Source of the DNA: Sulfuricurvum sp.
GTDB taxonomy: Bacteria > Campylobacterota > Campylobacteria > Campylobacterales > Sulfurimonadaceae
Reading direction: 5' to 3'
Length of the DNA stretch: 49,157 nucleotides
Assembly (NCBI RefSeq): GCF_028681615.1
Contig: NZ_JAQUHV010000015.1
Coordinates: 1-49,157, forward strand
Below, in pieces: positions 1 through 49,157 of the stretch. Position numbers and translations under genes: made by a program. The notes below the pieces were generated by a model. That model saw only the letters and a program-made list of their open reading frames with translations, ran no database searches and was not told the DNA's origin. How positions within the stretch are numbered: the first letter of the stretch is position 1; each line of letters begins with the position of its first letter.

Positions 1-710
1 TTTTCTTTTTGACAATACCGAATGAAACACTCTTGTACGCTTTCATCATCGAGCATTTCTATACTATGCCCGATAGTTCCACCTTTCCATGACCCCTTAC
101 GTTTTCCAACTTCTGCACTAAAATGAAGATCAAGAGACGTTGAGATGATTGGTTTGTTAAAATATTTTAACCATCTGAAAAACCCAACACCATGTTCCCA
201 TCTTCTTTGTTCAACGGTACATGATGCAGTAATTTTTTCTCCATCAAAATCAAGAAAGTCAAATTTTTTATTTGGCTGAATCTGTTTAATTTCCCATGAA
301 GCATATGCTCTTGTTACATCACACCATAACTTTCTATCAAGAGTTAGGAAATGACGATAAATATGTTTTTTTTCTTTCCAAGGCAAAAAACATGACCATC
401 TATTTTCTTTTATATTGCTCCAACTAAGCCCGTTTGAAAATCCTTCTTGTTTCCCATATTTGATTTGCAAAAAATGACCATCTGAGATAGTTATTCCAAA
501 TTCTCGTTCAGCGTACTGAGGATATGTTTCTTTTGAGTAGGAATTAAAATAGTCATATTTGAATGGTTTGATATACTCTTTATCAAAATAGATCCAGTAA
601 TGACCCCAAGGTAAAAACAAAACAAGTTTATTTTTTGGATACTCATCTCTATCACCAGTCATGAACTGAAATCCAATGCAATCCCAAGGTGTTTCTTTTT
701 TAATTTTCAT
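1..710 (-). CDS. Unknown phage protein, 3' end cut by window
   Basis: An open frame of 236 codons runs from an ATG at 710 to the left edge with no stop, so the C-terminus lies outside the window. The start overlaps the stop of the replication gene by four bases (ATGA), which implies translational coupling in the leftward early operon. The product is soluble and rich in Trp, Phe and Tyr (for example LPWGHYW near residue 33 and WSCFLPWKEKK near 105) and has no signal peptide or membrane segment. I do not recognise a domain. Its place behind the Cro-like and replication genes suggests an early function. Base composition is AT-richer than the replication gene. Confidence 0.75.
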   Translation of the reverse strand, partial: MKIKKETPWDCIGFQFMTGDRDEYPKNKLVLFLPWGHYWIYFDKEYIKPFKYDYFNSYSKETYPQYAEREFGITISDGHFLQIKYGKQEGFSNGLSWSNIKENRWSCFLPWKEKKHIYRHFLTLDRKLWCDVTRAYASWEIKQIQPNKKFDFLDFDGEKITASCTVEQRRWEHGVGFFRWLKYFNKPIISTSLDLHFSAEVGKRKGSWKGGTIGHSIEMLDDESVQECFIRYCQKE

Positions 711-1573
711 TCTATTCCTTTCCAAACAGCTTTCAACTTAACCGCAAAATCCCCATCAGAGCATGTTTTCATAACAACCGAAAAACCGCCTAAATCACGG
801 ATCGCTTTGAGCTCGATATCGCTAAATCCATGCTCCAACTCTTCCCCTTCGATATCGAACCGATCCGCCTTACCGCCATCGAAGAGGTCATGCATTGTTT
901 TCAGACACTTGATCCGGAACTCATCCATAGGGCTCTTCACGTCCGCCGCCCCATTTGCGATTTTTTTGGGCTCTTCTTTACCCTCGTAATCCATCCATCT
1001 CTTTGCATTGAGCCAAGATGAGGCGAGTTTTGCCTCTTGCCAAGGCTTTTCTGATAGGTCGGATATATAGTGGCGAAGCCCAAACATGATTTCATTGAAG
1101 TGTTTTGAGAATTTTGCGAACACTTTGCATGAATTTTCGCGGTCTCGGTAGTTGATAGTTTTGTAGAGTTCCCAAAATATGACCCAGTTTGCATGATCCA
1201 ATTCACTCATCTTGGCCTCATACTCTTTGCGCGGAGCAGAATCCGCCGGCGGATTTTCACCGCTCTTAGGAGTCGCCGCCCCATTTGCGATTTTTTTGAG
1301 ACTGTGAATCTCTCTCCAGAGCTTGGTAGTTCGCATCTTGAAGTGTCCTGACTTCTCAACGACACCGGTGCAAACGAGAGTATCAACTGATCGAACCATA
1401 GTTCGGCTCGAAAAATTGAATAATTCCCCGATCTCTTTAGACTTTTTAAATGCCCAAGGCTCTTCGTTATAAGGAGAGTACGCATAGAAATCGATTGCGG
1501 CGGCTATGAGGTACTCATCTACACTCAGCCCTAGTTCTGCCCTGATATCGTTGTGGATCGTCGTGGATAGCAT
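707..1573 (-). CDS. Winged-helix phage replication protein (initiator-like)
   Basis: 288 residues. Residues 1-90 look like a winged-helix DNA-binding domain (KSKEIGELFNFSSRTMVRSVDTL as helix-turn-helix, followed by a wing). Residues about 125-195 (FWELYKTINYRDRE..., then ASSWLNAKRWMDY) resemble the C-terminal part of phage O/DnaT-like replication proteins. The inferred role is origin recognition and helicase loading for the DnaB-like protein encoded at the other end of the prophage. The peptide KKIANGAA occurs twice (residues about 93-100 and 203-210), encoded by two identical 23-bp DNA repeats also found in the gene-poor region 2.7-3.3 kb, as when an origin lies inside its initiator gene. 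The gene directly follows the Cro-like gene (TAG then ATG with no gap). Confidence 0.65.
   Translation of the reverse strand: MLSTTIHNDIRAELGLSVDEYLIAAAIDFYAYSPYNEEPWAFKKSKEIGELFNFSSRTMVRSVDTLVCTGVVEKSGHFKMRTTKLWREIHSLKKIANGAATPKSGENPPADSAPRKEYEAKMSELDHANWVIFWELYKTINYRDRENSCKVFAKFSKHFNEIMFGLRHYISDLSEKPWQEAKLASSWLNAKRWMDYEGKEEPKKIANGAADVKSPMDEFRIKCLKTMHDLFDGGKADRFDIEGEELEHGFSDIELKAIRDLGGFSVVMKTCSDGDFAVKLKAVWKGIE
945..967 (+). repeat. 23-bp dispersed repeat, copy 1 (in replication gene)
   Basis: Core GCCGCCCCATTTG followed by CGA and seven T. It is identical over 23 bp to 1275-1297 and closely related to the copies at 2717, 3250 and 3293. Read on the minus strand it encodes KKIANGAA. Candidate initiator-binding iteron. 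Confidence 0.7.
1241..1254. repeat. 14-bp palindrome ATCCGCCGGCGGAT, copy 1
   Basis: Perfect palindrome, extended to 16 bp here by flanking A/T. It lies inside the replication gene, where it reads NPPAD, between the two 23-bp repeats. It is one of six perfect copies in the prophage and a candidate ParB-binding site. Confidence 0.7.
1275..1297 (+). repeat. 23-bp dispersed repeat, copy 2 (in replication gene)
   Basis: Identical over 23 bp to copy 1, 330 bp away and in the same orientation. It encodes the first KKIANGAA of the replication protein. Sequence on either side of the repeat is not conserved, so this is not simply a duplicated protein domain. Confidence 0.7.
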
Positions 1574-1798
1574 CTATTCGCTCGATTTAGGAGTAATGCC
1601 GAAGATATGATCGATGCTTACTTGGTGCTTGATACAAGCCTCAACAAGATTTTTCACTGGGGCAGTTCCTCTTAATTTTGCTTTTGCTATTGCAGTCCGA
1701 TCTAATTCTAGGATTTCTGCCAATGCTTTATCACTTCGAGCATTGAATGCTACTTTGGCTTTTGCAAGTGCTGCTAAGTATATTTCGGATTTTTGCAA
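1574..1798 (-). CDS. Cro-like helix-turn-helix regulator
   Basis: 74 residues with a CI-repressor-type helix-turn-helix (DKALAEILELDRTAIAKAKLRG, residues 23-44) and no oligomerisation or peptidase domain, as expected of a Cro-type protein. It starts at TTG (1798), preceded by AAAAGGG seven bases upstream; no ATG in frame fits. It is divergent from the CI-like repressor at 1906 and is the first gene of the leftward operon that goes on to the replication protein. The 107-bp gap between the two regulators should contain the operators. Inferred role: turning off repressor synthesis and promoting the lytic or replicative state. Confidence 0.75.
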   Translation of the reverse strand: MQKSEIYLAALAKAKVAFNARSDKALAEILELDRTAIAKAKLRGTAPVKNLVEACIKHQVSIDHIFGITPKSSE

Positions 1799-1905
1799 CT
1801 TATAGCCCTTTTAATTGTGATTTTGTTGTATAATAATACATGTCAATCAAGTTAAGGTTGAATTATGTCATCATTAAACTTAAACTCTAATTAGGATAAT
1901 CCGAA
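1799..1905. promoter_or_regulatory. Divergent cro/cI promoter-operator region
   Basis: This is the only space between the divergent Cro-like and CI-like genes. A TATAAT hexamer on the plus strand (1829-1834) fits the repressor promoter, and TTGACA is readable on the minus strand (1841-1846) for the leftward promoter. On the minus strand two related stretches (GATTGACAT and GATGACAT) recur about 25 bp apart and are possible operator half-sites. Exact operators cannot be fixed by eye. Confidence 0.55.
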
Positions 1906-2583
1906 ATGAAGTTAATATTTTCCGAAGTCATGGAAAGACTTAAAAATGAATTGGGCTTTACTGAAGATCAGCAAATGGCAAAATATATGGGAATGTCAAA
2001 TGCTGCTTACTCTGAGCGAAAAACACGCGACTCACTACCGTATGAAAAAATCATTACCATCTGTCGTGAACGCGGTATAAGTTCAGACTTTATCTTTACC
2101 GGTATTCGCGGAGAGCTGAATGGAAAGATAATTTTTGAAAGTGATAGATCAGACATAGATGAAACAAAAATGATTATTGTCCCATATTTCAAAAATATCA
2201 AATCAATCCCTGATTCATTGCCAGAACACCCCGGATCGGTATCGTATATTGTTCTCCCAAAGAATGATTACCCAGAGCTGCTCAGAGATGGCCATACCCT
2301 CAATGCAGTTGGAGCAGATGATGATTCTATGGAAGGTACAATCCTAAACGGAGGTATTATGCTCTTTGATATCAATGATCATGGAATAGAGTCGGGTAAA
2401 ATTTATCTCGTTAGGACCGGAAGCGAGAAGATGATCAAACGAATTTTCAACGACCCGTCTACCCCTGATCAAGTGCTGCTAAAATCAGATAACATTTATT
2501 ACCCTCAATTTGATGTAAATCGCAGTGAAGTAGAGGTGATTGGTCGCGTTGTTGTCGTTTACAATCGTGGAAAACTCATTTAA
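1906..2583 (+). CDS. CI/LexA-type prophage repressor (S24 peptidase)
   Basis: 225 residues. The N-terminal helix-turn-helix (about residues 8-66, including QQMAKYMGMSNAAYSERK) is of the bacteriophage CI family. The C-terminal half is a LexA-like S24 peptidase and dimerisation domain with the serine nucleophile in DDDSMEGT (Ser141) and the general-base lysine in KMIKRIF (about Lys178), so RecA-stimulated self-cleavage is plausible and the prophage should be SOS-inducible. It is transcribed rightward, divergent from the Cro-like gene. Inferred role: maintenance of lysogeny. A weak AAAGAT/ATCTTT hairpin follows the stop (2602-2618). Confidence 0.85.
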   Translation: MKLIFSEVMERLKNELGFTEDQQMAKYMGMSNAAYSERKTRDSLPYEKIITICRERGISSDFIFTGIRGELNGKIIFESDRSDIDETKMIIVPYFKNIKSIPDSLPEHPGSVSYIVLPKNDYPELLRDGHTLNAVGADDDSMEGTILNGGIMLFDINDHGIESGKIYLVRTGSEKMIKRIFNDPSTPDQVLLKSDNIYYPQFDVNRSEVEVIGRVVVVYNRGKLI

Positions 2584-2638
2584 AAGAAGAGAGAAAACAC
2601 AATAAAGATACTTAATCTTTCTTATTATAGTAAGAGAC

Positions 2639-2711
2639 ACGCCAAAATGACACTTTAAAAACGCCATTTTGGCACTTTAACCATGTTTCTAACGTGCCAT
2701 TTTGGCACTTT
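2639..2711 (+). repeat. Iteron-like cluster, three phased copies
   Basis: Three related units end in GACACTTT (2649-2656), GGCACTTT (2671-2678) and GGCACTTT (2704-2711). The second and third carry the near-palindrome GCCATTTTGGC, extended to GTGCCA/TGGCAC in the third. Start-to-start distances are 22 and 33 bp, multiples of 11 that place the sites on one face of the helix. A single further TGACACTTT lies at about 2898. Confidence 0.6.
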
Positions 2712-2716
2712 GACAC

Positions 2717-2739
2717 CGCGCCCCATTTGAAATTTTTTT
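2717..2739 (+). repeat. Dispersed repeat, copy 3 (left arm of 28-bp inverted repeat)
   Basis: GCGCCCCATTTG followed by AA, A and seven T. With five more bases on the left (2712-2739) it is a perfect 28-bp inverted match to 3250-3277, 510 bp away. Confidence 0.7.
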
Positions 2740-3062
2740 TCATGCATAGCTGGACTAATCTGTAGAATTTTTTGAAATTTTTTATAGAATGGTGCATTTA
2801 TGGAATGGGGTGTATATACGCCCGCCCGCGTGGGGGAATTGCCCCCCTCCTATTTCCAATATGCCTTTTTTTACAGGGCTGTGATCCGAATAAAATATGA
2901 CACTTTCCTACCGATTTACCAATTTTCTACCACGATTTAGGCACGAATTTAGTAAAACGTGACAATACCATGTAATAAAACGCTGTGTATAGTGGGGTTC
3001 TAAGCTTTTAGGTTGCAGAACCATACGTTCTTTTACCCATAGCGTGACAGCTTTTTTAATCA

Positions 3063-3076
3063 ATCCGCCGGCGGAT
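3063..3076. repeat. 14-bp palindrome ATCCGCCGGCGGAT, copy 2
   Basis: Perfect copy in non-coding DNA inside the candidate origin region, so conservation here cannot be due to a protein. Confidence 0.7.
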
Positions 3077-3249
3077 CATCCCAACTTCATTACCCGATCA
3101 AATCCTCTCCCTCCATCTTTGGAATTGGACACTTGGACTCGTCCTTTTTTTCACCCGGAACCCACGTTTACGTCCAAAAAACAGAGAAAAAGCTCGGGGG
3201 TTATTACTTAATTGATAAGAATCGTTCCGATAAAGCCTAAAAATCAGCC

Positions 3250-3277
3250 AAAAAAATTTCAAATGGGGCGCGGTGTC
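3250..3277 (-). repeat. Dispersed repeat, copy 4 (right arm of 28-bp inverted repeat)
   Basis: Exact reverse complement of 2712-2739 over 28 bp. The inverted placement around about 500 bp, and the presence of other family members, argue for a protein-binding site rather than a short hairpin. Confidence 0.7.
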
Positions 3278-3292
3278 GGATGAGGAAGGGGT

Positions 3293-3315
3293 AAAAAAAT
3301 CACAAATGGGGCGGC
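3293..3315 (-). repeat. Dispersed repeat, copy 5
   Basis: On the minus strand it matches the copies in the replication gene with one mismatch (CATTTGTGA in place of CATTTGCGA). It lies 43 bp from copy 4 in the same orientation. Confidence 0.65.
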
Positions 3316-3340
3316 GGTTTGTGCGCGGTGAGAAGCGTGG

Positions 3341-3346
3341 TATAAT
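3341..3346 (+). promoter_or_regulatory. Probable -10 box of the 3446 gene
   Basis: TATAAT preceded by TGG. It lies 100 bases upstream of the membrane-protein start and is the only good match to a sigma-70 -10 element there. Confidence 0.4.
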
Positions 3347-3445
3347 ACGTGAGAACGTAGAAACGATATTGATGCACCATTGCCCTACCTAAGATACATT
3401 CGTGCCTTGTAGAGGCTCTGAGAGATAACTTTAAAAAGGATTTTG

Positions 3446-3934
3446 ATGAAAATGTATGCATATCGGATAAAAATAGGTTTATATACTGTATCAGCATTCA
3501 CCGTTATTTTCTTCTTATTTGGTGGAACCTTTATGAGTTTTAGTAACTTATTTGGTTCGTATAAAGAAATATGGCTTCGTATAGGTTCTGCAATACATAT
3601 TATGGGTGTAATAGGATTATTATATTTATGGAAAAAGAAGCTTTGCCCATTATTTAATACCACAAAAGCCCCAATGTTTCTTATATTTTCATCGTGGTAT
3701 ACCTCTATTCCATTATTTATAATACAAGATGATGAAATTATCCAAGAAGGATATGGAACTGTAGAATATGATGGTCATGGTGCATACTTAGATGGAGAGC
3801 CAACTATAGCGACCCACATGATACATTTTGACCCATCTATACCGCATATTTATATTTTACTGATCGCTTCAGCTCTATTTGTTTGGTTTTGGGATGACAT
3901 AAAAGAAGAGATTATAAAATCATGGTGCGACTAA
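3446..3934 (+). CDS. Unknown small membrane protein
   Basis: 162 residues from ATG 3446, with AAAAGGA five bases upstream. Three hydrophobic segments (about residues 10-30, 46-62 and 138-153) indicate an inner-membrane protein, with a soluble acidic loop of roughly 55 residues before the last one. I recognise no family. It stands alone in AT-rich DNA between the candidate origin and the antirepressor operon, the usual place for a gene expressed from the lysogen. A role such as superinfection exclusion is possible but is only a guess from position and membrane topology. Confidence 0.6.
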   Translation: MKMYAYRIKIGLYTVSAFTVIFFLFGGTFMSFSNLFGSYKEIWLRIGSAIHIMGVIGLLYLWKKKLCPLFNTTKAPMFLIFSSWYTSIPLFIIQDDEIIQEGYGTVEYDGHGAYLDGEPTIATHMIHFDPSIPHIYILLIASALFVWFWDDIKEEIIKSWCD

Positions 3935-3941
3935 AAACATA

Positions 3942-3957
3942 GTTAATAATTATTAAC
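3942..3957. promoter_or_regulatory. 16-bp perfect palindrome upstream of HTH gene
   Basis: GTTAATAATTATTAAC is self-complementary. It lies just after the membrane-protein stop and about 75 bp before the HTH gene at 4030, so it could be an operator for that gene. It has no loop and no U-run and is a poor terminator. Confidence 0.4.
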
Positions 3958-4029
3958 GACCCATTACGCTAAAATGACGTACATTAATGCATTAACATGC
4001 ATATATTTACCGTCACGGAGCTACCACCC

Positions 4030-4266
4030 ATGTCCGAAGAACTCAACCTCATTAAAAAAGTCTGTCGGGATCATAGCCTCACCTACGCACAGCTTGGTGA
4101 GCGGATCGGGTATGGTGAAAGCTCTATACGTCAGTCGGCATCTACTGGAAAATTAAGTGAACCTCTCCAAAAAGCTATTGAACTCTACCTCCGCACTATT
4201 GATCTCGAAAATCAGGTACAAGAGTATCAAGAATTCAAAAATTTCCTCAAAAAAGCAGTTCAATAA
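4030..4266 (+). CDS. Small HTH protein of antirepressor cassette 1
   Basis: 78 residues from ATG 4030 (CGGAG nine bases upstream). Helix-turn-helix at about residues 16-38 (LTYAQLGERIGYGESSIRQSA), followed by a C-terminal helical tail. It is clearly paralogous to the protein at 18485: both share the pattern C(R/K)(D/E)H..TY..LGE.IGYGE, then KAIEL(Y/F). In both places the gene sits before an ORF6C-type antirepressor gene with a promoter and a palindromic operator in between. Inferred role: a DNA-binding regulator of its own cassette. Confidence 0.75.
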   Translation: MSEELNLIKKVCRDHSLTYAQLGERIGYGESSIRQSASTGKLSEPLQKAIELYLRTIDLENQVQEYQEFKNFLKKAVQ

Positions 4267-4320
4267 GACATTATACATATACTAATCAAACAAAATCATA
4301 CAAATTATATATGTTTACTA

Positions 4321-4375
4321 TTGACATAATATAAAATATGTATTATTATTCTCTTTGTGATACATTAAATGTATC
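4321..4375 (+). promoter_or_regulatory. Promoter plus 17-bp palindromic operator, cassette 1
   Basis: TTGACA (4321-4326), a 17-bp spacer and TATTAT (4344-4349) form a near-consensus promoter. GATACATTAAATGTATC (4359-4375), a perfect inverted repeat around one A, begins about four bases after the expected transcription start. A repressor bound there would block initiation. Cassette 2 has the same layout with a different palindrome arm around the shared ATTAAAT core. Confidence 0.65.
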
Positions 4376-4489
4376 TGTTCCTTGAAACAGAGAGATTCCC
4401 AATCATCCCCCACCTCTCTTTATTGTTAATAACTTTTGCCTATCGGTTATGGAATAATTCACAAAAACCTAATTACAAGAGGAAACCCC

Positions 4490-4753
4490 ATGAGCGACAA
4501 AGACCGCATAGAACTAACATGCAGGGTGCTAGGTATCACGCAGATACAGTTGGCAAGAATGTTTGAAGTTCTCCCGTCAACAATCAGTGAATGGAAACGC
4601 AGAGGGCTACCAACAGGGGCGAAACTCGCCATGCAGCTAATGATTGCACACCCCAACAAGATTGACTCGATAGACGCGCAGTTGAATCTTGAACGGATAA
4701 AAATCATGCAGCAACAGCTCGCTCATTTCGAAGCCTACCTCCTCGCCCAATAA
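4490..4753 (+). CDS. Helix-turn-helix protein, cassette 1
   Basis: 87 residues from ATG 4490 with AGAGG seven bases upstream. Helix-turn-helix near residues 14-38 (ITQIQLARMFEVLPSTISEWKRRG), of the kind seen in phage CI/Cro-like proteins that bind DNA as small dimers; the C-terminal third is an amphipathic helix. It is the first gene after the cassette-1 promoter and has no counterpart in cassette 2, so it may be an added regulator. Its target is unknown. Confidence 0.7.
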   Translation: MSDKDRIELTCRVLGITQIQLARMFEVLPSTISEWKRRGLPTGAKLAMQLMIAHPNKIDSIDAQLNLERIKIMQQQLAHFEAYLLAQ

Positions 4754-4890
4754 CACTGCATCGTTTCAATACGTAACAAATCAAACCAATCAAGATAATC
4801 CGAATTAATACTTAATAATTTGTGCTTACCTGCTTAGTTATATTCACAACATCCGAATGGATACACAAAAAATTAATTAAAGGAGTTCCT

Positions 4891-5673
4891 ATGCAAATCA
4901 TAGAACTGCACATTAAAGACCAAGTTATCGGCACAGAGCTGATCAAAACCGTAAACGCCCGTGAGCTTCACGCATCACTCGGAGCACGCAAAGACTTTTC
5001 AAGTTGGATCAAAGGGCAGATTAATAACCTTGGACTCGATAAGGGAGTAGACTATGCCTCGTTCACCCTAAAAGGTGAGCGAGCAATCGGAGGGACTACA
5101 AGTATCGAATATACCCTCTCCCTCGATGCCGCTAAACACATCGCAATGGTATCCCGAACTCCTCAAGGCAAAATCGTCCGTACCTACCTAATCGAGATCG
5201 AAAAACGATTCTGGGCAGAACGTGGCATATCCGATACCCCACTCGATCAAATCGCACGAGGTGAAGCCCCAAGTGTCCCACATCAGGTGAGTGCTATGGT
5301 CGAACGATTTGAGAAAAAGATAGATGATTTGGAAGCATTCCAAAAAATCCAATACGATGCGCATGTCCGGTTTAGATACGAAACGATCGAAACCCTTGAT
5401 GCGATCCGATATCAGCTCACAGAATTGCAAGGTTCTATCGGTGATAAACGCCTTACACCATCACAGCGTAAAAAACTGTATGAACGTGTGTTGAGCAATG
5501 CAAAAGATTTGTCCGATGAACTCAGACTCGATGATGGAGTCGTAAAACTCGCTGTGTTCTCAAAACTAAAAGAGCATTTCAACGTCGATCACTACACCGA
5601 AATCCCATCACGAGAATTTGACTCGGCTATCGACTTTGTAGATACCATCGATATCTCTAAAAAACGAAGATAA
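4891..5673 (+). CDS. AntA-type antirepressor with ORF6C-like C-terminus
   Basis: 260 residues from ATG 4891, chosen for the AAGGAG at 4880-4885. Residues about 15-100 form an AntA/AntB antirepressor domain (VNARELHASLGARKDFSSWI, later GGTTSIEYTLSLDAAKHIAMVSRTPQGK with long gaps). A coiled middle follows, then an ORF6C-like domain at about residues 185-255 with the hallmark HYTEIPSREFDSAIDFV. Phage antirepressors of this class inactivate prophage repressors by binding them. The C-terminal domain is shared with the BRO-type protein at 18843 although the N-terminal domains differ, a swapped-domain pair. Confidence 0.8.
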   Translation: MQIIELHIKDQVIGTELIKTVNARELHASLGARKDFSSWIKGQINNLGLDKGVDYASFTLKGERAIGGTTSIEYTLSLDAAKHIAMVSRTPQGKIVRTYLIEIEKRFWAERGISDTPLDQIARGEAPSVPHQVSAMVERFEKKIDDLEAFQKIQYDAHVRFRYETIETLDAIRYQLTELQGSIGDKRLTPSQRKKLYERVLSNAKDLSDELRLDDGVVKLAVFSKLKEHFNVDHYTEIPSREFDSAIDFVDTIDISKKRR

Positions 5674-5683
5674 GGAGCCTCAC

Positions 5684-5887
5684 ATGGCATCTCATATAGA
5701 ACAAATCAAAACAGCCATTACAAAACTGGAATTTCTAAACGGAGCTATCGCAAACGCTCCTGAGGGGACTCTCCGTATGGAGGGTTTATATTTCACATTT
5801 GCAGGGGTGATCGAAGAGATCAAATCAGCACTGGACGGTGTAGAAGACCGCCCAGCATACGCCGCTATCAATAAAATAGCATCATAA
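5684..5887 (+). CDS. Small helical protein of antirepressor cassette 1
   Basis: 67 residues starting ten bases after the antirepressor stop, with AAGGAG upstream. It is helical with no known domain. It aligns with the protein at 19585 through the shared pattern EG.....EG(L/M)Y followed by VIEEI or TVEEI. It follows an ORF6C antirepressor in both places, so the pairing is a conserved unit and the product may assist or counteract the antirepressor. Function unknown. Confidence 0.7.
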   Translation: MASHIEQIKTAITKLEFLNGAIANAPEGTLRMEGLYFTFAGVIEEIKSALDGVEDRPAYAAINKIAS

Positions 5888-5898
5888 AGGAGTCGAAT

Positions 5899-6210
5899 AT
5901 GTCAAAAGTACTCTCTAACGCTATCGGGGTTTCGCCAAACACCGATAAAGCCTATGATAACAACCACGCTCAAAGCAACGTCATAAAATCCGTATTCCAT
6001 ACGATCCTCGTTCCGCTAGGGTTATCGCTTGGATCACCCATCGCCGGTTTAGTCTATTTTATCTTAACGATAGTTGCGTATTCTACCATCTTCCGCGCCG
6101 AAAGTTATTATGTCTTCGCGATTATCAAATTCGTTGCCGCACTGATCGCCCTAGCCTCAGCATGGATCTCGTTCCTGTACTCTGCCGCATGGATCGGACA
6201 TACGCTATGA
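5899..6210 (+). CDS. Small membrane protein
   Basis: 103 residues with at least two strong membrane segments (about residues 33-62 and 71-95) after a polar N-terminus. AAAGGAG precedes the ATG. The stop overlaps the next start (ATGA), so it belongs to the early operon that continues to ParA/ParB. Family not recognised. Confidence 0.65.
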   Translation: MSKVLSNAIGVSPNTDKAYDNNHAQSNVIKSVFHTILVPLGLSLGSPIAGLVYFILTIVAYSTIFRAESYYVFAIIKFVAALIALASAWISFLYSAAWIGHTL

Positions 6211-6440
6211 GAGTGAGCCCCGAAACCCAAGAAGAGTTCGAGGCGCTCTATACGTCATTGACCGAACTCTACAGCGAATACACCCTATCGGCCAAGATAG
6301 CCGCACAGATCGAGAAAACCACAATGGCGATCTACATGTACTTCCGTCAACAGTTCACCGGTGGCAGCGAGGCATACAAACGATCCATCATCACAGCGAT
6401 GAAAACATTATTACCCGAACAAGCAGGAGAAGCAGCATGA
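6207..6440 (+). CDS. Small unknown early protein
   Basis: 77 residues from ATG 6207, chosen because it overlaps the previous stop as ATGA. It is mainly helical (for example EFEALYTSLTELYSEY) with no recognised domain. It is translationally coupled on both sides to other very small genes of the early operon. Confidence 0.6.
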   Translation: MRVSPETQEEFEALYTSLTELYSEYTLSAKIAAQIEKTTMAIYMYFRQQFTGGSEAYKRSIITAMKTLLPEQAGEAA

Positions 6441-6601
6441 AACCTAAAACCCAAGACCTAAAAGAGTTGGCAAAATACGCAAAATGTCACGGCTACACCG
6501 TAGAGATCAAATCCGATCACATCGTCGCAGCAAACAACAACGGAGCAGTCAGAACCGGATCGATGGAGACATTGAAAAAAGTTGCAGGGGGTGGAAAGTG
6601 A
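6437..6601 (+). CDS. 54-residue unknown early protein
   Basis: ATG at 6437 overlaps the previous stop (ATGA), and the frame ends at 6601 where it overlaps the next start (GTGA). The product starts MKPKTQDLKELAKYAK and looks like a single small alpha/beta domain. The four-base overlaps on both sides are the main evidence that it is translated. Confidence 0.6.
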   Translation: MKPKTQDLKELAKYAKCHGYTVEIKSDHIVAANNNGAVRTGSMETLKKVAGGGK

Positions 6602-6993
6602 GAATAGCACACTGGGATGTAAAAAAAATATGTGATAAAGATTGTGAAGATTTTGATTTCATCATTGAAATAGATATCCCCTTAACTTTTGATAGAAATC
6701 TTCTAAAGATAAATGGAGATTTTTATTATAAATGCTCATGGGATATGAAAAGAGATATCATCTTTGTAAAGCGAATAAATCCTATTTTTGAAGAAGAAAC
6801 ATATGGGGAAGATGAGATTAAATGCCCTCATTGCGGGGCAAATAAAAGTGATAGTTGGGAGTATTCAGATAGTAGTGACTCAGAGGAATGTCAATCATGC
6901 GGTAGCATATATAGCTATCAAAGAAATGTAGAGGTGTCCTATCAATCTACGTTAATTACAAAAAATGAAACCTATGACGAGGTAGTATCATGA
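6598..6993 (+). CDS. Zinc-ribbon protein of unknown function
   Basis: 131 residues from GTG 6598, preferred over upstream starts because of the GTGA overlap with the gene before. Residues about 80-105 carry two CxxC pairs (CPHCGANK and CQSCGSIY) separated by an acidic serine-rich stretch, a zinc-ribbon fold. The N-terminal 75 residues are acidic beta-type sequence of unknown fold. The stop overlaps the parA start (ATGA). Local DNA is AT-richer than parA, suggesting a separate origin. Confidence 0.65.
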   Translation: MRIAHWDVKKICDKDCEDFDFIIEIDIPLTFDRNLLKINGDFYYKCSWDMKRDIIFVKRINPIFEEETYGEDEIKCPHCGANKSDSWEYSDSSDSEECQSCGSIYSYQRNVEVSYQSTLITKNETYDEVVS

Positions 6994-7622
6994 AAACCCT
7001 AACCATAGCCAGTACCAAAGGCGGAATGGGAAAATCCACCATCACATGGAACATCGGAGCCGCTATCCGTGAGAGCGGAGCTTCCATCGCTTTTATTGAC
7101 ATCGATGTTCACTCTACTCTTACCCATACGAACGATGCGAGAGTTGCTTCAGGACTGGAACCGCTCACGGTGCTCAGACCCAAAACGATTCAAGAGTTGG
7201 TAGACTTCATCCAAAACACAGAAGTTGACTATATCCTCATCGACGTAGGCGGATACGATTACGACCTCGGACGTGTAGCCATCGCTATCGCCAATCAGAT
7301 CATCATCCCCATCTCCGAAGACCCCACAGAGATTTTCGGCTTTCAGACGTTCGCGATATTCCTCGCACAAATCGAGGAGCAGTCTCCATTGCCTCCGATC
7401 ACATTCGTAATTAACCACGCGCACTACAGAGCATCTACGTTCCCAAAAGTGCGCGAAGTAGCCGCTCTCAGACCGACCGCCACGATAGCAGAAACGATCA
7501 TCCGACGCAGAGCGGTGTATTCCGCATCGATGGGAACAGGTATCGGTGTAGCAGAACAACCGGCACGATACGCCACTGCCGCCGATGAGATCACACGACT
7601 GGCACGGGAGGTGATGGGATGA
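6990..7622 (+). CDS. parA: ParA-type partition ATPase
   Basis: 210 residues with the deviant Walker A motif KGGMGKST (residues 10-17), the switch region FIDIDVHSTL (35-44) and Walker B YILIDVGG (81-88). It is short, with no N-terminal helix-turn-helix, as in type Ib plasmid ParA proteins, which do not repress their own operon directly. It should move DNA cargo over the nucleoid together with ParB. The stop overlaps the next start (ATGA), and ParB follows one gene later. An intact partition pair on a prophage suggests a phase of life as a plasmid. Confidence 0.88.
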   Translation: MKTLTIASTKGGMGKSTITWNIGAAIRESGASIAFIDIDVHSTLTHTNDARVASGLEPLTVLRPKTIQELVDFIQNTEVDYILIDVGGYDYDLGRVAIAIANQIIIPISEDPTEIFGFQTFAIFLAQIEEQSPLPPITFVINHAHYRASTFPKVREVAALRPTATIAETIIRRRAVYSASMGTGIGVAEQPARYATAADEITRLAREVMG

Positions 7623-8140
7623 ATAATATCGAATTTAAAGCTCTCATAGAAGAGCAAAAAAAACACGTTATCAAGCGTCACGCTCAATACATGGATATGA
7701 GCCTTAATGGAAAATTGCACAACAACGACAAAGACTTTTCGACATACGTTTCATACTCAAAATCCGACTTTGATCTCAGCCGATGTGATGATCTAGATGA
7801 ATTGATTGAACACTTACAAGAGTTCAAAACATCATTACAATCGCAAAGTAAAATGTACGGATTTCACACTGACATTGAGATTTATGCAAGCGAGGATTAT
7901 GTCGAGCGATCTCATGTTAATGCAATATGGTATTACGTTAGAACACTTAATGATGAGTTCATTGAAAATACGGCAATTAAATTAGCAACGGATATTTTAT
8001 CAGAGGTAATCAAGCCGGATGGATATGATTTGAAAGCTCGTAAGATTGACCATAAACTGATACCTCTTTTTCTCGGAGGATCTATGGATATAGAGGCTCT
8101 GAGAGAACTCACATACAACATCGATCTATGTGATTATTGA
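7619..8140 (+). CDS. Unknown protein between parA and parB
   Basis: 173 residues, acidic and helical, with no recognised domain, signal or membrane segment. It overlaps parA by ATGA and lies ten bases before parB, so it is made together with the partition proteins. An extra gene between parA and parB is unusual and could be an accessory partition or regulatory protein. That idea rests on position only. Confidence 0.6.
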   Translation: MNNIEFKALIEEQKKHVIKRHAQYMDMSLNGKLHNNDKDFSTYVSYSKSDFDLSRCDDLDELIEHLQEFKTSLQSQSKMYGFHTDIEIYASEDYVERSHVNAIWYYVRTLNDEFIENTAIKLATDILSEVIKPDGYDLKARKIDHKLIPLFLGGSMDIEALRELTYNIDLCDY

Positions 8141-8150
8141 GGAGCAAACT

Positions 8151-8990
8151 ATGACCCAAAAATTCAACCCCGCCCTCCTAGCCTCCATCGCAGCCGGTGC
8201 ATCACTGGGAACCAACACACCCGATGTCACCGACACCAATGTCGGAGACATCCCCATCGCCCGCATCGACCCGAACCCATATCAGCCCCGCCTCGATTAT
8301 GATCCGATAGTCGTTCGAGAACGTGCAGACTCCATCGATAAACACGGACTCCTCCAGCCTATAGCCGTGCGACGAAACGGTGATCGTTATACCCTCATAG
8401 CAGGGCAAACCCGCCTAGAAGCGCATAAACTCTTAGGACGAGAAACGATCAAATCCAACATCATCGATGCTTCGGATGAAGATATGGCATCCCTCGCCCT
8501 GATCGAAAACGTCCAACGCTCCGACCTTCACCCCATCGAGATCCAAATCGCCCTATCGCGTGAGCCGTTCGCTTCGATGAAAGATGAAGAGATCCGAGGG
8601 ATCACCGGATACTCCCTCACCAAAATCCGAAACATCCGATCCATCAGCCGACTCTCTCCGGAGGTAAGAGAGCACCTAAGCACTCACCGCCCCTCCATCG
8701 GTGTCGAACTACTGGCCGAACTGCAAAAGTATCCGGAGCACACCCAAATCGGAGAATATCACCGTATCCTTAGAGGTGATACAAACCGATCTGATCTTCG
8801 TATGACATTGCAGCTTATAAATTCAAAGCAAAAATTCCAAAAAGACCAAGAAGACTCAAAACGAAATCTCTTTGAACAATCAAATCATTCATACTTTATC
8901 AGTAAGAGTGATCTCGATATGAAAAAGAAAAAAGCGTTTGAATCAGAGCTTACCGAGCTAATCAAAAAATACAAATCGAAAGGTGTATAA
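8151..8990 (+). CDS. parB: ParB/Spo0J-type partition protein
   Basis: 279 residues from ATG 8151 with GAGGAG upstream. It has the ParB N-terminal CTPase fold: NPYQPR (42-47), GQTRLEAH (85-92, in place of GERRxxA) and ENVQRSDL (119-126). A helix-turn-helix follows at about 145-170 (EIRGITGYSLTKIRNIRSIS), and a lysine-rich C-terminus for dimerisation. It should load on a parS site and act with ParA. A perfect ATCCGCCGGCGGAT palindrome lies 290 bp downstream, with five more across the prophage; these are the best visible candidates for its target. Confidence 0.88.
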   Translation: MTQKFNPALLASIAAGASLGTNTPDVTDTNVGDIPIARIDPNPYQPRLDYDPIVVRERADSIDKHGLLQPIAVRRNGDRYTLIAGQTRLEAHKLLGRETIKSNIIDASDEDMASLALIENVQRSDLHPIEIQIALSREPFASMKDEEIRGITGYSLTKIRNIRSISRLSPEVREHLSTHRPSIGVELLAELQKYPEHTQIGEYHRILRGDTNRSDLRMTLQLINSKQKFQKDQEDSKRNLFEQSNHSYFISKSDLDMKKKKAFESELTELIKKYKSKGV

Positions 8991-9021
8991 TATGCAGAAT
9001 AGACACCGATTAGGAAGAAAA

Positions 9022-9279
9022 ATGAATATACAATTTAACCTGCAAGGTTCTACTCCATGGGCAGTAGATAAGGGGATATCTTTCATAGCAAAAGTAGACG
9101 GTAATAATGTAACTTGTACAGTTACTAAGGAGTATTTAACTGATTGTGACCCAGTAAATAAAGAGCGGAGTGATATTGATAAATTCAATGCAAACAAATA
9201 TCGTATACAATCGATAGCTGAGGATAAAATCAGAAACAAAATTTTCCCTGTTATAATCAATAAATCCGACTTAAAATAA
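9022..9279 (+). CDS. DUF1488-like small protein
   Basis: 85 residues from ATG 9022, chosen for AGGA at 9012-9015; earlier starts at 8983 and 8992 have no ribosome site of their own. The order of an aromatic N-terminal strand, a KVDGNNVTCTVT-type core and a C-terminal helix with an FN.NKY.IQSIAEDKI pattern resembles DUF1488 proteins, whose function is unknown. It is the last gene of the par operon. Family call is tentative. Confidence 0.5.
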   Translation: MNIQFNLQGSTPWAVDKGISFIAKVDGNNVTCTVTKEYLTDCDPVNKERSDIDKFNANKYRIQSIAEDKIRNKIFPVIINKSDLK

Positions 9280-9280
9280 A

Positions 9281-9294
9281 ATCCGCCGGCGGAT
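9281..9294. repeat. 14-bp palindrome ATCCGCCGGCGGAT, copy 3
   Basis: Perfect copy in non-coding DNA, starting two bases after the last gene of the parA/parB operon. Partition sites are commonly found next to their par genes. Confidence 0.75.
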
Positions 9295-9359
9295 CGTAGC
9301 TAGGCTGTTACACAAGTGCACAATACCCACATAAATTAGGATTTATACAATTTTATGTC

Positions 9360-9436
9360 CATATTGTTGCAAATTTGTGGTATATTTTTTAGTGCGTGCA
9401 CTGCAAATCGGTTCACACTATGGTAAAATTCGCGTC
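9360..9436 (+). promoter_or_regulatory. Promoter region of the 9460 gene
   Basis: The stretch contains TTGCAA followed by TATATT, an AGTGC/GCACT inverted repeat around GT just after it, and a TAAAAT further on. It is the only non-coding DNA before the 9460 gene and is AT-rich. Which hexamer is used cannot be decided by eye. Confidence 0.35.
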
Positions 9437-9459
9437 CACAATTACTTTAAAGGTCTTAT

Positions 9460-9993
9460 ATGCTTCATAAAGCTACCGTATCAGATTTAGATGCACTATT
9501 ATCTGATTGGTCAGAGTCTACATTACCGTATGGTGATGAAGGAACAGTTTATGCTAATGACCTTTATGAAAAAGTAGGAGCGTTAAAGAAAAGTATTGCA
9601 GAACCTGATAATCATGCCTATATCTTTAAATTAGTAGATGGCAGATCACGGGCTTTACTTAGTATAATTCATGCAATGCCAAGATCAAGTGCACCTTGGA
9701 TAAAATTACTTGATCTTGATTTACACCCTGATTTAGTTCTTGGTGATTTCAATCATGATGATGTTGCTGTAGCTTTAGGTTCATCTATTTTTGACTCGAT
9801 GGCTCTTTTATTCGCCGATTATGCTATGGCAAAAGAGTTAAAGATTTACGGGCGAACAGAGAGTATGATTAAAACTTTTGATCGTTTAGTAAAGAATAAA
9901 GCATTAATGGATATCCTTGCTGAAACCGATATTATCTGTAGTAGAAACAAGCATTGGCTTTATTTTAGAAAAATAACCCCATTACAAAAATAA
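9460..9993 (+). CDS. Possible GNAT-like protein
   Basis: 177 residues. The start MLHKATVSDLDALLSDW is like the first strand and helix of GNAT acetyltransferases; a central strand pair (ALLSIIHAMP and WIKLLDLDLHP) and a later helix-strand (FADYAMAKELKIYGR) fit the same fold. The usual acetyl-CoA loop is not clear, so the call is weak. It is AT-rich and rightward, with its own promoter, and forms a pair with a 55-residue gene. The two lie between the par operon and the converging late genes, a typical place for an accessory gene. Confidence 0.35.
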   Translation: MLHKATVSDLDALLSDWSESTLPYGDEGTVYANDLYEKVGALKKSIAEPDNHAYIFKLVDGRSRALLSIIHAMPRSSAPWIKLLDLDLHPDLVLGDFNHDDVAVALGSSIFDSMALLFADYAMAKELKIYGRTESMIKTFDRLVKNKALMDILAETDIICSRNKHWLYFRKITPLQK

Positions 9994-10003
9994 GGAAAAA
10001 AAG

Positions 10004-10171
10004 ATGAAAAACGCAGAAAATGTAAAAGTAGCTCTAATTGAAGCAGTATCTTTGGCATTGGAAGAACATCTAAAAGAAAACGGAACACTTAAAAACCTTG
10101 ATTGGTTTAACGTATCCGATAAAACAACTGATTTTTATGCAGAGCAGTTACAAGAAGTAACCGCAGCATAA
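10004..10171 (+). CDS. 55-residue unknown protein
   Basis: ATG 10004 is preceded by AAGGA, ten bases after the previous stop. The product is acidic and helical (SLALEEHLKENGTLKNLDW) with no known domain. It is probably co-transcribed with the 9460 gene. Confidence 0.55.
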   Translation: MKNAENVKVALIEAVSLALEEHLKENGTLKNLDWFNVSDKTTDFYAEQLQEVTAA

Positions 10172-10177
10172 TTTATA

Positions 10178-10197
10178 GAGGCGGCCTAACTCGCCTC
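10178..10197. terminator. Hairpin between converging operons
   Basis: GAGGCG (10178-10183) pairs with CGCCTC (10192-10197) around an eight-base loop, exactly between the rightward 10004 gene and the leftward portal stop. There is no clear U-run on either strand, so a bidirectional terminator is likely by position only. Confidence 0.4.
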
Positions 10198-10202
10198 CTC
10201 CC

Positions 10203-12017
10203 CTACCCCATCTCACCCCCAGTACCATTCCCCTGATCAGCTACTCCACCCGATTGTGAAATAAAATGCTGAGCACGCGCCGCATTGACGAGCGACTGTG
10301 ATTCGAGATTCTTGATCTTACTCTCCATCTGTTTAAGGGCGAGCTGTACTTGCTGCTGCTGCATCTGAGCCTCTTCCGGATTACCGGCATTTTTCTCCAG
10401 TTCCATGACGAGTTCCAGCATCTTATCCGCTGCCGGTGATTGCACATCGCGCAGAAGCTCAGGGAAATACCGCTGAGCGAGCAGAGGATTGATCTGAGCG
10501 GCCGCTTTGAGCAGTTCCGTACCCTGAGCATAGCGCTCACCGATAGCCCCGTTGTTCTGAGGGATCATCTGCATCGTGATGTCGTATCTCCCTACCATGA
10601 TCTTATTGCGACGTTTCGGGATACCGTTCTCACGCACTACTGCATTGTAGCTGTCTCTCTCGATCTCATTGATCGTAAAGTATTTCTCCGCTTCATCCCT
10701 CTCCACGATACGGAAAATCTGCTCCGCATCAAAATACTGCTGGACATAAAAACATCCTATTCGGTAGAAATCGAGATCCTGATTCTCACTGCGTGTAAGG
10801 AACCGCTGTAACCCTACCATCCCCGCATTCTGCCGTTTCTCTACCGCAAACCCGCTCAAACGGTTCGACGCAGTACCTAGCGCCTCATCATTGAGCCCTA
10901 TGATCTCCTGACACTGCTTGCGGGTATCGATGATCTGCTGCATGAGATACTGGATCTCCGCATTATGCTTGATCTCTTTGATTCTACCATCACTGATTGC
11001 CCCGTCGCGCATTTTGACGACGGCATCATCTTTGCTGTACTCATCCGCAAATACATCCGGATCATCCACCGCCCCCTCTTCATAGAGCAGTTTCGTACTT
11101 CCGAGCATATTCGCGATACGAAGGTGTTTGAAGTTGATGCTGTCCTGTAACGGCATGATATCCTCGAACAGCCCGTACACATACCCGTCTTTCTTTTGAA
11201 ACAGCTTACGGATGGCAAACGGGAACCCGTCGAACAGATACGGACTGTCCCCGCATTTGAGCATTGTGTTATTGCTCCAGATATACCATCGCGTCACCCG
11301 CTTACCGAGTGCTTTATCGTACTCTTTTGTCCACGTCGTCGTGACGAGGATACGGTGACGATTCATATCGCGTGATCCGTATCGGTTGCGCCACTCGTTC
11401 TGATCATAATCGTTCGTATAGTTGCTGTCACTTAGGAGAGTATCGACGAGTGCGGCATCAAAATGCTCATACAGTGTTTCACGATCCAGCCATCGCACAC
11501 GGTGAAAATACCGCGCATCGGAATAGTCAGGAGACTTCGAGTACGGATCGGGATACGCTTCGTTAAACGGTACGTGGAACCCGTGGATCTCTTTTTCGCT
11601 GTTACCGAGGATATCGGTACTCGGCAGGATACGCACCGACGCTTCCATCACCGAGATACCGGCGATCATCAGATCCTCGTCGCATAACTCTTTGTGAGCA
11701 TAAAAATCGGTACTGTCGGGGATAGAGTTGAGGACATCCCCGATGATCTGCCCCTCTCCCATATCGACACGCTGGCGACCTTTTACGCTGACTTTCTGCT
11801 CATTCCCCAGCTTGTACCCCAGGATCTTGTTCCCGATCTTTTTATACTGGTTCTCCCACTGTATCGGCTGACCGCGTGAGCTGAGTACCGCTATCGTCTC
11901 AGGATCGAGCTGATCCCCGTCAAAATACCGGCGATGCTTATTCGCATTGGCTCTCCAGTCACGTGAGAGCTCATAACTCTCAGTGAGCATTAAACGCAGT
12001 TCCACGACCGTTTTCAT
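10203..12017 (-). CDS. Portal protein (P22-like)
   Basis: 604 residues. The N-terminus (ELSRDWRANANKHRRYFDGDQL, then WENQYKKIGNKILGYKLGNEQKV with gaps), the central stem and clip part (PLQDSINFKHLRIANMLGSTKLLYEEGAV) and the C-terminal Gln-rich coiled coil (about 545-590) are typical of podoviral portal proteins. Twelve copies would form the DNA channel of the head, fed by the terminase at 36-37.6 kb. It is the last gene of the late operon and overlaps the stop of the giant polyvalent protein by one base. A portal gene 24 kb downstream of terminase is an uncommon order. Confidence 0.8.
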   Translation of the reverse strand: MKTVVELRLMLTESYELSRDWRANANKHRRYFDGDQLDPETIAVLSSRGQPIQWENQYKKIGNKILGYKLGNEQKVSVKGRQRVDMGEGQIIGDVLNSIPDSTDFYAHKELCDEDLMIAGISVMEASVRILPSTDILGNSEKEIHGFHVPFNEAYPDPYSKSPDYSDARYFHRVRWLDRETLYEHFDAALVDTLLSDSNYTNDYDQNEWRNRYGSRDMNRHRILVTTTWTKEYDKALGKRVTRWYIWSNNTMLKCGDSPYLFDGFPFAIRKLFQKKDGYVYGLFEDIMPLQDSINFKHLRIANMLGSTKLLYEEGAVDDPDVFADEYSKDDAVVKMRDGAISDGRIKEIKHNAEIQYLMQQIIDTRKQCQEIIGLNDEALGTASNRLSGFAVEKRQNAGMVGLQRFLTRSENQDLDFYRIGCFYVQQYFDAEQIFRIVERDEAEKYFTINEIERDSYNAVVRENGIPKRRNKIMVGRYDITMQMIPQNNGAIGERYAQGTELLKAAAQINPLLAQRYFPELLRDVQSPAADKMLELVMELEKNAGNPEEAQMQQQQVQLALKQMESKIKNLESQSLVNAARAQHFISQSGGVADQGNGTGGEMG

Positions 12018-15000
12018 CAGTTACCCCCGAACAATTTTTTCATAGCGTTCTCATTTTTCTTTAGATTTTTATCCGTTACTTTAGGATCATAGGTTTGAGT
12101 ATTAACCCCAAACAGTTTGAGCATTTGTTGTTTAGTAGTACGTGGTACTACATCTTGGTATTGCTTACGTTTTTTCTCTTCGACAATCTGCCCTTTAGCA
12201 AAATCATAGATATTCATAGCCTCCATTGGAACCGGTATCGCTTTATCTACAACGAATCGCCCGACGTTCATCATCTCTTGAGCATCGGTTTGTTTACCGC
12301 TTCCGATGATAGGACGACCCGAATAACTATCGGTATGTTTTGGCAATGTTGCTACAGCAGCAGATATTGGAGGCCCGCTCAGTAAGGTAGATGCAGCAAA
12401 ATTAGATGAAGCATCAGTTGCCCCTTTCGTTGCCTCCCATAGGGCATGGACGGTGGAGTGTGATACTTGATACCCGCGTGCTCCGTCGATAACGGCTTCC
12501 ATAGGGATAGAGGCGATATCAAATCCGGGTAAAATACGATCGATCTTGATTGTATCGATATGCCCATCTTTATCGACGTTATACCCCAGTCGTCTTCCTA
12601 CTGCATCCGTTGGTAAATCGGCGTTAGATTTCCCTTCCATTTGCATAATTGTTTCAGATAGTACCATCGGAGCACCGATCACTGCTACTGCCCTCCATTT
12701 ATTCTGCTTAGCAAGTTTCAAAATATTTGGGAGAACATAATACGTCCATGAGATAAAAGGAGCCGCACCGCTATCCCGTAGTTTTCTCACCCCGCTTGGG
12801 AGTGGACGGGTATAGTCTGGAAGTATTGCTTCGATCTCACGCTGTGCATCAATCATGTTGATATTTTTTTGACGGCGTGTAACATACATCGCTAAACGTA
12901 CCAACCCATCTTCCGCTTGATACATACCCTGAGCAACCTCATTCACTTTGCCTAGGGCTTTACCTACTCCACTCTTTTGTTGCTTGAAATACTCAGACCC
13001 GCCATAACCATGCAGGATATCTTGCAGTTGTGATTTACCGAATAACCCGATTTTCACTGCCTCCATGACATAAGGGTTATCTTGGATTAATGTATCCAGT
13101 TCTTGCAGTTCTTCACTGCTTGCCTGACCCGCCGTTTTTTTAACCTTTAAATCCTCGATACGTGTATGCGCTCTCATCATCCTATACGCTTCATCGAAGT
13201 TTTCAAAAGGGTTATTATCCCCCGACAAGAAACGGAGCATGATATTAGAAGAGAAGTTATTAAAATGCGACCCCGCATTCCATACGGTTTTACTTTGTTT
13301 CCAAAATGACAAAGCCCCTAACCATTTTTTAAACCCTTCCCCCATCTCTTCCATACGGATTAAATCCTGCGCTACACGTTTATCGACCCATTGGGTAGAG
13401 AGCGCCCCGTATCGTTTACTGTTAGGCATTTTGACCCAGCCCATCCCCTTCATTACTTCATCGTCTTTGACTTCTCCCTTAAATACGATAGTAGGATCAT
13501 CCGCGAGCTGTTTAAACATCCGAGCCGTCTGTACTTGATTGGCTAAACGTGCCATCGTATTAGGGACAGTGAGTGCTGCATTTTCGATCTCACCCATCGC
13601 CTCACGCTCACCCTTAGTCCAGTCACGATCAAATACGACTTTCCCATTATCAAAATCGATTTTTACCCCACCTGCTGTTTTTTCACCTAAATACCCTTTT
13701 TCTGTAGCATCAGCTATCAGTTCGTCCATATTGGAGTTAAAAGTATCTAAAGGCTCTAACCCCTTAACAACCCCAAAATCATTTAGGTACTTATATGCCT
13801 CTTCAGCCTTATCGGTAACGAGCTGTTTACCCCGTTGGTACTCTTTCGGCAGCCCTTTAGTGATAACATGCGGTTTTTCCTTAGCCCCAAACCAATGCTC
13901 ATCATAGAGACGTTTTAGATATTGATCTCGATACGCATCACGAGTTTCAGCATCGATCATTCCCAGTTCAAAAAGCTCCTCAGACTGAGCATTTATTCTG
14001 GCATTGATCGTATCCCCTAGACGTTTTAAAAATGCATACGGCTCAGGCAGTTCCGTAATATCTTTGACGATGTACCGCTGTAACATCATATTGGTTTCCA
14101 GTTCCATCTTCGAGAGAGCTTTATGCAAGACTGTAGCATCGGCAAAATCCTGAGCTACCCCTGCATGTTTCAACTGAGTTGCCGTTTCATAAGCTTTTGG
14201 CAGAGTAAAATGAGTATGCGCCCAGTCTTTTAATGCCTCTTTGACGATATTCTTATCATCGATTAATGTTTTAGCGATAGTATGATTCACGAGATTTTTA
14301 ATCCGCTCTTGGCTCATATGATGAATATCACCGACGAGTTTACCGACAGCAGCACGTGCGGTTTTAGAGAGGAGCAATGTCCCCCCAGTGATACCCGCCA
14401 TCCCCAATACTGCCTTTACCGGATCAAACGTGATATTCCCATTCTCATCCTGCCCCACTCCCGCTATTGCTCCAAATCCATGAGCATAGAGCGCCTGACC
14501 GTTTTTGGCGATATCCTCTTTCATCTTGGCATTGACGGGAAAACTCCATACCTCTACCCCATTCGGAAGCGTTTTCTTCTCTACCGTTACTCCCCATTTT
14601 TTCGTGTACTTTTTGGCATAGTCTACGAGGATCTTGTCATAGAACCCTTTCATCCCGTCCCCGCCGATATCGAGTGCTTCCCCCTTGATCTCATGGATGC
14701 CTTTGTGGACTTCATTCTCCATCAGACGTTTCGCCGGTTCTTTCCCGATCAGGTGTTCGAGTTCACCCTCATCCGCGTTTTTGTACATCACCGATTTGCC
14801 GTCTTTGTAACCCTCGATGACATGATAATTTTTATTGTATACGAGACGATCTACGCTGTGACTCATCGCATATCGATTCGCCTGTGTTGCACCGTCCACC
14901 CACGCGACACGATCATACCCCTTGGCCACCGCTTCATCGATGAGCTGACGCATACCGAACTCATGCCATGTTTTTGACATAGGGGCATTAGGTACATTTT

Positions 15001-18000
15001 CACCTTTACGCTTTGCCTGCATCCAGTCACTTTGGATCTCTTCAACGAGGAGCGTTTTATCCCCATCGATAATAGTATCTTGCTGACGGGTATGGAGGAG
15101 TACATTTGGCTCATCCCAGTGGGATGAAGAATAACTTCCTTTACTATCGGGTAAAGTCGTCAACTCTTCGCGATAATTTTCCCCACCATCCGTGGAATAC
15201 TTTTCATACTTTGGAGCTTCGAGAACCTTTCTCTCCATCACCGGATTGGCAAACGCCCCCTCGATCTCCGCTTTCGTAATCGACGTTTTCCCCTCTACCG
15301 CTTTAGCGATTCCGCTATGGAGGATCTCATCATCTTTTACCCCGTTGTTTTTGAGGTACTTGATAAACGCCTCACTCTCCATCTTCGGAGGCATCTTCTC
15401 GATAGCTCTTTGTGCCGCACTGTAAAATCCGCCGGCGGATTGTGGCTCTTCTTTCGCCCGTGAAAACTGTACTTCTTGACTATCCGTACCATTCGGGTGT
15501 ATAATTTCTTCATCCAGACCCTTTCCGTCGATCATATGATCGCTCGGTGTTTTAGAGGCTATGCCTTGTCCGACGTGAGTCGCGGGGTCTGAGTGTTTAA
15601 AATACTTCACATGACCATCCGGTACTTTCATCATACTTTTTACACGATCTTCACTGACATCAAAAAATGTTTTAAGTTTTAGTCTGCCATCCCCATCTTT
15701 AGTAATCCCGATCAGATGCGTCAACCCGTCTTTCTCGATAAACGGTTTATAGTACGTAACATTCCCTTTTACTTTTTCTTCCACAACAAAAAGAGGCTCT
15801 TTAAGCGTAGAGTAAAGCGCTCCTGATAAATGCTGACGATCTGCATAATAGGTATTATTCCCTGAAAAATGGCGATAGGTTTCACCGGCATGCAGACGTA
15901 CATCTCCGGCAGGAGTTTTCAATGTTACCCATGAATGTGTCCCTAAAAGATCGAAGAAATCTTTTTTACCGATAGGCTCAGGCAGCTCTATTGCCTCTTT
16001 AGCAAGAGCATTCATATTGATGCGGCCGCTCTTAGGGTCAATATACATTTTTTCGATTACTCTGGCATGGAGCATCGTATCTTTAGAAATAATTTGGTTA
16101 TCCCCGCGCTTCACCGCCCCCCATGCCATCGCAGATAGATCCTGCGGTGTCAGTTTGAGACGCATCGGGCTGATACTGAGACGGATCAGCTGCTGTTTGA
16201 TCCATGCGATCACACGACGTGCGATTGTAGTATCCGGATGCGCTTGAATCAGATATCCCAGTGCCTCCTCATCGACTTTATGTGCAGCGGTATTTTCAGG
16301 GACACGCGCATACGCTTCTTTGATGATCGGGTCATCGCTTTCGCGCATTGTACTGAGGATACGGTTAAACTCTTTATCCCCTGATCCCGCTTTACGTAGA
16401 TGCACCCCCACTTCATGCATCACCAGCCCGCGTACCTGTGAATCGCTCCACTCTTTAGGGATATTATCCGCTACGATATAGGCTTTCCCCTCATGGATAA
16501 ACCCGTGTATCCCATCGCTGCTATCCCCCGCTTTTTTGAGTACGGCTTCGGGGATATCCGCTTTACTAATCGTTTGCAGGATCGGAGATAACCGGCTATC
16601 GATATCCTCTCCTACCGCAGAGCGTACCGATTGCTTCATCGATTCCATCGTATGGACTTCAGGTACACTTTCCCCCTTTGAAAACGGGATATCCACCTCC
16701 TCTCCGGTAGCTTCATCGATATACTTGTCCCCCTCTACTCTCCCCGTAGGCTCTACAGGACGATACTCCGGATGATTATCCAGTACATCTAAATCCTTTT
16801 TAAACTTCTCAGAGAGTTCGGGAGTCAGGCCGTTTTTCTCATACGAGGCGATATCCGCTTTCGTGAGGCTCATATCATGAGCATAGTTTTTGACATCCGT
16901 TTCGGGGATTACCGTCGTTTCATATCCTCCGCCGTTATTTTCATGGATGAGGATGCGGTCACTCTCACGGATATTCGGGCGCTCCGCTTGCTTGGCGGAT
17001 ACATCACGTCGCATATCTATCAGCTCTTGGAGACGCGGATGCGACTCGATGGCCTCTTTGTCCGCTTGGAAAGCTTCTTGTGCTTTTTGCTGAGCTTCGA
17101 GTTCCGCTTTACGCGCCATTGCTTCTTCATGCGCCGCTTGCACCCGTGTATCCTGCTCCGCTTGCGCTTTGACTTTTGGATCTACCGGGGGGATTTCTTC
17201 TTTGGGTGCGACATTGATGTTGTTAGCAGATGCAGAATCCGCCGGTCTTATATCCTCTGGGTGTGGATTTGAGGTAGGAATCTCTTCATTTTTGTGACTG
17301 ACATTGATGTCGGTTGCAACCTCTTCTTTTCCTGTACTGGGAACTTCTTTCGCTATTTCAATCTCAGGTGCACCATACTCATCCGCTATCGCCTTGGCAA
17401 TCGCTTCATCTTTAGCGAGGACTTCAGGGGCTGCTTTGGGCTTTGGTAGGTCGATACCCATAGCCTCCGATGAGCTTTTTAAAATATCATCCGCCGCATC
17501 GAATATATGCTGCTGCCCTGCGCTCAGCACCTTAGTTTCTCGTATCTTAGCAATATTGGCTGCACGCCCTACTGCTTTGACTGGGGCCCCGACTGAGTTG
17601 AGGGGATCGGCGATAACCCCCTCAGCGAGTACATAATCAGGATTTGCATCGGCAAACGTTGTAGTCCGCTCCCCGTTTCTATACTGATAATCCCCGCCAA
17701 ACTCTTTCGCTATTGCTTTCCCCGTCTCTTCCCCCCCGATTACAGAACCGATAGTAGTAGGGATCGCCATCATAGGGCGGGCAGGGTTAAACTGATCGGA
17801 GAGTTGTTGGAGTGCGGGTTTTTTAGACTCTTCGATTTGAGCTGTCCGTTTTTGATTCTGTTCTTCGCGTTTTTGATGCCCGACTTCGAGCTCAGCAGCT
17901 TGCTTTAACGTATCCATATACTCATCGCTGCGTCTGCCCATAGCATACTGGTTTTTAGCCAGTGCATATTTTTCGACCGCACTTATAGGCTGAGTCGGTT

Positions 18001-18265
18001 TTTCTTGATCTTTTTCATACGCAGAAGCTACGGCTTTAAATGGAGCCGTAACCGCATCTACGACTTTAGTGAGAGTACTTTTTTCAGGCTTTGGAATAGA
18101 CTCAGTAAGATACTGTTTATACACAGCATTTTTATCCGATTGTGGCATATCGGCATAATCTTTTCCGGTGGCAATATTCTCTATAAAATATTGACGTGCC
18201 ACCAGCTTCTGATCCGAAGGGTTCATATCTAAAAATTCTTTACTTTTAAATAGCTCTTGGTTCAT
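12017..18265 (-). CDS. Giant polyvalent virion protein with metallopeptidase and PBECR-like domains
   Basis: 2082 residues from ATG 18265, with TTAGGA upstream; an in-frame extension to 18352 has no ribosome site. Visible parts: a Glu/Ala/Lys-rich region to about 480; a metallopeptidase-like domain with HEVGVH (HExxH, His617 and His621); a region at about 765-893 (THSWVTLKTPAGDVRLHAG) resembling phage Barnase/EndoU/ColicinE5/RelE-like nucleases; a polyvalent-protein domain with EIQSDW (about 1074-1130); and a late segment WKQSKTVWNAGSHFNN (about 1655) like C-terminal LPD domains. Such proteins are packed in the head and injected with DNA to act on the new host. The gene precedes portal. Confidence 0.75.
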   Translation of the reverse strand: MNQELFKSKEFLDMNPSDQKLVARQYFIENIATGKDYADMPQSDKNAVYKQYLTESIPKPEKSTLTKVVDAVTAPFKAVASAYEKDQEKPTQPISAVEKYALAKNQYAMGRRSDEYMDTLKQAAELEVGHQKREEQNQKRTAQIEESKKPALQQLSDQFNPARPMMAIPTTIGSVIGGEETGKAIAKEFGGDYQYRNGERTTTFADANPDYVLAEGVIADPLNSVGAPVKAVGRAANIAKIRETKVLSAGQQHIFDAADDILKSSSEAMGIDLPKPKAAPEVLAKDEAIAKAIADEYGAPEIEIAKEVPSTGKEEVATDINVSHKNEEIPTSNPHPEDIRPADSASANNINVAPKEEIPPVDPKVKAQAEQDTRVQAAHEEAMARKAELEAQQKAQEAFQADKEAIESHPRLQELIDMRRDVSAKQAERPNIRESDRILIHENNGGGYETTVIPETDVKNYAHDMSLTKADIASYEKNGLTPELSEKFKKDLDVLDNHPEYRPVEPTGRVEGDKYIDEATGEEVDIPFSKGESVPEVHTMESMKQSVRSAVGEDIDSRLSPILQTISKADIPEAVLKKAGDSSDGIHGFIHEGKAYIVADNIPKEWSDSQVRGLVMHEVGVHLRKAGSGDKEFNRILSTMRESDDPIIKEAYARVPENTAAHKVDEEALGYLIQAHPDTTIARRVIAWIKQQLIRLSISPMRLKLTPQDLSAMAWGAVKRGDNQIISKDTMLHARVIEKMYIDPKSGRINMNALAKEAIELPEPIGKKDFFDLLGTHSWVTLKTPAGDVRLHAGETYRHFSGNNTYYADRQHLSGALYSTLKEPLFVVEEKVKGNVTYYKPFIEKDGLTHLIGITKDGDGRLKLKTFFDVSEDRVKSMMKVPDGHVKYFKHSDPATHVGQGIASKTPSDHMIDGKGLDEEIIHPNGTDSQEVQFSRAKEEPQSAGGFYSAAQRAIEKMPPKMESEAFIKYLKNNGVKDDEILHSGIAKAVEGKTSITKAEIEGAFANPVMERKVLEAPKYEKYSTDGGENYREELTTLPDSKGSYSSSHWDEPNVLLHTRQQDTIIDGDKTLLVEEIQSDWMQAKRKGENVPNAPMSKTWHEFGMRQLIDEAVAKGYDRVAWVDGATQANRYAMSHSVDRLVYNKNYHVIEGYKDGKSVMYKNADEGELEHLIGKEPAKRLMENEVHKGIHEIKGEALDIGGDGMKGFYDKILVDYAKKYTKKWGVTVEKKTLPNGVEVWSFPVNAKMKEDIAKNGQALYAHGFGAIAGVGQDENGNITFDPVKAVLGMAGITGGTLLLSKTARAAVGKLVGDIHHMSQERIKNLVNHTIAKTLIDDKNIVKEALKDWAHTHFTLPKAYETATQLKHAGVAQDFADATVLHKALSKMELETNMMLQRYIVKDITELPEPYAFLKRLGDTINARINAQSEELFELGMIDAETRDAYRDQYLKRLYDEHWFGAKEKPHVITKGLPKEYQRGKQLVTDKAEEAYKYLNDFGVVKGLEPLDTFNSNMDELIADATEKGYLGEKTAGGVKIDFDNGKVVFDRDWTKGEREAMGEIENAALTVPNTMARLANQVQTARMFKQLADDPTIVFKGEVKDDEVMKGMGWVKMPNSKRYGALSTQWVDKRVAQDLIRMEEMGEGFKKWLGALSFWKQSKTVWNAGSHFNNFSSNIMLRFLSGDNNPFENFDEAYRMMRAHTRIEDLKVKKTAGQASSEELQELDTLIQDNPYVMEAVKIGLFGKSQLQDILHGYGGSEYFKQQKSGVGKALGKVNEVAQGMYQAEDGLVRLAMYVTRRQKNINMIDAQREIEAILPDYTRPLPSGVRKLRDSGAAPFISWTYYVLPNILKLAKQNKWRAVAVIGAPMVLSETIMQMEGKSNADLPTDAVGRRLGYNVDKDGHIDTIKIDRILPGFDIASIPMEAVIDGARGYQVSHSTVHALWEATKGATDASSNFAASTLLSGPPISAAVATLPKHTDSYSGRPIIGSGKQTDAQEMMNVGRFVVDKAIPVPMEAMNIYDFAKGQIVEEKKRKQYQDVVPRTTKQQMLKLFGVNTQTYDPKVTDKNLKKNENAMKKLFGGN
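15427..15440. repeat. 14-bp palindrome ATCCGCCGGCGGAT, copy 4
   Basis: Perfect copy inside the polyvalent gene, where it is read as SAGGF, a different frame from copy 1. Confidence 0.7.
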
Positions 18266-18312
18266 AATCATCCTAATATGGTTCTTTGATTCGATAATAA
18301 CTACTTTACAGT

Positions 18313-18335
18313 TTATAAAATAGGGTGAGTAATCA
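18313..18335 (-). promoter_or_regulatory. Late promoter motif, variant copy upstream of polyvalent gene
   Basis: On the minus strand it ends CTATTTTATAAA and matches the 23-bp late motif at 19 positions. Its end lies 47 bases before the start codon at 18265, close to the 42-44 bases seen for the two other genes with the motif. Confidence 0.55.
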
Positions 18336-18372
18336 CCAGCGCATCGTTTCAATGAGTATAAATAATTTTGGG

Positions 18373-18395
18373 TTTATAAAATAGCGGGGGTAATT
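18373..18395 (-). promoter_or_regulatory. Late promoter motif, exact copy upstream of polyvalent gene
   Basis: Exact copy of the 23-bp motif found at 27728 and 35210. On the minus strand it reads ATTACCCCCGCTATTTTATA plus flanks. It lies 60 bp behind the variant copy, giving a tandem arrangement in the intergenic region shared with antirepressor cassette 2. Confidence 0.65.
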
Positions 18396-18484
18396 GAGAT
18401 AGACGGACTTAATACTTTTCGACACCGCTTCATGCTACTATTACGCATTAAAACTGTAAATAATACTACTTAGAGGTATTCAGA

Positions 18485-18724
18485 GTGGAAAACGAAAATA
18501 TTATCAAAGCGACGTGTAAAGAACACGGTATGACATATAAAGAGCTTGGAGAAAATATAGGATACGGAGAAGAAGCAGTCGGTAAAGCTTCCCGTACTGG
18601 TGAAGTAAGTAAACCAATGTTAAAAGCCATTGAGCTATTTAATGAAAATATTATGTTAAAAGAAGAGAGTAAAACTCTTGATGATTTAAAAAACATATTT
18701 GAAAGGGTAATTTCCCGTAAATAA
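18485..18724 (+). CDS. Small HTH protein of antirepressor cassette 2
   Basis: 79 residues from GTG 18485, with AGAGG eight bases upstream (18472-18476). Helix-turn-helix MTYKELGENIGYGEEAVGKAS near residues 15-36, paralogous to the protein at 4030 over its whole length. It is divergent from the polyvalent gene and lies on the strand opposite to all late genes around it. The TTAATACGTTAATA-type repeats just after it (18722-18734 and 18753-18767) may be further binding sites. Confidence 0.75.
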   Translation: MENENIIKATCKEHGMTYKELGENIGYGEEAVGKASRTGEVSKPMLKAIELFNENIMLKEESKTLDDLKNIFERVISRK

Positions 18725-18769
18725 TACGTTAATTAAATTACAAAATACAAATTTAATACGTTAATACAC

Positions 18770-18824
18770 TTGACAAACACTTATATAATCCGCTAATATT
18801 ACTTTATGACCGTATTAAATACGG
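18770..18824 (+). promoter_or_regulatory. Promoter plus 15-bp palindromic operator, cassette 2
   Basis: TTGACA (18770-18775), an 18-bp spacer and TAATAT (18794-18799), then CCGTATTAAATACGG (18810-18824), a perfect inverted repeat around one A starting about four bases after the expected start site. The layout matches cassette 1; the central ATTAAAT is shared while the arms differ, as expected for two related regulators with different specificity. Confidence 0.65.
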
Positions 18825-18842
18825 ATTATAAAGGAGACTTCA

Positions 18843-19574
18843 ATGAGTCAAATAATCCCTTTCAACTATGGAGACAAACAAATCCGTGTACTGACAGATG
18901 AAACAAACGGTGATCCCCTATGGGTTGCTAAAGATGTTTGTGATGTGTTAGATTTAAAAGATGTAAACCGTTCATTATCAAAACTTGATGACGATGAAAA
19001 GGGTACTCAAACTTTGAGTACCCTTGGTGGAAACCAAAAAATGGCAGTCATCACCGAAAGCGGTCTCTACACCTTGGTGCTCCGCTCCAACAAACCCGAA
19101 GCCAAAACATTCAAACGATGGGTAACCCACGAAGTCCTCCCCGCGATCCGCCGCACGGGAAGCTATAGTGTTGTATCCCCCGACATGACAAATATGTTCC
19201 AGTCCAATGAGCGAATGATGAATGATCTAGCCGATAGACAAACCAAAATCCTACGTGACGCGGTAGACTCGATGGCGATGATGATTGCCGATACGCGGGA
19301 AGATATGAGAGCCGTATCCCGTGACGTTGCCGCGTTGCGCCTCAACGTCGGAACGAGACTCATCAATGCCGAAGAACGCCGTACCATCTACGAAACGATC
19401 ACCCGACGAGGTATAGAACTTGCGAGGGTTCACGGTATCGACCCTTCCGTATCGACGGGAGCGATCTTCGCCCGTATCAAATCCCGCTTTGGGTTGGGTC
19501 ACTATACCGAACTCCCCTCCGACCGAGTAGCCGAAGTCCTCCGATTTATCGAAAACTCTGAAATCTCATATTAA
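18843..19574 (+). CDS. BRO-type antirepressor with ORF6C-like C-terminus
   Basis: 243 residues, with AAGGAG before the ATG. The N-terminal BRO domain (about 5-105) has DPLWVAKDVCDVLDLKDVNR, then TESGLYTLVLRSNKPEAKTF and HEVLPAIRRTGSY. A helical linker follows, then an ORF6C-like C-terminus (about 170-240) with HYTELPSDRVAEVLRFIENS. Proteins of this type act as phage antirepressors. The C-terminal domain matches that of the AntA protein at 4891, and the neighbours on both sides match too, so this is a second copy of the same cassette with another N-terminal domain. Confidence 0.82.
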   Translation: MSQIIPFNYGDKQIRVLTDETNGDPLWVAKDVCDVLDLKDVNRSLSKLDDDEKGTQTLSTLGGNQKMAVITESGLYTLVLRSNKPEAKTFKRWVTHEVLPAIRRTGSYSVVSPDMTNMFQSNERMMNDLADRQTKILRDAVDSMAMMIADTREDMRAVSRDVAALRLNVGTRLINAEERRTIYETITRRGIELARVHGIDPSVSTGAIFARIKSRFGLGHYTELPSDRVAEVLRFIENSEISY

Positions 19575-19584
19575 AGGATATAAC

Positions 19585-19821
19585 ATGATATACGATACAC
19601 TTGAAACCCCTATGATCGCTGACCGCTTGGAAATATCTCTATCAAAAATCGATTTTATCGCCTCATTCCTATCTGATTACAAAGAGGGAAATATACTAAA
19701 TAGTGAGGGGATGTACTATATCCTTCGTGATACTGTCGAAGAGATACGAGAACTCTTCGAGTTTACGAAAGAAACACCGTTGCCCGAACCAAAACCGCAA
19801 CTGTTTAAACGTGCGGCATAA
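19585..19821 (+). CDS. Small helical protein of antirepressor cassette 2
   Basis: 78 residues, ten bases after the BRO gene. It aligns with the protein at 5684 (EG.....EGMY, then TVEEIRE). It ends three bases before the stop of a leftward virion gene, so transcription converges here with no visible terminator. Function unknown. Confidence 0.7.
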   Translation: MIYDTLETPMIADRLEISLSKIDFIASFLSDYKEGNILNSEGMYYILRDTVEEIRELFEFTKETPLPEPKPQLFKRAA

Positions 19822-19824
19822 TAA

Positions 19825-20877
19825 CTATTTTTTACCTTTTATTCTATTTAGGATGTCAGTAGCACTCTCTACTTTAGCAGGTTGCACTGGAGCAGTAGCA
19901 ACTGGTTTGGACTGGGTACTTCCTAAAGTAGCACTATTCCCATAAAAATGTTCATTTACTGTAATAGGTAAATATTGCCCCTGTGTATCTCTAAAATGTT
20001 TTCTAAATGTATTCTGATCATCAGGGCTTAAGTTTTTAAAACCCGGAATATCATCCCCAAAAGAAGGGTCTTTTAGTGCGTCATATACCTGTTTTTTAGC
20101 CATCCTATTCTCTTTATTTTGCCCTGTAGTTGCATTTGTTTTTGAAACGGCTATCTGATCAGCAGTTTGCTGTATTTTGATTGGTATAGTGCTCATCTCT
20201 ACTTTATCTTTTGCTGCTCCAATAATATTTTTCTGAGTAGCGCTCACAGAATAATTATGCTTATCTTTAAATTCCTGTGGTTTATTACTATTTTCAAGAA
20301 TTACCCCATCCGTTAATGCACCTTTATAACCGATCTCCGATTTTGTCTTTTCCGATTCAATAGCCTCTTTCCGGTATCCATCAGCAAGAGCATCGAACAG
20401 ATGCAGATTATCCTTTGTCCACCCGCCGTTATCTTCAAATCCTTTACGGATAGTCTGATAATACCCTTCGCTAAACTTGCCGGTTTTAGGATCATTGAAT
20501 GTCGTGGAGGGTATCATCTGCTTATACTGATCCATAAACCCGTTCTCAGTCTGCTTCTTTAGATCCGCAGCATTTTTATTTTCAGCCCCGATTGCCTCAG
20601 CTAGATTTTTCCGCTGTGTATCACGAAATGTCGAGCGCTTTTGCCCCTGATTTTCATTAAAAACTGAGTTTTCGTTCTGCTTAGAGACAAGATCCTCCTG
20701 AGCCCCTTGCAGCTTCAGAGTATTCAGCGCATCGACTTGTTTTTGGTTCTCCGTATCGATGAACATTTTCCCTACATTCCCGATCCCCTCAGCCGCCTTG
20801 GAAAACCCGCTCTCTTGTGGCATCGCGAGCGCCATCACCTGCGGGCTGAAGCGTAATGCATCACTGTCATTTTTCAT
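19825..20877 (-). CDS. Putative virion or ejection protein
   Basis: 350 residues from ATG 20877, preceded by AAGGAG; an extension to 20961 overlaps the previous gene and has no ribosome site. It is Gln/Asn/Lys-rich and largely helical (for example QRKNLAEAIGAENKNAADLKK), without membrane segments or recognised domain. It lies between the tail-spike genes and the giant polyvalent protein, where podoviruses often encode internal virion proteins. It is the last gene before the backwards antirepressor cassette. Confidence 0.55.
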   Translation of the reverse strand: MKNDSDALRFSPQVMALAMPQESGFSKAAEGIGNVGKMFIDTENQKQVDALNTLKLQGAQEDLVSKQNENSVFNENQGQKRSTFRDTQRKNLAEAIGAENKNAADLKKQTENGFMDQYKQMIPSTTFNDPKTGKFSEGYYQTIRKGFEDNGGWTKDNLHLFDALADGYRKEAIESEKTKSEIGYKGALTDGVILENSNKPQEFKDKHNYSVSATQKNIIGAAKDKVEMSTIPIKIQQTADQIAVSKTNATTGQNKENRMAKKQVYDALKDPSFGDDIPGFKNLSPDDQNTFRKHFRDTQGQYLPITVNEHFYGNSATLGSTQSKPVATAPVQPAKVESATDILNRIKGKK

Positions 20878-20887
20878 AGTACTCTCC

Positions 20888-21148
20888 TTAATTTGCTTTT
20901 GTACCGGTAGTTTTATTCTGCACCGTTCCGGTATTATCGATGTCGGTATATCCATGTACATGGGTATTTATCGTATTTTGCAGCGCGATGATCTGATCCC
21001 CTAGTATCTGCATACTGTCACTCATAGCTTGATAATCATTATGAACCGTAACCTTATACAGATCAAACTCAGCCCGTATAGCATCGAGGAGGGTCTGGGC
21101 ATCTCTGGCCAACACAAACGCTTTATCGGTTTGACTTTTTTTATCCAT
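20888..21148 (-). CDS. Small coiled-coil virion-like protein with HVHGY motif
   Basis: 86 residues from ATG 21148, GGAGG upstream. The first 60 residues are a long helix (AQTLLDAIRAEFDLYKVTV); then THVHGYTD followed by a Thr/Gly/Asn-rich tail, reminiscent of the metal-binding HxH ends of phage spike proteins. Probably a small tail component. Function not established. Confidence 0.5.
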   Translation of the reverse strand: MDKKSQTDKAFVLARDAQTLLDAIRAEFDLYKVTVHNDYQAMSDSMQILGDQIIALQNTINTHVHGYTDIDNTGTVQNKTTGTKAN

Positions 21149-21150
21149 AC

Positions 21151-21582
21151 TTATGCCTCCATTATGATATCACTTAAAATATTATTAGATAAAATTAATG
21201 CTTCTTTTAATTCTTCTAAATCGATATCTACTTTTGTATTGTCTTTAAGTTTCCATTTAATCTTTTTATCCCCTGCCATTAGCGCAATATTATATTTTAA
21301 GAGCATACGGCTTTGAGATTCTTCGCTACCATTAAATACTTTACCGCTTGATGTAGTGACAACAATCTCATTAATAACTGTCTGCCTCTGTTTCTTTTTC
21401 TGATAGGGATTTAATATTAGTGGTTTTTCAACAAGTGTATCATTGATAATTTGGTATCTTGAAATATCTTCAATATCAGCTTCGATTACTTTATCCCCGG
21501 AAGTCATGTTAACTATAACATCATTAGAATGATGCGTATTAATTCCTAATTTAATCCCACTGTCATTATATATAATATACAT
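21151..21582 (-). CDS. DUF4376-like tail-fibre accessory protein
   Basis: 143 residues. The C-terminal two thirds (VVTTSSGKVFNGSEESQSRM, later MAGDKKIKWKLKDN and DLEELKEALILSNN) match the DUF4376 pattern, common in proteins encoded right after tail fibres and thought to help their assembly. It overlaps the stop of the tail spike (TGATG). The DNA is AT-rich relative to the head genes, as often seen for exchanged fibre cassettes. Confidence 0.65.
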   Translation of the reverse strand: MYIIYNDSGIKLGINTHHSNDVIVNMTSGDKVIEADIEDISRYQIINDTLVEKPLILNPYQKKKQRQTVINEIVVTTSSGKVFNGSEESQSRMLLKYNIALMAGDKKIKWKLKDNTKVDIDLEELKEALILSNNILSDIIMEA

Positions 21583-23123
21583 CAGTTCATTACCCCTATT
21601 ACACCTACTGTGAAACTTACGTTCAATGTGGCGGAAGTATCAGATTTAGCAGTACGCAGTGAAAACTCTATATTTGAGTTTGCAGGGATTATATACGTGA
21701 ATGCTGCGCTTTTAGCATCTTCTGACATTTGAGTCCATCCATAATCAAATATTTTAGTAGAACCTACAAAAAAACCAAATACTTGATAGCCTGTCGGAGA
21801 TCCAGTCATTATACCACTGCGACCGGAGGCAGTGATTAGTACTTTCATTTGGGTATTAGATGAATTTGAAACGATAAAACTTTGAATACCATTTGTATTT
21901 TCTATAGTAATAGAAGTAGGGAATGCCGTTACTTGTGTAATTTCTCCATATAGTGAATAAGTGGCAGCAGTAGCAATGCTATTGGCTACAATTCTATCAG
22001 CAAGTATGGTTCCAGCGACTACCATATTACCATCAATAACCATCTGAGCAGTAATCCATGCTGAACCACTCCAGTACTTTGTCATAGTCCATGAATTTGC
22101 TTTGGATAGAGTTACTTTATCCATCAAAACTTTGGTAAGAGATAAATTAGATATAACCGCATTAGCTTCTGTATCACTCCATGCTGAAGCTGTAGATGTT
22201 GCAGTAAACCACCCAGCACCTCTTGCTCCATTCGTACCATTTATACCATTTATACCATTCGTTCCATTTATACCATTCGTGCCATCCGTCCCATTCGTAC
22301 CATCTACCCCCTTGGACAAATATAGTCCCCATGTCCCGCTATGCAGTATATAGCTGTTCCCATCTACACTGTTTTTATAGACACTGTTCTCTTGGTAGCC
22401 GCTTGGGAGCGGATGCGCTGAAAACTCACCGATGTAGGTAATCGGGTATATCGTTTTGATCTCTCCGTTTACAGGGCTGACGATATAGAATGTGTCTGCA
22501 TAGACATAGAATGCACTGGGCTCTGCACTATCAGCAACTGCTTTCCACCCCGCTATCGCTTTATGCCCATCCGCAGTTTGTACTGTAGTAAATGTAGTCG
22601 CTTCCGCTCGAAGTGACAGTACTCCGTCACTGAGTGCGGCCAATGCACTATTAGTAGAATACGATGCGGATATATTACCCTCTAGCTCTGCCACCGCAGC
22701 AGTTACGGTACTGGCATAGCTTATTTTGTCATATGCGATCTGATCGGTTATCGACCCTACTTGTCCATTCAGCCATGCTTGTAAATCCGATATCTTCATA
22801 TCCTGAGCAGCAATAACAAGATTGAGTAAATCCCCAAATTTGATATTCAGTGCCGTATCCGACAGTGCATTAGAAATGATCCCATCTTGTGTGAGCAGAT
22901 ATTCTCGAACCCACTGTTCCAAACTCCCCATATCTCCCCGTAAATCTTGAGTGTTTGTTAGGATACTGTCAATCTGCATCCGCAAATCATCCAGAGTAAA
23001 ATTAGGGCATTTTACAACAGATAGATGTTGATCATCTACCCATACATTATGAGTTTCTTCGATAGTAACCGATACATCCCCTTTAGAGACGACCATTGCA
23101 TCGCTGTCATTTGTAACGGTCAT
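21582..23123 (-). CDS. Tail spike/fibre with collagen-like repeat (B)
   Basis: 513 residues. The N-terminus (about 1-110) is likely the virion-anchoring part. The middle contains a collagen-like Gly-X-Y run (about 275-300, GTNGTDGTNGINGTNG-type), and the C-terminal half is beta-rich with Thr, Ser and Asn and probably binds the host surface. It contains a stretch like central tail-tip proteins (VVAGTILADRIVANSIATAA). It overlaps the preceding gene by ATGA and the following chaperone-like gene. A second collagen-like fibre is encoded at 26192. Confidence 0.75.
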   Translation of the reverse strand: MTVTNDSDAMVVSKGDVSVTIEETHNVWVDDQHLSVVKCPNFTLDDLRMQIDSILTNTQDLRGDMGSLEQWVREYLLTQDGIISNALSDTALNIKFGDLLNLVIAAQDMKISDLQAWLNGQVGSITDQIAYDKISYASTVTAAVAELEGNISASYSTNSALAALSDGVLSLRAEATTFTTVQTADGHKAIAGWKAVADSAEPSAFYVYADTFYIVSPVNGEIKTIYPITYIGEFSAHPLPSGYQENSVYKNSVDGNSYILHSGTWGLYLSKGVDGTNGTDGTNGINGTNGINGINGTNGARGAGWFTATSTASAWSDTEANAVISNLSLTKVLMDKVTLSKANSWTMTKYWSGSAWITAQMVIDGNMVVAGTILADRIVANSIATAATYSLYGEITQVTAFPTSITIENTNGIQSFIVSNSSNTQMKVLITASGRSGIMTGSPTGYQVFGFFVGSTKIFDYGWTQMSEDAKSAAFTYIIPANSNIEFSLRTAKSDTSATLNVSFTVGVIGVMN

Positions 23124-23485
23124 ACAATTCTCCGAACTACATAGGCATTTCCGCGAGCAATCTTCTTGATATCCCCATCTTTTGTGATCGCAATTTCATA
23201 CGCTCGATTCGCATATTTGGTTCGTATAGATGGAGCATACTCATTGCTATCACTTTCCAGCGTTGCCGTGTACTCATCGGGGATCTTGATATACACCTTA
23301 TCGCTGACACTTACACTTCCCACCGTAGATACATCGACTATCGTATTGGTTATCTTATCGACTATTTTCATGATAGCTGTATATCCGGTGAGATCAAACA
23401 CTGCATTGTTATCATCGAGTACCTGAAGCGACATCTCAAACGTCCCCCCCTGCTCCAGTACGATATCCAGTTTCCCCGCAGCCAT
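23120..23485 (-). CDS. Small baseplate or fibre-adaptor-like protein
   Basis: 121 residues of Ig-like beta pattern: LEQGGTFEMSLQVLDDNNAV, then DLTGYTAIMKI, then a C-terminal strand block. The 'EQG-T-F / DLTGYTA-M' arrangement is common in small phage proteins encoded next to tail spikes and lysis genes. Probably a virion protein linking fibre and tail. It starts on the Rz1 stop (TAATG). Confidence 0.6.
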   Translation of the reverse strand: MAAGKLDIVLEQGGTFEMSLQVLDDNNAVFDLTGYTAIMKIVDKITNTIVDVSTVGSVSVSDKVYIKIPDEYTATLESDSNEYAPSIRTKYANRAYEIAITKDGDIKKIARGNAYVVRRIV

Positions 23486-23718
23486 TATTTACAACTCCTA
23501 AATCGTGTTAAAAGTGTTTCATAGTCATCTTCCAGCAAAATAAATCGCTCACTTGCACATTGCCCAAACTTTGTATCATTATGTTCACCCGCACATATTT
23601 GGTGATAGGTACGGGTTGGTTCCTCTGCTTGACAGGGCAAATACTTCGGAGCGCACCCGCTAAAAAACACTGCGCATAACAGTAATGCCGTTTTGACAAT
23701 CCGTTTTATTTGCATCAT
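23485..23718 (-). CDS. Rz1-like outer-membrane spanin lipoprotein
   Basis: 77 residues from ATG 23718 with GGAG upstream. A positive N-terminus, a hydrophobic stretch and the lipobox FFSGC (cysteine about residue 22) mark a secreted lipoprotein. The gene overlaps the 3' end of the Rz-like gene by 59 bases in another frame, the classical spanin layout. Together they should fuse inner and outer membranes in the last step of lysis. Several extra cysteines in the mature part are unusual for Rz1. Confidence 0.7.
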   Translation of the reverse strand: MMQIKRIVKTALLLCAVFFSGCAPKYLPCQAEEPTRTYHQICAGEHNDTKFGQCASERFILLEDDYETLLTRFRSCK

Positions 23719-23977
23719 AGGGATACTCCTTTACTTTTTGGATTCGATCTCGTGTTACTACATGGATCTTCTCTTCGATCACTTTAGCCTCTACGATCTT
23801 TACTTTCTGCTGTTGTGACAGTGCAGCGGCTACTCCGATATTGACATTGAGTTTGTCAATCTCATTTTGTTTTGTCGTATTGATAGCCCATTGCGCTATA
23901 TTTCCAATGAGTGATAAAACCAATGTATAAGCAAGAATTTGGAGTAAAGACTCTTTAAACCAACCAATTATTTTCAT
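23660..23977 (-). CDS. Rz-like inner-membrane spanin
   Basis: 105 residues from ATG 23977, chosen because GGAGG lies eight bases upstream; an ATG at 23992 would overlap that site. One N-terminal membrane segment (about 8-27, LLQILAYTLVLSLIGNIAQW) is followed by a periplasmic coiled coil. The start overlaps the endolysin stop (TAATG), and the 3' end overlaps Rz1. Confidence 0.7.
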   Translation of the reverse strand: MKIIGWFKESLLQILAYTLVLSLIGNIAQWAINTTKQNEIDKLNVNIGVAAALSQQQKVKIVEAKVIEEKIHVVTRDRIQKVKEYPYDANKTDCQNGITVMRSVF

Positions 23978-24561
23978 TACCAATACCTCCATTTTACAGA
24001 TTTATAAAGACTATACTGTTGCCCATACTTCCATACTTTAACCGAGTAGTCGTAATTGATCTCGCAGTTCGAGACACACTCTTTCTTTCCGCTTGGATAG
24101 GTGAAGCAGGATTGACCTCTTCGGCAGTTTGCTTTTGCTTTCTCCCAGTTCTCAACGCCTGCTCTTGCTATCTCTTTCGATACAAGCCCACCGCCGTTGT
24201 ACGTTTGGTATGTGACCCACAATCCGTACTTTTTATCGTACACAGACTTCATAATGATAGCCTGAGCTTTAAGTTGATCGGGAATAGCTTTAATACTCTT
24301 TACACCGTGATCGGATAGAGGCTTTTGCCATAGTCTATAGGTAATCTGTGGTAATCCCTCCGACCCTACACCGTCATAACTCAAAACGTTTCTACATCCT
24401 GACTCTTGTACGAGTTGTCCAACTCCATCCTGATACGGATAATCGACCCCGAACTGCTCATAATGAGCTACACGTACGTCATGAACATATGCTTGGCACC
24501 GTTGGATTGAACCTCCGAAGAGATTACCCCCCAAAAGCGTAGCAAAGAGGAATAATCGCAT
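23977..24561 (-). CDS. Lysozyme-like (SLT fold) endolysin with signal peptide
   Basis: 194 residues from ATG 24561 (a TTG at 24579 would add six). An N-terminal signal or signal-arrest segment (MRLFLFATLLGGNLFGGS) suggests Sec export. The catalytic region shows QESG (Glu likely the acid catalyst) followed by GVGSEGLPQITYRLW and TYQTYNGGG, the order seen in SLT-type transglycosylases. Six or more cysteines in the mature part suggest disulfides. Role: peptidoglycan degradation at lysis. The gene overlaps the holin by 38 bases. Confidence 0.75.
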   Translation of the reverse strand: MRLFLFATLLGGNLFGGSIQRCQAYVHDVRVAHYEQFGVDYPYQDGVGQLVQESGCRNVLSYDGVGSEGLPQITYRLWQKPLSDHGVKSIKAIPDQLKAQAIIMKSVYDKKYGLWVTYQTYNGGGLVSKEIARAGVENWEKAKANCRRGQSCFTYPSGKKECVSNCEINYDYSVKVWKYGQQYSLYKSVKWRYW

Positions 24562-24793
24562 AGAGCATAATCCGAACAAAGTGAGCAGGTCTAAGTTTAC
24601 CTTTCCAATCTACGGCAGGGAAAAACAACTTACCCATAGCATGAGCATGGAGCATACCTACCGATACTAAAACAACCTTCATTGACAAAAGTTGCATTGG
24701 TGCAGGAATAGCCTCATACAGCCCACTAAAAAACAATACCAAAATGATAATTGATAAAGCCACCTCAAATGCTACCCTCTTGACCTGATTCAT
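24524..24793 (-). CDS. Holin-like membrane protein
   Basis: 89 residues with three hydrophobic segments (about 8-27, 33-52 and 70-88) and a short charged loop (VDWKGKLRPAH). Size, topology and position directly before the endolysin support a holin. It overlaps the preceding small gene as ATGA and the endolysin in another frame. Confidence 0.6.
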   Translation of the reverse strand: MNQVKRVAFEVALSIIILVLFFSGLYEAIPAPMQLLSMKVVLVSVGMLHAHAMGKLFFPAVDWKGKLRPAHFVRIMLYAIIPLCYAFGG

Positions 24794-24960
24794 TCTTTCC
24801 CCTTATAGTGTGATTTAACGAGTGTTTGCAATTGGATATTATTGTCGCAAAGCTGCTTGATTGTCGTTTCATTAAGGCTTATCTTTGCATAATCATCAAT
24901 GATCTTCCATCCTTCCCAGTTAGGAAATTTATAGCGATCAATTCCACGATATATATTCAT
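24790..24960 (-). CDS. 56-residue unknown lysis-operon protein
   Basis: ATG 24960 to TGA 24790; the stop overlaps the holin start (ATGA). The product, MNIYRGIDRYKFPNWEGWK and onwards, is soluble and has no known domain. The tight coupling to the holin gene is the main evidence for translation; it could be an antiholin-type regulator, but nothing in the sequence proves it. Confidence 0.5.
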   Translation of the reverse strand: MNIYRGIDRYKFPNWEGWKIIDDYAKISLNETTIKQLCDNNIQLQTLVKSHYKGKE

Positions 24961-24969
24961 TATTTACTC

Positions 24970-25338
24970 TTATCTCACACTCTTTAAATTTTGTAATTCA
25001 GCTAGTATCTTTCCCATATTGTTATCAACTCGATCAAAACGAGAATCTGTTTGATCGAATCGATGATCGATATGTGCTTTGTGCATCTCAAATAACTCAC
25101 GTGATATATATTGTTCATGGACTTCTTTGGCTGTTATTGCAGCACCTTGCTTAGTTTTCAGCTCAACGATAGCTTCACCATGTGAGTCCATTTTTAGGTT
25201 TGTTTCTTTCAACTCAGAAAATAAAATTGCTGTATCTCTCCGGTTAGCTTCACCCGTAAATTTGACAGTCGCATAGGCTACAGCAACTGAGGCTATAACT
25301 GTTCCACTGCTCAATAAAATGCCCATTTCTATATCCAT
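24970..25338 (-). CDS. Membrane-anchored coiled-coil protein of lysis region
   Basis: 122 residues: one N-terminal membrane segment (about 6-25, ILLSSGTVIASVAVAYATV) then a long polar helical part with heptad-like DQTDSRFDRVDNNMGKI near the C-terminus. Such proteins accompany lysis genes in many phages and may act as a holin partner. Its start overlaps the DUF1353 stop by one base. Confidence 0.55.
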   Translation of the reverse strand: MDIEMGILLSSGTVIASVAVAYATVKFTGEANRRDTAILFSELKETNLKMDSHGEAIVELKTKQGAAITAKEVHEQYISRELFEMHKAHIDHRFDQTDSRFDRVDNNMGKILAELQNLKSVR

Positions 25339-25706
25339 TACTTTCCGCCCTTCAAATATTCTTTCTCTCCAAAAATTACCACTGCTTCATACATGATACG
25401 GGCATTCCAATGATGTACTTTTAAAACTTGCATTGCTTCTAAAAATAATTGATCAGCTTTGTTTTTCCCTACTGAATGAGTCTTATACAGATAATCATGG
25501 AGTACTGCCGCTTTACCATATTTTCCTATAGGCGGTATTAACCATCTAAGCCATTTTGGTGTAGATGCAAAGTCTGTGATAAATCCTATTGGCACAGAAT
25601 ATACAGATCCATCATTAGCGACATACTCAAACTCTTGTGTGAGCTTAAACTGAGTCATATCGTCATTAGTCCATTCACCTACTAATGGTGTTGTAAAGCT
25701 ACTCAT
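25338..25706 (-). CDS. DUF1353 family protein
   Basis: 122 residues from ATG 25706 with GAGGTGG upstream. It has the family pattern VPIGFITDFASTPKWLRWLI, then KAAVLHDYLY, then ADQLFLEAMQVL. DUF1353 proteins are common next to phage lysis and tail genes; the conserved Asp and His residues suggest a metal-dependent enzyme, but function is unknown. It begins the lysis block. Confidence 0.75.
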   Translation of the reverse strand: MSSFTTPLVGEWTNDDMTQFKLTQEFEYVANDGSVYSVPIGFITDFASTPKWLRWLIPPIGKYGKAAVLHDYLYKTHSVGKNKADQLFLEAMQVLKVHHWNARIMYEAVVIFGEKEYLKGGK

Positions 25707-25729
25707 TACCCACCTCATTGGCAGAATTA

Positions 25730-25745
25730 TTTTGTGCGCACAAAA
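25730..25745. other. 16-bp perfect palindrome TTTTGTGCGCACAAAA
   Basis: Self-complementary with no loop, in the 69-bp gap between fibre cassette A and the lysis block. There is no U-run beyond the stem, so it looks more like a protein-binding site than a terminator. Confidence 0.35.
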
Positions 25746-25775
25746 AAGGATTCATAAGGCGGTTAATCGGGAGCA

Positions 25776-26192
25776 TTAGAACACCACCGAATCGAGCACA
25801 GCTAAGAATTCTGTTTCTGTGGGAACAGCCGTAGCATTGGCTTGATAAGCTCTTACAGTTGTCCATATATTATCAGCATAGGTCATAAAGCGAATTGCAA
25901 TGTCATGATAAACACTATTTTGCAAAATAGCGTATTTTGCAAAGGCATCAATATCTTTAAATGCTACACCGTTTTCTTTATTGTATGTATCTATTTTTAT
26001 ATTGATATAGTCTGTAGTTATATTGGTAAAAATATCTATAATAGTACCGATTGGTATCTGTGGAACAATATCGAGTGATAATGCTGTTCTGTATTGTTCT
26101 TCGGTAATCTCGGTCATATTCTCAAATATAGTACCTGATACATCCCCGTCATAGGAAAAATAACTACTTTCACTATTAATAAAATATCTCAT
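25776..26192 (-). CDS. Tail-fibre assembly-like protein (cassette A)
   Basis: 138 residues from ATG 26192, which overlaps the fibre stop (TAATG); an upstream extension to 26279 lies entirely in the fibre gene. It starts MRYFINSESSYFSYDGD and ends with a helical acidic part, a pattern of small proteins coded directly behind phage tail fibres. Position and length suggest a chaperone for fibre A, mirroring the DUF4376-like gene behind fibre B. Confidence 0.5.
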   Translation of the reverse strand: MRYFINSESSYFSYDGDVSGTIFENMTEITEEQYRTALSLDIVPQIPIGTIIDIFTNITTDYINIKIDTYNKENGVAFKDIDAFAKYAILQNSVYHDIAIRFMTYADNIWTTVRAYQANATAVPTETEFLAVLDSVVF

Positions 26193-27685
26193 TAGGCTAC
26201 CCTTGTTAATACTAATATTGAACCAACTTGCAATGTAATCGCTGAGGAAGAAACTTCTGTTGCGAACTGTAATGAACAACTACCTGCATTTGGACCATTA
26301 ACAATTACCCCGCTTACTCTTGCAGTATTATTAACATTTGGAGTTGTTGTAGCATTCCCCAAAACATTCCCTAAATTTAATGCTACTGATGAATAAGGGA
26401 ATATTATGGAGTATATTGGAGATGATAGATTAGTTGCAACAGTAACTTCTATTTTGACATTATTAGTACACCCAACTGGTGTAGATATCCCAATATTTGC
26501 ACCAGTTGTGCCTGATACAGATTGATATATAATAAATGCATCAATGGTATATACACCATTAGCTTCCATATTTATTGCAAGTTCGGTAATATCTGTAAGA
26601 GTTAATATTGTTGATGCTTGTGTAGCTGTCATTTTTGCAATAACAGGAGTATAAATATTTAATATTGGCTTATCAGTTAAGTCATTATAACTTCCTGATA
26701 ATGCAACATTAGATAATATAGGAATATCACTTATTTCAAAGTAGGTATAACTAGGTTTTGTAATAGCTTTAGCCCATGCATACACATCACTAGCTGGTAG
26801 CGTTGTAGGAAGTGTTTGCCATGTCTTATCACCACTCCAATACTGTAAAGTAGTACCAACTGTAATTACAGGTTCATACACTCCATCATGATTATGAACA
26901 CTTGGGGGATAGTCGATCGGTTTTCCTGTAACACCAGACCAAGGTACAACATCTGCACTATCAGCAGAGTTGACTTTTCCATCTGAATTAGTGTCATACA
27001 CACTAATAAGCATATCCCCTGAGCCTATACCGTCATTACCGTCAAGAATATGGAATACATACGGAGCACCAACAAATGTACCATCCACAGTTACAGAAGT
27101 ATCTTTGCCTATCTTAAGAGCTGTTACAGATGTAATAGACGTTCCATCTGCCCCATTAGTACCGTTAATTCCATCAAAGTAATCAATACCTTTAACAGGT
27201 GTATATCCCGCTATACCCTGTACTCCCTGATTGCCTTGGATACCCGGGTCACCTTGGAGAGAAGATAACCATTGAACTTCTGATCCGATAAAACCATTGA
27301 TAACTGCCAGTTCATACGCAGTCTTTCCATCGATACCGTTAGTACCGTTAGTGCCGTTTAACCCATTCACTCCATCGAAATAATCAACACCTTTAACCGG
27401 AGTATAACCACTGCCCCCAGCAGCTCCTTCAGGAATACCAAGATCTAAAACCCCGGTATTTGGATCATAAAAAGCTACAGTATCCGTTCCGGATGGTTGG
27501 GTATGAGCTTGCGCGATCAGTGTTAAAATAGAGTTTGATTTTTGCTCGGCACTAAGAGCTGATTGGGCTGCACTTTCAGCACTTAAACGTACCTCTTCTG
27601 CTTTAAGTATGACGATGTTTTCTGCTTCAATAATAGGACCAAGACTACTCGGTCGTGATGATAAATCTCCGGATTCAGCAAACAT
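26192..27685 (-). CDS. Tail fibre with collagen-like repeats (A)
   Basis: 497 residues. The N-terminus (about 1-60) is an Ala/Glu/Ser-rich coiled coil. Two collagen-like blocks (GLNGTNGTNGIDG and GINGTNGADGTS) flank the phage linker motif KTAYELAVINGFIGSEVQWL; GYTPVKG-DYFDG appears twice. The C-terminal 250 residues are beta-rich and probably bind the host surface. It starts 42 bases after a late promoter motif at 27728, so this cassette begins its own transcript. The DNA is AT-richer than the head genes. Confidence 0.75.
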   Translation of the reverse strand: MFAESGDLSSRPSSLGPIIEAENIVILKAEEVRLSAESAAQSALSAEQKSNSILTLIAQAHTQPSGTDTVAFYDPNTGVLDLGIPEGAAGGSGYTPVKGVDYFDGVNGLNGTNGTNGIDGKTAYELAVINGFIGSEVQWLSSLQGDPGIQGNQGVQGIAGYTPVKGIDYFDGINGTNGADGTSITSVTALKIGKDTSVTVDGTFVGAPYVFHILDGNDGIGSGDMLISVYDTNSDGKVNSADSADVVPWSGVTGKPIDYPPSVHNHDGVYEPVITVGTTLQYWSGDKTWQTLPTTLPASDVYAWAKAITKPSYTYFEISDIPILSNVALSGSYNDLTDKPILNIYTPVIAKMTATQASTILTLTDITELAINMEANGVYTIDAFIIYQSVSGTTGANIGISTPVGCTNNVKIEVTVATNLSSPIYSIIFPYSSVALNLGNVLGNATTTPNVNNTARVSGVIVNGPNAGSCSLQFATEVSSSAITLQVGSILVLTRVA

Positions 27686-27727
27686 ATCAATACCTGTTTT
27701 TTTTATAACAGTGTAGAAAGTTTTGGA

Positions 27728-27750
27728 TTTATAAAATAGCGGGGGTAATT
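27728..27750 (-). promoter_or_regulatory. Late promoter motif upstream of tail fibre A
   Basis: Exact 23-bp copy; on the minus strand ATTACCCCCGCTATTTTATA plus flanks, ending 42 bases before the fibre start codon. Two AGGTTTTT blocks (27751-27758 and 27770-27777) lie just behind it, where an activator would bind. Confidence 0.7.
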
Positions 27751-27790
27751 AGGTTTTTATGGATTGGTTAGGTTTTTATGTATTCGGGAC

Positions 27791-28159
27791 TTACCCAAAT
27801 ACTTTTTCATAAGCAAGCTGTTGTTTATCCTGACGGGCATTTTCACGATTGACCCGCGCTTCTTCCATCCCGAATACCTTATCTTGATACTTCTTTTTAT
27901 TATACGCATCATATACCCCTGCGGCAGCAGATGCGATAGCCCCTATACCTTGGAGAGTTGTGCCTAACCCTTTCATATTATCAAACAACCCTCCGTTCTG
28001 TACAGCAGGAACTTTCCCAAAATCAAATCCGGTATCCCCTTTAGCCATTTCCAATGCATCAAACTTTGGCATAGTTGCATCTGCCAAAACATTACCTGCT
28101 GCATTATCGATTAACATCCCCTCAGAGTTATACTGAGCCCCTATCATTGTATCTGCCAT
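27791..28159 (-). CDS. Small internal-virion-like protein
   Basis: 122 residues from the second of two adjacent ATGs (GGGAG spacing favours it). A glycine/alanine-rich hydrophobic stretch (GLGTTLQGIGAIASAAAGVYDAY) precedes a very polar helix full of Glu, Arg and Gln (QDKVFGMEEARVNRENARQD). This matches small podoviral ejection proteins that insert in membranes. It is the last gene before the fibre-A promoter. Confidence 0.55.
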   Translation of the reverse strand: MADTMIGAQYNSEGMLIDNAAGNVLADATMPKFDALEMAKGDTGFDFGKVPAVQNGGLFDNMKGLGTTLQGIGAIASAAAGVYDAYNKKKYQDKVFGMEEARVNRENARQDKQQLAYEKVFG

Positions 28160-28171
28160 CATGTCTCCCTT

Positions 28172-29146
28172 TTATTGAATTTTAAATGCATCACTACCGG
28201 CATACTGCGTATAATACCGGTTATTAATCAGCCGATCCATTTCGCTGTCGCTCTTATCGATCAGTCCCAATGCATAACGCGGCTCTGCTACGCTCGTGAT
28301 CGAAAACAGATCATGTCCGGCTCCCATGATAAACATATCACCACCGGCTTGGATACGGTTGATAATGTCCGTATCGGTTATCATTGAAAACCATTGCTCT
28401 TTTGCACTTTGCATCTGTGCATAGAGCTTTTGGTAATATTCCATCGCTGCTTCCAGCTGTACTTTCCAATACTCCTGAGACTCGATGATCGCTTGCACTG
28501 CACTGTAGATATTATAGGCACCGTATCCGGTACTGATCGCATCGATAACCATTCTATTTTCTGATATAAATGTACTTAATCCGCTCCAATCCATAATAAA
28601 CGGGGAAGCCCCATACCCGGCAAACATCGATGCACCGATAGTAATCAGTTGCTGGATCTCTACAGCATACGTATCGATATAGTGGGTATTAAACAGCGCC
28701 GTCTCAAGTGTACCCACCATTGCGATACTACGTCTCAGTAATTCCCCATTATTATATTGGGCATCGAGTATCGTAATACCGGCCGCTACAAACGCGTACC
28801 CCATAGGTACACCCATCACGATCAAAAACCCGCCTATGACTATCGATACAACTGCAACCGCAGAGGTGATAGTCCCCATTAAACTCTCTTTAAACTGCCC
28901 CCAGTCTCCGTTTATAGCTCCATGTACCATCCCGGCTATATTATCGATGATCCCGTCAATGGCATGGGTGACCAGCCCTCCGGTCAGCTTCTCATCAACC
29001 CACTTGATACCACTTATCGTGAGTGCGGAATTGGTGATAAATTTGGCTGCATCCGCTGCAAAATCTACTACATCGTTAGCCGCATTCTTAACTGTATTAA
29101 ACGCATCACTGACGAAATCACCGACTGCATCTGCTACTTTACCCAT
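28172..29146 (-). CDS. Hydrophobic virion (ejection-type) protein
   Basis: 324 residues. The N-terminal 35 residues form an amphipathic helix (VADAVGDFVSDAFNTVKNAA); a strongly hydrophobic pair of helices follows at about 88-125 (ITSAVAVVSIVIGGFLIVMG), then mixed helical sequence. No signal peptide. Hydrophobic helical proteins at this place in podoviral operons are usually packaged and released to form a DNA channel through the envelope. It overlaps the acyltransferase-like gene by 13 bases, which links it to the ACP/ketosynthase genes. Confidence 0.55.
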   Translation of the reverse strand: MGKVADAVGDFVSDAFNTVKNAANDVVDFAADAAKFITNSALTISGIKWVDEKLTGGLVTHAIDGIIDNIAGMVHGAINGDWGQFKESLMGTITSAVAVVSIVIGGFLIVMGVPMGYAFVAAGITILDAQYNNGELLRRSIAMVGTLETALFNTHYIDTYAVEIQQLITIGASMFAGYGASPFIMDWSGLSTFISENRMVIDAISTGYGAYNIYSAVQAIIESQEYWKVQLEAAMEYYQKLYAQMQSAKEQWFSMITDTDIINRIQAGGDMFIMGAGHDLFSITSVAEPRYALGLIDKSDSEMDRLINNRYYTQYAGSDAFKIQ

Positions 29147-29553
29147 GCATGTTCCTTGATGATCCGGTTTAGCTTCTCAAAATCGATATTTTTACCGGTG
29201 CCGATAAACCGATACTCATTCTTCTTTCGTGTCGGTTCTACATACGCGCTAAACGTCGAGATATCATCGCTTTTGATGTACACATTCTTCCCTTTAAAAT
29301 AAGGAAATACCGCGCTAAACAGCCACAACGATACCAGCGTTTTACGCTTATCTTCCCGTACCCAGTAGTTTGTAAGCGATACGTTTACCCCATCACTCCC
29401 AGCTAGTGCCAGTGCACAGATTATATTCTCATCATCTCGAATGATTCGGCATAGCCCGATACGCAGATGCTCTTTAATCCGCCGGCGGATTTTCAGATCA
29501 CCGGTGATCGGTTTGAGGATCGCTTCGACTTCATCGATATCACGTCCTCTCAT
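29134..29553 (-). CDS. Possible GNAT-fold acyltransferase next to ACP/ketosynthase
   Basis: 139 residues from ATG 29553, five bases after the ketosynthase stop. The predicted order of helix, hairpin (LCRIIRDDENIICALALAGS), strand plus helix (NYWVREDKRKTLVSLWLFSA) and strand (KNVYIKSDD) agrees with a GNAT fold, although no clear CoA-binding loop is seen. GNAT-type enzymes can use acyl-ACP (for example toxin-activating acyltransferases), so transfer of an acyl group made by the neighbouring ketosynthase and ACP to a virion protein is a reasonable hypothesis. Fold call is by eye. Confidence 0.4.
   Translation of the reverse strand: MRGRDIDEVEAILKPITGDLKIRRRIKEHLRIGLCRIIRDDENIICALALAGSDGVNVSLTNYWVREDKRKTLVSLWLFSAVFPYFKGKNVYIKSDDISTFSAYVEPTRKKNEYRFIGTGKNIDFEKLNRIIKEHAWVK
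29477..29490. repeat. 14-bp palindrome ATCCGCCGGCGGAT, copy 5
   Basis: Perfect copy inside the acyltransferase-like gene, where it is read as IRRRI, a third reading frame. Confidence 0.7.
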
Positions 29554-29557
29554 GGGT

Positions 29558-30427
29558 TCAAGTTTCAACCCACACCGCCCCATAGAAATTCCCCAGCCCA
29601 GCCGCATTGCACACGATCGTTTTATACGGGTATTCTTCCACTGCCATCGCCAGTTCCAGCGCACCGCTCACCCCTTGGCTATGCCCGATACGATCTTTAT
29701 ACCGAACGTACTCACTGGTTCCATACACGGCGCTTACTGCCCCCAGTTCCGCACGGTCATTGACCTCTGTTCCGGTTCCATGTATCTTGATGATATCGGG
29801 CTTTACATCACCCAGCGCACGCATAGCACATTCATATCCCTCTTGGGAAAAATCAAACGCGCTTCGCTCTTTATGCCATACCCATGTTGTCGCATTGACA
29901 TAGGCTCCATGCCCGCTCTTGGCAAACTTTAGAATCACAAATCCGTCACTTGGGGTCACGGGTATTTTCAGTTGCGTATAGAGGAGCTGCTCATTCGGTT
30001 CCGCCCACTCCTCCCCATAGATGATGACTTCATCAAACCCTTTATTATGGATCAGATCATAGGCTTCATGGATCGCAAACATTCCGCTGGCACATGCATT
30101 GGCATTGATCGATAGATATTCGATACTTCCTAACCCACCGGCTATTTTGCTGGCCATATATCCCATCTGCGCTTTTATCGGGATTGTCCCTTTTAGAGTA
30201 TCGGTCGGGTAGACCCGGGTATGGGAGTGATGTTCACTCGCCCCCCCGATGTAGAGCAGTGCCCCGCGCTTGCCCTCATCGATAGTAAACGCATTGATTT
30301 CCTCTTTATAGAGTTTGTAAAAGACCTCGGACATATACCCGCTACGATACTCCAGTGTATCCGATATCATCTTACACCCATTGACATCTCTATTGCTGGA
30401 TCGATAAAAAGATTTAGTGAGTACCAT
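29558..30427 (-). CDS. Compact beta-ketoacyl-ACP synthase-like protein
   Basis: 289 residues from ATG 30427 (GGAG eight bases upstream); the frame is open to 30505 but that part overlaps the ACP gene. All ketosynthase catalytic positions are visible: Cys112 in NACASG, His216 in IHGTGTEVND, Lys244 and His249 in YKDRIGHSQGVSGALEL, plus a C-terminal glycine motif (NAAGLGNFYGA). FabB/FabF are about 410 residues; this one lacks about 50 residues before the active cysteine and about 35 between Cys and the first His. Expected reaction: decarboxylative condensation on an ACP-bound chain. It lies in the virion gene block and overlaps its ACP gene. Confidence 0.85.
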   Translation of the reverse strand: MVLTKSFYRSSNRDVNGCKMISDTLEYRSGYMSEVFYKLYKEEINAFTIDEGKRGALLYIGGASEHHSHTRVYPTDTLKGTIPIKAQMGYMASKIAGGLGSIEYLSINANACASGMFAIHEAYDLIHNKGFDEVIIYGEEWAEPNEQLLYTQLKIPVTPSDGFVILKFAKSGHGAYVNATTWVWHKERSAFDFSQEGYECAMRALGDVKPDIIKIHGTGTEVNDRAELGAVSAVYGTSEYVRYKDRIGHSQGVSGALELAMAVEEYPYKTIVCNAAGLGNFYGAVWVET

Positions 30428-30665
30428 CACACTGCTCCATGATTTTATCGATAATAATTGATACTGTGAGTGTCTCATAATCGAGCGTATCGATCCACTC
30501 ATCATTTAGATTCATCCCCATATCCGAAAGCGATAACCAAAATACCGCATAGCTGAAACTGTCCATCCCTGATTCGATCAACAGCTGATCTTCATGCAGT
30601 GTAGAGCCACGCTCCGCTTCGATAATGTCATTAATCGATTTTAAGTATGCATCACGTTCCGGCAT
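30414..30665 (-). CDS. Acyl carrier protein-like
   Basis: 83 residues, acidic, with four-helix spacing and the phosphopantetheine attachment motif GMDSFS (Ser36; DSF instead of the usual DSL). Length and helix pattern fit an acyl carrier protein. It overlaps the gene upstream by 14 bases and the ketosynthase by 14 bases, so both are translationally coupled. A host transferase would have to add the phosphopantetheine arm, as none is encoded here. Inferred role: carrier for the chain made by the adjacent ketosynthase. Confidence 0.75.
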   Translation of the reverse strand: MPERDAYLKSINDIIEAERGSTLHEDQLLIESGMDSFSYAVFWLSLSDMGMNLNDEWIDTLDYETLTVSIIIDKIMEQCDGTH

Positions 30666-31512
30666 CGACTACCCCCACTGCACTGGTCAGCTCTTCCGTA
30701 TAGCTTATCGGTGTCAGTGTAATACCGTCGAGTGCAGATCTAACACGGGTCAGGTGTGTATCGGTAATTCCGAAATTAGCATCCAGTGCCAGCGCATTGA
30801 GTGTCGCATTCTCCTCTTTCGATTTTTGAATCTGCCCGTTTTGTTGAGTGCTCCCGATGAGTACAAACCGACGCGTCTCTTCAAATTTGGCACTTTGACG
30901 GGTAGAGAGCGCTTGCTCATTTTTGATATTGATTCCGGCCATAACATCCAGTTTTCGTTTGCCTTCAGTAACAACTTGGGCATCGACAAGAGCTTTATTA
31001 GAGGAGAGAAGCTGCGCTTCATTACCCACTTTTACCGTCGTATTCGTTTCCGTTAGCTTCTGCTGATCGACAAGCAGTTTCTGAGCACTTTTAAGTGCCG
31101 TTTCCGCATTCATCTGCGATATTTGAGCCGTACTTTGCGACTCTTTGAGTGCTATTTCGCGATTCATCACATCGATTTGTGCAGTTCTAAGAGCAATTTC
31201 TTTTAGAGCAAGATTGAGCTGTGCGTTTTGGAGTTGAATCTCTTTATCTTTGAGCTCAAGTTCTTTCTCTTTGATCTCGATATCGATCTCGGTAATACGC
31301 CCCTGCATCACCGTATCGACTATTTTACTGATGATTCCCCCGGTAAACTGCATCTCAAAATTAGCTTGGATAGATGCCTTTTCTTTCGGGGTAATCATAA
31401 ATGCTTTGAGACCGTTTGTAACCGATCCGCGAGCCCCTTCTACCAATGCATTTGTATTTATACCATCACTGATCGTATTAATATCATCTAATATTTCTTG
31501 TATAAATGACAT
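30652..31512 (-). CDS. Coiled-coil virion protein
   Basis: 286 residues from ATG 31512, AAGG upstream. Residues about 70-200 form a very long helix rich in Gln, Glu, Lys and Ile (KEKELELKDKEIQLQNAQLN), flanked by short globular ends. No membrane segment. It lies between the head-tail adaptor and the ACP gene, so probably a tail or internal head protein. Family not recognised; the coiled coil would give many unspecific matches. Confidence 0.55.
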   Translation of the reverse strand: MSFIQEILDDINTISDGINTNALVEGARGSVTNGLKAFMITPKEKASIQANFEMQFTGGIISKIVDTVMQGRITEIDIEIKEKELELKDKEIQLQNAQLNLALKEIALRTAQIDVMNREIALKESQSTAQISQMNAETALKSAQKLLVDQQKLTETNTTVKVGNEAQLLSSNKALVDAQVVTEGKRKLDVMAGINIKNEQALSTRQSAKFEETRRFVLIGSTQQNGQIQKSKEENATLNALALDANFGITDTHLTRVRSALDGITLTPISYTEELTSAVGVVDAGT

Positions 31513-31514
31513 AC

Positions 31515-32114
31515 TTATACCTTTTGATAGGTTGATTTTAATGTTATGCCGCTCCGGCGTTTTGCTTCAACAGCAGATACGTCTTTGCATCGTGATTCAT
31601 ACAGACTCATGTAATATTTGCTTTGTGCTAAGCTCTGTTCATGCGGCTCTTTTTGTATGGCCAGTGATAGAGCATAAAACAAAACAGTATCAACGATTTC
31701 AGGAAAGATATAGAGCTCATCGGAGATATCTGCAATCTGAATGAGAGCATGATAATTTAGTGATACCTCTACCTCTTGATCGGGAACTTGGGTTAATATC
31801 AACGCAGTCCCGTTAAGAAAAGCGATTTGATCATTCCCATCATTGGAGAGAGCCCATTGGTTCCCTTTGACAGGGATCATGACCCCATCATAAATCAGAG
31901 CGATAGGAGCCATAAAATCAACCGGAAGCGGATAGGTATCGATACCGATTTGAGCAGTAAAGGTATACCGTGATTTCCATGGCAATAATCGATGCGCGAT
32001 GGCGGACAGGGCAAAATTGATAGAGTCGATCAGTTCTTGATCACTCCACCCCTCTTTTGCTTCATCACGTAAACGTGAGCGCATCATCCCTATCAGCACA
32101 GCGGCATTCATCAT
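31515..32114 (-). CDS. Head-tail adaptor-like protein (DUF6682-like)
   Basis: 199 residues. The helical start ([20 protein letters not shown]), a central [20 protein letters not shown] strand and a C-terminal helix with many Tyr and Ser fit podoviral connector proteins that sit below the portal. The gene follows the capsid and decoration genes, as usual for adaptors. Start ATG 32114 overlaps the preceding stop (ATGA). Confidence 0.65.
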
Positions 32115-32767
32115 TGACCTTTAATAAGCTTTTGTTTTGGTGGATTTTCCGCTTGAGCTTTTGCTTCTTCAGCTACTTTTGCCTCTGCTTCCGCTTGAGC
32201 TTTTGCTTCTTCGGCTGTTTTTGCCTCTGCTTCCGCTTGAACTTTCGCCTCTGCTTCCGCCTGAGCTTTTGCCTCTGCTTCCGCCTGAGCTTTTGCCTCT
32301 GCTTCCGCTTGAACTTTCGCCTCTGCTTCCGCCTGAGCTTTTGCTTCTTCAGCCGCTTTAGCCTCTGCTTCCGCTTGAGCTTTTGCCTCTGCTTCCGCTT
32401 GAACTTTCGCCTCTGCTTCCGCCTGAGCTTTTGCCTCTGCTTCCGCCTGAGCTTTTGCTTCTGCTTCCGCCTGAGCTTTTGCTTCTTCAGCCGCTTTAGC
32501 CTCTGCTTCCGCTTGAGCTTTTGCTTCAGTTTGAGCTTCAGGAGCTACTACTACTTCATCACCATTCGGGTTCTCATCACCGCTCATAGAAATAGATGTA
32601 GGTTCAAAAAAACGACTTCGGCATAAACTTAGTCCTACTGACTCAGCGACAACAACAATATCACCATTATTGAGCATTGGCACATTACGCCCGCCAACTT
32701 CCCATAGTTTTTTAACTTGTACGCCGGTATAGCGTACTGCAATAACACCGGCGAGGACAATTTTCAT
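32111..32767 (-). CDS. Ala/Glu/Lys repeat helix protein next to capsid genes
   Basis: 218 residues. Residues 1-75 are a small beta-type domain ([17 protein letters not shown]). From about 80 to 205 the sequence is an 8-residue repeat KAQAEAEA with KAAEEA variants, predicted to be one long stable helix; the end is [10 protein letters not shown]. The pattern resembles the middle of TolA, but there is no membrane anchor, so this is more likely a head or tail surface protein whose repeat acts as a stalk. It lies right behind the decoration protein. The DNA repeat makes length changes likely. Confidence 0.6.
32155..32530. repeat. 24-bp tandem repeats in the Ala/Glu/Lys gene
   Basis: About 15 imperfect units of 24 bp (with 18-bp variants) built from GCTTCCGC and GCTTTTGC elements, each encoding KAQAEAEA or related octads. 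The DNA repetition is strong enough to allow slippage and copy-number change. Confidence 0.75.
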
Positions 32768-32768
32768 A

Positions 32769-33140
32769 TCAATACTCCACGCTGTATTCAGTAGGAAGTA
32801 CGTAGTCGATTGTTACATTGGCTACACCGGTAGTAGACGCAGTTCCGGCAACACTCATAATGATTTCAGTTGTTGTACCGGTAATAGTATGTTGACGTGT
32901 AGCATTGTTACCAGCAACTGCATTGAGCGCAAAAGCATTTTGGAACTTAGAAGCAGCTCCTGAAACACCTACAGTAATAGTATTATCAGCATTAGTGAAT
33001 GCTTCATCAACGGTAACATTGACATTTTTAATACGAGTTCCGATAGGGAGTATAGCAATTACAACACTGCTATCCCCTACATTCCCATTACTGAGTGGGA
33101 CAATCATTGTCCCTTGATTTTTGCGTTCTGTTTGTTTCAT
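32769..33140 (-). CDS. Capsid decoration or head-fibre-like protein
   Basis: 123 residues, almost entirely beta-strand and Thr/Val/Asn/Ala-rich ([19 protein letters not shown], later [14 protein letters not shown]). AAGGAG precedes the ATG. It directly follows the major capsid protein, where small head-stabilising proteins are usually coded. No family is recognised with certainty. Confidence 0.55.
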
Positions 33141-33149
33141 AATTACTCC

Positions 33150-34280
33150 TTATGACATTGCCGACACGACTGCGATTACACCGTAATCTTTTCCATGCCA
33201 TACCAATTTTTTCTGTGCATCTGTTTTACCAAAATATCGAGTTTTTTGGAAAGCCCACCCACGATCAACTGCAATCTTCATTTTACGCTTCATGTCGTAT
33301 GGCTCTTCGTAGTAGTTAAACCCTTCATCCATAGGTAACATCCCTGCGGTAGCACCTAAGAACAGATTGACTTCAGTTTTTAGAGCTGCTGCACCAGCAT
33401 ATCCATCCATAGAGCTTGCACCACGATAAGCACCGATACCTGAGTTCATAATACCGGCATACTCTTCTGTCCATGCACCACCGTTTGTCAGGATAACCCC
33501 ATTATGGATACCGAGCTGACCAGTAAAGAAGTTATTTGTAATACCGCGATCTGCTGCATACTTTTGCTCTTCACGCCAAATTGGATCTTCCCGTAGTGCT
33601 TGCGCTGAAGTCTCCCCAATGATCATTACATAAAAGGTTTCATAAACAGGGATACCATTATTATCCGAAACTTTAAGACGGTATGGGCGGATACGAGGAT
33701 GGCGGTTACCTGCGCCATCGATACCGAGAGTAGCCCGTTTTTTTGCTTCATCAATCGCTTGAGTATTAAAAATATCTCCAGCTACAATACCGCTGGTAAC
33801 ATTAGCAGCGTCATACCCGGTAGCAGCATTACATGCAACAACATTGGTACAGTCTTGGCTCAAGCGACTAACAATAATACGATCACTGGTATCACGAGCC
33901 CAGTCCGATAACCCGTCCTTTGCATCACCGCGAAAGTTATCAGCAGCAGTTCGGCTCTCAATACGACGATCTTTAGATGGAATAGCATTACCAAAAAGCT
34001 CATAAGGGATATCTTGGCTAAGATATTCCAAGCTATCCATATTAGCATCAAAATCAGTATTACCCTCTACCCCTTGGCCACGAACTAATCCACGCATATG
34101 CATGGTAACGGTTCCAGCATTTGTACCGTCATCGACAAGTTGAGTCTTAATAAGAGCATCATTAGATGTACCCATAAATGGGTTAAACATCGACTGTTCC
34201 GTATAATTTACGGTAATCTCACGACCATGGGCTTGACGCTCCATTGGATCAGTAAGTACAAAATCACTCGCTAATGGCAT
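33150..34280 (-). CDS. Major capsid protein (N4 gp56-like family)
   Basis: 376 residues. The N-terminus FVLTDPMERQAHGREITVNY, the RGLVRGQGVEGN region and the C-terminus RWKFQKTRYFGKT-like end (here GWAFQKTRYFGKTDAQKKLV) match the N4-gp56/DUF4043 family of HK97-fold capsid proteins. It lies between scaffold plus a small gene and the decoration protein, the standard head gene order. Hundreds of copies would form the shell. Start ATG 34280 with AAGGAGC upstream. Confidence 0.8.
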   Translation of the reverse strand: MPLASDFVLTDPMERQAHGREITVNYTEQSMFNPFMGTSNDALIKTQLVDDGTNAGTVTMHMRGLVRGQGVEGNTDFDANMDSLEYLSQDIPYELFGNAIPSKDRRIESRTAADNFRGDAKDGLSDWARDTSDRIIVSRLSQDCTNVVACNAATGYDAANVTSGIVAGDIFNTQAIDEAKKRATLGIDGAGNRHPRIRPYRLKVSDNNGIPVYETFYVMIIGETSAQALREDPIWREEQKYAADRGITNNFFTGQLGIHNGVILTNGGAWTEEYAGIMNSGIGAYRGASSMDGYAGAAALKTEVNLFLGATAGMLPMDEGFNYYEEPYDMKRKMKIAVDRGWAFQKTRYFGKTDAQKKLVWHGKDYGVIAVVSAMS

Positions 34281-34301
34281 AAAATGCTCCTTGTATTGTT
34301 T

Positions 34302-34502
34302 TTATCTAAACCCGATTTTCTTTAGAAAATCAGATTTACTAAGCTCTTCAAGTGTCTCTTTTTGTTTTGTGAAATACTCTTGAGCTGCCTTTAAACGCTC
34401 CTCATCCTCAATAATCTCTTTGGCACGCATCAGCGTGTCACAGTCATTTCGGATTTCCCATTCATCACGTTGTGGAACTGTTTTAACAGATAACATGTCC
34501 AT
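34302..34502 (-). CDS. Small helical protein between scaffold and capsid
   Basis: 66 residues, highly charged and helical (AKEIIEDEERLKAAQEYFTK), ending KKIGFR. GGGGG precedes the start at 34502. Possibly a capsid assembly factor by position. No known domain. Confidence 0.55.
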   Translation of the reverse strand: MDMLSVKTVPQRDEWEIRNDCDTLMRAKEIIEDEERLKAAQEYFTKQKETLEELSKSDFLKKIGFR

Positions 34503-34511
34503 AACTACCCC

Positions 34512-35165
34512 CTATGACCGTACACCGATTCGTGCAAGATACTCTTTATCTTTCACTACCGGTGTTGGGTCGCCTACTACAGCCGAGGATGGAGCATCGT
34601 TAAAATCAGGGGGGAGGTTTGTCTCTTGAGCAGGTTCCTCTTTTTTTACGGAGGGCTTTTTTTTCGTGAACATCGAGTAGGCCATTTCCAGCATATCGAG
34701 ATAGGTAGCGGCAGAGTACAGCTCCTCTTTCTGACGCGGGGTGACATCGTTCTTGACAAAATCACTCAATGCGGCAAAATCACACTCAGGGTGAGCTTCG
34801 AGAAACTCTTTTTTGGCATCTTCGATAGTATTCATCTCCTCTTCATGGGAGACTTCCGACTTCATACCGTCGATACGCCCTTTGAGATCGGTGAGCTTTT
34901 CGCGGTAAAACGCTTCGCGCTTATCTTCGATCATAGAAACAAACGCTCGGATATCATCATCGAGCCGCATGTCCATCTCATCTTCGGTAAGCATACTTGG
35001 GATTTTGTCCAAAAACTCCGCATCGAGTTTCGCATCGACATCGCTCAGTTCCGCTTCGAGGATCTGTATCTGTGCTTTCTTGAGTGTCAACGCCTCTTTA
35101 GGATCGACAGCACTCTCCGGTGTATTTTGGTTATCCGTAGATTGTGGATCAGTAGGTTGTGGCAT
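34512..35165 (-). CDS. Scaffolding protein
   Basis: 217 residues with strong acidic, helical composition: a long coiled coil at about 28-110 (KKAQIQILEAELSDVDAKLD), a helix-rich middle and a disordered Pro-rich end (QETNLPPDFNDAPSSAV). Length, charge and position just upstream of the capsid gene fit an internal scaffold that leaves the head on maturation. It starts 44 bases after the late promoter motif at 35210 and has GGAGG before the ATG. Confidence 0.7.
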   Translation of the reverse strand: MPQPTDPQSTDNQNTPESAVDPKEALTLKKAQIQILEAELSDVDAKLDAEFLDKIPSMLTEDEMDMRLDDDIRAFVSMIEDKREAFYREKLTDLKGRIDGMKSEVSHEEEMNTIEDAKKEFLEAHPECDFAALSDFVKNDVTPRQKEELYSAATYLDMLEMAYSMFTKKKPSVKKEEPAQETNLPPDFNDAPSSAVVGDPTPVVKDKEYLARIGVRS

Positions 35166-35209
35166 GAGGCCTCCAATACAACATTTTCCAAATTGTACGG
35201 GAGTTAAAT

Positions 35210-35232
35210 TTTATAAAATAGCGGGGGTAATT
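35210..35232 (-). promoter_or_regulatory. Late promoter motif upstream of scaffold/capsid genes
   Basis: Exact 23-bp copy of the motif at 18373 and 27728, ending 44 bases before the scaffold start. It overlaps the stop of the RHH-like gene. AGGTTTTT blocks at 35233-35240 and 35262-35269 lie behind it. Confidence 0.7.
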
Positions 35233-35473
35233 AGGTTTTTGTGAATAATTTTTCTATTTTTAGGTTTTTGTTGACTAACTGCGACGGTTCCATCAATATT
35301 TTTTTCAATGCGACTTCTACGAGACGACTCTGACAAACCCCGATACTGGCAGCGGCATGAGCCACGTCTTGCAGCAAAACCTCATTAATCGTCCACTCAG
35401 GACACTTGATACGTTTAAACTCTTTAAACTTCTCTTTCCGATAGCTTTGCCCTTTTTTACGTCCGCTTGCCAT
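35231..35473 (-). CDS. Ribbon-helix-helix-like DNA-binding protein
   Basis: 80 residues from ATG 35473 (GGAGG upstream). After a basic N-terminus (GRKKGQSYRKEKFKEFK), a strand and two helices follow (WTINEVLLQDVAHAAASIGV, then RLVEVALKKILM), an arrangement like ribbon-helix-helix regulators. The gene lies between the terminase small subunit and scaffold, and its 3' end runs into the late promoter motif, so it could be the late-gene regulator. That role is inferred. Confidence 0.5.
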   Translation of the reverse strand: MASGRKKGQSYRKEKFKEFKRIKCPEWTINEVLLQDVAHAAASIGVCQSRLVEVALKKILMEPSQLVNKNLKIEKLFTKT

Positions 35474-35476
35474 ACC

Positions 35477-36058
35477 CTACCCCTCCTTTTTATCCTCATG
35501 CATCTTGGCCAGCCGCAATAGTTCCTCTTGGGACATATTGGCGATATCGACATCGGTGATCTTGGAAAAATCCCCGAGGAACACCATGTCCGGATTCTTC
35601 CCGAAGATGATCTCTTTCCCCGTCTTGACACAATCGAGCCATATCCGCTGATCATTCAGCTTGGTACTGGTGATCGCAATCTCCCGTGCATTGGCGAGGG
35701 CTTGAGACGCATCGAGATTGAGCTGATCGAGGGTGAGCACTTCGCGGATCAACCCGCCGGCGATCTTTTTCGCCCGATCTTTATCCACATGCCCCGTATG
35801 AGCATCCGCTTCCATCACCTCACCCACGACCGCATCCACAGCCCCCTCACGAACCGCCCTCATCGCAGCCTCATCGATCAATCCGCCGGCGGATCTGCGA
35901 ACCCCTTGGTACTTGTTCTGTATCCACCCGTATTTCTCGATCCACCCGTACATAATCGAGCGCGAAACCCCATGAGTCTCCGCTACCTCTTTTGCACTGT
36001 CATCATGCGTCTCGAAATAGATCCCGACTTTTTCGATAAACTCAGGAGCATACGCCAT
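35477..36058 (-). CDS. Terminase small subunit
   Basis: 193 residues. The N-terminal helix-turn-helix (AKEVAETHGVSRSIMYGWIEKYGW) is typical of DNA-recognising terminase small subunits; the middle helices (about 75-130) would form the oligomer ring, and the acidic C-terminus ends LRLAKMHEDKKEG. It recognises packaging sites and recruits the large subunit encoded directly upstream. It starts one base after the large-subunit stop with GGAGG before the ATG. A 14-bp palindrome copy lies in the gene. Confidence 0.75.
   Translation of the reverse strand: MAYAPEFIEKVGIYFETHDDSAKEVAETHGVSRSIMYGWIEKYGWIQNKYQGVRRSAGGLIDEAAMRAVREGAVDAVVGEVMEADAHTGHVDKDRAKKIAGGLIREVLTLDQLNLDASQALANAREIAITSTKLNDQRIWLDCVKTGKEIIFGKNPDMVFLGDFSKITDVDIANMSQEELLRLAKMHEDKKEG
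35881..35894. repeat. 14-bp palindrome ATCCGCCGGCGGAT, copy 6
   Basis: Perfect copy inside the terminase small-subunit gene, read as SAGGL. A near match (CCCGCCGGCGAT) lies 127 bp away at about 35755. Confidence 0.7.
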
Positions 36059-37600
36059 CTAAAACCTCCATTTCCCGCTACCGCTCTTCTTTTTATACCT
36101 GTTACCTATCGTCTGTTCTTTCTTAACTGAGCCTATCTTCTTCGGATGACAATGTTCCTCACCGCTGTGCGCCGCATCGATACAGTCATCACGGTTACTC
36201 TCTTTATTCGGATCAAACCGCAGATACTCACTCTTCATCTGCTCTACCCCGTTTGCCCCGCGCCGAAACTTGAACCGCCCCGTCTCCAACTCGATGATCC
36301 CCGCGCTGATCTTCTGATTTTTCGATATCTTGTTACTGGGGGAATAGACGATGATCCGATTTTTGATCAGATCACGCCGTTCCTCTTTGAGTACCGCATT
36401 GCGCCGCAGTATCTCTTTTTTGAGTTGCTGATCTACGAGCAACCCTCCCCCGCTTGATTCGAGCAATACCGTCGCATCCGGATAACGCATCATCGCCATG
36501 ATGATATAATCGATAAACTCATCCAGCCCCCACGTCCCGAACCAACAATCCATCATCACCTTCAGCTCTATTGCACTATTATCGATACTGTACCCGATCA
36601 CATCGATAGCGCGGTTATCGGCGCTTTGTTTCGTAGACATCGCAGGGTCGATCTTGATGTATAGATTCTGCTGCGGTATATCGAACTCCCCGATCTCGCT
36701 AAACCACTCTTTGAGAACAAACCCCGCCTCTTTGGGTTCAGGGTTCTGCTGATACTGGGTATCGTATTTCGTCTTACCCATAGAGCGTTCCATTTTCTCC
36801 AGCTGAGCAGTGTTCTCATGCGCCTCGAACAACGCTTCTCCAGCAGGACGCTCATAGTGAAAATTACCGAAATCGTAAAACGTAGTCGTCCCCTCAGTTC
36901 CGCGAAGCGTAAAAAACTCCCAATCGTCCCGCTCTTCCGATTCCATCAGATATCCGACGAGATCATGGACATGGAGACGCTGCATAATCAGCCCGATAAA
37001 CCCATGCTCTTTATCCCGTAAACGGGTAAGGATTGTCCCCGTATAAAAATCGATAGCCTCTTTATGCTTTGCGATACTGTCCGCATCGATAGCCTTGAGC
37101 GGATCATCCATCATGATCCCGTCATAGTGCGTCCCCGTCATTGCCCCTCCCGTAGAGGTCGATGCCATTCCCCCCTCAACGGTTGTCTCCCAGTCATCGT
37201 TTTTATTCTTGACCTTGGAGAGCTTAGTATCGGGAAACAGCCCCGCATAGGGCTTACTATCGACGATGCTACGCGTTTGGATACTGACCATCGTAGAGAG
37301 ATCACCTCCGTAAGTCGTATATGCATACTTCTTTCGGGGGTTCTGCCCCAACGCCCATGAGAAACCTTGCCGTACTGTCTCTTCCGTCTTTCCGGTAGAG
37401 GGTGCGATCTGTATCGAAAATCGGGGAAGCTCCCCGGCAAACGCCGCCATCATAATCTCAGAGATAAACCCTTGATGCCAGTTGATTTTCAGAGGCCGCT
37501 GATAGTGATATTTAAAGATATAGCGCATATAATATTCGAGATTACGGCGCGCCAGTTCCTGCTCCGCAAGCACCTGCTTGATGATGTTATGCTGATTCAT
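36059..37600 (-). CDS. terL: Terminase large subunit
   Basis: 513 residues. ATPase part: Walker A APSTGKT (66-72) and Walker B GIMMDDP (161-167), preceded by WHQGFISEIM, typical of phage large terminases. Nuclease part: Asp318 in LYIKIDPAMS and Asp328 in SADNRAIDVIGY as metal ligands. It should cut concatemers and pump DNA through the portal. The start overlaps the stop of a 42-residue basic frame (ATGA), and the small subunit follows, so the order large-then-small in transcription is inverted relative to most phages. Confidence 0.88.
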   Translation of the reverse strand: MNQHNIIKQVLAEQELARRNLEYYMRYIFKYHYQRPLKINWHQGFISEIMMAAFAGELPRFSIQIAPSTGKTEETVRQGFSWALGQNPRKKYAYTTYGGDLSTMVSIQTRSIVDSKPYAGLFPDTKLSKVKNKNDDWETTVEGGMASTSTGGAMTGTHYDGIMMDDPLKAIDADSIAKHKEAIDFYTGTILTRLRDKEHGFIGLIMQRLHVHDLVGYLMESEERDDWEFFTLRGTEGTTTFYDFGNFHYERPAGEALFEAHENTAQLEKMERSMGKTKYDTQYQQNPEPKEAGFVLKEWFSEIGEFDIPQQNLYIKIDPAMSTKQSADNRAIDVIGYSIDNSAIELKVMMDCWFGTWGLDEFIDYIIMAMMRYPDATVLLESSGGGLLVDQQLKKEILRRNAVLKEERRDLIKNRIIVYSPSNKISKNQKISAGIIELETGRFKFRRGANGVEQMKSEYLRFDPNKESNRDDCIDAAHSGEEHCHPKKIGSVKKEQTIGNRYKKKSGSGKWRF

Positions 37601-37725
37601 CGCTTTTTCTTTAGTTTTGTTTTGAGCTTCTTATGCCGATATTTAAGAAGTATCTTTAAAAAAATCGCGTCTGCACGCTGCTGTATCTCTTTGCTTGGAA
37701 TTATTCTCCCATCTTTATAAATCAC
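37597..37725 (-). CDS. Possible 42-residue basic protein before terminase
   Basis: GTG at 37725 with a G-rich run (GGGGGG) upstream; the stop overlaps the terminase start as ATGA. The product is very basic at the end (KYRHKKLKTKLKKKR). No known domain. Coupling to terminase supports translation, but the start is uncertain. Confidence 0.4.
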   Translation of the reverse strand: MIYKDGRIIPSKEIQQRADAIFLKILLKYRHKKLKTKLKKKR

Positions 37726-37731
37726 TTTATG

Positions 37732-37885
37732 CCCCCCATTTCGCCCTAAGCGAAATTAATCAATCTAAACTCCCAGTCCCAAACGCACACCGATTGAGTA
37801 GTGCGCGAAGGCTCCGCCGCAGTCGCACGTCGCGTTTTGCGTTTGGGACGCTTTTCTTTGGTTCGTTTCTTTACTAAAAAGAAAT
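37732..37885. other. Structured intergenic element before the terminase operon
   Basis: Three nested or consecutive hairpins lie in a gap of 200 bases: ATTTCGC/GCGAAAT around CCTAA (about 37738-37756); a perfect 12-bp pair GTCCCAAACGCA (37776-37787) with TGCGTTTGGGAC (37838-37849), enclosing a smaller GTGCG/CGCAC stem (37801-37805 with 37824-37828); and TTTCTTT/AAAGAAA around ACTAA just after. This may be a terminator cluster separating early and packaging genes, or an inserted host repeat element. No protein explains it. Confidence 0.5.
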
Positions 37886-37926
37886 GAATAAAGCATCATC
37901 ATATCCACGTCGATAAGCCCTCTCAA

Positions 37927-38649
37927 TCATGCCGATAAGCTCTGATCGGGAGAGATAGACGTATTGTTTTGAGGAGTCAGGTTGCGTTTGTTCTTCTTCC
38001 ACTGCCTCGCATTCGCATTCACCCGTTCCCGATTCTTCTCCCGATAATCCCGCATATAATCCTGCTGCTTTTTCTTCTCTTCCGGACTCATACTCTCCCG
38101 CTTGATCCGTAACTTTTCCAGCCGATCCGTTTTGTTTTTCTCGTAATGGCTCTTGGCATACCCCCGCTGTTTGATGATCCTCTCCTCGCTCAGCGGTTTC
38201 AGCTCCCCGTTCTTCTTGTCCCGTTCTCTGCGCTCGCGTGAGAGCTTGTTCCGATGCACTCTGCGCTCTTCCTTGCTCATCCCCTTTAGAGAGGTTTTTT
38301 TGACCGCATTGGGACGGCGGCTTATCTCTTTTGATTCGCGTGATGGTGTGGGCTTTTTTGGCATTGATACCTTTTTACCGACTTCGGGAATATGGTTTGT
38401 TTTTGGAATATCCATCAAATTTACTTTGAGAGGAGCCGTAGCCCTTGGAGCCTCATGATTCGATAACGTCGGTTCCACATTTCGGAAACTCTCTTTTTTA
38501 CGGGAAACAAAGAGAGCATTATTGAGTTCTTCAGCCTTTTTTTCTTCCTCGCTCTTCCGACGGTAGTCTCGATTAAATATCTCTTCGCTCAGCGGTTCAC
38601 ACCCTTTAGATTCCATAAATGAGCAATACTCTTCATACGTATCCCACAT
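37927..38649 (-). CDS. Highly basic coiled protein, possible nucleic-acid binding
   Basis: 240 residues from ATG 38649, which overlaps the previous stop (TGATG). The second half is dominated by Arg, Lys and Glu (KEERRVHRNKLSRERRERDK, later DYMRDYREKNRERVNANAR), like the linker seen before HNH domains in phage nucleases, but no HNH motif follows. Probably DNA- or RNA-binding. Function unknown. Confidence 0.55.
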   Translation of the reverse strand: MWDTYEEYCSFMESKGCEPLSEEIFNRDYRRKSEEEKKAEELNNALFVSRKKESFRNVEPTLSNHEAPRATAPLKVNLMDIPKTNHIPEVGKKVSMPKKPTPSRESKEISRRPNAVKKTSLKGMSKEERRVHRNKLSRERRERDKKNGELKPLSEERIIKQRGYAKSHYEKNKTDRLEKLRIKRESMSPEEKKKQQDYMRDYREKNRERVNANARQWKKNKRNLTPQNNTSISPDQSLSA

Positions 38650-38969
38650 CAGGACTCCTTTAGTTGATGCAAACCGCATCCGCTATATTGAATATACCGG
38701 CATGTATAAAAATCTTCCGTATCGGTATGAATACAGGTATCATCTTCATAATGAGCACAGGTATGACATGTTGTATCTTTTTGAAACTCCTTGAGCTTCT
38801 CATCATGATGTTCCTGCAAGGACTTCTTAAACTCCTCAAACTTCGGACGAAAACTCTCCACTCCCTCCTCAAATCCTTGACGATACTCATCGCTATACTC
38901 GATCTCGATGCACTCTCGATGATGCTGATCCCCCACGGGAAGTTCAAAAAAATCAGTTTTTTTTCCCAT
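38649..38969 (-). CDS. Cysteine-rich small protein
   Basis: 106 residues from ATG 38969 (TGATG overlap); upstream extension in the same frame overlaps the neighbour. The middle is acidic and helical, and the C-terminus has CHTCAHYEDDTCIH then CRYIQYSGCGLH, a likely zinc-binding cluster of Cys and His. No known family. Confidence 0.55.
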   Translation of the reverse strand: MGKKTDFFELPVGDQHHRECIEIEYSDEYRQGFEEGVESFRPKFEEFKKSLQEHHDEKLKEFQKDTTCHTCAHYEDDTCIHTDTEDFYTCRYIQYSGCGLHQLKES

Positions 38970-39517
38970 CACGCTACCCCCCTTTCCATCTCGACCTTTT
39001 GTTTCAGCGCACGCAACCGCCCGTTGATCTTCATCCCCATCTCCGCAGCGAGTAGCTCCGTGAGATATCCCCCTATCCATGCCCCGTTATTACGGCTGGA
39101 TTGCTTTCCGTCAATCCAACCGGCCATATAGGCATCGATCTTTTCTTTAGAGATACGGGCATGTTTATGGAGCAGATCAGGCGCAAAACTGTAGATAGCA
39201 TGCACATAAGTCACTGCATCAAAATGTATAGATCCTTTCCCGTATTTGTCCAGCGCTTTTTGCCATATAGCATTACCGATCTTCATCGTTTCGATGTATT
39301 GATCATGCCGTTTTTGGTTAGTGACTTCCGGTGCTAAACCCCGTCTCCCGAACTTGCCGCGCACCAATACCATCTCAACACCTGATTGCTTATTTGAAAA
39401 CCGTATGCAGGTATTTTTAAGCTCACGGGTAGACTCGCTCAACTCATCTTCTTCATAGGTCGATAATACTGTACCGATCAAACTGACAAGAATAATGGTT
39501 CGTTGGATTTCAGTCAT
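38969..39517 (-). CDS. Unknown early phage protein
   Basis: 182 residues, GAAGGAG before the ATG. Mixed alpha/beta sequence with conserved-looking GRRGLAPEVTNQKRHDQYIE and AGWIDGKQSSRNNGAWIGGY segments; no catalytic motif that I can name. It lies in the chain of overlapping small genes between the helicase and terminase. Confidence 0.55.
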   Translation of the reverse strand: MTEIQRTIILVSLIGTVLSTYEEDELSESTRELKNTCIRFSNKQSGVEMVLVRGKFGRRGLAPEVTNQKRHDQYIETMKIGNAIWQKALDKYGKGSIHFDAVTYVHAIYSFAPDLLHKHARISKEKIDAYMAGWIDGKQSSRNNGAWIGGYLTELLAAEMGMKINGRLRALKQKVEMERGVA

Positions 39518-39527
39518 AGTCTCTCCT

Positions 39528-39725
39528 TCACCCTACACTCATCATTTTTGGGATGCCCATCACCCGCAACTCTTTAGCACTGTTTTTCTTCGCCCACTTG
39601 CCTAGTGCATCAAGTAATGCTGTATAGGCTTTGACGTTCGGAATCTCTCCGACATAATCTACACTGAGAGCTAGTATCTTCCCATTGGGTTTGATGGTGA
39701 TGTTCCAGTCGGTATCAGTTTTCAT
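39528..39725 (-). CDS. 65-residue unknown protein
   Basis: Starts in the stop of its upstream neighbour (ATGA at 39722-39725). The product is a small alpha/beta protein (WNITIKPNGKILALSVDY) without a recognised domain. Confidence 0.5.
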   Translation of the reverse strand: MKTDTDWNITIKPNGKILALSVDYVGEIPNVKAYTALLDALGKWAKKNSAKELRVMGIPKMMSVG

Positions 39726-39934
39726 TCCTCTTCCTCTAACTCTTTGTCATAAATAAAATGCTTAATATCTTTTTCGTCGTACTCTTCGATTCGATTGTAA
39801 GAACGAACATACACCTCATAGTGAACTCCTCGATTTATCGAAGCCCCCCACGTCTTGACGATACACCCGATCAGCTTCTCATCCACTACCACTACGTTTG
39901 AAAATTGAAATTTAGGAGTCGGTTGGTTGTTCAT
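39722..39934 (-). CDS. 70-residue unknown protein
   Basis: Overlaps both neighbours by four bases (ATGA). Beta-rich start (FQFSNVVVVDEKLIGCIVK) reminiscent of small SH3-like barrels, and a very acidic end (DKELEEEE). No family assigned. Confidence 0.5.
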   Translation of the reverse strand: MNNQPTPKFQFSNVVVVDEKLIGCIVKTWGASINRGVHYEVYVRSYNRIEEYDEKDIKHFIYDKELEEEE

Positions 39935-40491
39935 AGCCCTTCCTCCAGCTTTTTAAAATGGCTTCTTTCGACGCATTCAAAACATCCCTCATGAGTAATA
40001 CCGGCATAAGCACATCCATCGCAAAGACTTATAATTTGCTCTTTTCCAACGATAGGATCATCCCGATGCATCAGAGCACCTATCTCAATATCTACAATAA
40101 AACTCAAACAGCACATCGCATGAGCGAGATGATGCAATCCCGTCTCTTCATCACTCCACTGTCCCATCCGATACGCTGAGATATGACGGAGTGCCGCATC
40201 AACGTATCGGCTTAGATCATCTACATTCCGCCAGTTATCTACACTGTACTTTTGTGCTCCAAATGTGAGTACATCTACCATCTCACGCTCTGCCAATGGC
40301 GGGATCAATCCGTAGCGTAATTTCCCTTTATCATCTTTTTTAAATGACTTGCTTTTGATAAAGTTCACTATTCCAGTTATGTGTGCATCACTCATTATTT
40401 CATTTAATTCGTCATTAGATTGATTCATCCGTTCTGAGGTACTATCCAACCCATAAGGGCATGACGTTTCATCCTCTTGTTTATCTCCCAT
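39931..40491 (-). CDS. dATP/dGTP diphosphohydrolase-like (MazG-related fold)
   Basis: 186 residues. Residues about 55-140 (GKLRYGLIPPLAEREMVDVL, then AALRHISAYRMGQW and ETGLHHLAHAMCCLSFIVDIE with gaps) match the phage dATP/dGTP diphosphohydrolase N-terminal domain (PF18909-type), which includes the S-2L MazZ protein. Such enzymes hydrolyse purine dNTPs to dNMPs. A C-terminal CDGCAYAG...CFEC cluster probably binds zinc. The start overlaps the previous stop (TAATG). No adenylosuccinate-synthetase-like PurZ gene is present in the window, so base modification is not implied. Confidence 0.7.
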   Translation of the reverse strand: MGDKQEDETSCPYGLDSTSERMNQSNDELNEIMSDAHITGIVNFIKSKSFKKDDKGKLRYGLIPPLAEREMVDVLTFGAQKYSVDNWRNVDDLSRYVDAALRHISAYRMGQWSDEETGLHHLAHAMCCLSFIVDIEIGALMHRDDPIVGKEQIISLCDGCAYAGITHEGCFECVERSHFKKLEEGL

Positions 40492-40709
40492 TACTTCGCT
40501 CCCACTAAATAATATTGTTTCCCTCGCATCTCGCTCTCGGATGTTTCGGTGATCGATTCGATATAGATTGGTGCAAAACGGTATTCAGCTGAATATACGG
40601 CACACTCACCCTCTACTCTAGTTGGCTCTCTATCAGATTGCAATACAACAGGGAGCTCTTTACCATGTGGATTAGAACACATAAAATCAATAAGCCAAAG
40701 TTTCAGCAT
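40491..40709 (-). CDS. 72-residue unknown protein
   Basis: Starts within the end of its upstream neighbour and ends in the start of the dNTP hydrolase. Beta-type sequence (ECAVYSAEYRFAPIYIESIT). No known domain. Confidence 0.5.
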   Translation of the reverse strand: MLKLWLIDFMCSNPHGKELPVVLQSDREPTRVEGECAVYSAEYRFAPIYIESITETSESEMRGKQYYLVGAK

Positions 40710-40909
40710 ATTTCAACCTTATTGATATCAAACCCCTCCCCTTCTCGGAGAGAAATAATACTGATCACCTGGCTCAGCTGTTCATTGTGTCCGATATGCT
40801 GACTACCCTGAAATCCATAATACATTCCGAGAGTTTCACTCTTGGTAATCTCATAGTCTTTATAGCGGGCTACTACCTTCGGATGTTGTATTTGGGGTTC
40901 TTTTTTCAT
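40703..40909 (-). CDS. 68-residue unknown protein
   Basis: The start overlaps the small membrane-protein stop (ATGA). Small alpha/beta protein with KVVARYKDYEITKSETLGMY. No domain recognised. Confidence 0.5.
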   Translation of the reverse strand: MKKEPQIQHPKVVARYKDYEITKSETLGMYYGFQGSQHIGHNEQLSQVISIISLREGEGFDINKVEIC

Positions 40910-41031
40910 GATTTACCCTTCTTATACTTTGCCCCTGACGGGTTCTCCCCATAACGCCGCTTCGTCTCTGCATGATGCATAAAAAACCACAGCACCGCTA
41001 TGGATACAATCCCCATTGCAATATCTTCCAT
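40906..41031 (-). CDS. 41-residue single-span membrane protein
   Basis: ATG 41031 with a perfect AAGGAG upstream; the stop overlaps the next start (ATGA). One membrane segment (MGIVSIAVLWFFM) followed by a basic tail (KRRYGENPSGAKYKKGKS). Sequence and coupling support a real gene; role unknown. Confidence 0.6.
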   Translation of the reverse strand: MEDIAMGIVSIAVLWFFMHHAETKRRYGENPSGAKYKKGKS

Positions 41032-41041
41032 TACAATCTCC

Positions 41042-42364
41042 TTATAATTGCGCCATATCGATCTTGCCCTCTCCGGCAATTTCACTCAGCTGCTCTCCGA
41101 TTAAACTCATCGAACTCTGCCCCGTTGTTTTTCCACCTGCATCTTGATGCTCTACCGGAATATGACCGGTGTATTTAGTCTCAGTTCCGCCCGCTCCGTA
41201 TGGACGGGTAAACATCAACGTATACGGGTTAAAATTCACCTCACCTTTGAAGTGTTGCCCTGTCTGCTTATTTTTGGAAAAGATGATCTCACGCATCTCT
41301 TTCTTACCGTTCTCCGGATCGTCCTTGAGACGTTTGAGATGGATGATGATCGAGGCTTCGTGCGCCCCTTTTTTTGTCCCCATCGGAGAGATCACCGACG
41401 CAGCGGCATCCGCTTTCGAGTTTTGGATAATTAGCAAGATATCAATATTGAGTTTATGTGCTAGCTTAGCCAGCCGGCTAAACTTCTCCGATTCTCGATC
41501 TTCCATCGTTCCGTTATTGGCTGCGTTCTCGATCCGCATCTGAGAATCGATTACAAAAAACCGTGCCCCGCGCTTTGCCCATATCTTGATCTCACGTTCC
41601 AAATCTACGATGTCATATCCGTCATCGATAATTTGCAGGTTAACATTCTCATACGCTTCGCTCTCTACCCGCATCTGTAGCTTTACAAGCGAATCGGTCG
41701 TAAACTCAAACGCAAACAGCACCGCAGGGTTCATCTTCGTAATGTTTTTCAGGATCTGCATCGTGAGGATTGTTTTTCCGGCTTCAGGATCTCCGGATAC
41801 GAGGATCAGCTGCCCCATCTCAAAACCGCCGTTAAGCGCTTCATCGATAAAGCTCACTCCGGTAGGATAAATCGGAGCGGGAGGATTTAACAGATACTCT
41901 CTTTTGAGCTGACTAAATGACTTTGCCCGTGACTGATCTGACATCTCCAAGATATCGATATAGCGCGCCACCTCCGCAATGATTTGATCCGAAGTTTTAT
42001 TTTCTTCAACTACTTGCTGTTTTATGAGAGTTGTTAACCGTAACAGTTCCCGGATCGTATATAACTCTTTAATCTTGGCTATATAGGGGCTGAGATTGTT
42101 GATAGGGGTAGTTATGAGGATCTCTACCATCACCTTCTCATCAAACTTCTTCTTATTCACCAATTCATCCCGAATAAAAGACTCATCGATCGGTTTATCA
42201 CTTCGATACAGATATTGCATCGTCTCATAAATGTTTTGATGTGCATTAAGATAAAAATGGTGCGGTTTCAGAGTATCAATGACATCACCAAACAACTCAG
42301 GAGAAAAAATAAACGAAGATAAAGCAGATCGCTCAAAAGCGAGATTATATAATTGTTCTTCCAT
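41042..42364 (-). CDS. DnaB-like replicative helicase
   Basis: 440 residues from ATG 42364 (GGAAAAGAG upstream). The N-terminal domain (about 1-95) is DnaB-like (ALSSFIFSPELFGDVIDTLK). The RecA-type core has Walker A GDPEAGKT (191-198), Walker B FFVIDSQ (about 268), and the HAQG-like sensor region IIQNSKADAAA with an arginine finger region further on. The C-terminal 60 residues are an unusual Gly/Thr-rich tail. It would unwind DNA at the prophage fork; the winged-helix protein at 707 may load it. It is followed by overlapping small phage genes, so I assign it to the prophage and not to the host. Confidence 0.82.
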   Translation of the reverse strand: MEEQLYNLAFERSALSSFIFSPELFGDVIDTLKPHHFYLNAHQNIYETMQYLYRSDKPIDESFIRDELVNKKKFDEKVMVEILITTPINNLSPYIAKIKELYTIRELLRLTTLIKQQVVEENKTSDQIIAEVARYIDILEMSDQSRAKSFSQLKREYLLNPPAPIYPTGVSFIDEALNGGFEMGQLILVSGDPEAGKTILTMQILKNITKMNPAVLFAFEFTTDSLVKLQMRVESEAYENVNLQIIDDGYDIVDLEREIKIWAKRGARFFVIDSQMRIENAANNGTMEDRESEKFSRLAKLAHKLNIDILLIIQNSKADAAASVISPMGTKKGAHEASIIIHLKRLKDDPENGKKEMREIIFSKNKQTGQHFKGEVNFNPYTLMFTRPYGAGGTETKYTGHIPVEHQDAGGKTTGQSSMSLIGEQLSEIAGEGKIDMAQL

Positions 42365-42545
42365 AACTCTTTTCCGTGACAACAACGTGACAAAAACAGC
42401 ACATTAAGTTGCGTAAACGAAAACCTACGAAGCCCACAAAGCACCGTACTTTACGTCCTAAAAAGAAGTTTTTATTGATTTAGATAGTTATGAAGATAAA
42501 AAGTTATTAAAATGCCTATTTAACGAGGTTAAAGGAGTATTTTTT
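42365..42545. other. Prophage-chromosome junction region
   Basis: 181 bases without a gene between the helicase start and the gdhA stop. They include two CGTGACAA boxes 11 bp apart (42375-42382 and 42386-42393) just upstream of the helicase start, a possible operator, and a TTTAAC/GTTAAA hairpin (about 42519-42533) near the gdhA end. The right attachment site must lie in or near this stretch if the helicase is phage-borne. No matching repeat is seen inside the window. Confidence 0.45.
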
Positions 42546-43898
42546 CTACACTCCTTCCAAAATCATTGCCTCCGCTACTCGCTTAAAAGCAGCAATATTT
42601 GCCCCATCGACAAAATTGCGTTCCCTGCCGTATTCTTTTGCAGTCAATGCAATCCGTTTATAAATCTGTCGCATCAGTTCATCGAGTTTGCGATCCACTT
42701 TATCATAATCCCATTTTTCCATCGAAGCGTTTTGAGACATCTCAAACTCGCTAACGGCGACCCCTCCGGCATTAGATGCTTTGCCCGGAGCGAACAAAAT
42801 CCCCTCCTCCTGCAAAAGGTCAATCGCATCCGGAGTCGTCGGCATATTGGCACCCTCAACCACGGCAATGCATCCGTTTCGGATCAGGGATTGCGCATCC
42901 GCCTTGGTCAGTTCGTTTTGCGTTGCACACGGGAATGCCGCGAAGCACGGATAACTCCACACCGGATGTGCACCCTCCGGATAGTCATCTTTTTGTGTAT
43001 ACACGGAAGTGGGGACTTTTGCTTTATAGAGTTTTAGAGATTGGCGTTTCTCATCCCCCTTGATACTTTTAAGCAATTCGAGTTTGATCCCGTCAGGATC
43101 ATAAATCGTCCCTTCACTGTCACTGCACGTGATCACTTTAGCACCAAAAAACTGTAATTTTTCAATCGTATGCAATGCAACGTTTCCCGCTCCGCTGACA
43201 CAGCACACTTGGGAATCCAACGTTTCCTGAAGTTCCTCTTTCAGCATCTCTTGGGCAAAATAGACAACTCCGTATCCTGTTGCCTGAGGGCGCATTAACG
43301 ATCCTCCGAACGCATAGGGCTTTCCGCTGAGGACACCGTCATAATTACGGCTGATCCGTTTGTATTCACCGAACAAGAATCCGATCTCTTTGGACCCGAC
43401 ACCGATATCTCCGGCAGGTACATCGGTACGCGCTCCGATATATTGATGCAATTCACGCATAAACGCGCGGCAAAACTTCATAATCTCGAAGTCGCTTTTC
43501 CCTTTGGGATCGAAATCGCTTCCCCCCTTGGCTCCTCCAATCGGTAAACCCGTCAAAGAGTTTTTGAAAATCTGCTCAAACGCTAAAAATTTCAGTACTC
43601 CGGTCGTGACACTGGGATGGAAACGTAATCCCCCTTTATAAGGCCCGAGCGAATTATTAAACTGGATACGATATCCGTTGTTGATATTCACCCGGTTTTG
43701 ATCATCCAACCATTGCACTTTAAACTGAATAATGCGGTCGGGTGTCACCAAACGTTCTACGATACCGTTCATCTCATAACGGGGATCGCTTTCAACAATC
43801 GGAGTCAAAGAGTGGAGAACTTCGCTGACTGCCTGCAAAAATGTATTGTCTACCGCACAGGATGATTTTTCGAGATTGGCTAATATTTTTTCGACCAC
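42546..43898 (-). CDS. gdhA: Glutamate dehydrogenase (NADP-type)
   Basis: 450 residues, full length for hexameric bacterial GdhA. Substrate-binding lysines PYKGGLRFHPSV (Lys88) and GGAKGGSDFDPKGKS (catalytic Lys124), plus a Rossmann part starting near residue 235 (VCCVSGAGNVALHTIEKL). It converts 2-oxoglutarate and ammonium to glutamate in the cytoplasm. First clear host gene right of the prophage; transcribed leftward toward it. No sign of truncation. Confidence 0.95.
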   Translation of the reverse strand: MVEKILANLEKSSCAVDNTFLQAVSEVLHSLTPIVESDPRYEMNGIVERLVTPDRIIQFKVQWLDDQNRVNINNGYRIQFNNSLGPYKGGLRFHPSVTTGVLKFLAFEQIFKNSLTGLPIGGAKGGSDFDPKGKSDFEIMKFCRAFMRELHQYIGARTDVPAGDIGVGSKEIGFLFGEYKRISRNYDGVLSGKPYAFGGSLMRPQATGYGVVYFAQEMLKEELQETLDSQVCCVSGAGNVALHTIEKLQFFGAKVITCSDSEGTIYDPDGIKLELLKSIKGDEKRQSLKLYKAKVPTSVYTQKDDYPEGAHPVWSYPCFAAFPCATQNELTKADAQSLIRNGCIAVVEGANMPTTPDAIDLLQEEGILFAPGKASNAGGVAVSEFEMSQNASMEKWDYDKVDRKLDELMRQIYKRIALTAKEYGRERNFVDGANIAAFKRVAEAMILEGV

Positions 43899-43929
43899 TT
43901 TTATCTCCTATTTTTGAATACTTTGTTGT

Positions 43930-44499
43930 TCATTTTATCGCAATTCCAAAAAACTCTATAATGTTCTCAAAATAATGCTCAAATCCTTCAAATCCATGAT
44001 TTCCACCCTCTTCTACAATCGTTTCGGCATCCGGCAGCTTACTGAGTGCCTCTGTATAATCGAGAAGCTCATCTCCCGTTTGTAGCAATAAAAGAGATTT
44101 GTTTTTCAACGGTTCGCACATTTCAAGACGCTTCAGCATCTCCAGATGGGTTTTATTCCATTCATAGCTGCTTTGATCGTAAAAATTCGACGGAAACCCT
44201 AATGAACGTTCGAGTGTAATATACGGATGTATCGCAGGATTGATGAGAACACAGGGGAGATTATACTTTTGGGAGAGAAACATCGCATAATATCCACCCA
44301 ACGAAGATCCGACAAGACAGACTTCTTCGAGCGGTTGAAACGATTCAATCAGCTCTTCCAACGTCGTAATGGCCAAATCGGGAACTGTCGAGAGAGAGGG
44401 TGCAATAAAGCGTATAGCATGTTCCTGGCAATATCCGCGCAGCGCTTTCGCTTTTGATCCGTTTCCATGACTCCCAAAACCGTGGATATAGATAATCAC
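43930..44499 (-). CDS. YqiA/UPF0227-type alpha/beta hydrolase
   Basis: 189 residues. Start IIYIHGFGSHGNGSKAKAL carries the oxyanion-side HGFGS; the nucleophile elbow is GSSLGG (Ser66), with a likely Asp in TGDELLDY and His in GGNHGFEGF. This fits small esterases of the YqiA family, cytoplasmic and of poorly known substrate. Stands between gdhA and the chemoreceptor gene on the same strand. Confidence 0.85.
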   Translation of the reverse strand: MIIYIHGFGSHGNGSKAKALRGYCQEHAIRFIAPSLSTVPDLAITTLEELIESFQPLEEVCLVGSSLGGYYAMFLSQKYNLPCVLINPAIHPYITLERSLGFPSNFYDQSSYEWNKTHLEMLKRLEMCEPLKNKSLLLLQTGDELLDYTEALSKLPDAETIVEEGGNHGFEGFEHYFENIIEFFGIAIK

Positions 44500-44613
44500 A
44501 CTCTCACTCCTACCCAGATAATGATTACTTCAACTCACCACAATGAGTACTATAGTTCACTCTCTAAAAAAAATTATGTCGTAACAAAACAGTTCTGTAA
44601 CTAATTTAGAAAG

Positions 44614-46227
44614 TTATGATCGAAAAGATTCTAAGTCACCTAAAAGATTATGTGAGATGGATGCCAGCGTTTTTGCTTGATCTAGCAATCTTTCGGTACC
44701 AGAGTTATTCCGTTTGGCACACTCTTCGATATGTGCAAGATTTTCAATCGTCATTTTTGTTTTTTCTGCCCCGATTTTTGCAGATTCAGCCGTATCTTGA
44801 GCCATTCGTACCGAATTTTCCATCACCTCTATAACATTACGCATTGTCTCTTCAACTTGAAGCGATTTCTTACCGAGTTCTTCCATATAATCTGCATTTT
44901 TCGACATCATCTCAGTACTTTCTGTAACCGATTGAACAATAATAGCGACCGTAGCACCACTCTCCGAAAGACTTTTTTGTGTTCGTTCCGCCAGTTTTCT
45001 GACTTCATCAGCAACAACAGCAAATCCACGTCCATGTTCTCCTGCCCGTGCCGCTTCAATCGCTGCATTGAGCGCAAGCAGATTCGTTTGGTCAGCGATA
45101 TCTGAGATAACGGTTAATACCGATTTGATTTGCTCTGCTTCCGATGAAAGACGTTCCAGCCGTGAAGAGAGTTCATGCTGATCTTGCACTGCGGTTTGCA
45201 GGGATTGAGACACGTTCAGCACTTCATGAGCAGCACCTTTCGCTTCCTCATTCGCATGCTTGATACTCTCACCCGTTTTTTTGGATTGGTGTTGATTTGA
45301 TTCAAGAAGAAGAGAAACCTCTTGAGACGAAGCGTTTGTACGTGTAATAATCGATGTAATTTCATCCGTATTGGAACTGATCAATGTCGATGTATCGGTT
45401 AGATCAAAAGCAATCTGTGCATTTTCACTTGCTAATTTTTTGGATGATATAATCGCACTCGCCATTTCGCCAATTAATTTATTAACATGTCCGATCACAT
45501 GCCCTATCTCATCATTGTTGACAATCGGAATAGGTTTGTTAAGTTCCTTTGTCCGTACGATGTCCTCACATCCTTTTTCAGCAATTTTAACCGATGCAAC
45601 TATCGATTTTGTGAGCATAAAAATACCGCCGCTCAAGATTCCGATAATCAGTAAAGCTGCCACCCAAATAAGAGTTTTCACATTGGACGCTTCGAGTTTA
45701 ATCGTATCATTCATCCGAGTATATTCTTTTTGATACACATCGACTAAAGCATCCAATTTGTCCGTCGGACCACGATCAATTCCGTCTACAGCTTTATCAC
45801 CGACTTTGTATTTTTCTGAGGAAGCACTATTAAATGCTATCAATCCTTGACGATATTTCTGCCCCAATATTTTATGTGATGCGCTAAAATCATCAATCAT
45901 CGCAACGATTTTTGGATTATCCGTAATTACTTTGAGTTCTTCCAACTCTTTATCAATTTTTTCTTCTTGATTCACAAAATTTTTAAAATATTTTTCATAT
46001 TTTTCCGGATTTTCACCACGGAGAAGAATATTTTTCCATTCTTGAACCTGTTTTTTAAAAGCTACTTGTATGGAGCGTGCTTTATCGATTTGTTTTAAAG
46101 TGATTTGTGAGCTTTCAATTGTTTCGTCTAAAACCGAACCATAACCAACCATCGCAATGGCAACCACCAATAACATACCTATTAACGCGCCTATATTGAT
46201 AATAATCAATTTTTGTTTGATATGCAT
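44614..46227 (-). CDS. Methyl-accepting chemotaxis protein
   Basis: 537 residues from ATG 46227 (AGGAAA upstream). Membrane segments at about 7-29 and 191-215 enclose a helical four-helix-bundle-like sensor of about 160 residues; a HAMP-like region follows. The cytoplasmic hairpin tip is [20 protein letters not shown] (longer run not shown) within the usual signalling domain. No C-terminal CheR-binding pentapeptide: it ends DLESFRS. Role: chemosensory signalling to CheA/CheW; ligand unknown. Confidence 0.9.
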
Positions 46228-46321
46228 ACAAAATTTCCTGTACAATGTTTTAAATTTATTTGCAACATAATAACACAATTATAAGAAAATAATATCCAGA
46301 CAAAACATGAAATACTTCTAT

Positions 46322-49051
46322 TTACTTCAACTCACCCCAGTGATTCCCGATATGCATCGACGTTTTCAATGGAACACGCAGTTCTAAAATATGCTCCATC
46401 ACCTCGACAAAACGGCTCGCATAAATCTCTGCAACATCCTCATCCACCTCAAAAATCAGTTCATCGTGGATTTGAAGGAGCATTTTTGCTCTCATCCCTT
46501 CGGTTCGGATCATGGCATCGATTTTATTCATCGAAAGTTTGATGAGATCGGACGCGGAACCTTGAAATACCGTGTTGACCGATTCGCGCTCGTATGCTGC
46601 TTTAAGCATCGGAGTGGCGGATGCAAAGTCAAAATAGCGACGACGGTGGAGCAGCGTCTCAACGTACCCCATCTCTTTGGCCTGCTCGACGATGCCGCTG
46701 AAATATCCTTTGACACTCGGGAAGGTCTCGAAATAGCGTTCGATGATCTCTTTTGCCTCTTTGGTCGTTATCCCAAGAGTATCGGAGAGCTTTTTCTGTC
46801 CCATTCCGTACAACAGACCGAAATTGACCGTTTTGGCGATGTTACGCTTACGTTGCGCATCTTCGGCTCCAAACAACGCTATTGCCGTTTGCATGTGGAT
46901 ATCGTGTCCCTCATTAAAGGCGTTAACCAACACACTATCCTCACTGAAATGGGCGAGGAGACGAAGCTCAATCTGAGAGTAGTCGATCCCGATCAGTTTT
47001 TTACCCTTGGGTGCGACGAATGCTTCGCGAATGCGCATCCCAAGAGCCGTTTTGACGGGGATATTTTGGAGATTCGGATTTTTCGAACTGAGCCGCCCCG
47101 TCGCCGTCCCCGTCTGAACGAACGAGGTATAGATACGCGATGTCGGATCGTTTTGTGCCAAAGCGATCAACGGCTCGATATAGGTCGAATAGAGTTTATG
47201 ATATTCACGGTATTGAAGCAGCATCGGTATGACGGAATGATCGTTTTTAAGCCCTTCCAAAACCTGTTCATCCGTACTGTAGCCCGTTTTGGTTTTCTTG
47301 CCGTGAGCCAGCCCGAGTGTCTCAAAAAGGACAACGCCGAGTTGTTTGGTTGAGTTGAGATTAAATACCGTACCACATGCACTGTGGATTTGCTCCGTCA
47401 ATGTGGCGATCTCGTTTGCTACCTCTTTTTTAAACTGCTCTAATACCGCCGTATCGACCGCAATCCCCTCACGCTCCATTCCCAGCAATGTCAGGGTAAA
47501 AGGGAATTCGACGTTAAATGCCTCATCCAGTGCATCCTGTCCCCCTTTTAATAGAAGCTGTTCGCGCAGAACTTCATACAATCGATAGGTGATATAGGCA
47601 TCTTCTCCCGCATATTTGCACGCATCCTCGATCGCAACCGAAGCGAAATTCTCCCCTTTTTTGACCGTATCTTTGAAATGGATCATTTCGTGATGTAAAA
47701 GAGAAGCTGAAAGGTTATCCATAGCAAGCGAACGTGCCGAATCGGTCAGCCATGCCATCACCATTGAATCGGCATGGATGGTTAAACGATCAACCCCTAA
47801 AAATCGGGTCACAAAGTGGAGGTCAAATTTAATATTATGTCCTATGACACGATGCTCAAAAATCACTTTGATCGCTTTTTTTGCACTCTCATGAGCGACT
47901 TGTGCCCCTACTCCGAGATAACTGTGCGCCAAAGGGACATAATAGCCTGTTTTACCGTCGATGCTGAAACTAAAGCCGACCAAATGATCTTTGGTCGGAT
48001 CGAGTCCCGTCGTTTCGGTATCAAAAGCGACCAATGCATCCTGCGGGATCAAAGCGATGATACGTTCCAGCGCTTCGTCAGTGTCGATCAACATCGTACA
48101 CCCTTCAGTGTTTTCACATTTAAGGAGATCGAGGGATTTACTTTCCGCTACGCGCGGTGCAGGTGCACCTTGTGATTCTTCAAACAGCGCCTTGGCTTTC
48201 AAGGTACGTAGAACCGCATTCATCTCATAATGGACCAAATCATCGTAAATCGGTAAAAAAGGATTGTCAAAATGCATCGCGAATTCATTGAAATCGAGTG
48301 ACTCGAAAACATTATCCCGCAGACTTACCAGTTCACGCGAACGAAACGCATCATCCCGATAAGTCTCCAACAATCCGCGAATACGCGGCGGTGTCACTTC
48401 ATCAAGACGACGATACATTTCATCCAATGTCCCGAACTGGACTAAGAGCTTTTGTGCTGTCACTTTCCCGATCCCTTTGACACCGGGAACATTATCGGCA
48501 GTGTCACCGATAAGGGCTTGATAGTCGATGAATTGTCTCGGATGTACCCCGTATTTTTCATCGCAGTGGCGTTCGTTCATCACTTTTTTACTGATCGCAT
48601 CCACGAGAACGACAACGTCGTCTTCGATAAGCTGATAGAGGTCTTTATCGTGCGAAACAACACGGACGATATGCCCCTGAGCACGTGCATGACGAACCAC
48701 CGAAGCGATCATATCATCCGCTTCATAACCACTCATGGAAAGGGACTTATATCCCATTTTGTCTATCCACTCGATTGCGATCGGAAGCTGCATAATCAGC
48801 TCTTCAGGAGCGGGAGAGCGGTTGGCTTTGTAATTCGGATCGATCTCTGCGCGGAAGCTGGGTCCTTTGGCATCGAGGGCAAAAATGAGATAATCGCTGC
48901 TGTGGTCTTTATGCAGTGACGCGATAAAGTTGATAAATCCGGTTAAAAGACCGGTCGGGAAACCCTGCTTGTTTTTGAGTGGAGGTAGTGCGTAAAAACT
49001 GCGGAAAAAAAATCCGAACGTATCGATTACTGTAACGGTTTGTTGAGACAT
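46322..49051 (-). CDS. polA: DNA polymerase I
   Basis: 909 residues. N-terminal 5'-3' exonuclease (about 1-290, including YEADDMIASVVRHA and GVKGIGKVTAQKLL), an intact 3'-5' exonuclease signature (FDTETTGLD near 345), and a family A polymerase domain: motif A IGIDYSQIELRL (Asp690), O-helix RNIAKTVNFGLLYG (736-749) and motif C IHDELIFEV (about 861). Role: Okazaki fragment processing and repair. Full length, all catalytic residues present; host gene. Confidence 0.96.
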   Translation of the reverse strand: MSQQTVTVIDTFGFFFRSFYALPPLKNKQGFPTGLLTGFINFIASLHKDHSSDYLIFALDAKGPSFRAEIDPNYKANRSPAPEELIMQLPIAIEWIDKMGYKSLSMSGYEADDMIASVVRHARAQGHIVRVVSHDKDLYQLIEDDVVVLVDAISKKVMNERHCDEKYGVHPRQFIDYQALIGDTADNVPGVKGIGKVTAQKLLVQFGTLDEMYRRLDEVTPPRIRGLLETYRDDAFRSRELVSLRDNVFESLDFNEFAMHFDNPFLPIYDDLVHYEMNAVLRTLKAKALFEESQGAPAPRVAESKSLDLLKCENTEGCTMLIDTDEALERIIALIPQDALVAFDTETTGLDPTKDHLVGFSFSIDGKTGYYVPLAHSYLGVGAQVAHESAKKAIKVIFEHRVIGHNIKFDLHFVTRFLGVDRLTIHADSMVMAWLTDSARSLAMDNLSASLLHHEMIHFKDTVKKGENFASVAIEDACKYAGEDAYITYRLYEVLREQLLLKGGQDALDEAFNVEFPFTLTLLGMEREGIAVDTAVLEQFKKEVANEIATLTEQIHSACGTVFNLNSTKQLGVVLFETLGLAHGKKTKTGYSTDEQVLEGLKNDHSVIPMLLQYREYHKLYSTYIEPLIALAQNDPTSRIYTSFVQTGTATGRLSSKNPNLQNIPVKTALGMRIREAFVAPKGKKLIGIDYSQIELRLLAHFSEDSVLVNAFNEGHDIHMQTAIALFGAEDAQRKRNIAKTVNFGLLYGMGQKKLSDTLGITTKEAKEIIERYFETFPSVKGYFSGIVEQAKEMGYVETLLHRRRYFDFASATPMLKAAYERESVNTVFQGSASDLIKLSMNKIDAMIRTEGMRAKMLLQIHDELIFEVDEDVAEIYASRFVEVMEHILELRVPLKTSMHIGNHWGELK

Positions 49052-49060
49052 TGTGCGCCT

Positions 49061-49157
49061 TTATATGGCGCGAGTTTTTTCAAGAATCGAATCAATCGCC
49101 GCTTGAAGTTTGGTCACATCGTATCCGGCGGCTTCAGCTTTTTTAAGTCCGAATGCA
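49061..49157 (-). CDS. C-terminal end of unidentified host gene
   Basis: Only the last 31 codons are visible, ending at TAA (49061-49063), nine bases before the polA start, so it is probably co-transcribed with polA. The visible part (LKKAEAAGYDVTKLQAAI) is helical. Too short to name. Confidence 0.6.
   Translation of the reverse strand, partial: AFGLKKAEAAGYDVTKLQAAIDSILEKTRAI

Follow-up and report, generated by a model that had tools for sequence, protein, structure and literature searches.

A palindrome of 24–25 bp (24–27 bp in the DNA analysed here) is found inside the genes of Bro-N, Rha and AntA antirepressors generally, at an equivalent position; its arms covary, it is unique in each of the records tested, and its bases coevolve with a helix of the protein encoded around it. 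From these sequence patterns we infer that the N-terminal domain of each antirepressor probably recognises an operator contained in the coding sequence of the domain itself. The DNA analysed (the window, 49,157 nt) was contig NZ_JAQUHV010000015.1 of Sulfuricurvum sp., assembly GCF_028681615.1. A prophage regulatory unit, made up of a small Xre/Cro-like HTH gene followed by an antirepressor operon, is present in it twice. Its features are as follows.

1906–2583: CI-like repressor, apart from both units.
3942–3957: possible operator, palindrome GTTAATAATTATTAAC 5' of cassette 1 HTH-a (palindrome scan).
4030–4266, + strand: cassette 1 HTH-a (P0001; alternative start 3997), phrog_4779 E 4e-11.
4321–4349, + strand: cassette 1 promoter-like TTGACA-17-TATTAT, boxes at 4321 and 4344 (sequence reading).
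4359–4375: cassette 1 intergenic palindrome GATACATTAAATGTATC, perfect, 17 bp, 9 nt past the -10; RNA fold z -3.9.
4490–4753, + strand: cassette 1 second HTH gene, HTH-b (P0003), phrog_4779 E 4e-6.
4891–5673, + strand: AntA + ORF6C antirepressor (P0004), Pfam AntA 5.6e-22, ORF6C 3.4e-5; structure model.
5059–5082: palindrome embedded in the AntA gene, TCGTTCACCCTA and AAAGGTGAGCGA about an even centre, at the family position +21 from DY.
5684–5887, + strand: cassette 1 small protein (P0006), weak homology to the cassette 2 small protein.
18485–18724, + strand: cassette 2 HTH (P0002, GTG start), phrog_4779 E 1.5e-14.
18770–18799, + strand: cassette 2 promoter-like TTGACA-18-TAATAT, boxes at 18770 and 18794 (sequence reading).
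18810–18824: cassette 2 intergenic palindrome CCGTATTAAATACGG, perfect, 15 bp, 10 nt past the -10; RNA fold z -5.1.
18843–19574, + strand: Bro-N antirepressor, BRO (P0005), Pfam Bro-N 4.2e-24; structure model.
18999–19025: palindrome embedded in the BRO gene, AAGGGTACTCAAACTTTGAGTACCCTT, codons 53–61, strand 1 of the predicted wing.
19585–19821, + strand: cassette 2 small protein (P0007), weak homology to the cassette 1 small protein.

The longest palindrome of the window, which the earlier note on this DNA had not mentioned, is the 27 bp sequence at 18999–19025, with 13-bp arms, within the BRO gene. By chance the window would hold about 0.05 palindromes with 11-bp arms, and 20 simulations yielded none longer. 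In the 2.66 Mb host genome no other copy was detected, the sole close match being 18999–19025 itself. In the BRO model it corresponds to strand 53–60, the first strand of a predicted wing hairpin. The AntA-gene palindrome at 5059–5082 occupies the family position, likewise in the codons of the first strand of the predicted wing, and taken alone is not significant (p 0.26).

Scanning of 240–300 centres gave a single sharp peak per family (z 16.7 in Rha, 12.0 in Bro and 8.5 in AntA, the next about 4), and a held-out Bro set replicated it at the identical position (z 6.7). With synonymous-codon shuffles, 27 of 51 Bro-N clusters reached p<=0.05 in nt 140–190 and 0–2 in other bins (mean z 1.82±0.17); the corresponding counts were 15/51 for AntA and 22/30 for Rha, and in the Campylobacterota set 17/75 against 1–3 elsewhere. 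The arms vary from phage to phage, yet covary beyond the amino-acid constraint: with centres fixed by a protein motif, 235 of 320 pairs were complementary, against 149±8 when 3' arms were exchanged between sequences and 60–100 when centres were slid. A clear palindrome is absent from about half of the Bro clusters and from phiMR25 and NrS-3. The Bro gene of Edwardsiella phage GF-2 has a perfect 25-bp site. The KilA-N family contributed individual cases only, as its anchor scan gave no sequences. A restriction of the embedded palindrome to Campylobacterota was considered and rejected: the Bro genes of other phages had appeared to lack it in a first test that accepted only perfect arms with a loop <=1, and this result was wrong.

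Arms that covary without sequence conservation would also be produced by a stem-loop in the antirepressor mRNA, acting in stability, attenuation or RNase III processing, in which pairing alone matters and the sequence is free. Good RNA folds are indeed predicted for the window sites (z -4.7 and -2.7). However, the innermost pair, which a hairpin could not form, covaries (p 2e-4), and G-T and A-C mismatches are depleted alike, with no G-U excess (G-T 21 and A-C 28 in the selected set). Furthermore, the sense strand is not more stable than the antisense, both folding equally well, and a stem-loop leaves the coevolution with the recognition helix unexplained; this alternative is considered unlikely. 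Five test loci gave no match in Rfam. On the best reading, the covariation pattern points to duplex DNA and not to RNA.

Outside the columns coded by the palindrome, the protein positions whose residues follow its bases most closely are located, in all three families, in the second helix, the putative recognition helix (segments SRDAL in Bro, HKSVRRLI in Rha and QDFSNW in AntA), with Arg matched to G. In Bro, the helix residues concerned are those of columns 50, 57 and 58. The coupling is above controls from other codons of the same genes and persists at <60% identity, with mutual information only partly corrected for phylogeny and 60% clustering leaving n=24, 27 and 12; the Bro excess of 0.89 is barely above its best control, 0.86. 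Quasi-palindrome template switching is a known mutational hotspot mechanism and might, by neutral mutation, regenerate perfect arms again and again where a beta-hairpin tolerates change, with the Bro motif KG...TL/P seeding complementary outer codons. This process, however, does not predict that helix residues beyond the palindrome should be coupled to it, and the three families share one structural location of the palindrome although their peptide motifs differ, so that a neutral origin appears improbable. The Bro-N model resembles the APSES DNA-binding domains Mbp1 and PCG2-DNA, with Z 7.3–7.6, a level that can be unspecific; Foldseek searches with the models gave no significant match, and when the sequences of Bro, AntA and Rha were compared with those of solved structures, none had a useful match.

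The embedded palindrome could instead be the operator of another phage regulator, either the linked small HTH protein or the CI repressor. Intragenic operators are known, such as lac O2 in lacZ, and HTH genes lie directly 5' in many units. On the other hand, some antirepressor genes that carry the palindrome have no HTH gene within 450 nt upstream, and units with a near-identical HTH and a different antirepressor type have different palindromes. Moreover, a single embedded site per record was found in 15 phage records, and one in the host genome, versus the several sites of immunity repressors. Control by another regulator is thus quite unlikely.

For the proposed self-encoded operator, the most likely mechanism is that a dimer of the antirepressor N-terminal domain would bind the embedded palindrome in duplex DNA, and that the bound dimer would shut off or meter transcription of its own gene. 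It is unusual for an operator to serve autoregulation only and to lack a second site by the promoter, and this was counted against the proposal. Since the site lies inside the codons of the N-terminal domain, operator and reader would move together when N-terminal domains are swapped. Extended to a whole superfamily of phage antirepressors (Bro-N, AntA and Rha, plus KilA-N on a smaller number of cases), the proposal is that each protein stores its DNA-binding site in the codons of its DNA-contacting wing. Coevolution of the site with the recognition helix would then let specificity change and spread as a single cassette complete in itself, with amino-acid-to-base rules readable from genomes alone; we regard this wider claim as having a somewhat better than even chance. 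To our knowledge, few DNA targets have been described for Bro-N, AntA and Rha proteins, although such regulators are common in phages. If the proposal is true, targets would become predictable for large numbers of them and the recognition code of the fold could be learned from covariation. The fast exchange of domains among phages and within the Thiovulum arrays would also be explained, because the N-terminal domain carries its own operator along. As a caution, DNA binding may shape codon and amino-acid patterns in antirepressor genes.

The two cassettes described in the earlier note exist, with some corrections, but are mostly a known repressor/antirepressor pair. Their HTH genes (4030–4266 and 18485–18724) are paralogous, with 39% identity (E 5e-23), and both belong to phrog_4779; the small HTH proteins of the window stayed below the cutoff of the Pfam HTH models. 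In the window and in relatives, a small Xre/Cro-like HTH gene adjoins the antirepressor on the same strand. The swap of N-terminal domains was confirmed (AntA, E 6e-22, versus Bro-N, E 4e-24); the common ORF6C-like C-terminus was borne out in part, with 26% identity over 137 aa (E 2e-12), but ORF6C exceeded the Pfam cutoff in the AntA protein only. Antirepressors with a Bro-N or AntA N-terminus and a KilAC/ORF6C-type C-terminus were thus identified by Pfam, for the BRO C-terminus by pairwise comparison, and also in relatives. The small proteins (5684–5887 and 19585–19821), proposed to be paralogous, are weakly related (23%, single-comparison E 1e-7); a third homologue matches both. Cassette 1 additionally holds a small phrog_4779-like HTH gene at 4490–4753, absent from the previous description.

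Both promoter-like sequences, TTGACA-17-TATTAT in cassette 1 and TTGACA-18-TAATAT in cassette 2, are present by direct reading, and both intergenic palindromes around ATTAAAT (4359–4375 and 18810–18824) are perfect, ATTAAAT being their sole common part. The distance from the -10, given before as 4 bases, is 9 nt in cassette 1 and 10 nt in cassette 2. About 8 palindromes with arms >=7 are expected per 49 kb, so either one is improbable within a short intergenic stretch. The palindrome at 18810–18824 extends to a 14-bp stem touching the Shine-Dalgarno. The genome search that had been suggested gave a modest enrichment of gap palindromes (9 of 66 HTH-antirepressor units versus 4.1 expected, p about 0.005), and these may equally be 5' mRNA stem-loops. 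Comparison of units with similar HTH helices gave no match linking the palindromes to the adjoining HTH. The candidate operator for which coevolution did point to a protein is another one, the palindrome embedded in the antirepressor gene.

A three-part module of HTH, antirepressor and small protein, with every HTH protein acting on the intergenic palindrome of its own unit, would be compatible with the self-encoded operator. An operator at the site of either intergenic palindrome would block the promoter of the antirepressor, relatives show the excess of gap palindromes, and Nitratiruptor phage NrS-3 repeats the gene order, with an inverted repeat after its -10. The module is nevertheless doubtful, as that excess is modest and 5' stem-loops fit equally, and as the small protein is rare. 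The HTH-antirepressor pair is confirmed and widespread, with recurrences in Campylobacterota contigs and tandem amplification in Thiovulum, whereas the small protein does not stand as a third part, with homologues in 2 of 299 genomes of the order; the small gene at the equivalent place in NrS-3 has no detectable homology to those of the window. A scan of viral contigs for close relatives with the HTH found none. That the pair is a toxin-antitoxin system was judged very unlikely: a TAS-like prediction has been published (PMC2701414) and overexpressed pneumococcal Ant and Bro inhibit growth, but their toxicity is not counteracted by the cognate Xre (PMC4257102), and the Pfam search found no toxin domain.

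The earlier note knew of no description of the three-part unit with matching operators; its HTH-antirepressor pair has been published under the name Xre-Bro, as a repressor/antirepressor pair (Makarova et al. 2009, PMC2701414), and as the xreA-ant and bro-xreB pairs of a pneumococcal prophage (PMC4257102). The likeness includes an HTH gene beside an AntA or Bro-N antirepressor and two pairs per prophage with differing N- and C-terminal domains. In contrast, the literature account is of phage-borne pairs absent from bacterial genomes, while here they occur in Campylobacterota contigs and in Thiovulum tandem arrays, and the embedded palindrome is unreported there; no description of it was found in the literature searched, which covered papers available without subscription. 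Phages such as BK5-T, phiMR25 and Sfi21 have lysogeny modules, labelled cro-ant or HTH-ant, that similarly place a small HTH/Cro-like gene directly 5' of the antirepressor, but the window has its CI-like repressor (1906–2583) apart, plus two units. The model fold of Bro-N has some likeness to the winged-helix APSES/KilA-N domains (Mbp1, PCG2-DNA), with low sequence identity (8–12%) and middling Z. Domain shuffling of Bro-N, KilA-N and AntA with KilAC/ORF6C was reportedly described by Iyer et al. in 2002 (PMC88810), as cited in PMC4257102, and shares with the window interchangeable N-terminal domains on related C-termini; we know of no description of a self-encoded operator moving with the N-terminal domain. 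The known intragenic operators, lac O2 in lacZ and the gal internal operator, likewise lie within coding sequence; there the site is fixed and belongs to another gene, whereas here it lies in the DNA-binding-domain codons of its own putative reader and varies between phages.

The window makes up contig 15 of a genome of 2.66 Mb. Its prophage carries a CI-like S24 repressor (1906-2583, Pfam) and ParA/ParB-like, virion and terminase-like genes, these last three kinds read from translations. Two duplicated cassettes of HTH, antirepressor and small-protein genes, each with a promoter and a palindromic operator, had been described in the earlier note. Their genes, palindromes and tested homologies were confirmed; the distance from the -10 element to the palindrome was corrected to 9 and 10 nt, and a second HTH gene, previously overlooked, was added to cassette 1.

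Features of the two cassettes
4030-4266, cassette 1, HTH-a
4321-4349, cassette 1, promoter-like site
4359-4375, cassette 1, intergenic palindrome
4490-4753, cassette 1, second HTH gene
4891-5673, cassette 1, AntA+ORF6C antirepressor (AntA)
5684-5887, cassette 1, small protein
18485-18724, cassette 2, HTH
18770-18799, cassette 2, promoter-like site
18810-18824, cassette 2, intergenic palindrome
18843-19574, cassette 2, Bro-N antirepressor (BRO)
19585-19821, cassette 2, small protein

A 2111-aa phage protein is encoded between the cassettes (12017-18352, minus strand). Another palindrome, (A)ATCCGCCGGCGGAT(T), is present six times in the window (1240-1255, 3063-3076, 9281-9294, 15426-15441, 29476-29491 and 35881-35894).

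Relatives of the HTH protein were detected in 57 of 299 genomes of the order, and a profile search was positive in 112 of 399 genomes. A large share of the relatives were followed, typically at 45-160 nt, by a same-strand antirepressor-like gene with a Bro-N, KilA-N, Rha or AntA N-terminus. Of the proposed three-gene order, the HTH-antirepressor pair recurs, and the small protein is rare in the genomes of the order searched. In a same-genus relative (locus L109, G212:C7:625000-630000, at 1253-2196), a 182-aa protein with the HTH fused at its end directly precedes the small protein, without antirepressor, and the ParA neighbourhood of cassette 1 comes next. Many genomes of the family of the window (f1, genus g2, e.g. 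G148:C1:458297-458518) have an HTH-like profile match in a frame of ~200 codons, usually single-copy and perhaps a host gene.

Palindromes with arms of at least 7 were found in the HTH-antirepressor gaps of 9 of 66 units (4.1 expected, p about 0.005), and are plausible as putative operators for the HTH protein. Both of those in the window can also form 5' stem-loops, and the one in cassette 2 extends to the Shine-Dalgarno sequence.

The longest palindrome of the window (18999-19025) is embedded in the BRO coding sequence. Antirepressor genes of Campylobacterota were palindromic beyond synonymous-codon shuffles at nt 140-190, and by the same shuffles no excess was found in their other stretches; Bro genes of unrelated phages showed the same excess. 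In Bro, AntA and Rha gene sets from viral contigs, the effect was located at one position in all three families. With the centre fixed by a protein motif, which avoids choosing the best palindrome per gene, each left arm was set against the right arm of the same sequence and those of other sequences; in Bro, 235 of 320 pairs were obtained with own arms against 149 with the others. A blind centre scan gave a single peak per family (z 16.7 in Rha, 12.0 in Bro, 8.5 in AntA), at the same place in an additional Bro set fetched later (z 6.7). Named examples are Edwardsiella phage GF-2, with the perfect palindrome AGGGTGTAACTTTAAGTTACACCCT, PAJU2, BK5-T and Blinn1. A clear site is absent from about half of the Bro clusters and was not found in the genes checked of phiMR25 and the Nitratiruptor phage NrS-3; KilA-N provided single cases only, and the AntA site of the window was not significant when tested alone.

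Covariation includes innermost pairs that a hairpin could not accommodate, G-T mismatches occur no more often than A-C ones, and folding is equally good in the sense and the antisense strand, all of which favours action as duplex DNA rather than RNA. The Bro centre falls mid-codon, so complementary codons place residue pairs, for example V/D, T/R, R/T, L/Q and R/P, across the protein hairpin, a pairing with no obvious protein-level reason.

A repressor using several operators is one candidate reader of the embedded palindrome, and the single site in each of 15 phage records and in the genome of the window argues against it. The site is found whether or not an HTH gene is linked. In predicted structures it encodes the first strand of a hairpin after two short helices (BRO 53-60; AntA 55-60 and following), and the Bro-N model bears a middling resemblance to APSES DNA-binding domains, including one DNA complex. 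When palindrome bases were related to protein columns by mutual information, with palindrome-coded columns left out and phylogeny partly controlled, the peak fell in the second helix (Bro SRDAL, Y-S-N; Rha HKSVRRLI; AntA QDFSNW), and G was the most frequent partner of Arg in Bro. The helix kept its lead when clusters shared less than 60% identity, and it exceeded controls built from other codons of these genes, by a clear margin in Rha and AntA and a narrow one in Bro. From sequence and models, the most likely target of the antirepressor N-terminal domain is the gene that encodes it, and such binding would cause autorepression.

Three Candidatus Thiovulum genomes of one family carry at least 14-18 HTH-antirepressor pairs each, many in tandem. 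Within a genome, the HTH protein start and the antirepressor end hardly change, and variation lies in the recognition helix, the gap and the N-terminus of the antirepressor; these arrays are possibly a chromosomal diversifying system. Tandem and dispersed arrays are located at loci L073 (G039:C1:918000-925000), L074, L075, L111, L143 and L092-L101.

Among named phages, NrS-3 (locus L483, 738-2372) has a gene order close to that of cassette 1: HTH, a promoter carrying a long inverted repeat, then genes for a membrane-like protein and an AntA antirepressor, and a 75-aa gene for which no homology was detected. The HTH-antirepressor unit is of an already known kind, since it has been described as Xre-Bro (PMC2701414), its pneumococcus versions xreA-ant and bro-xreB have been tested (PMC4257102), and it matches pairs annotated as cro-ant or HTH-ant.
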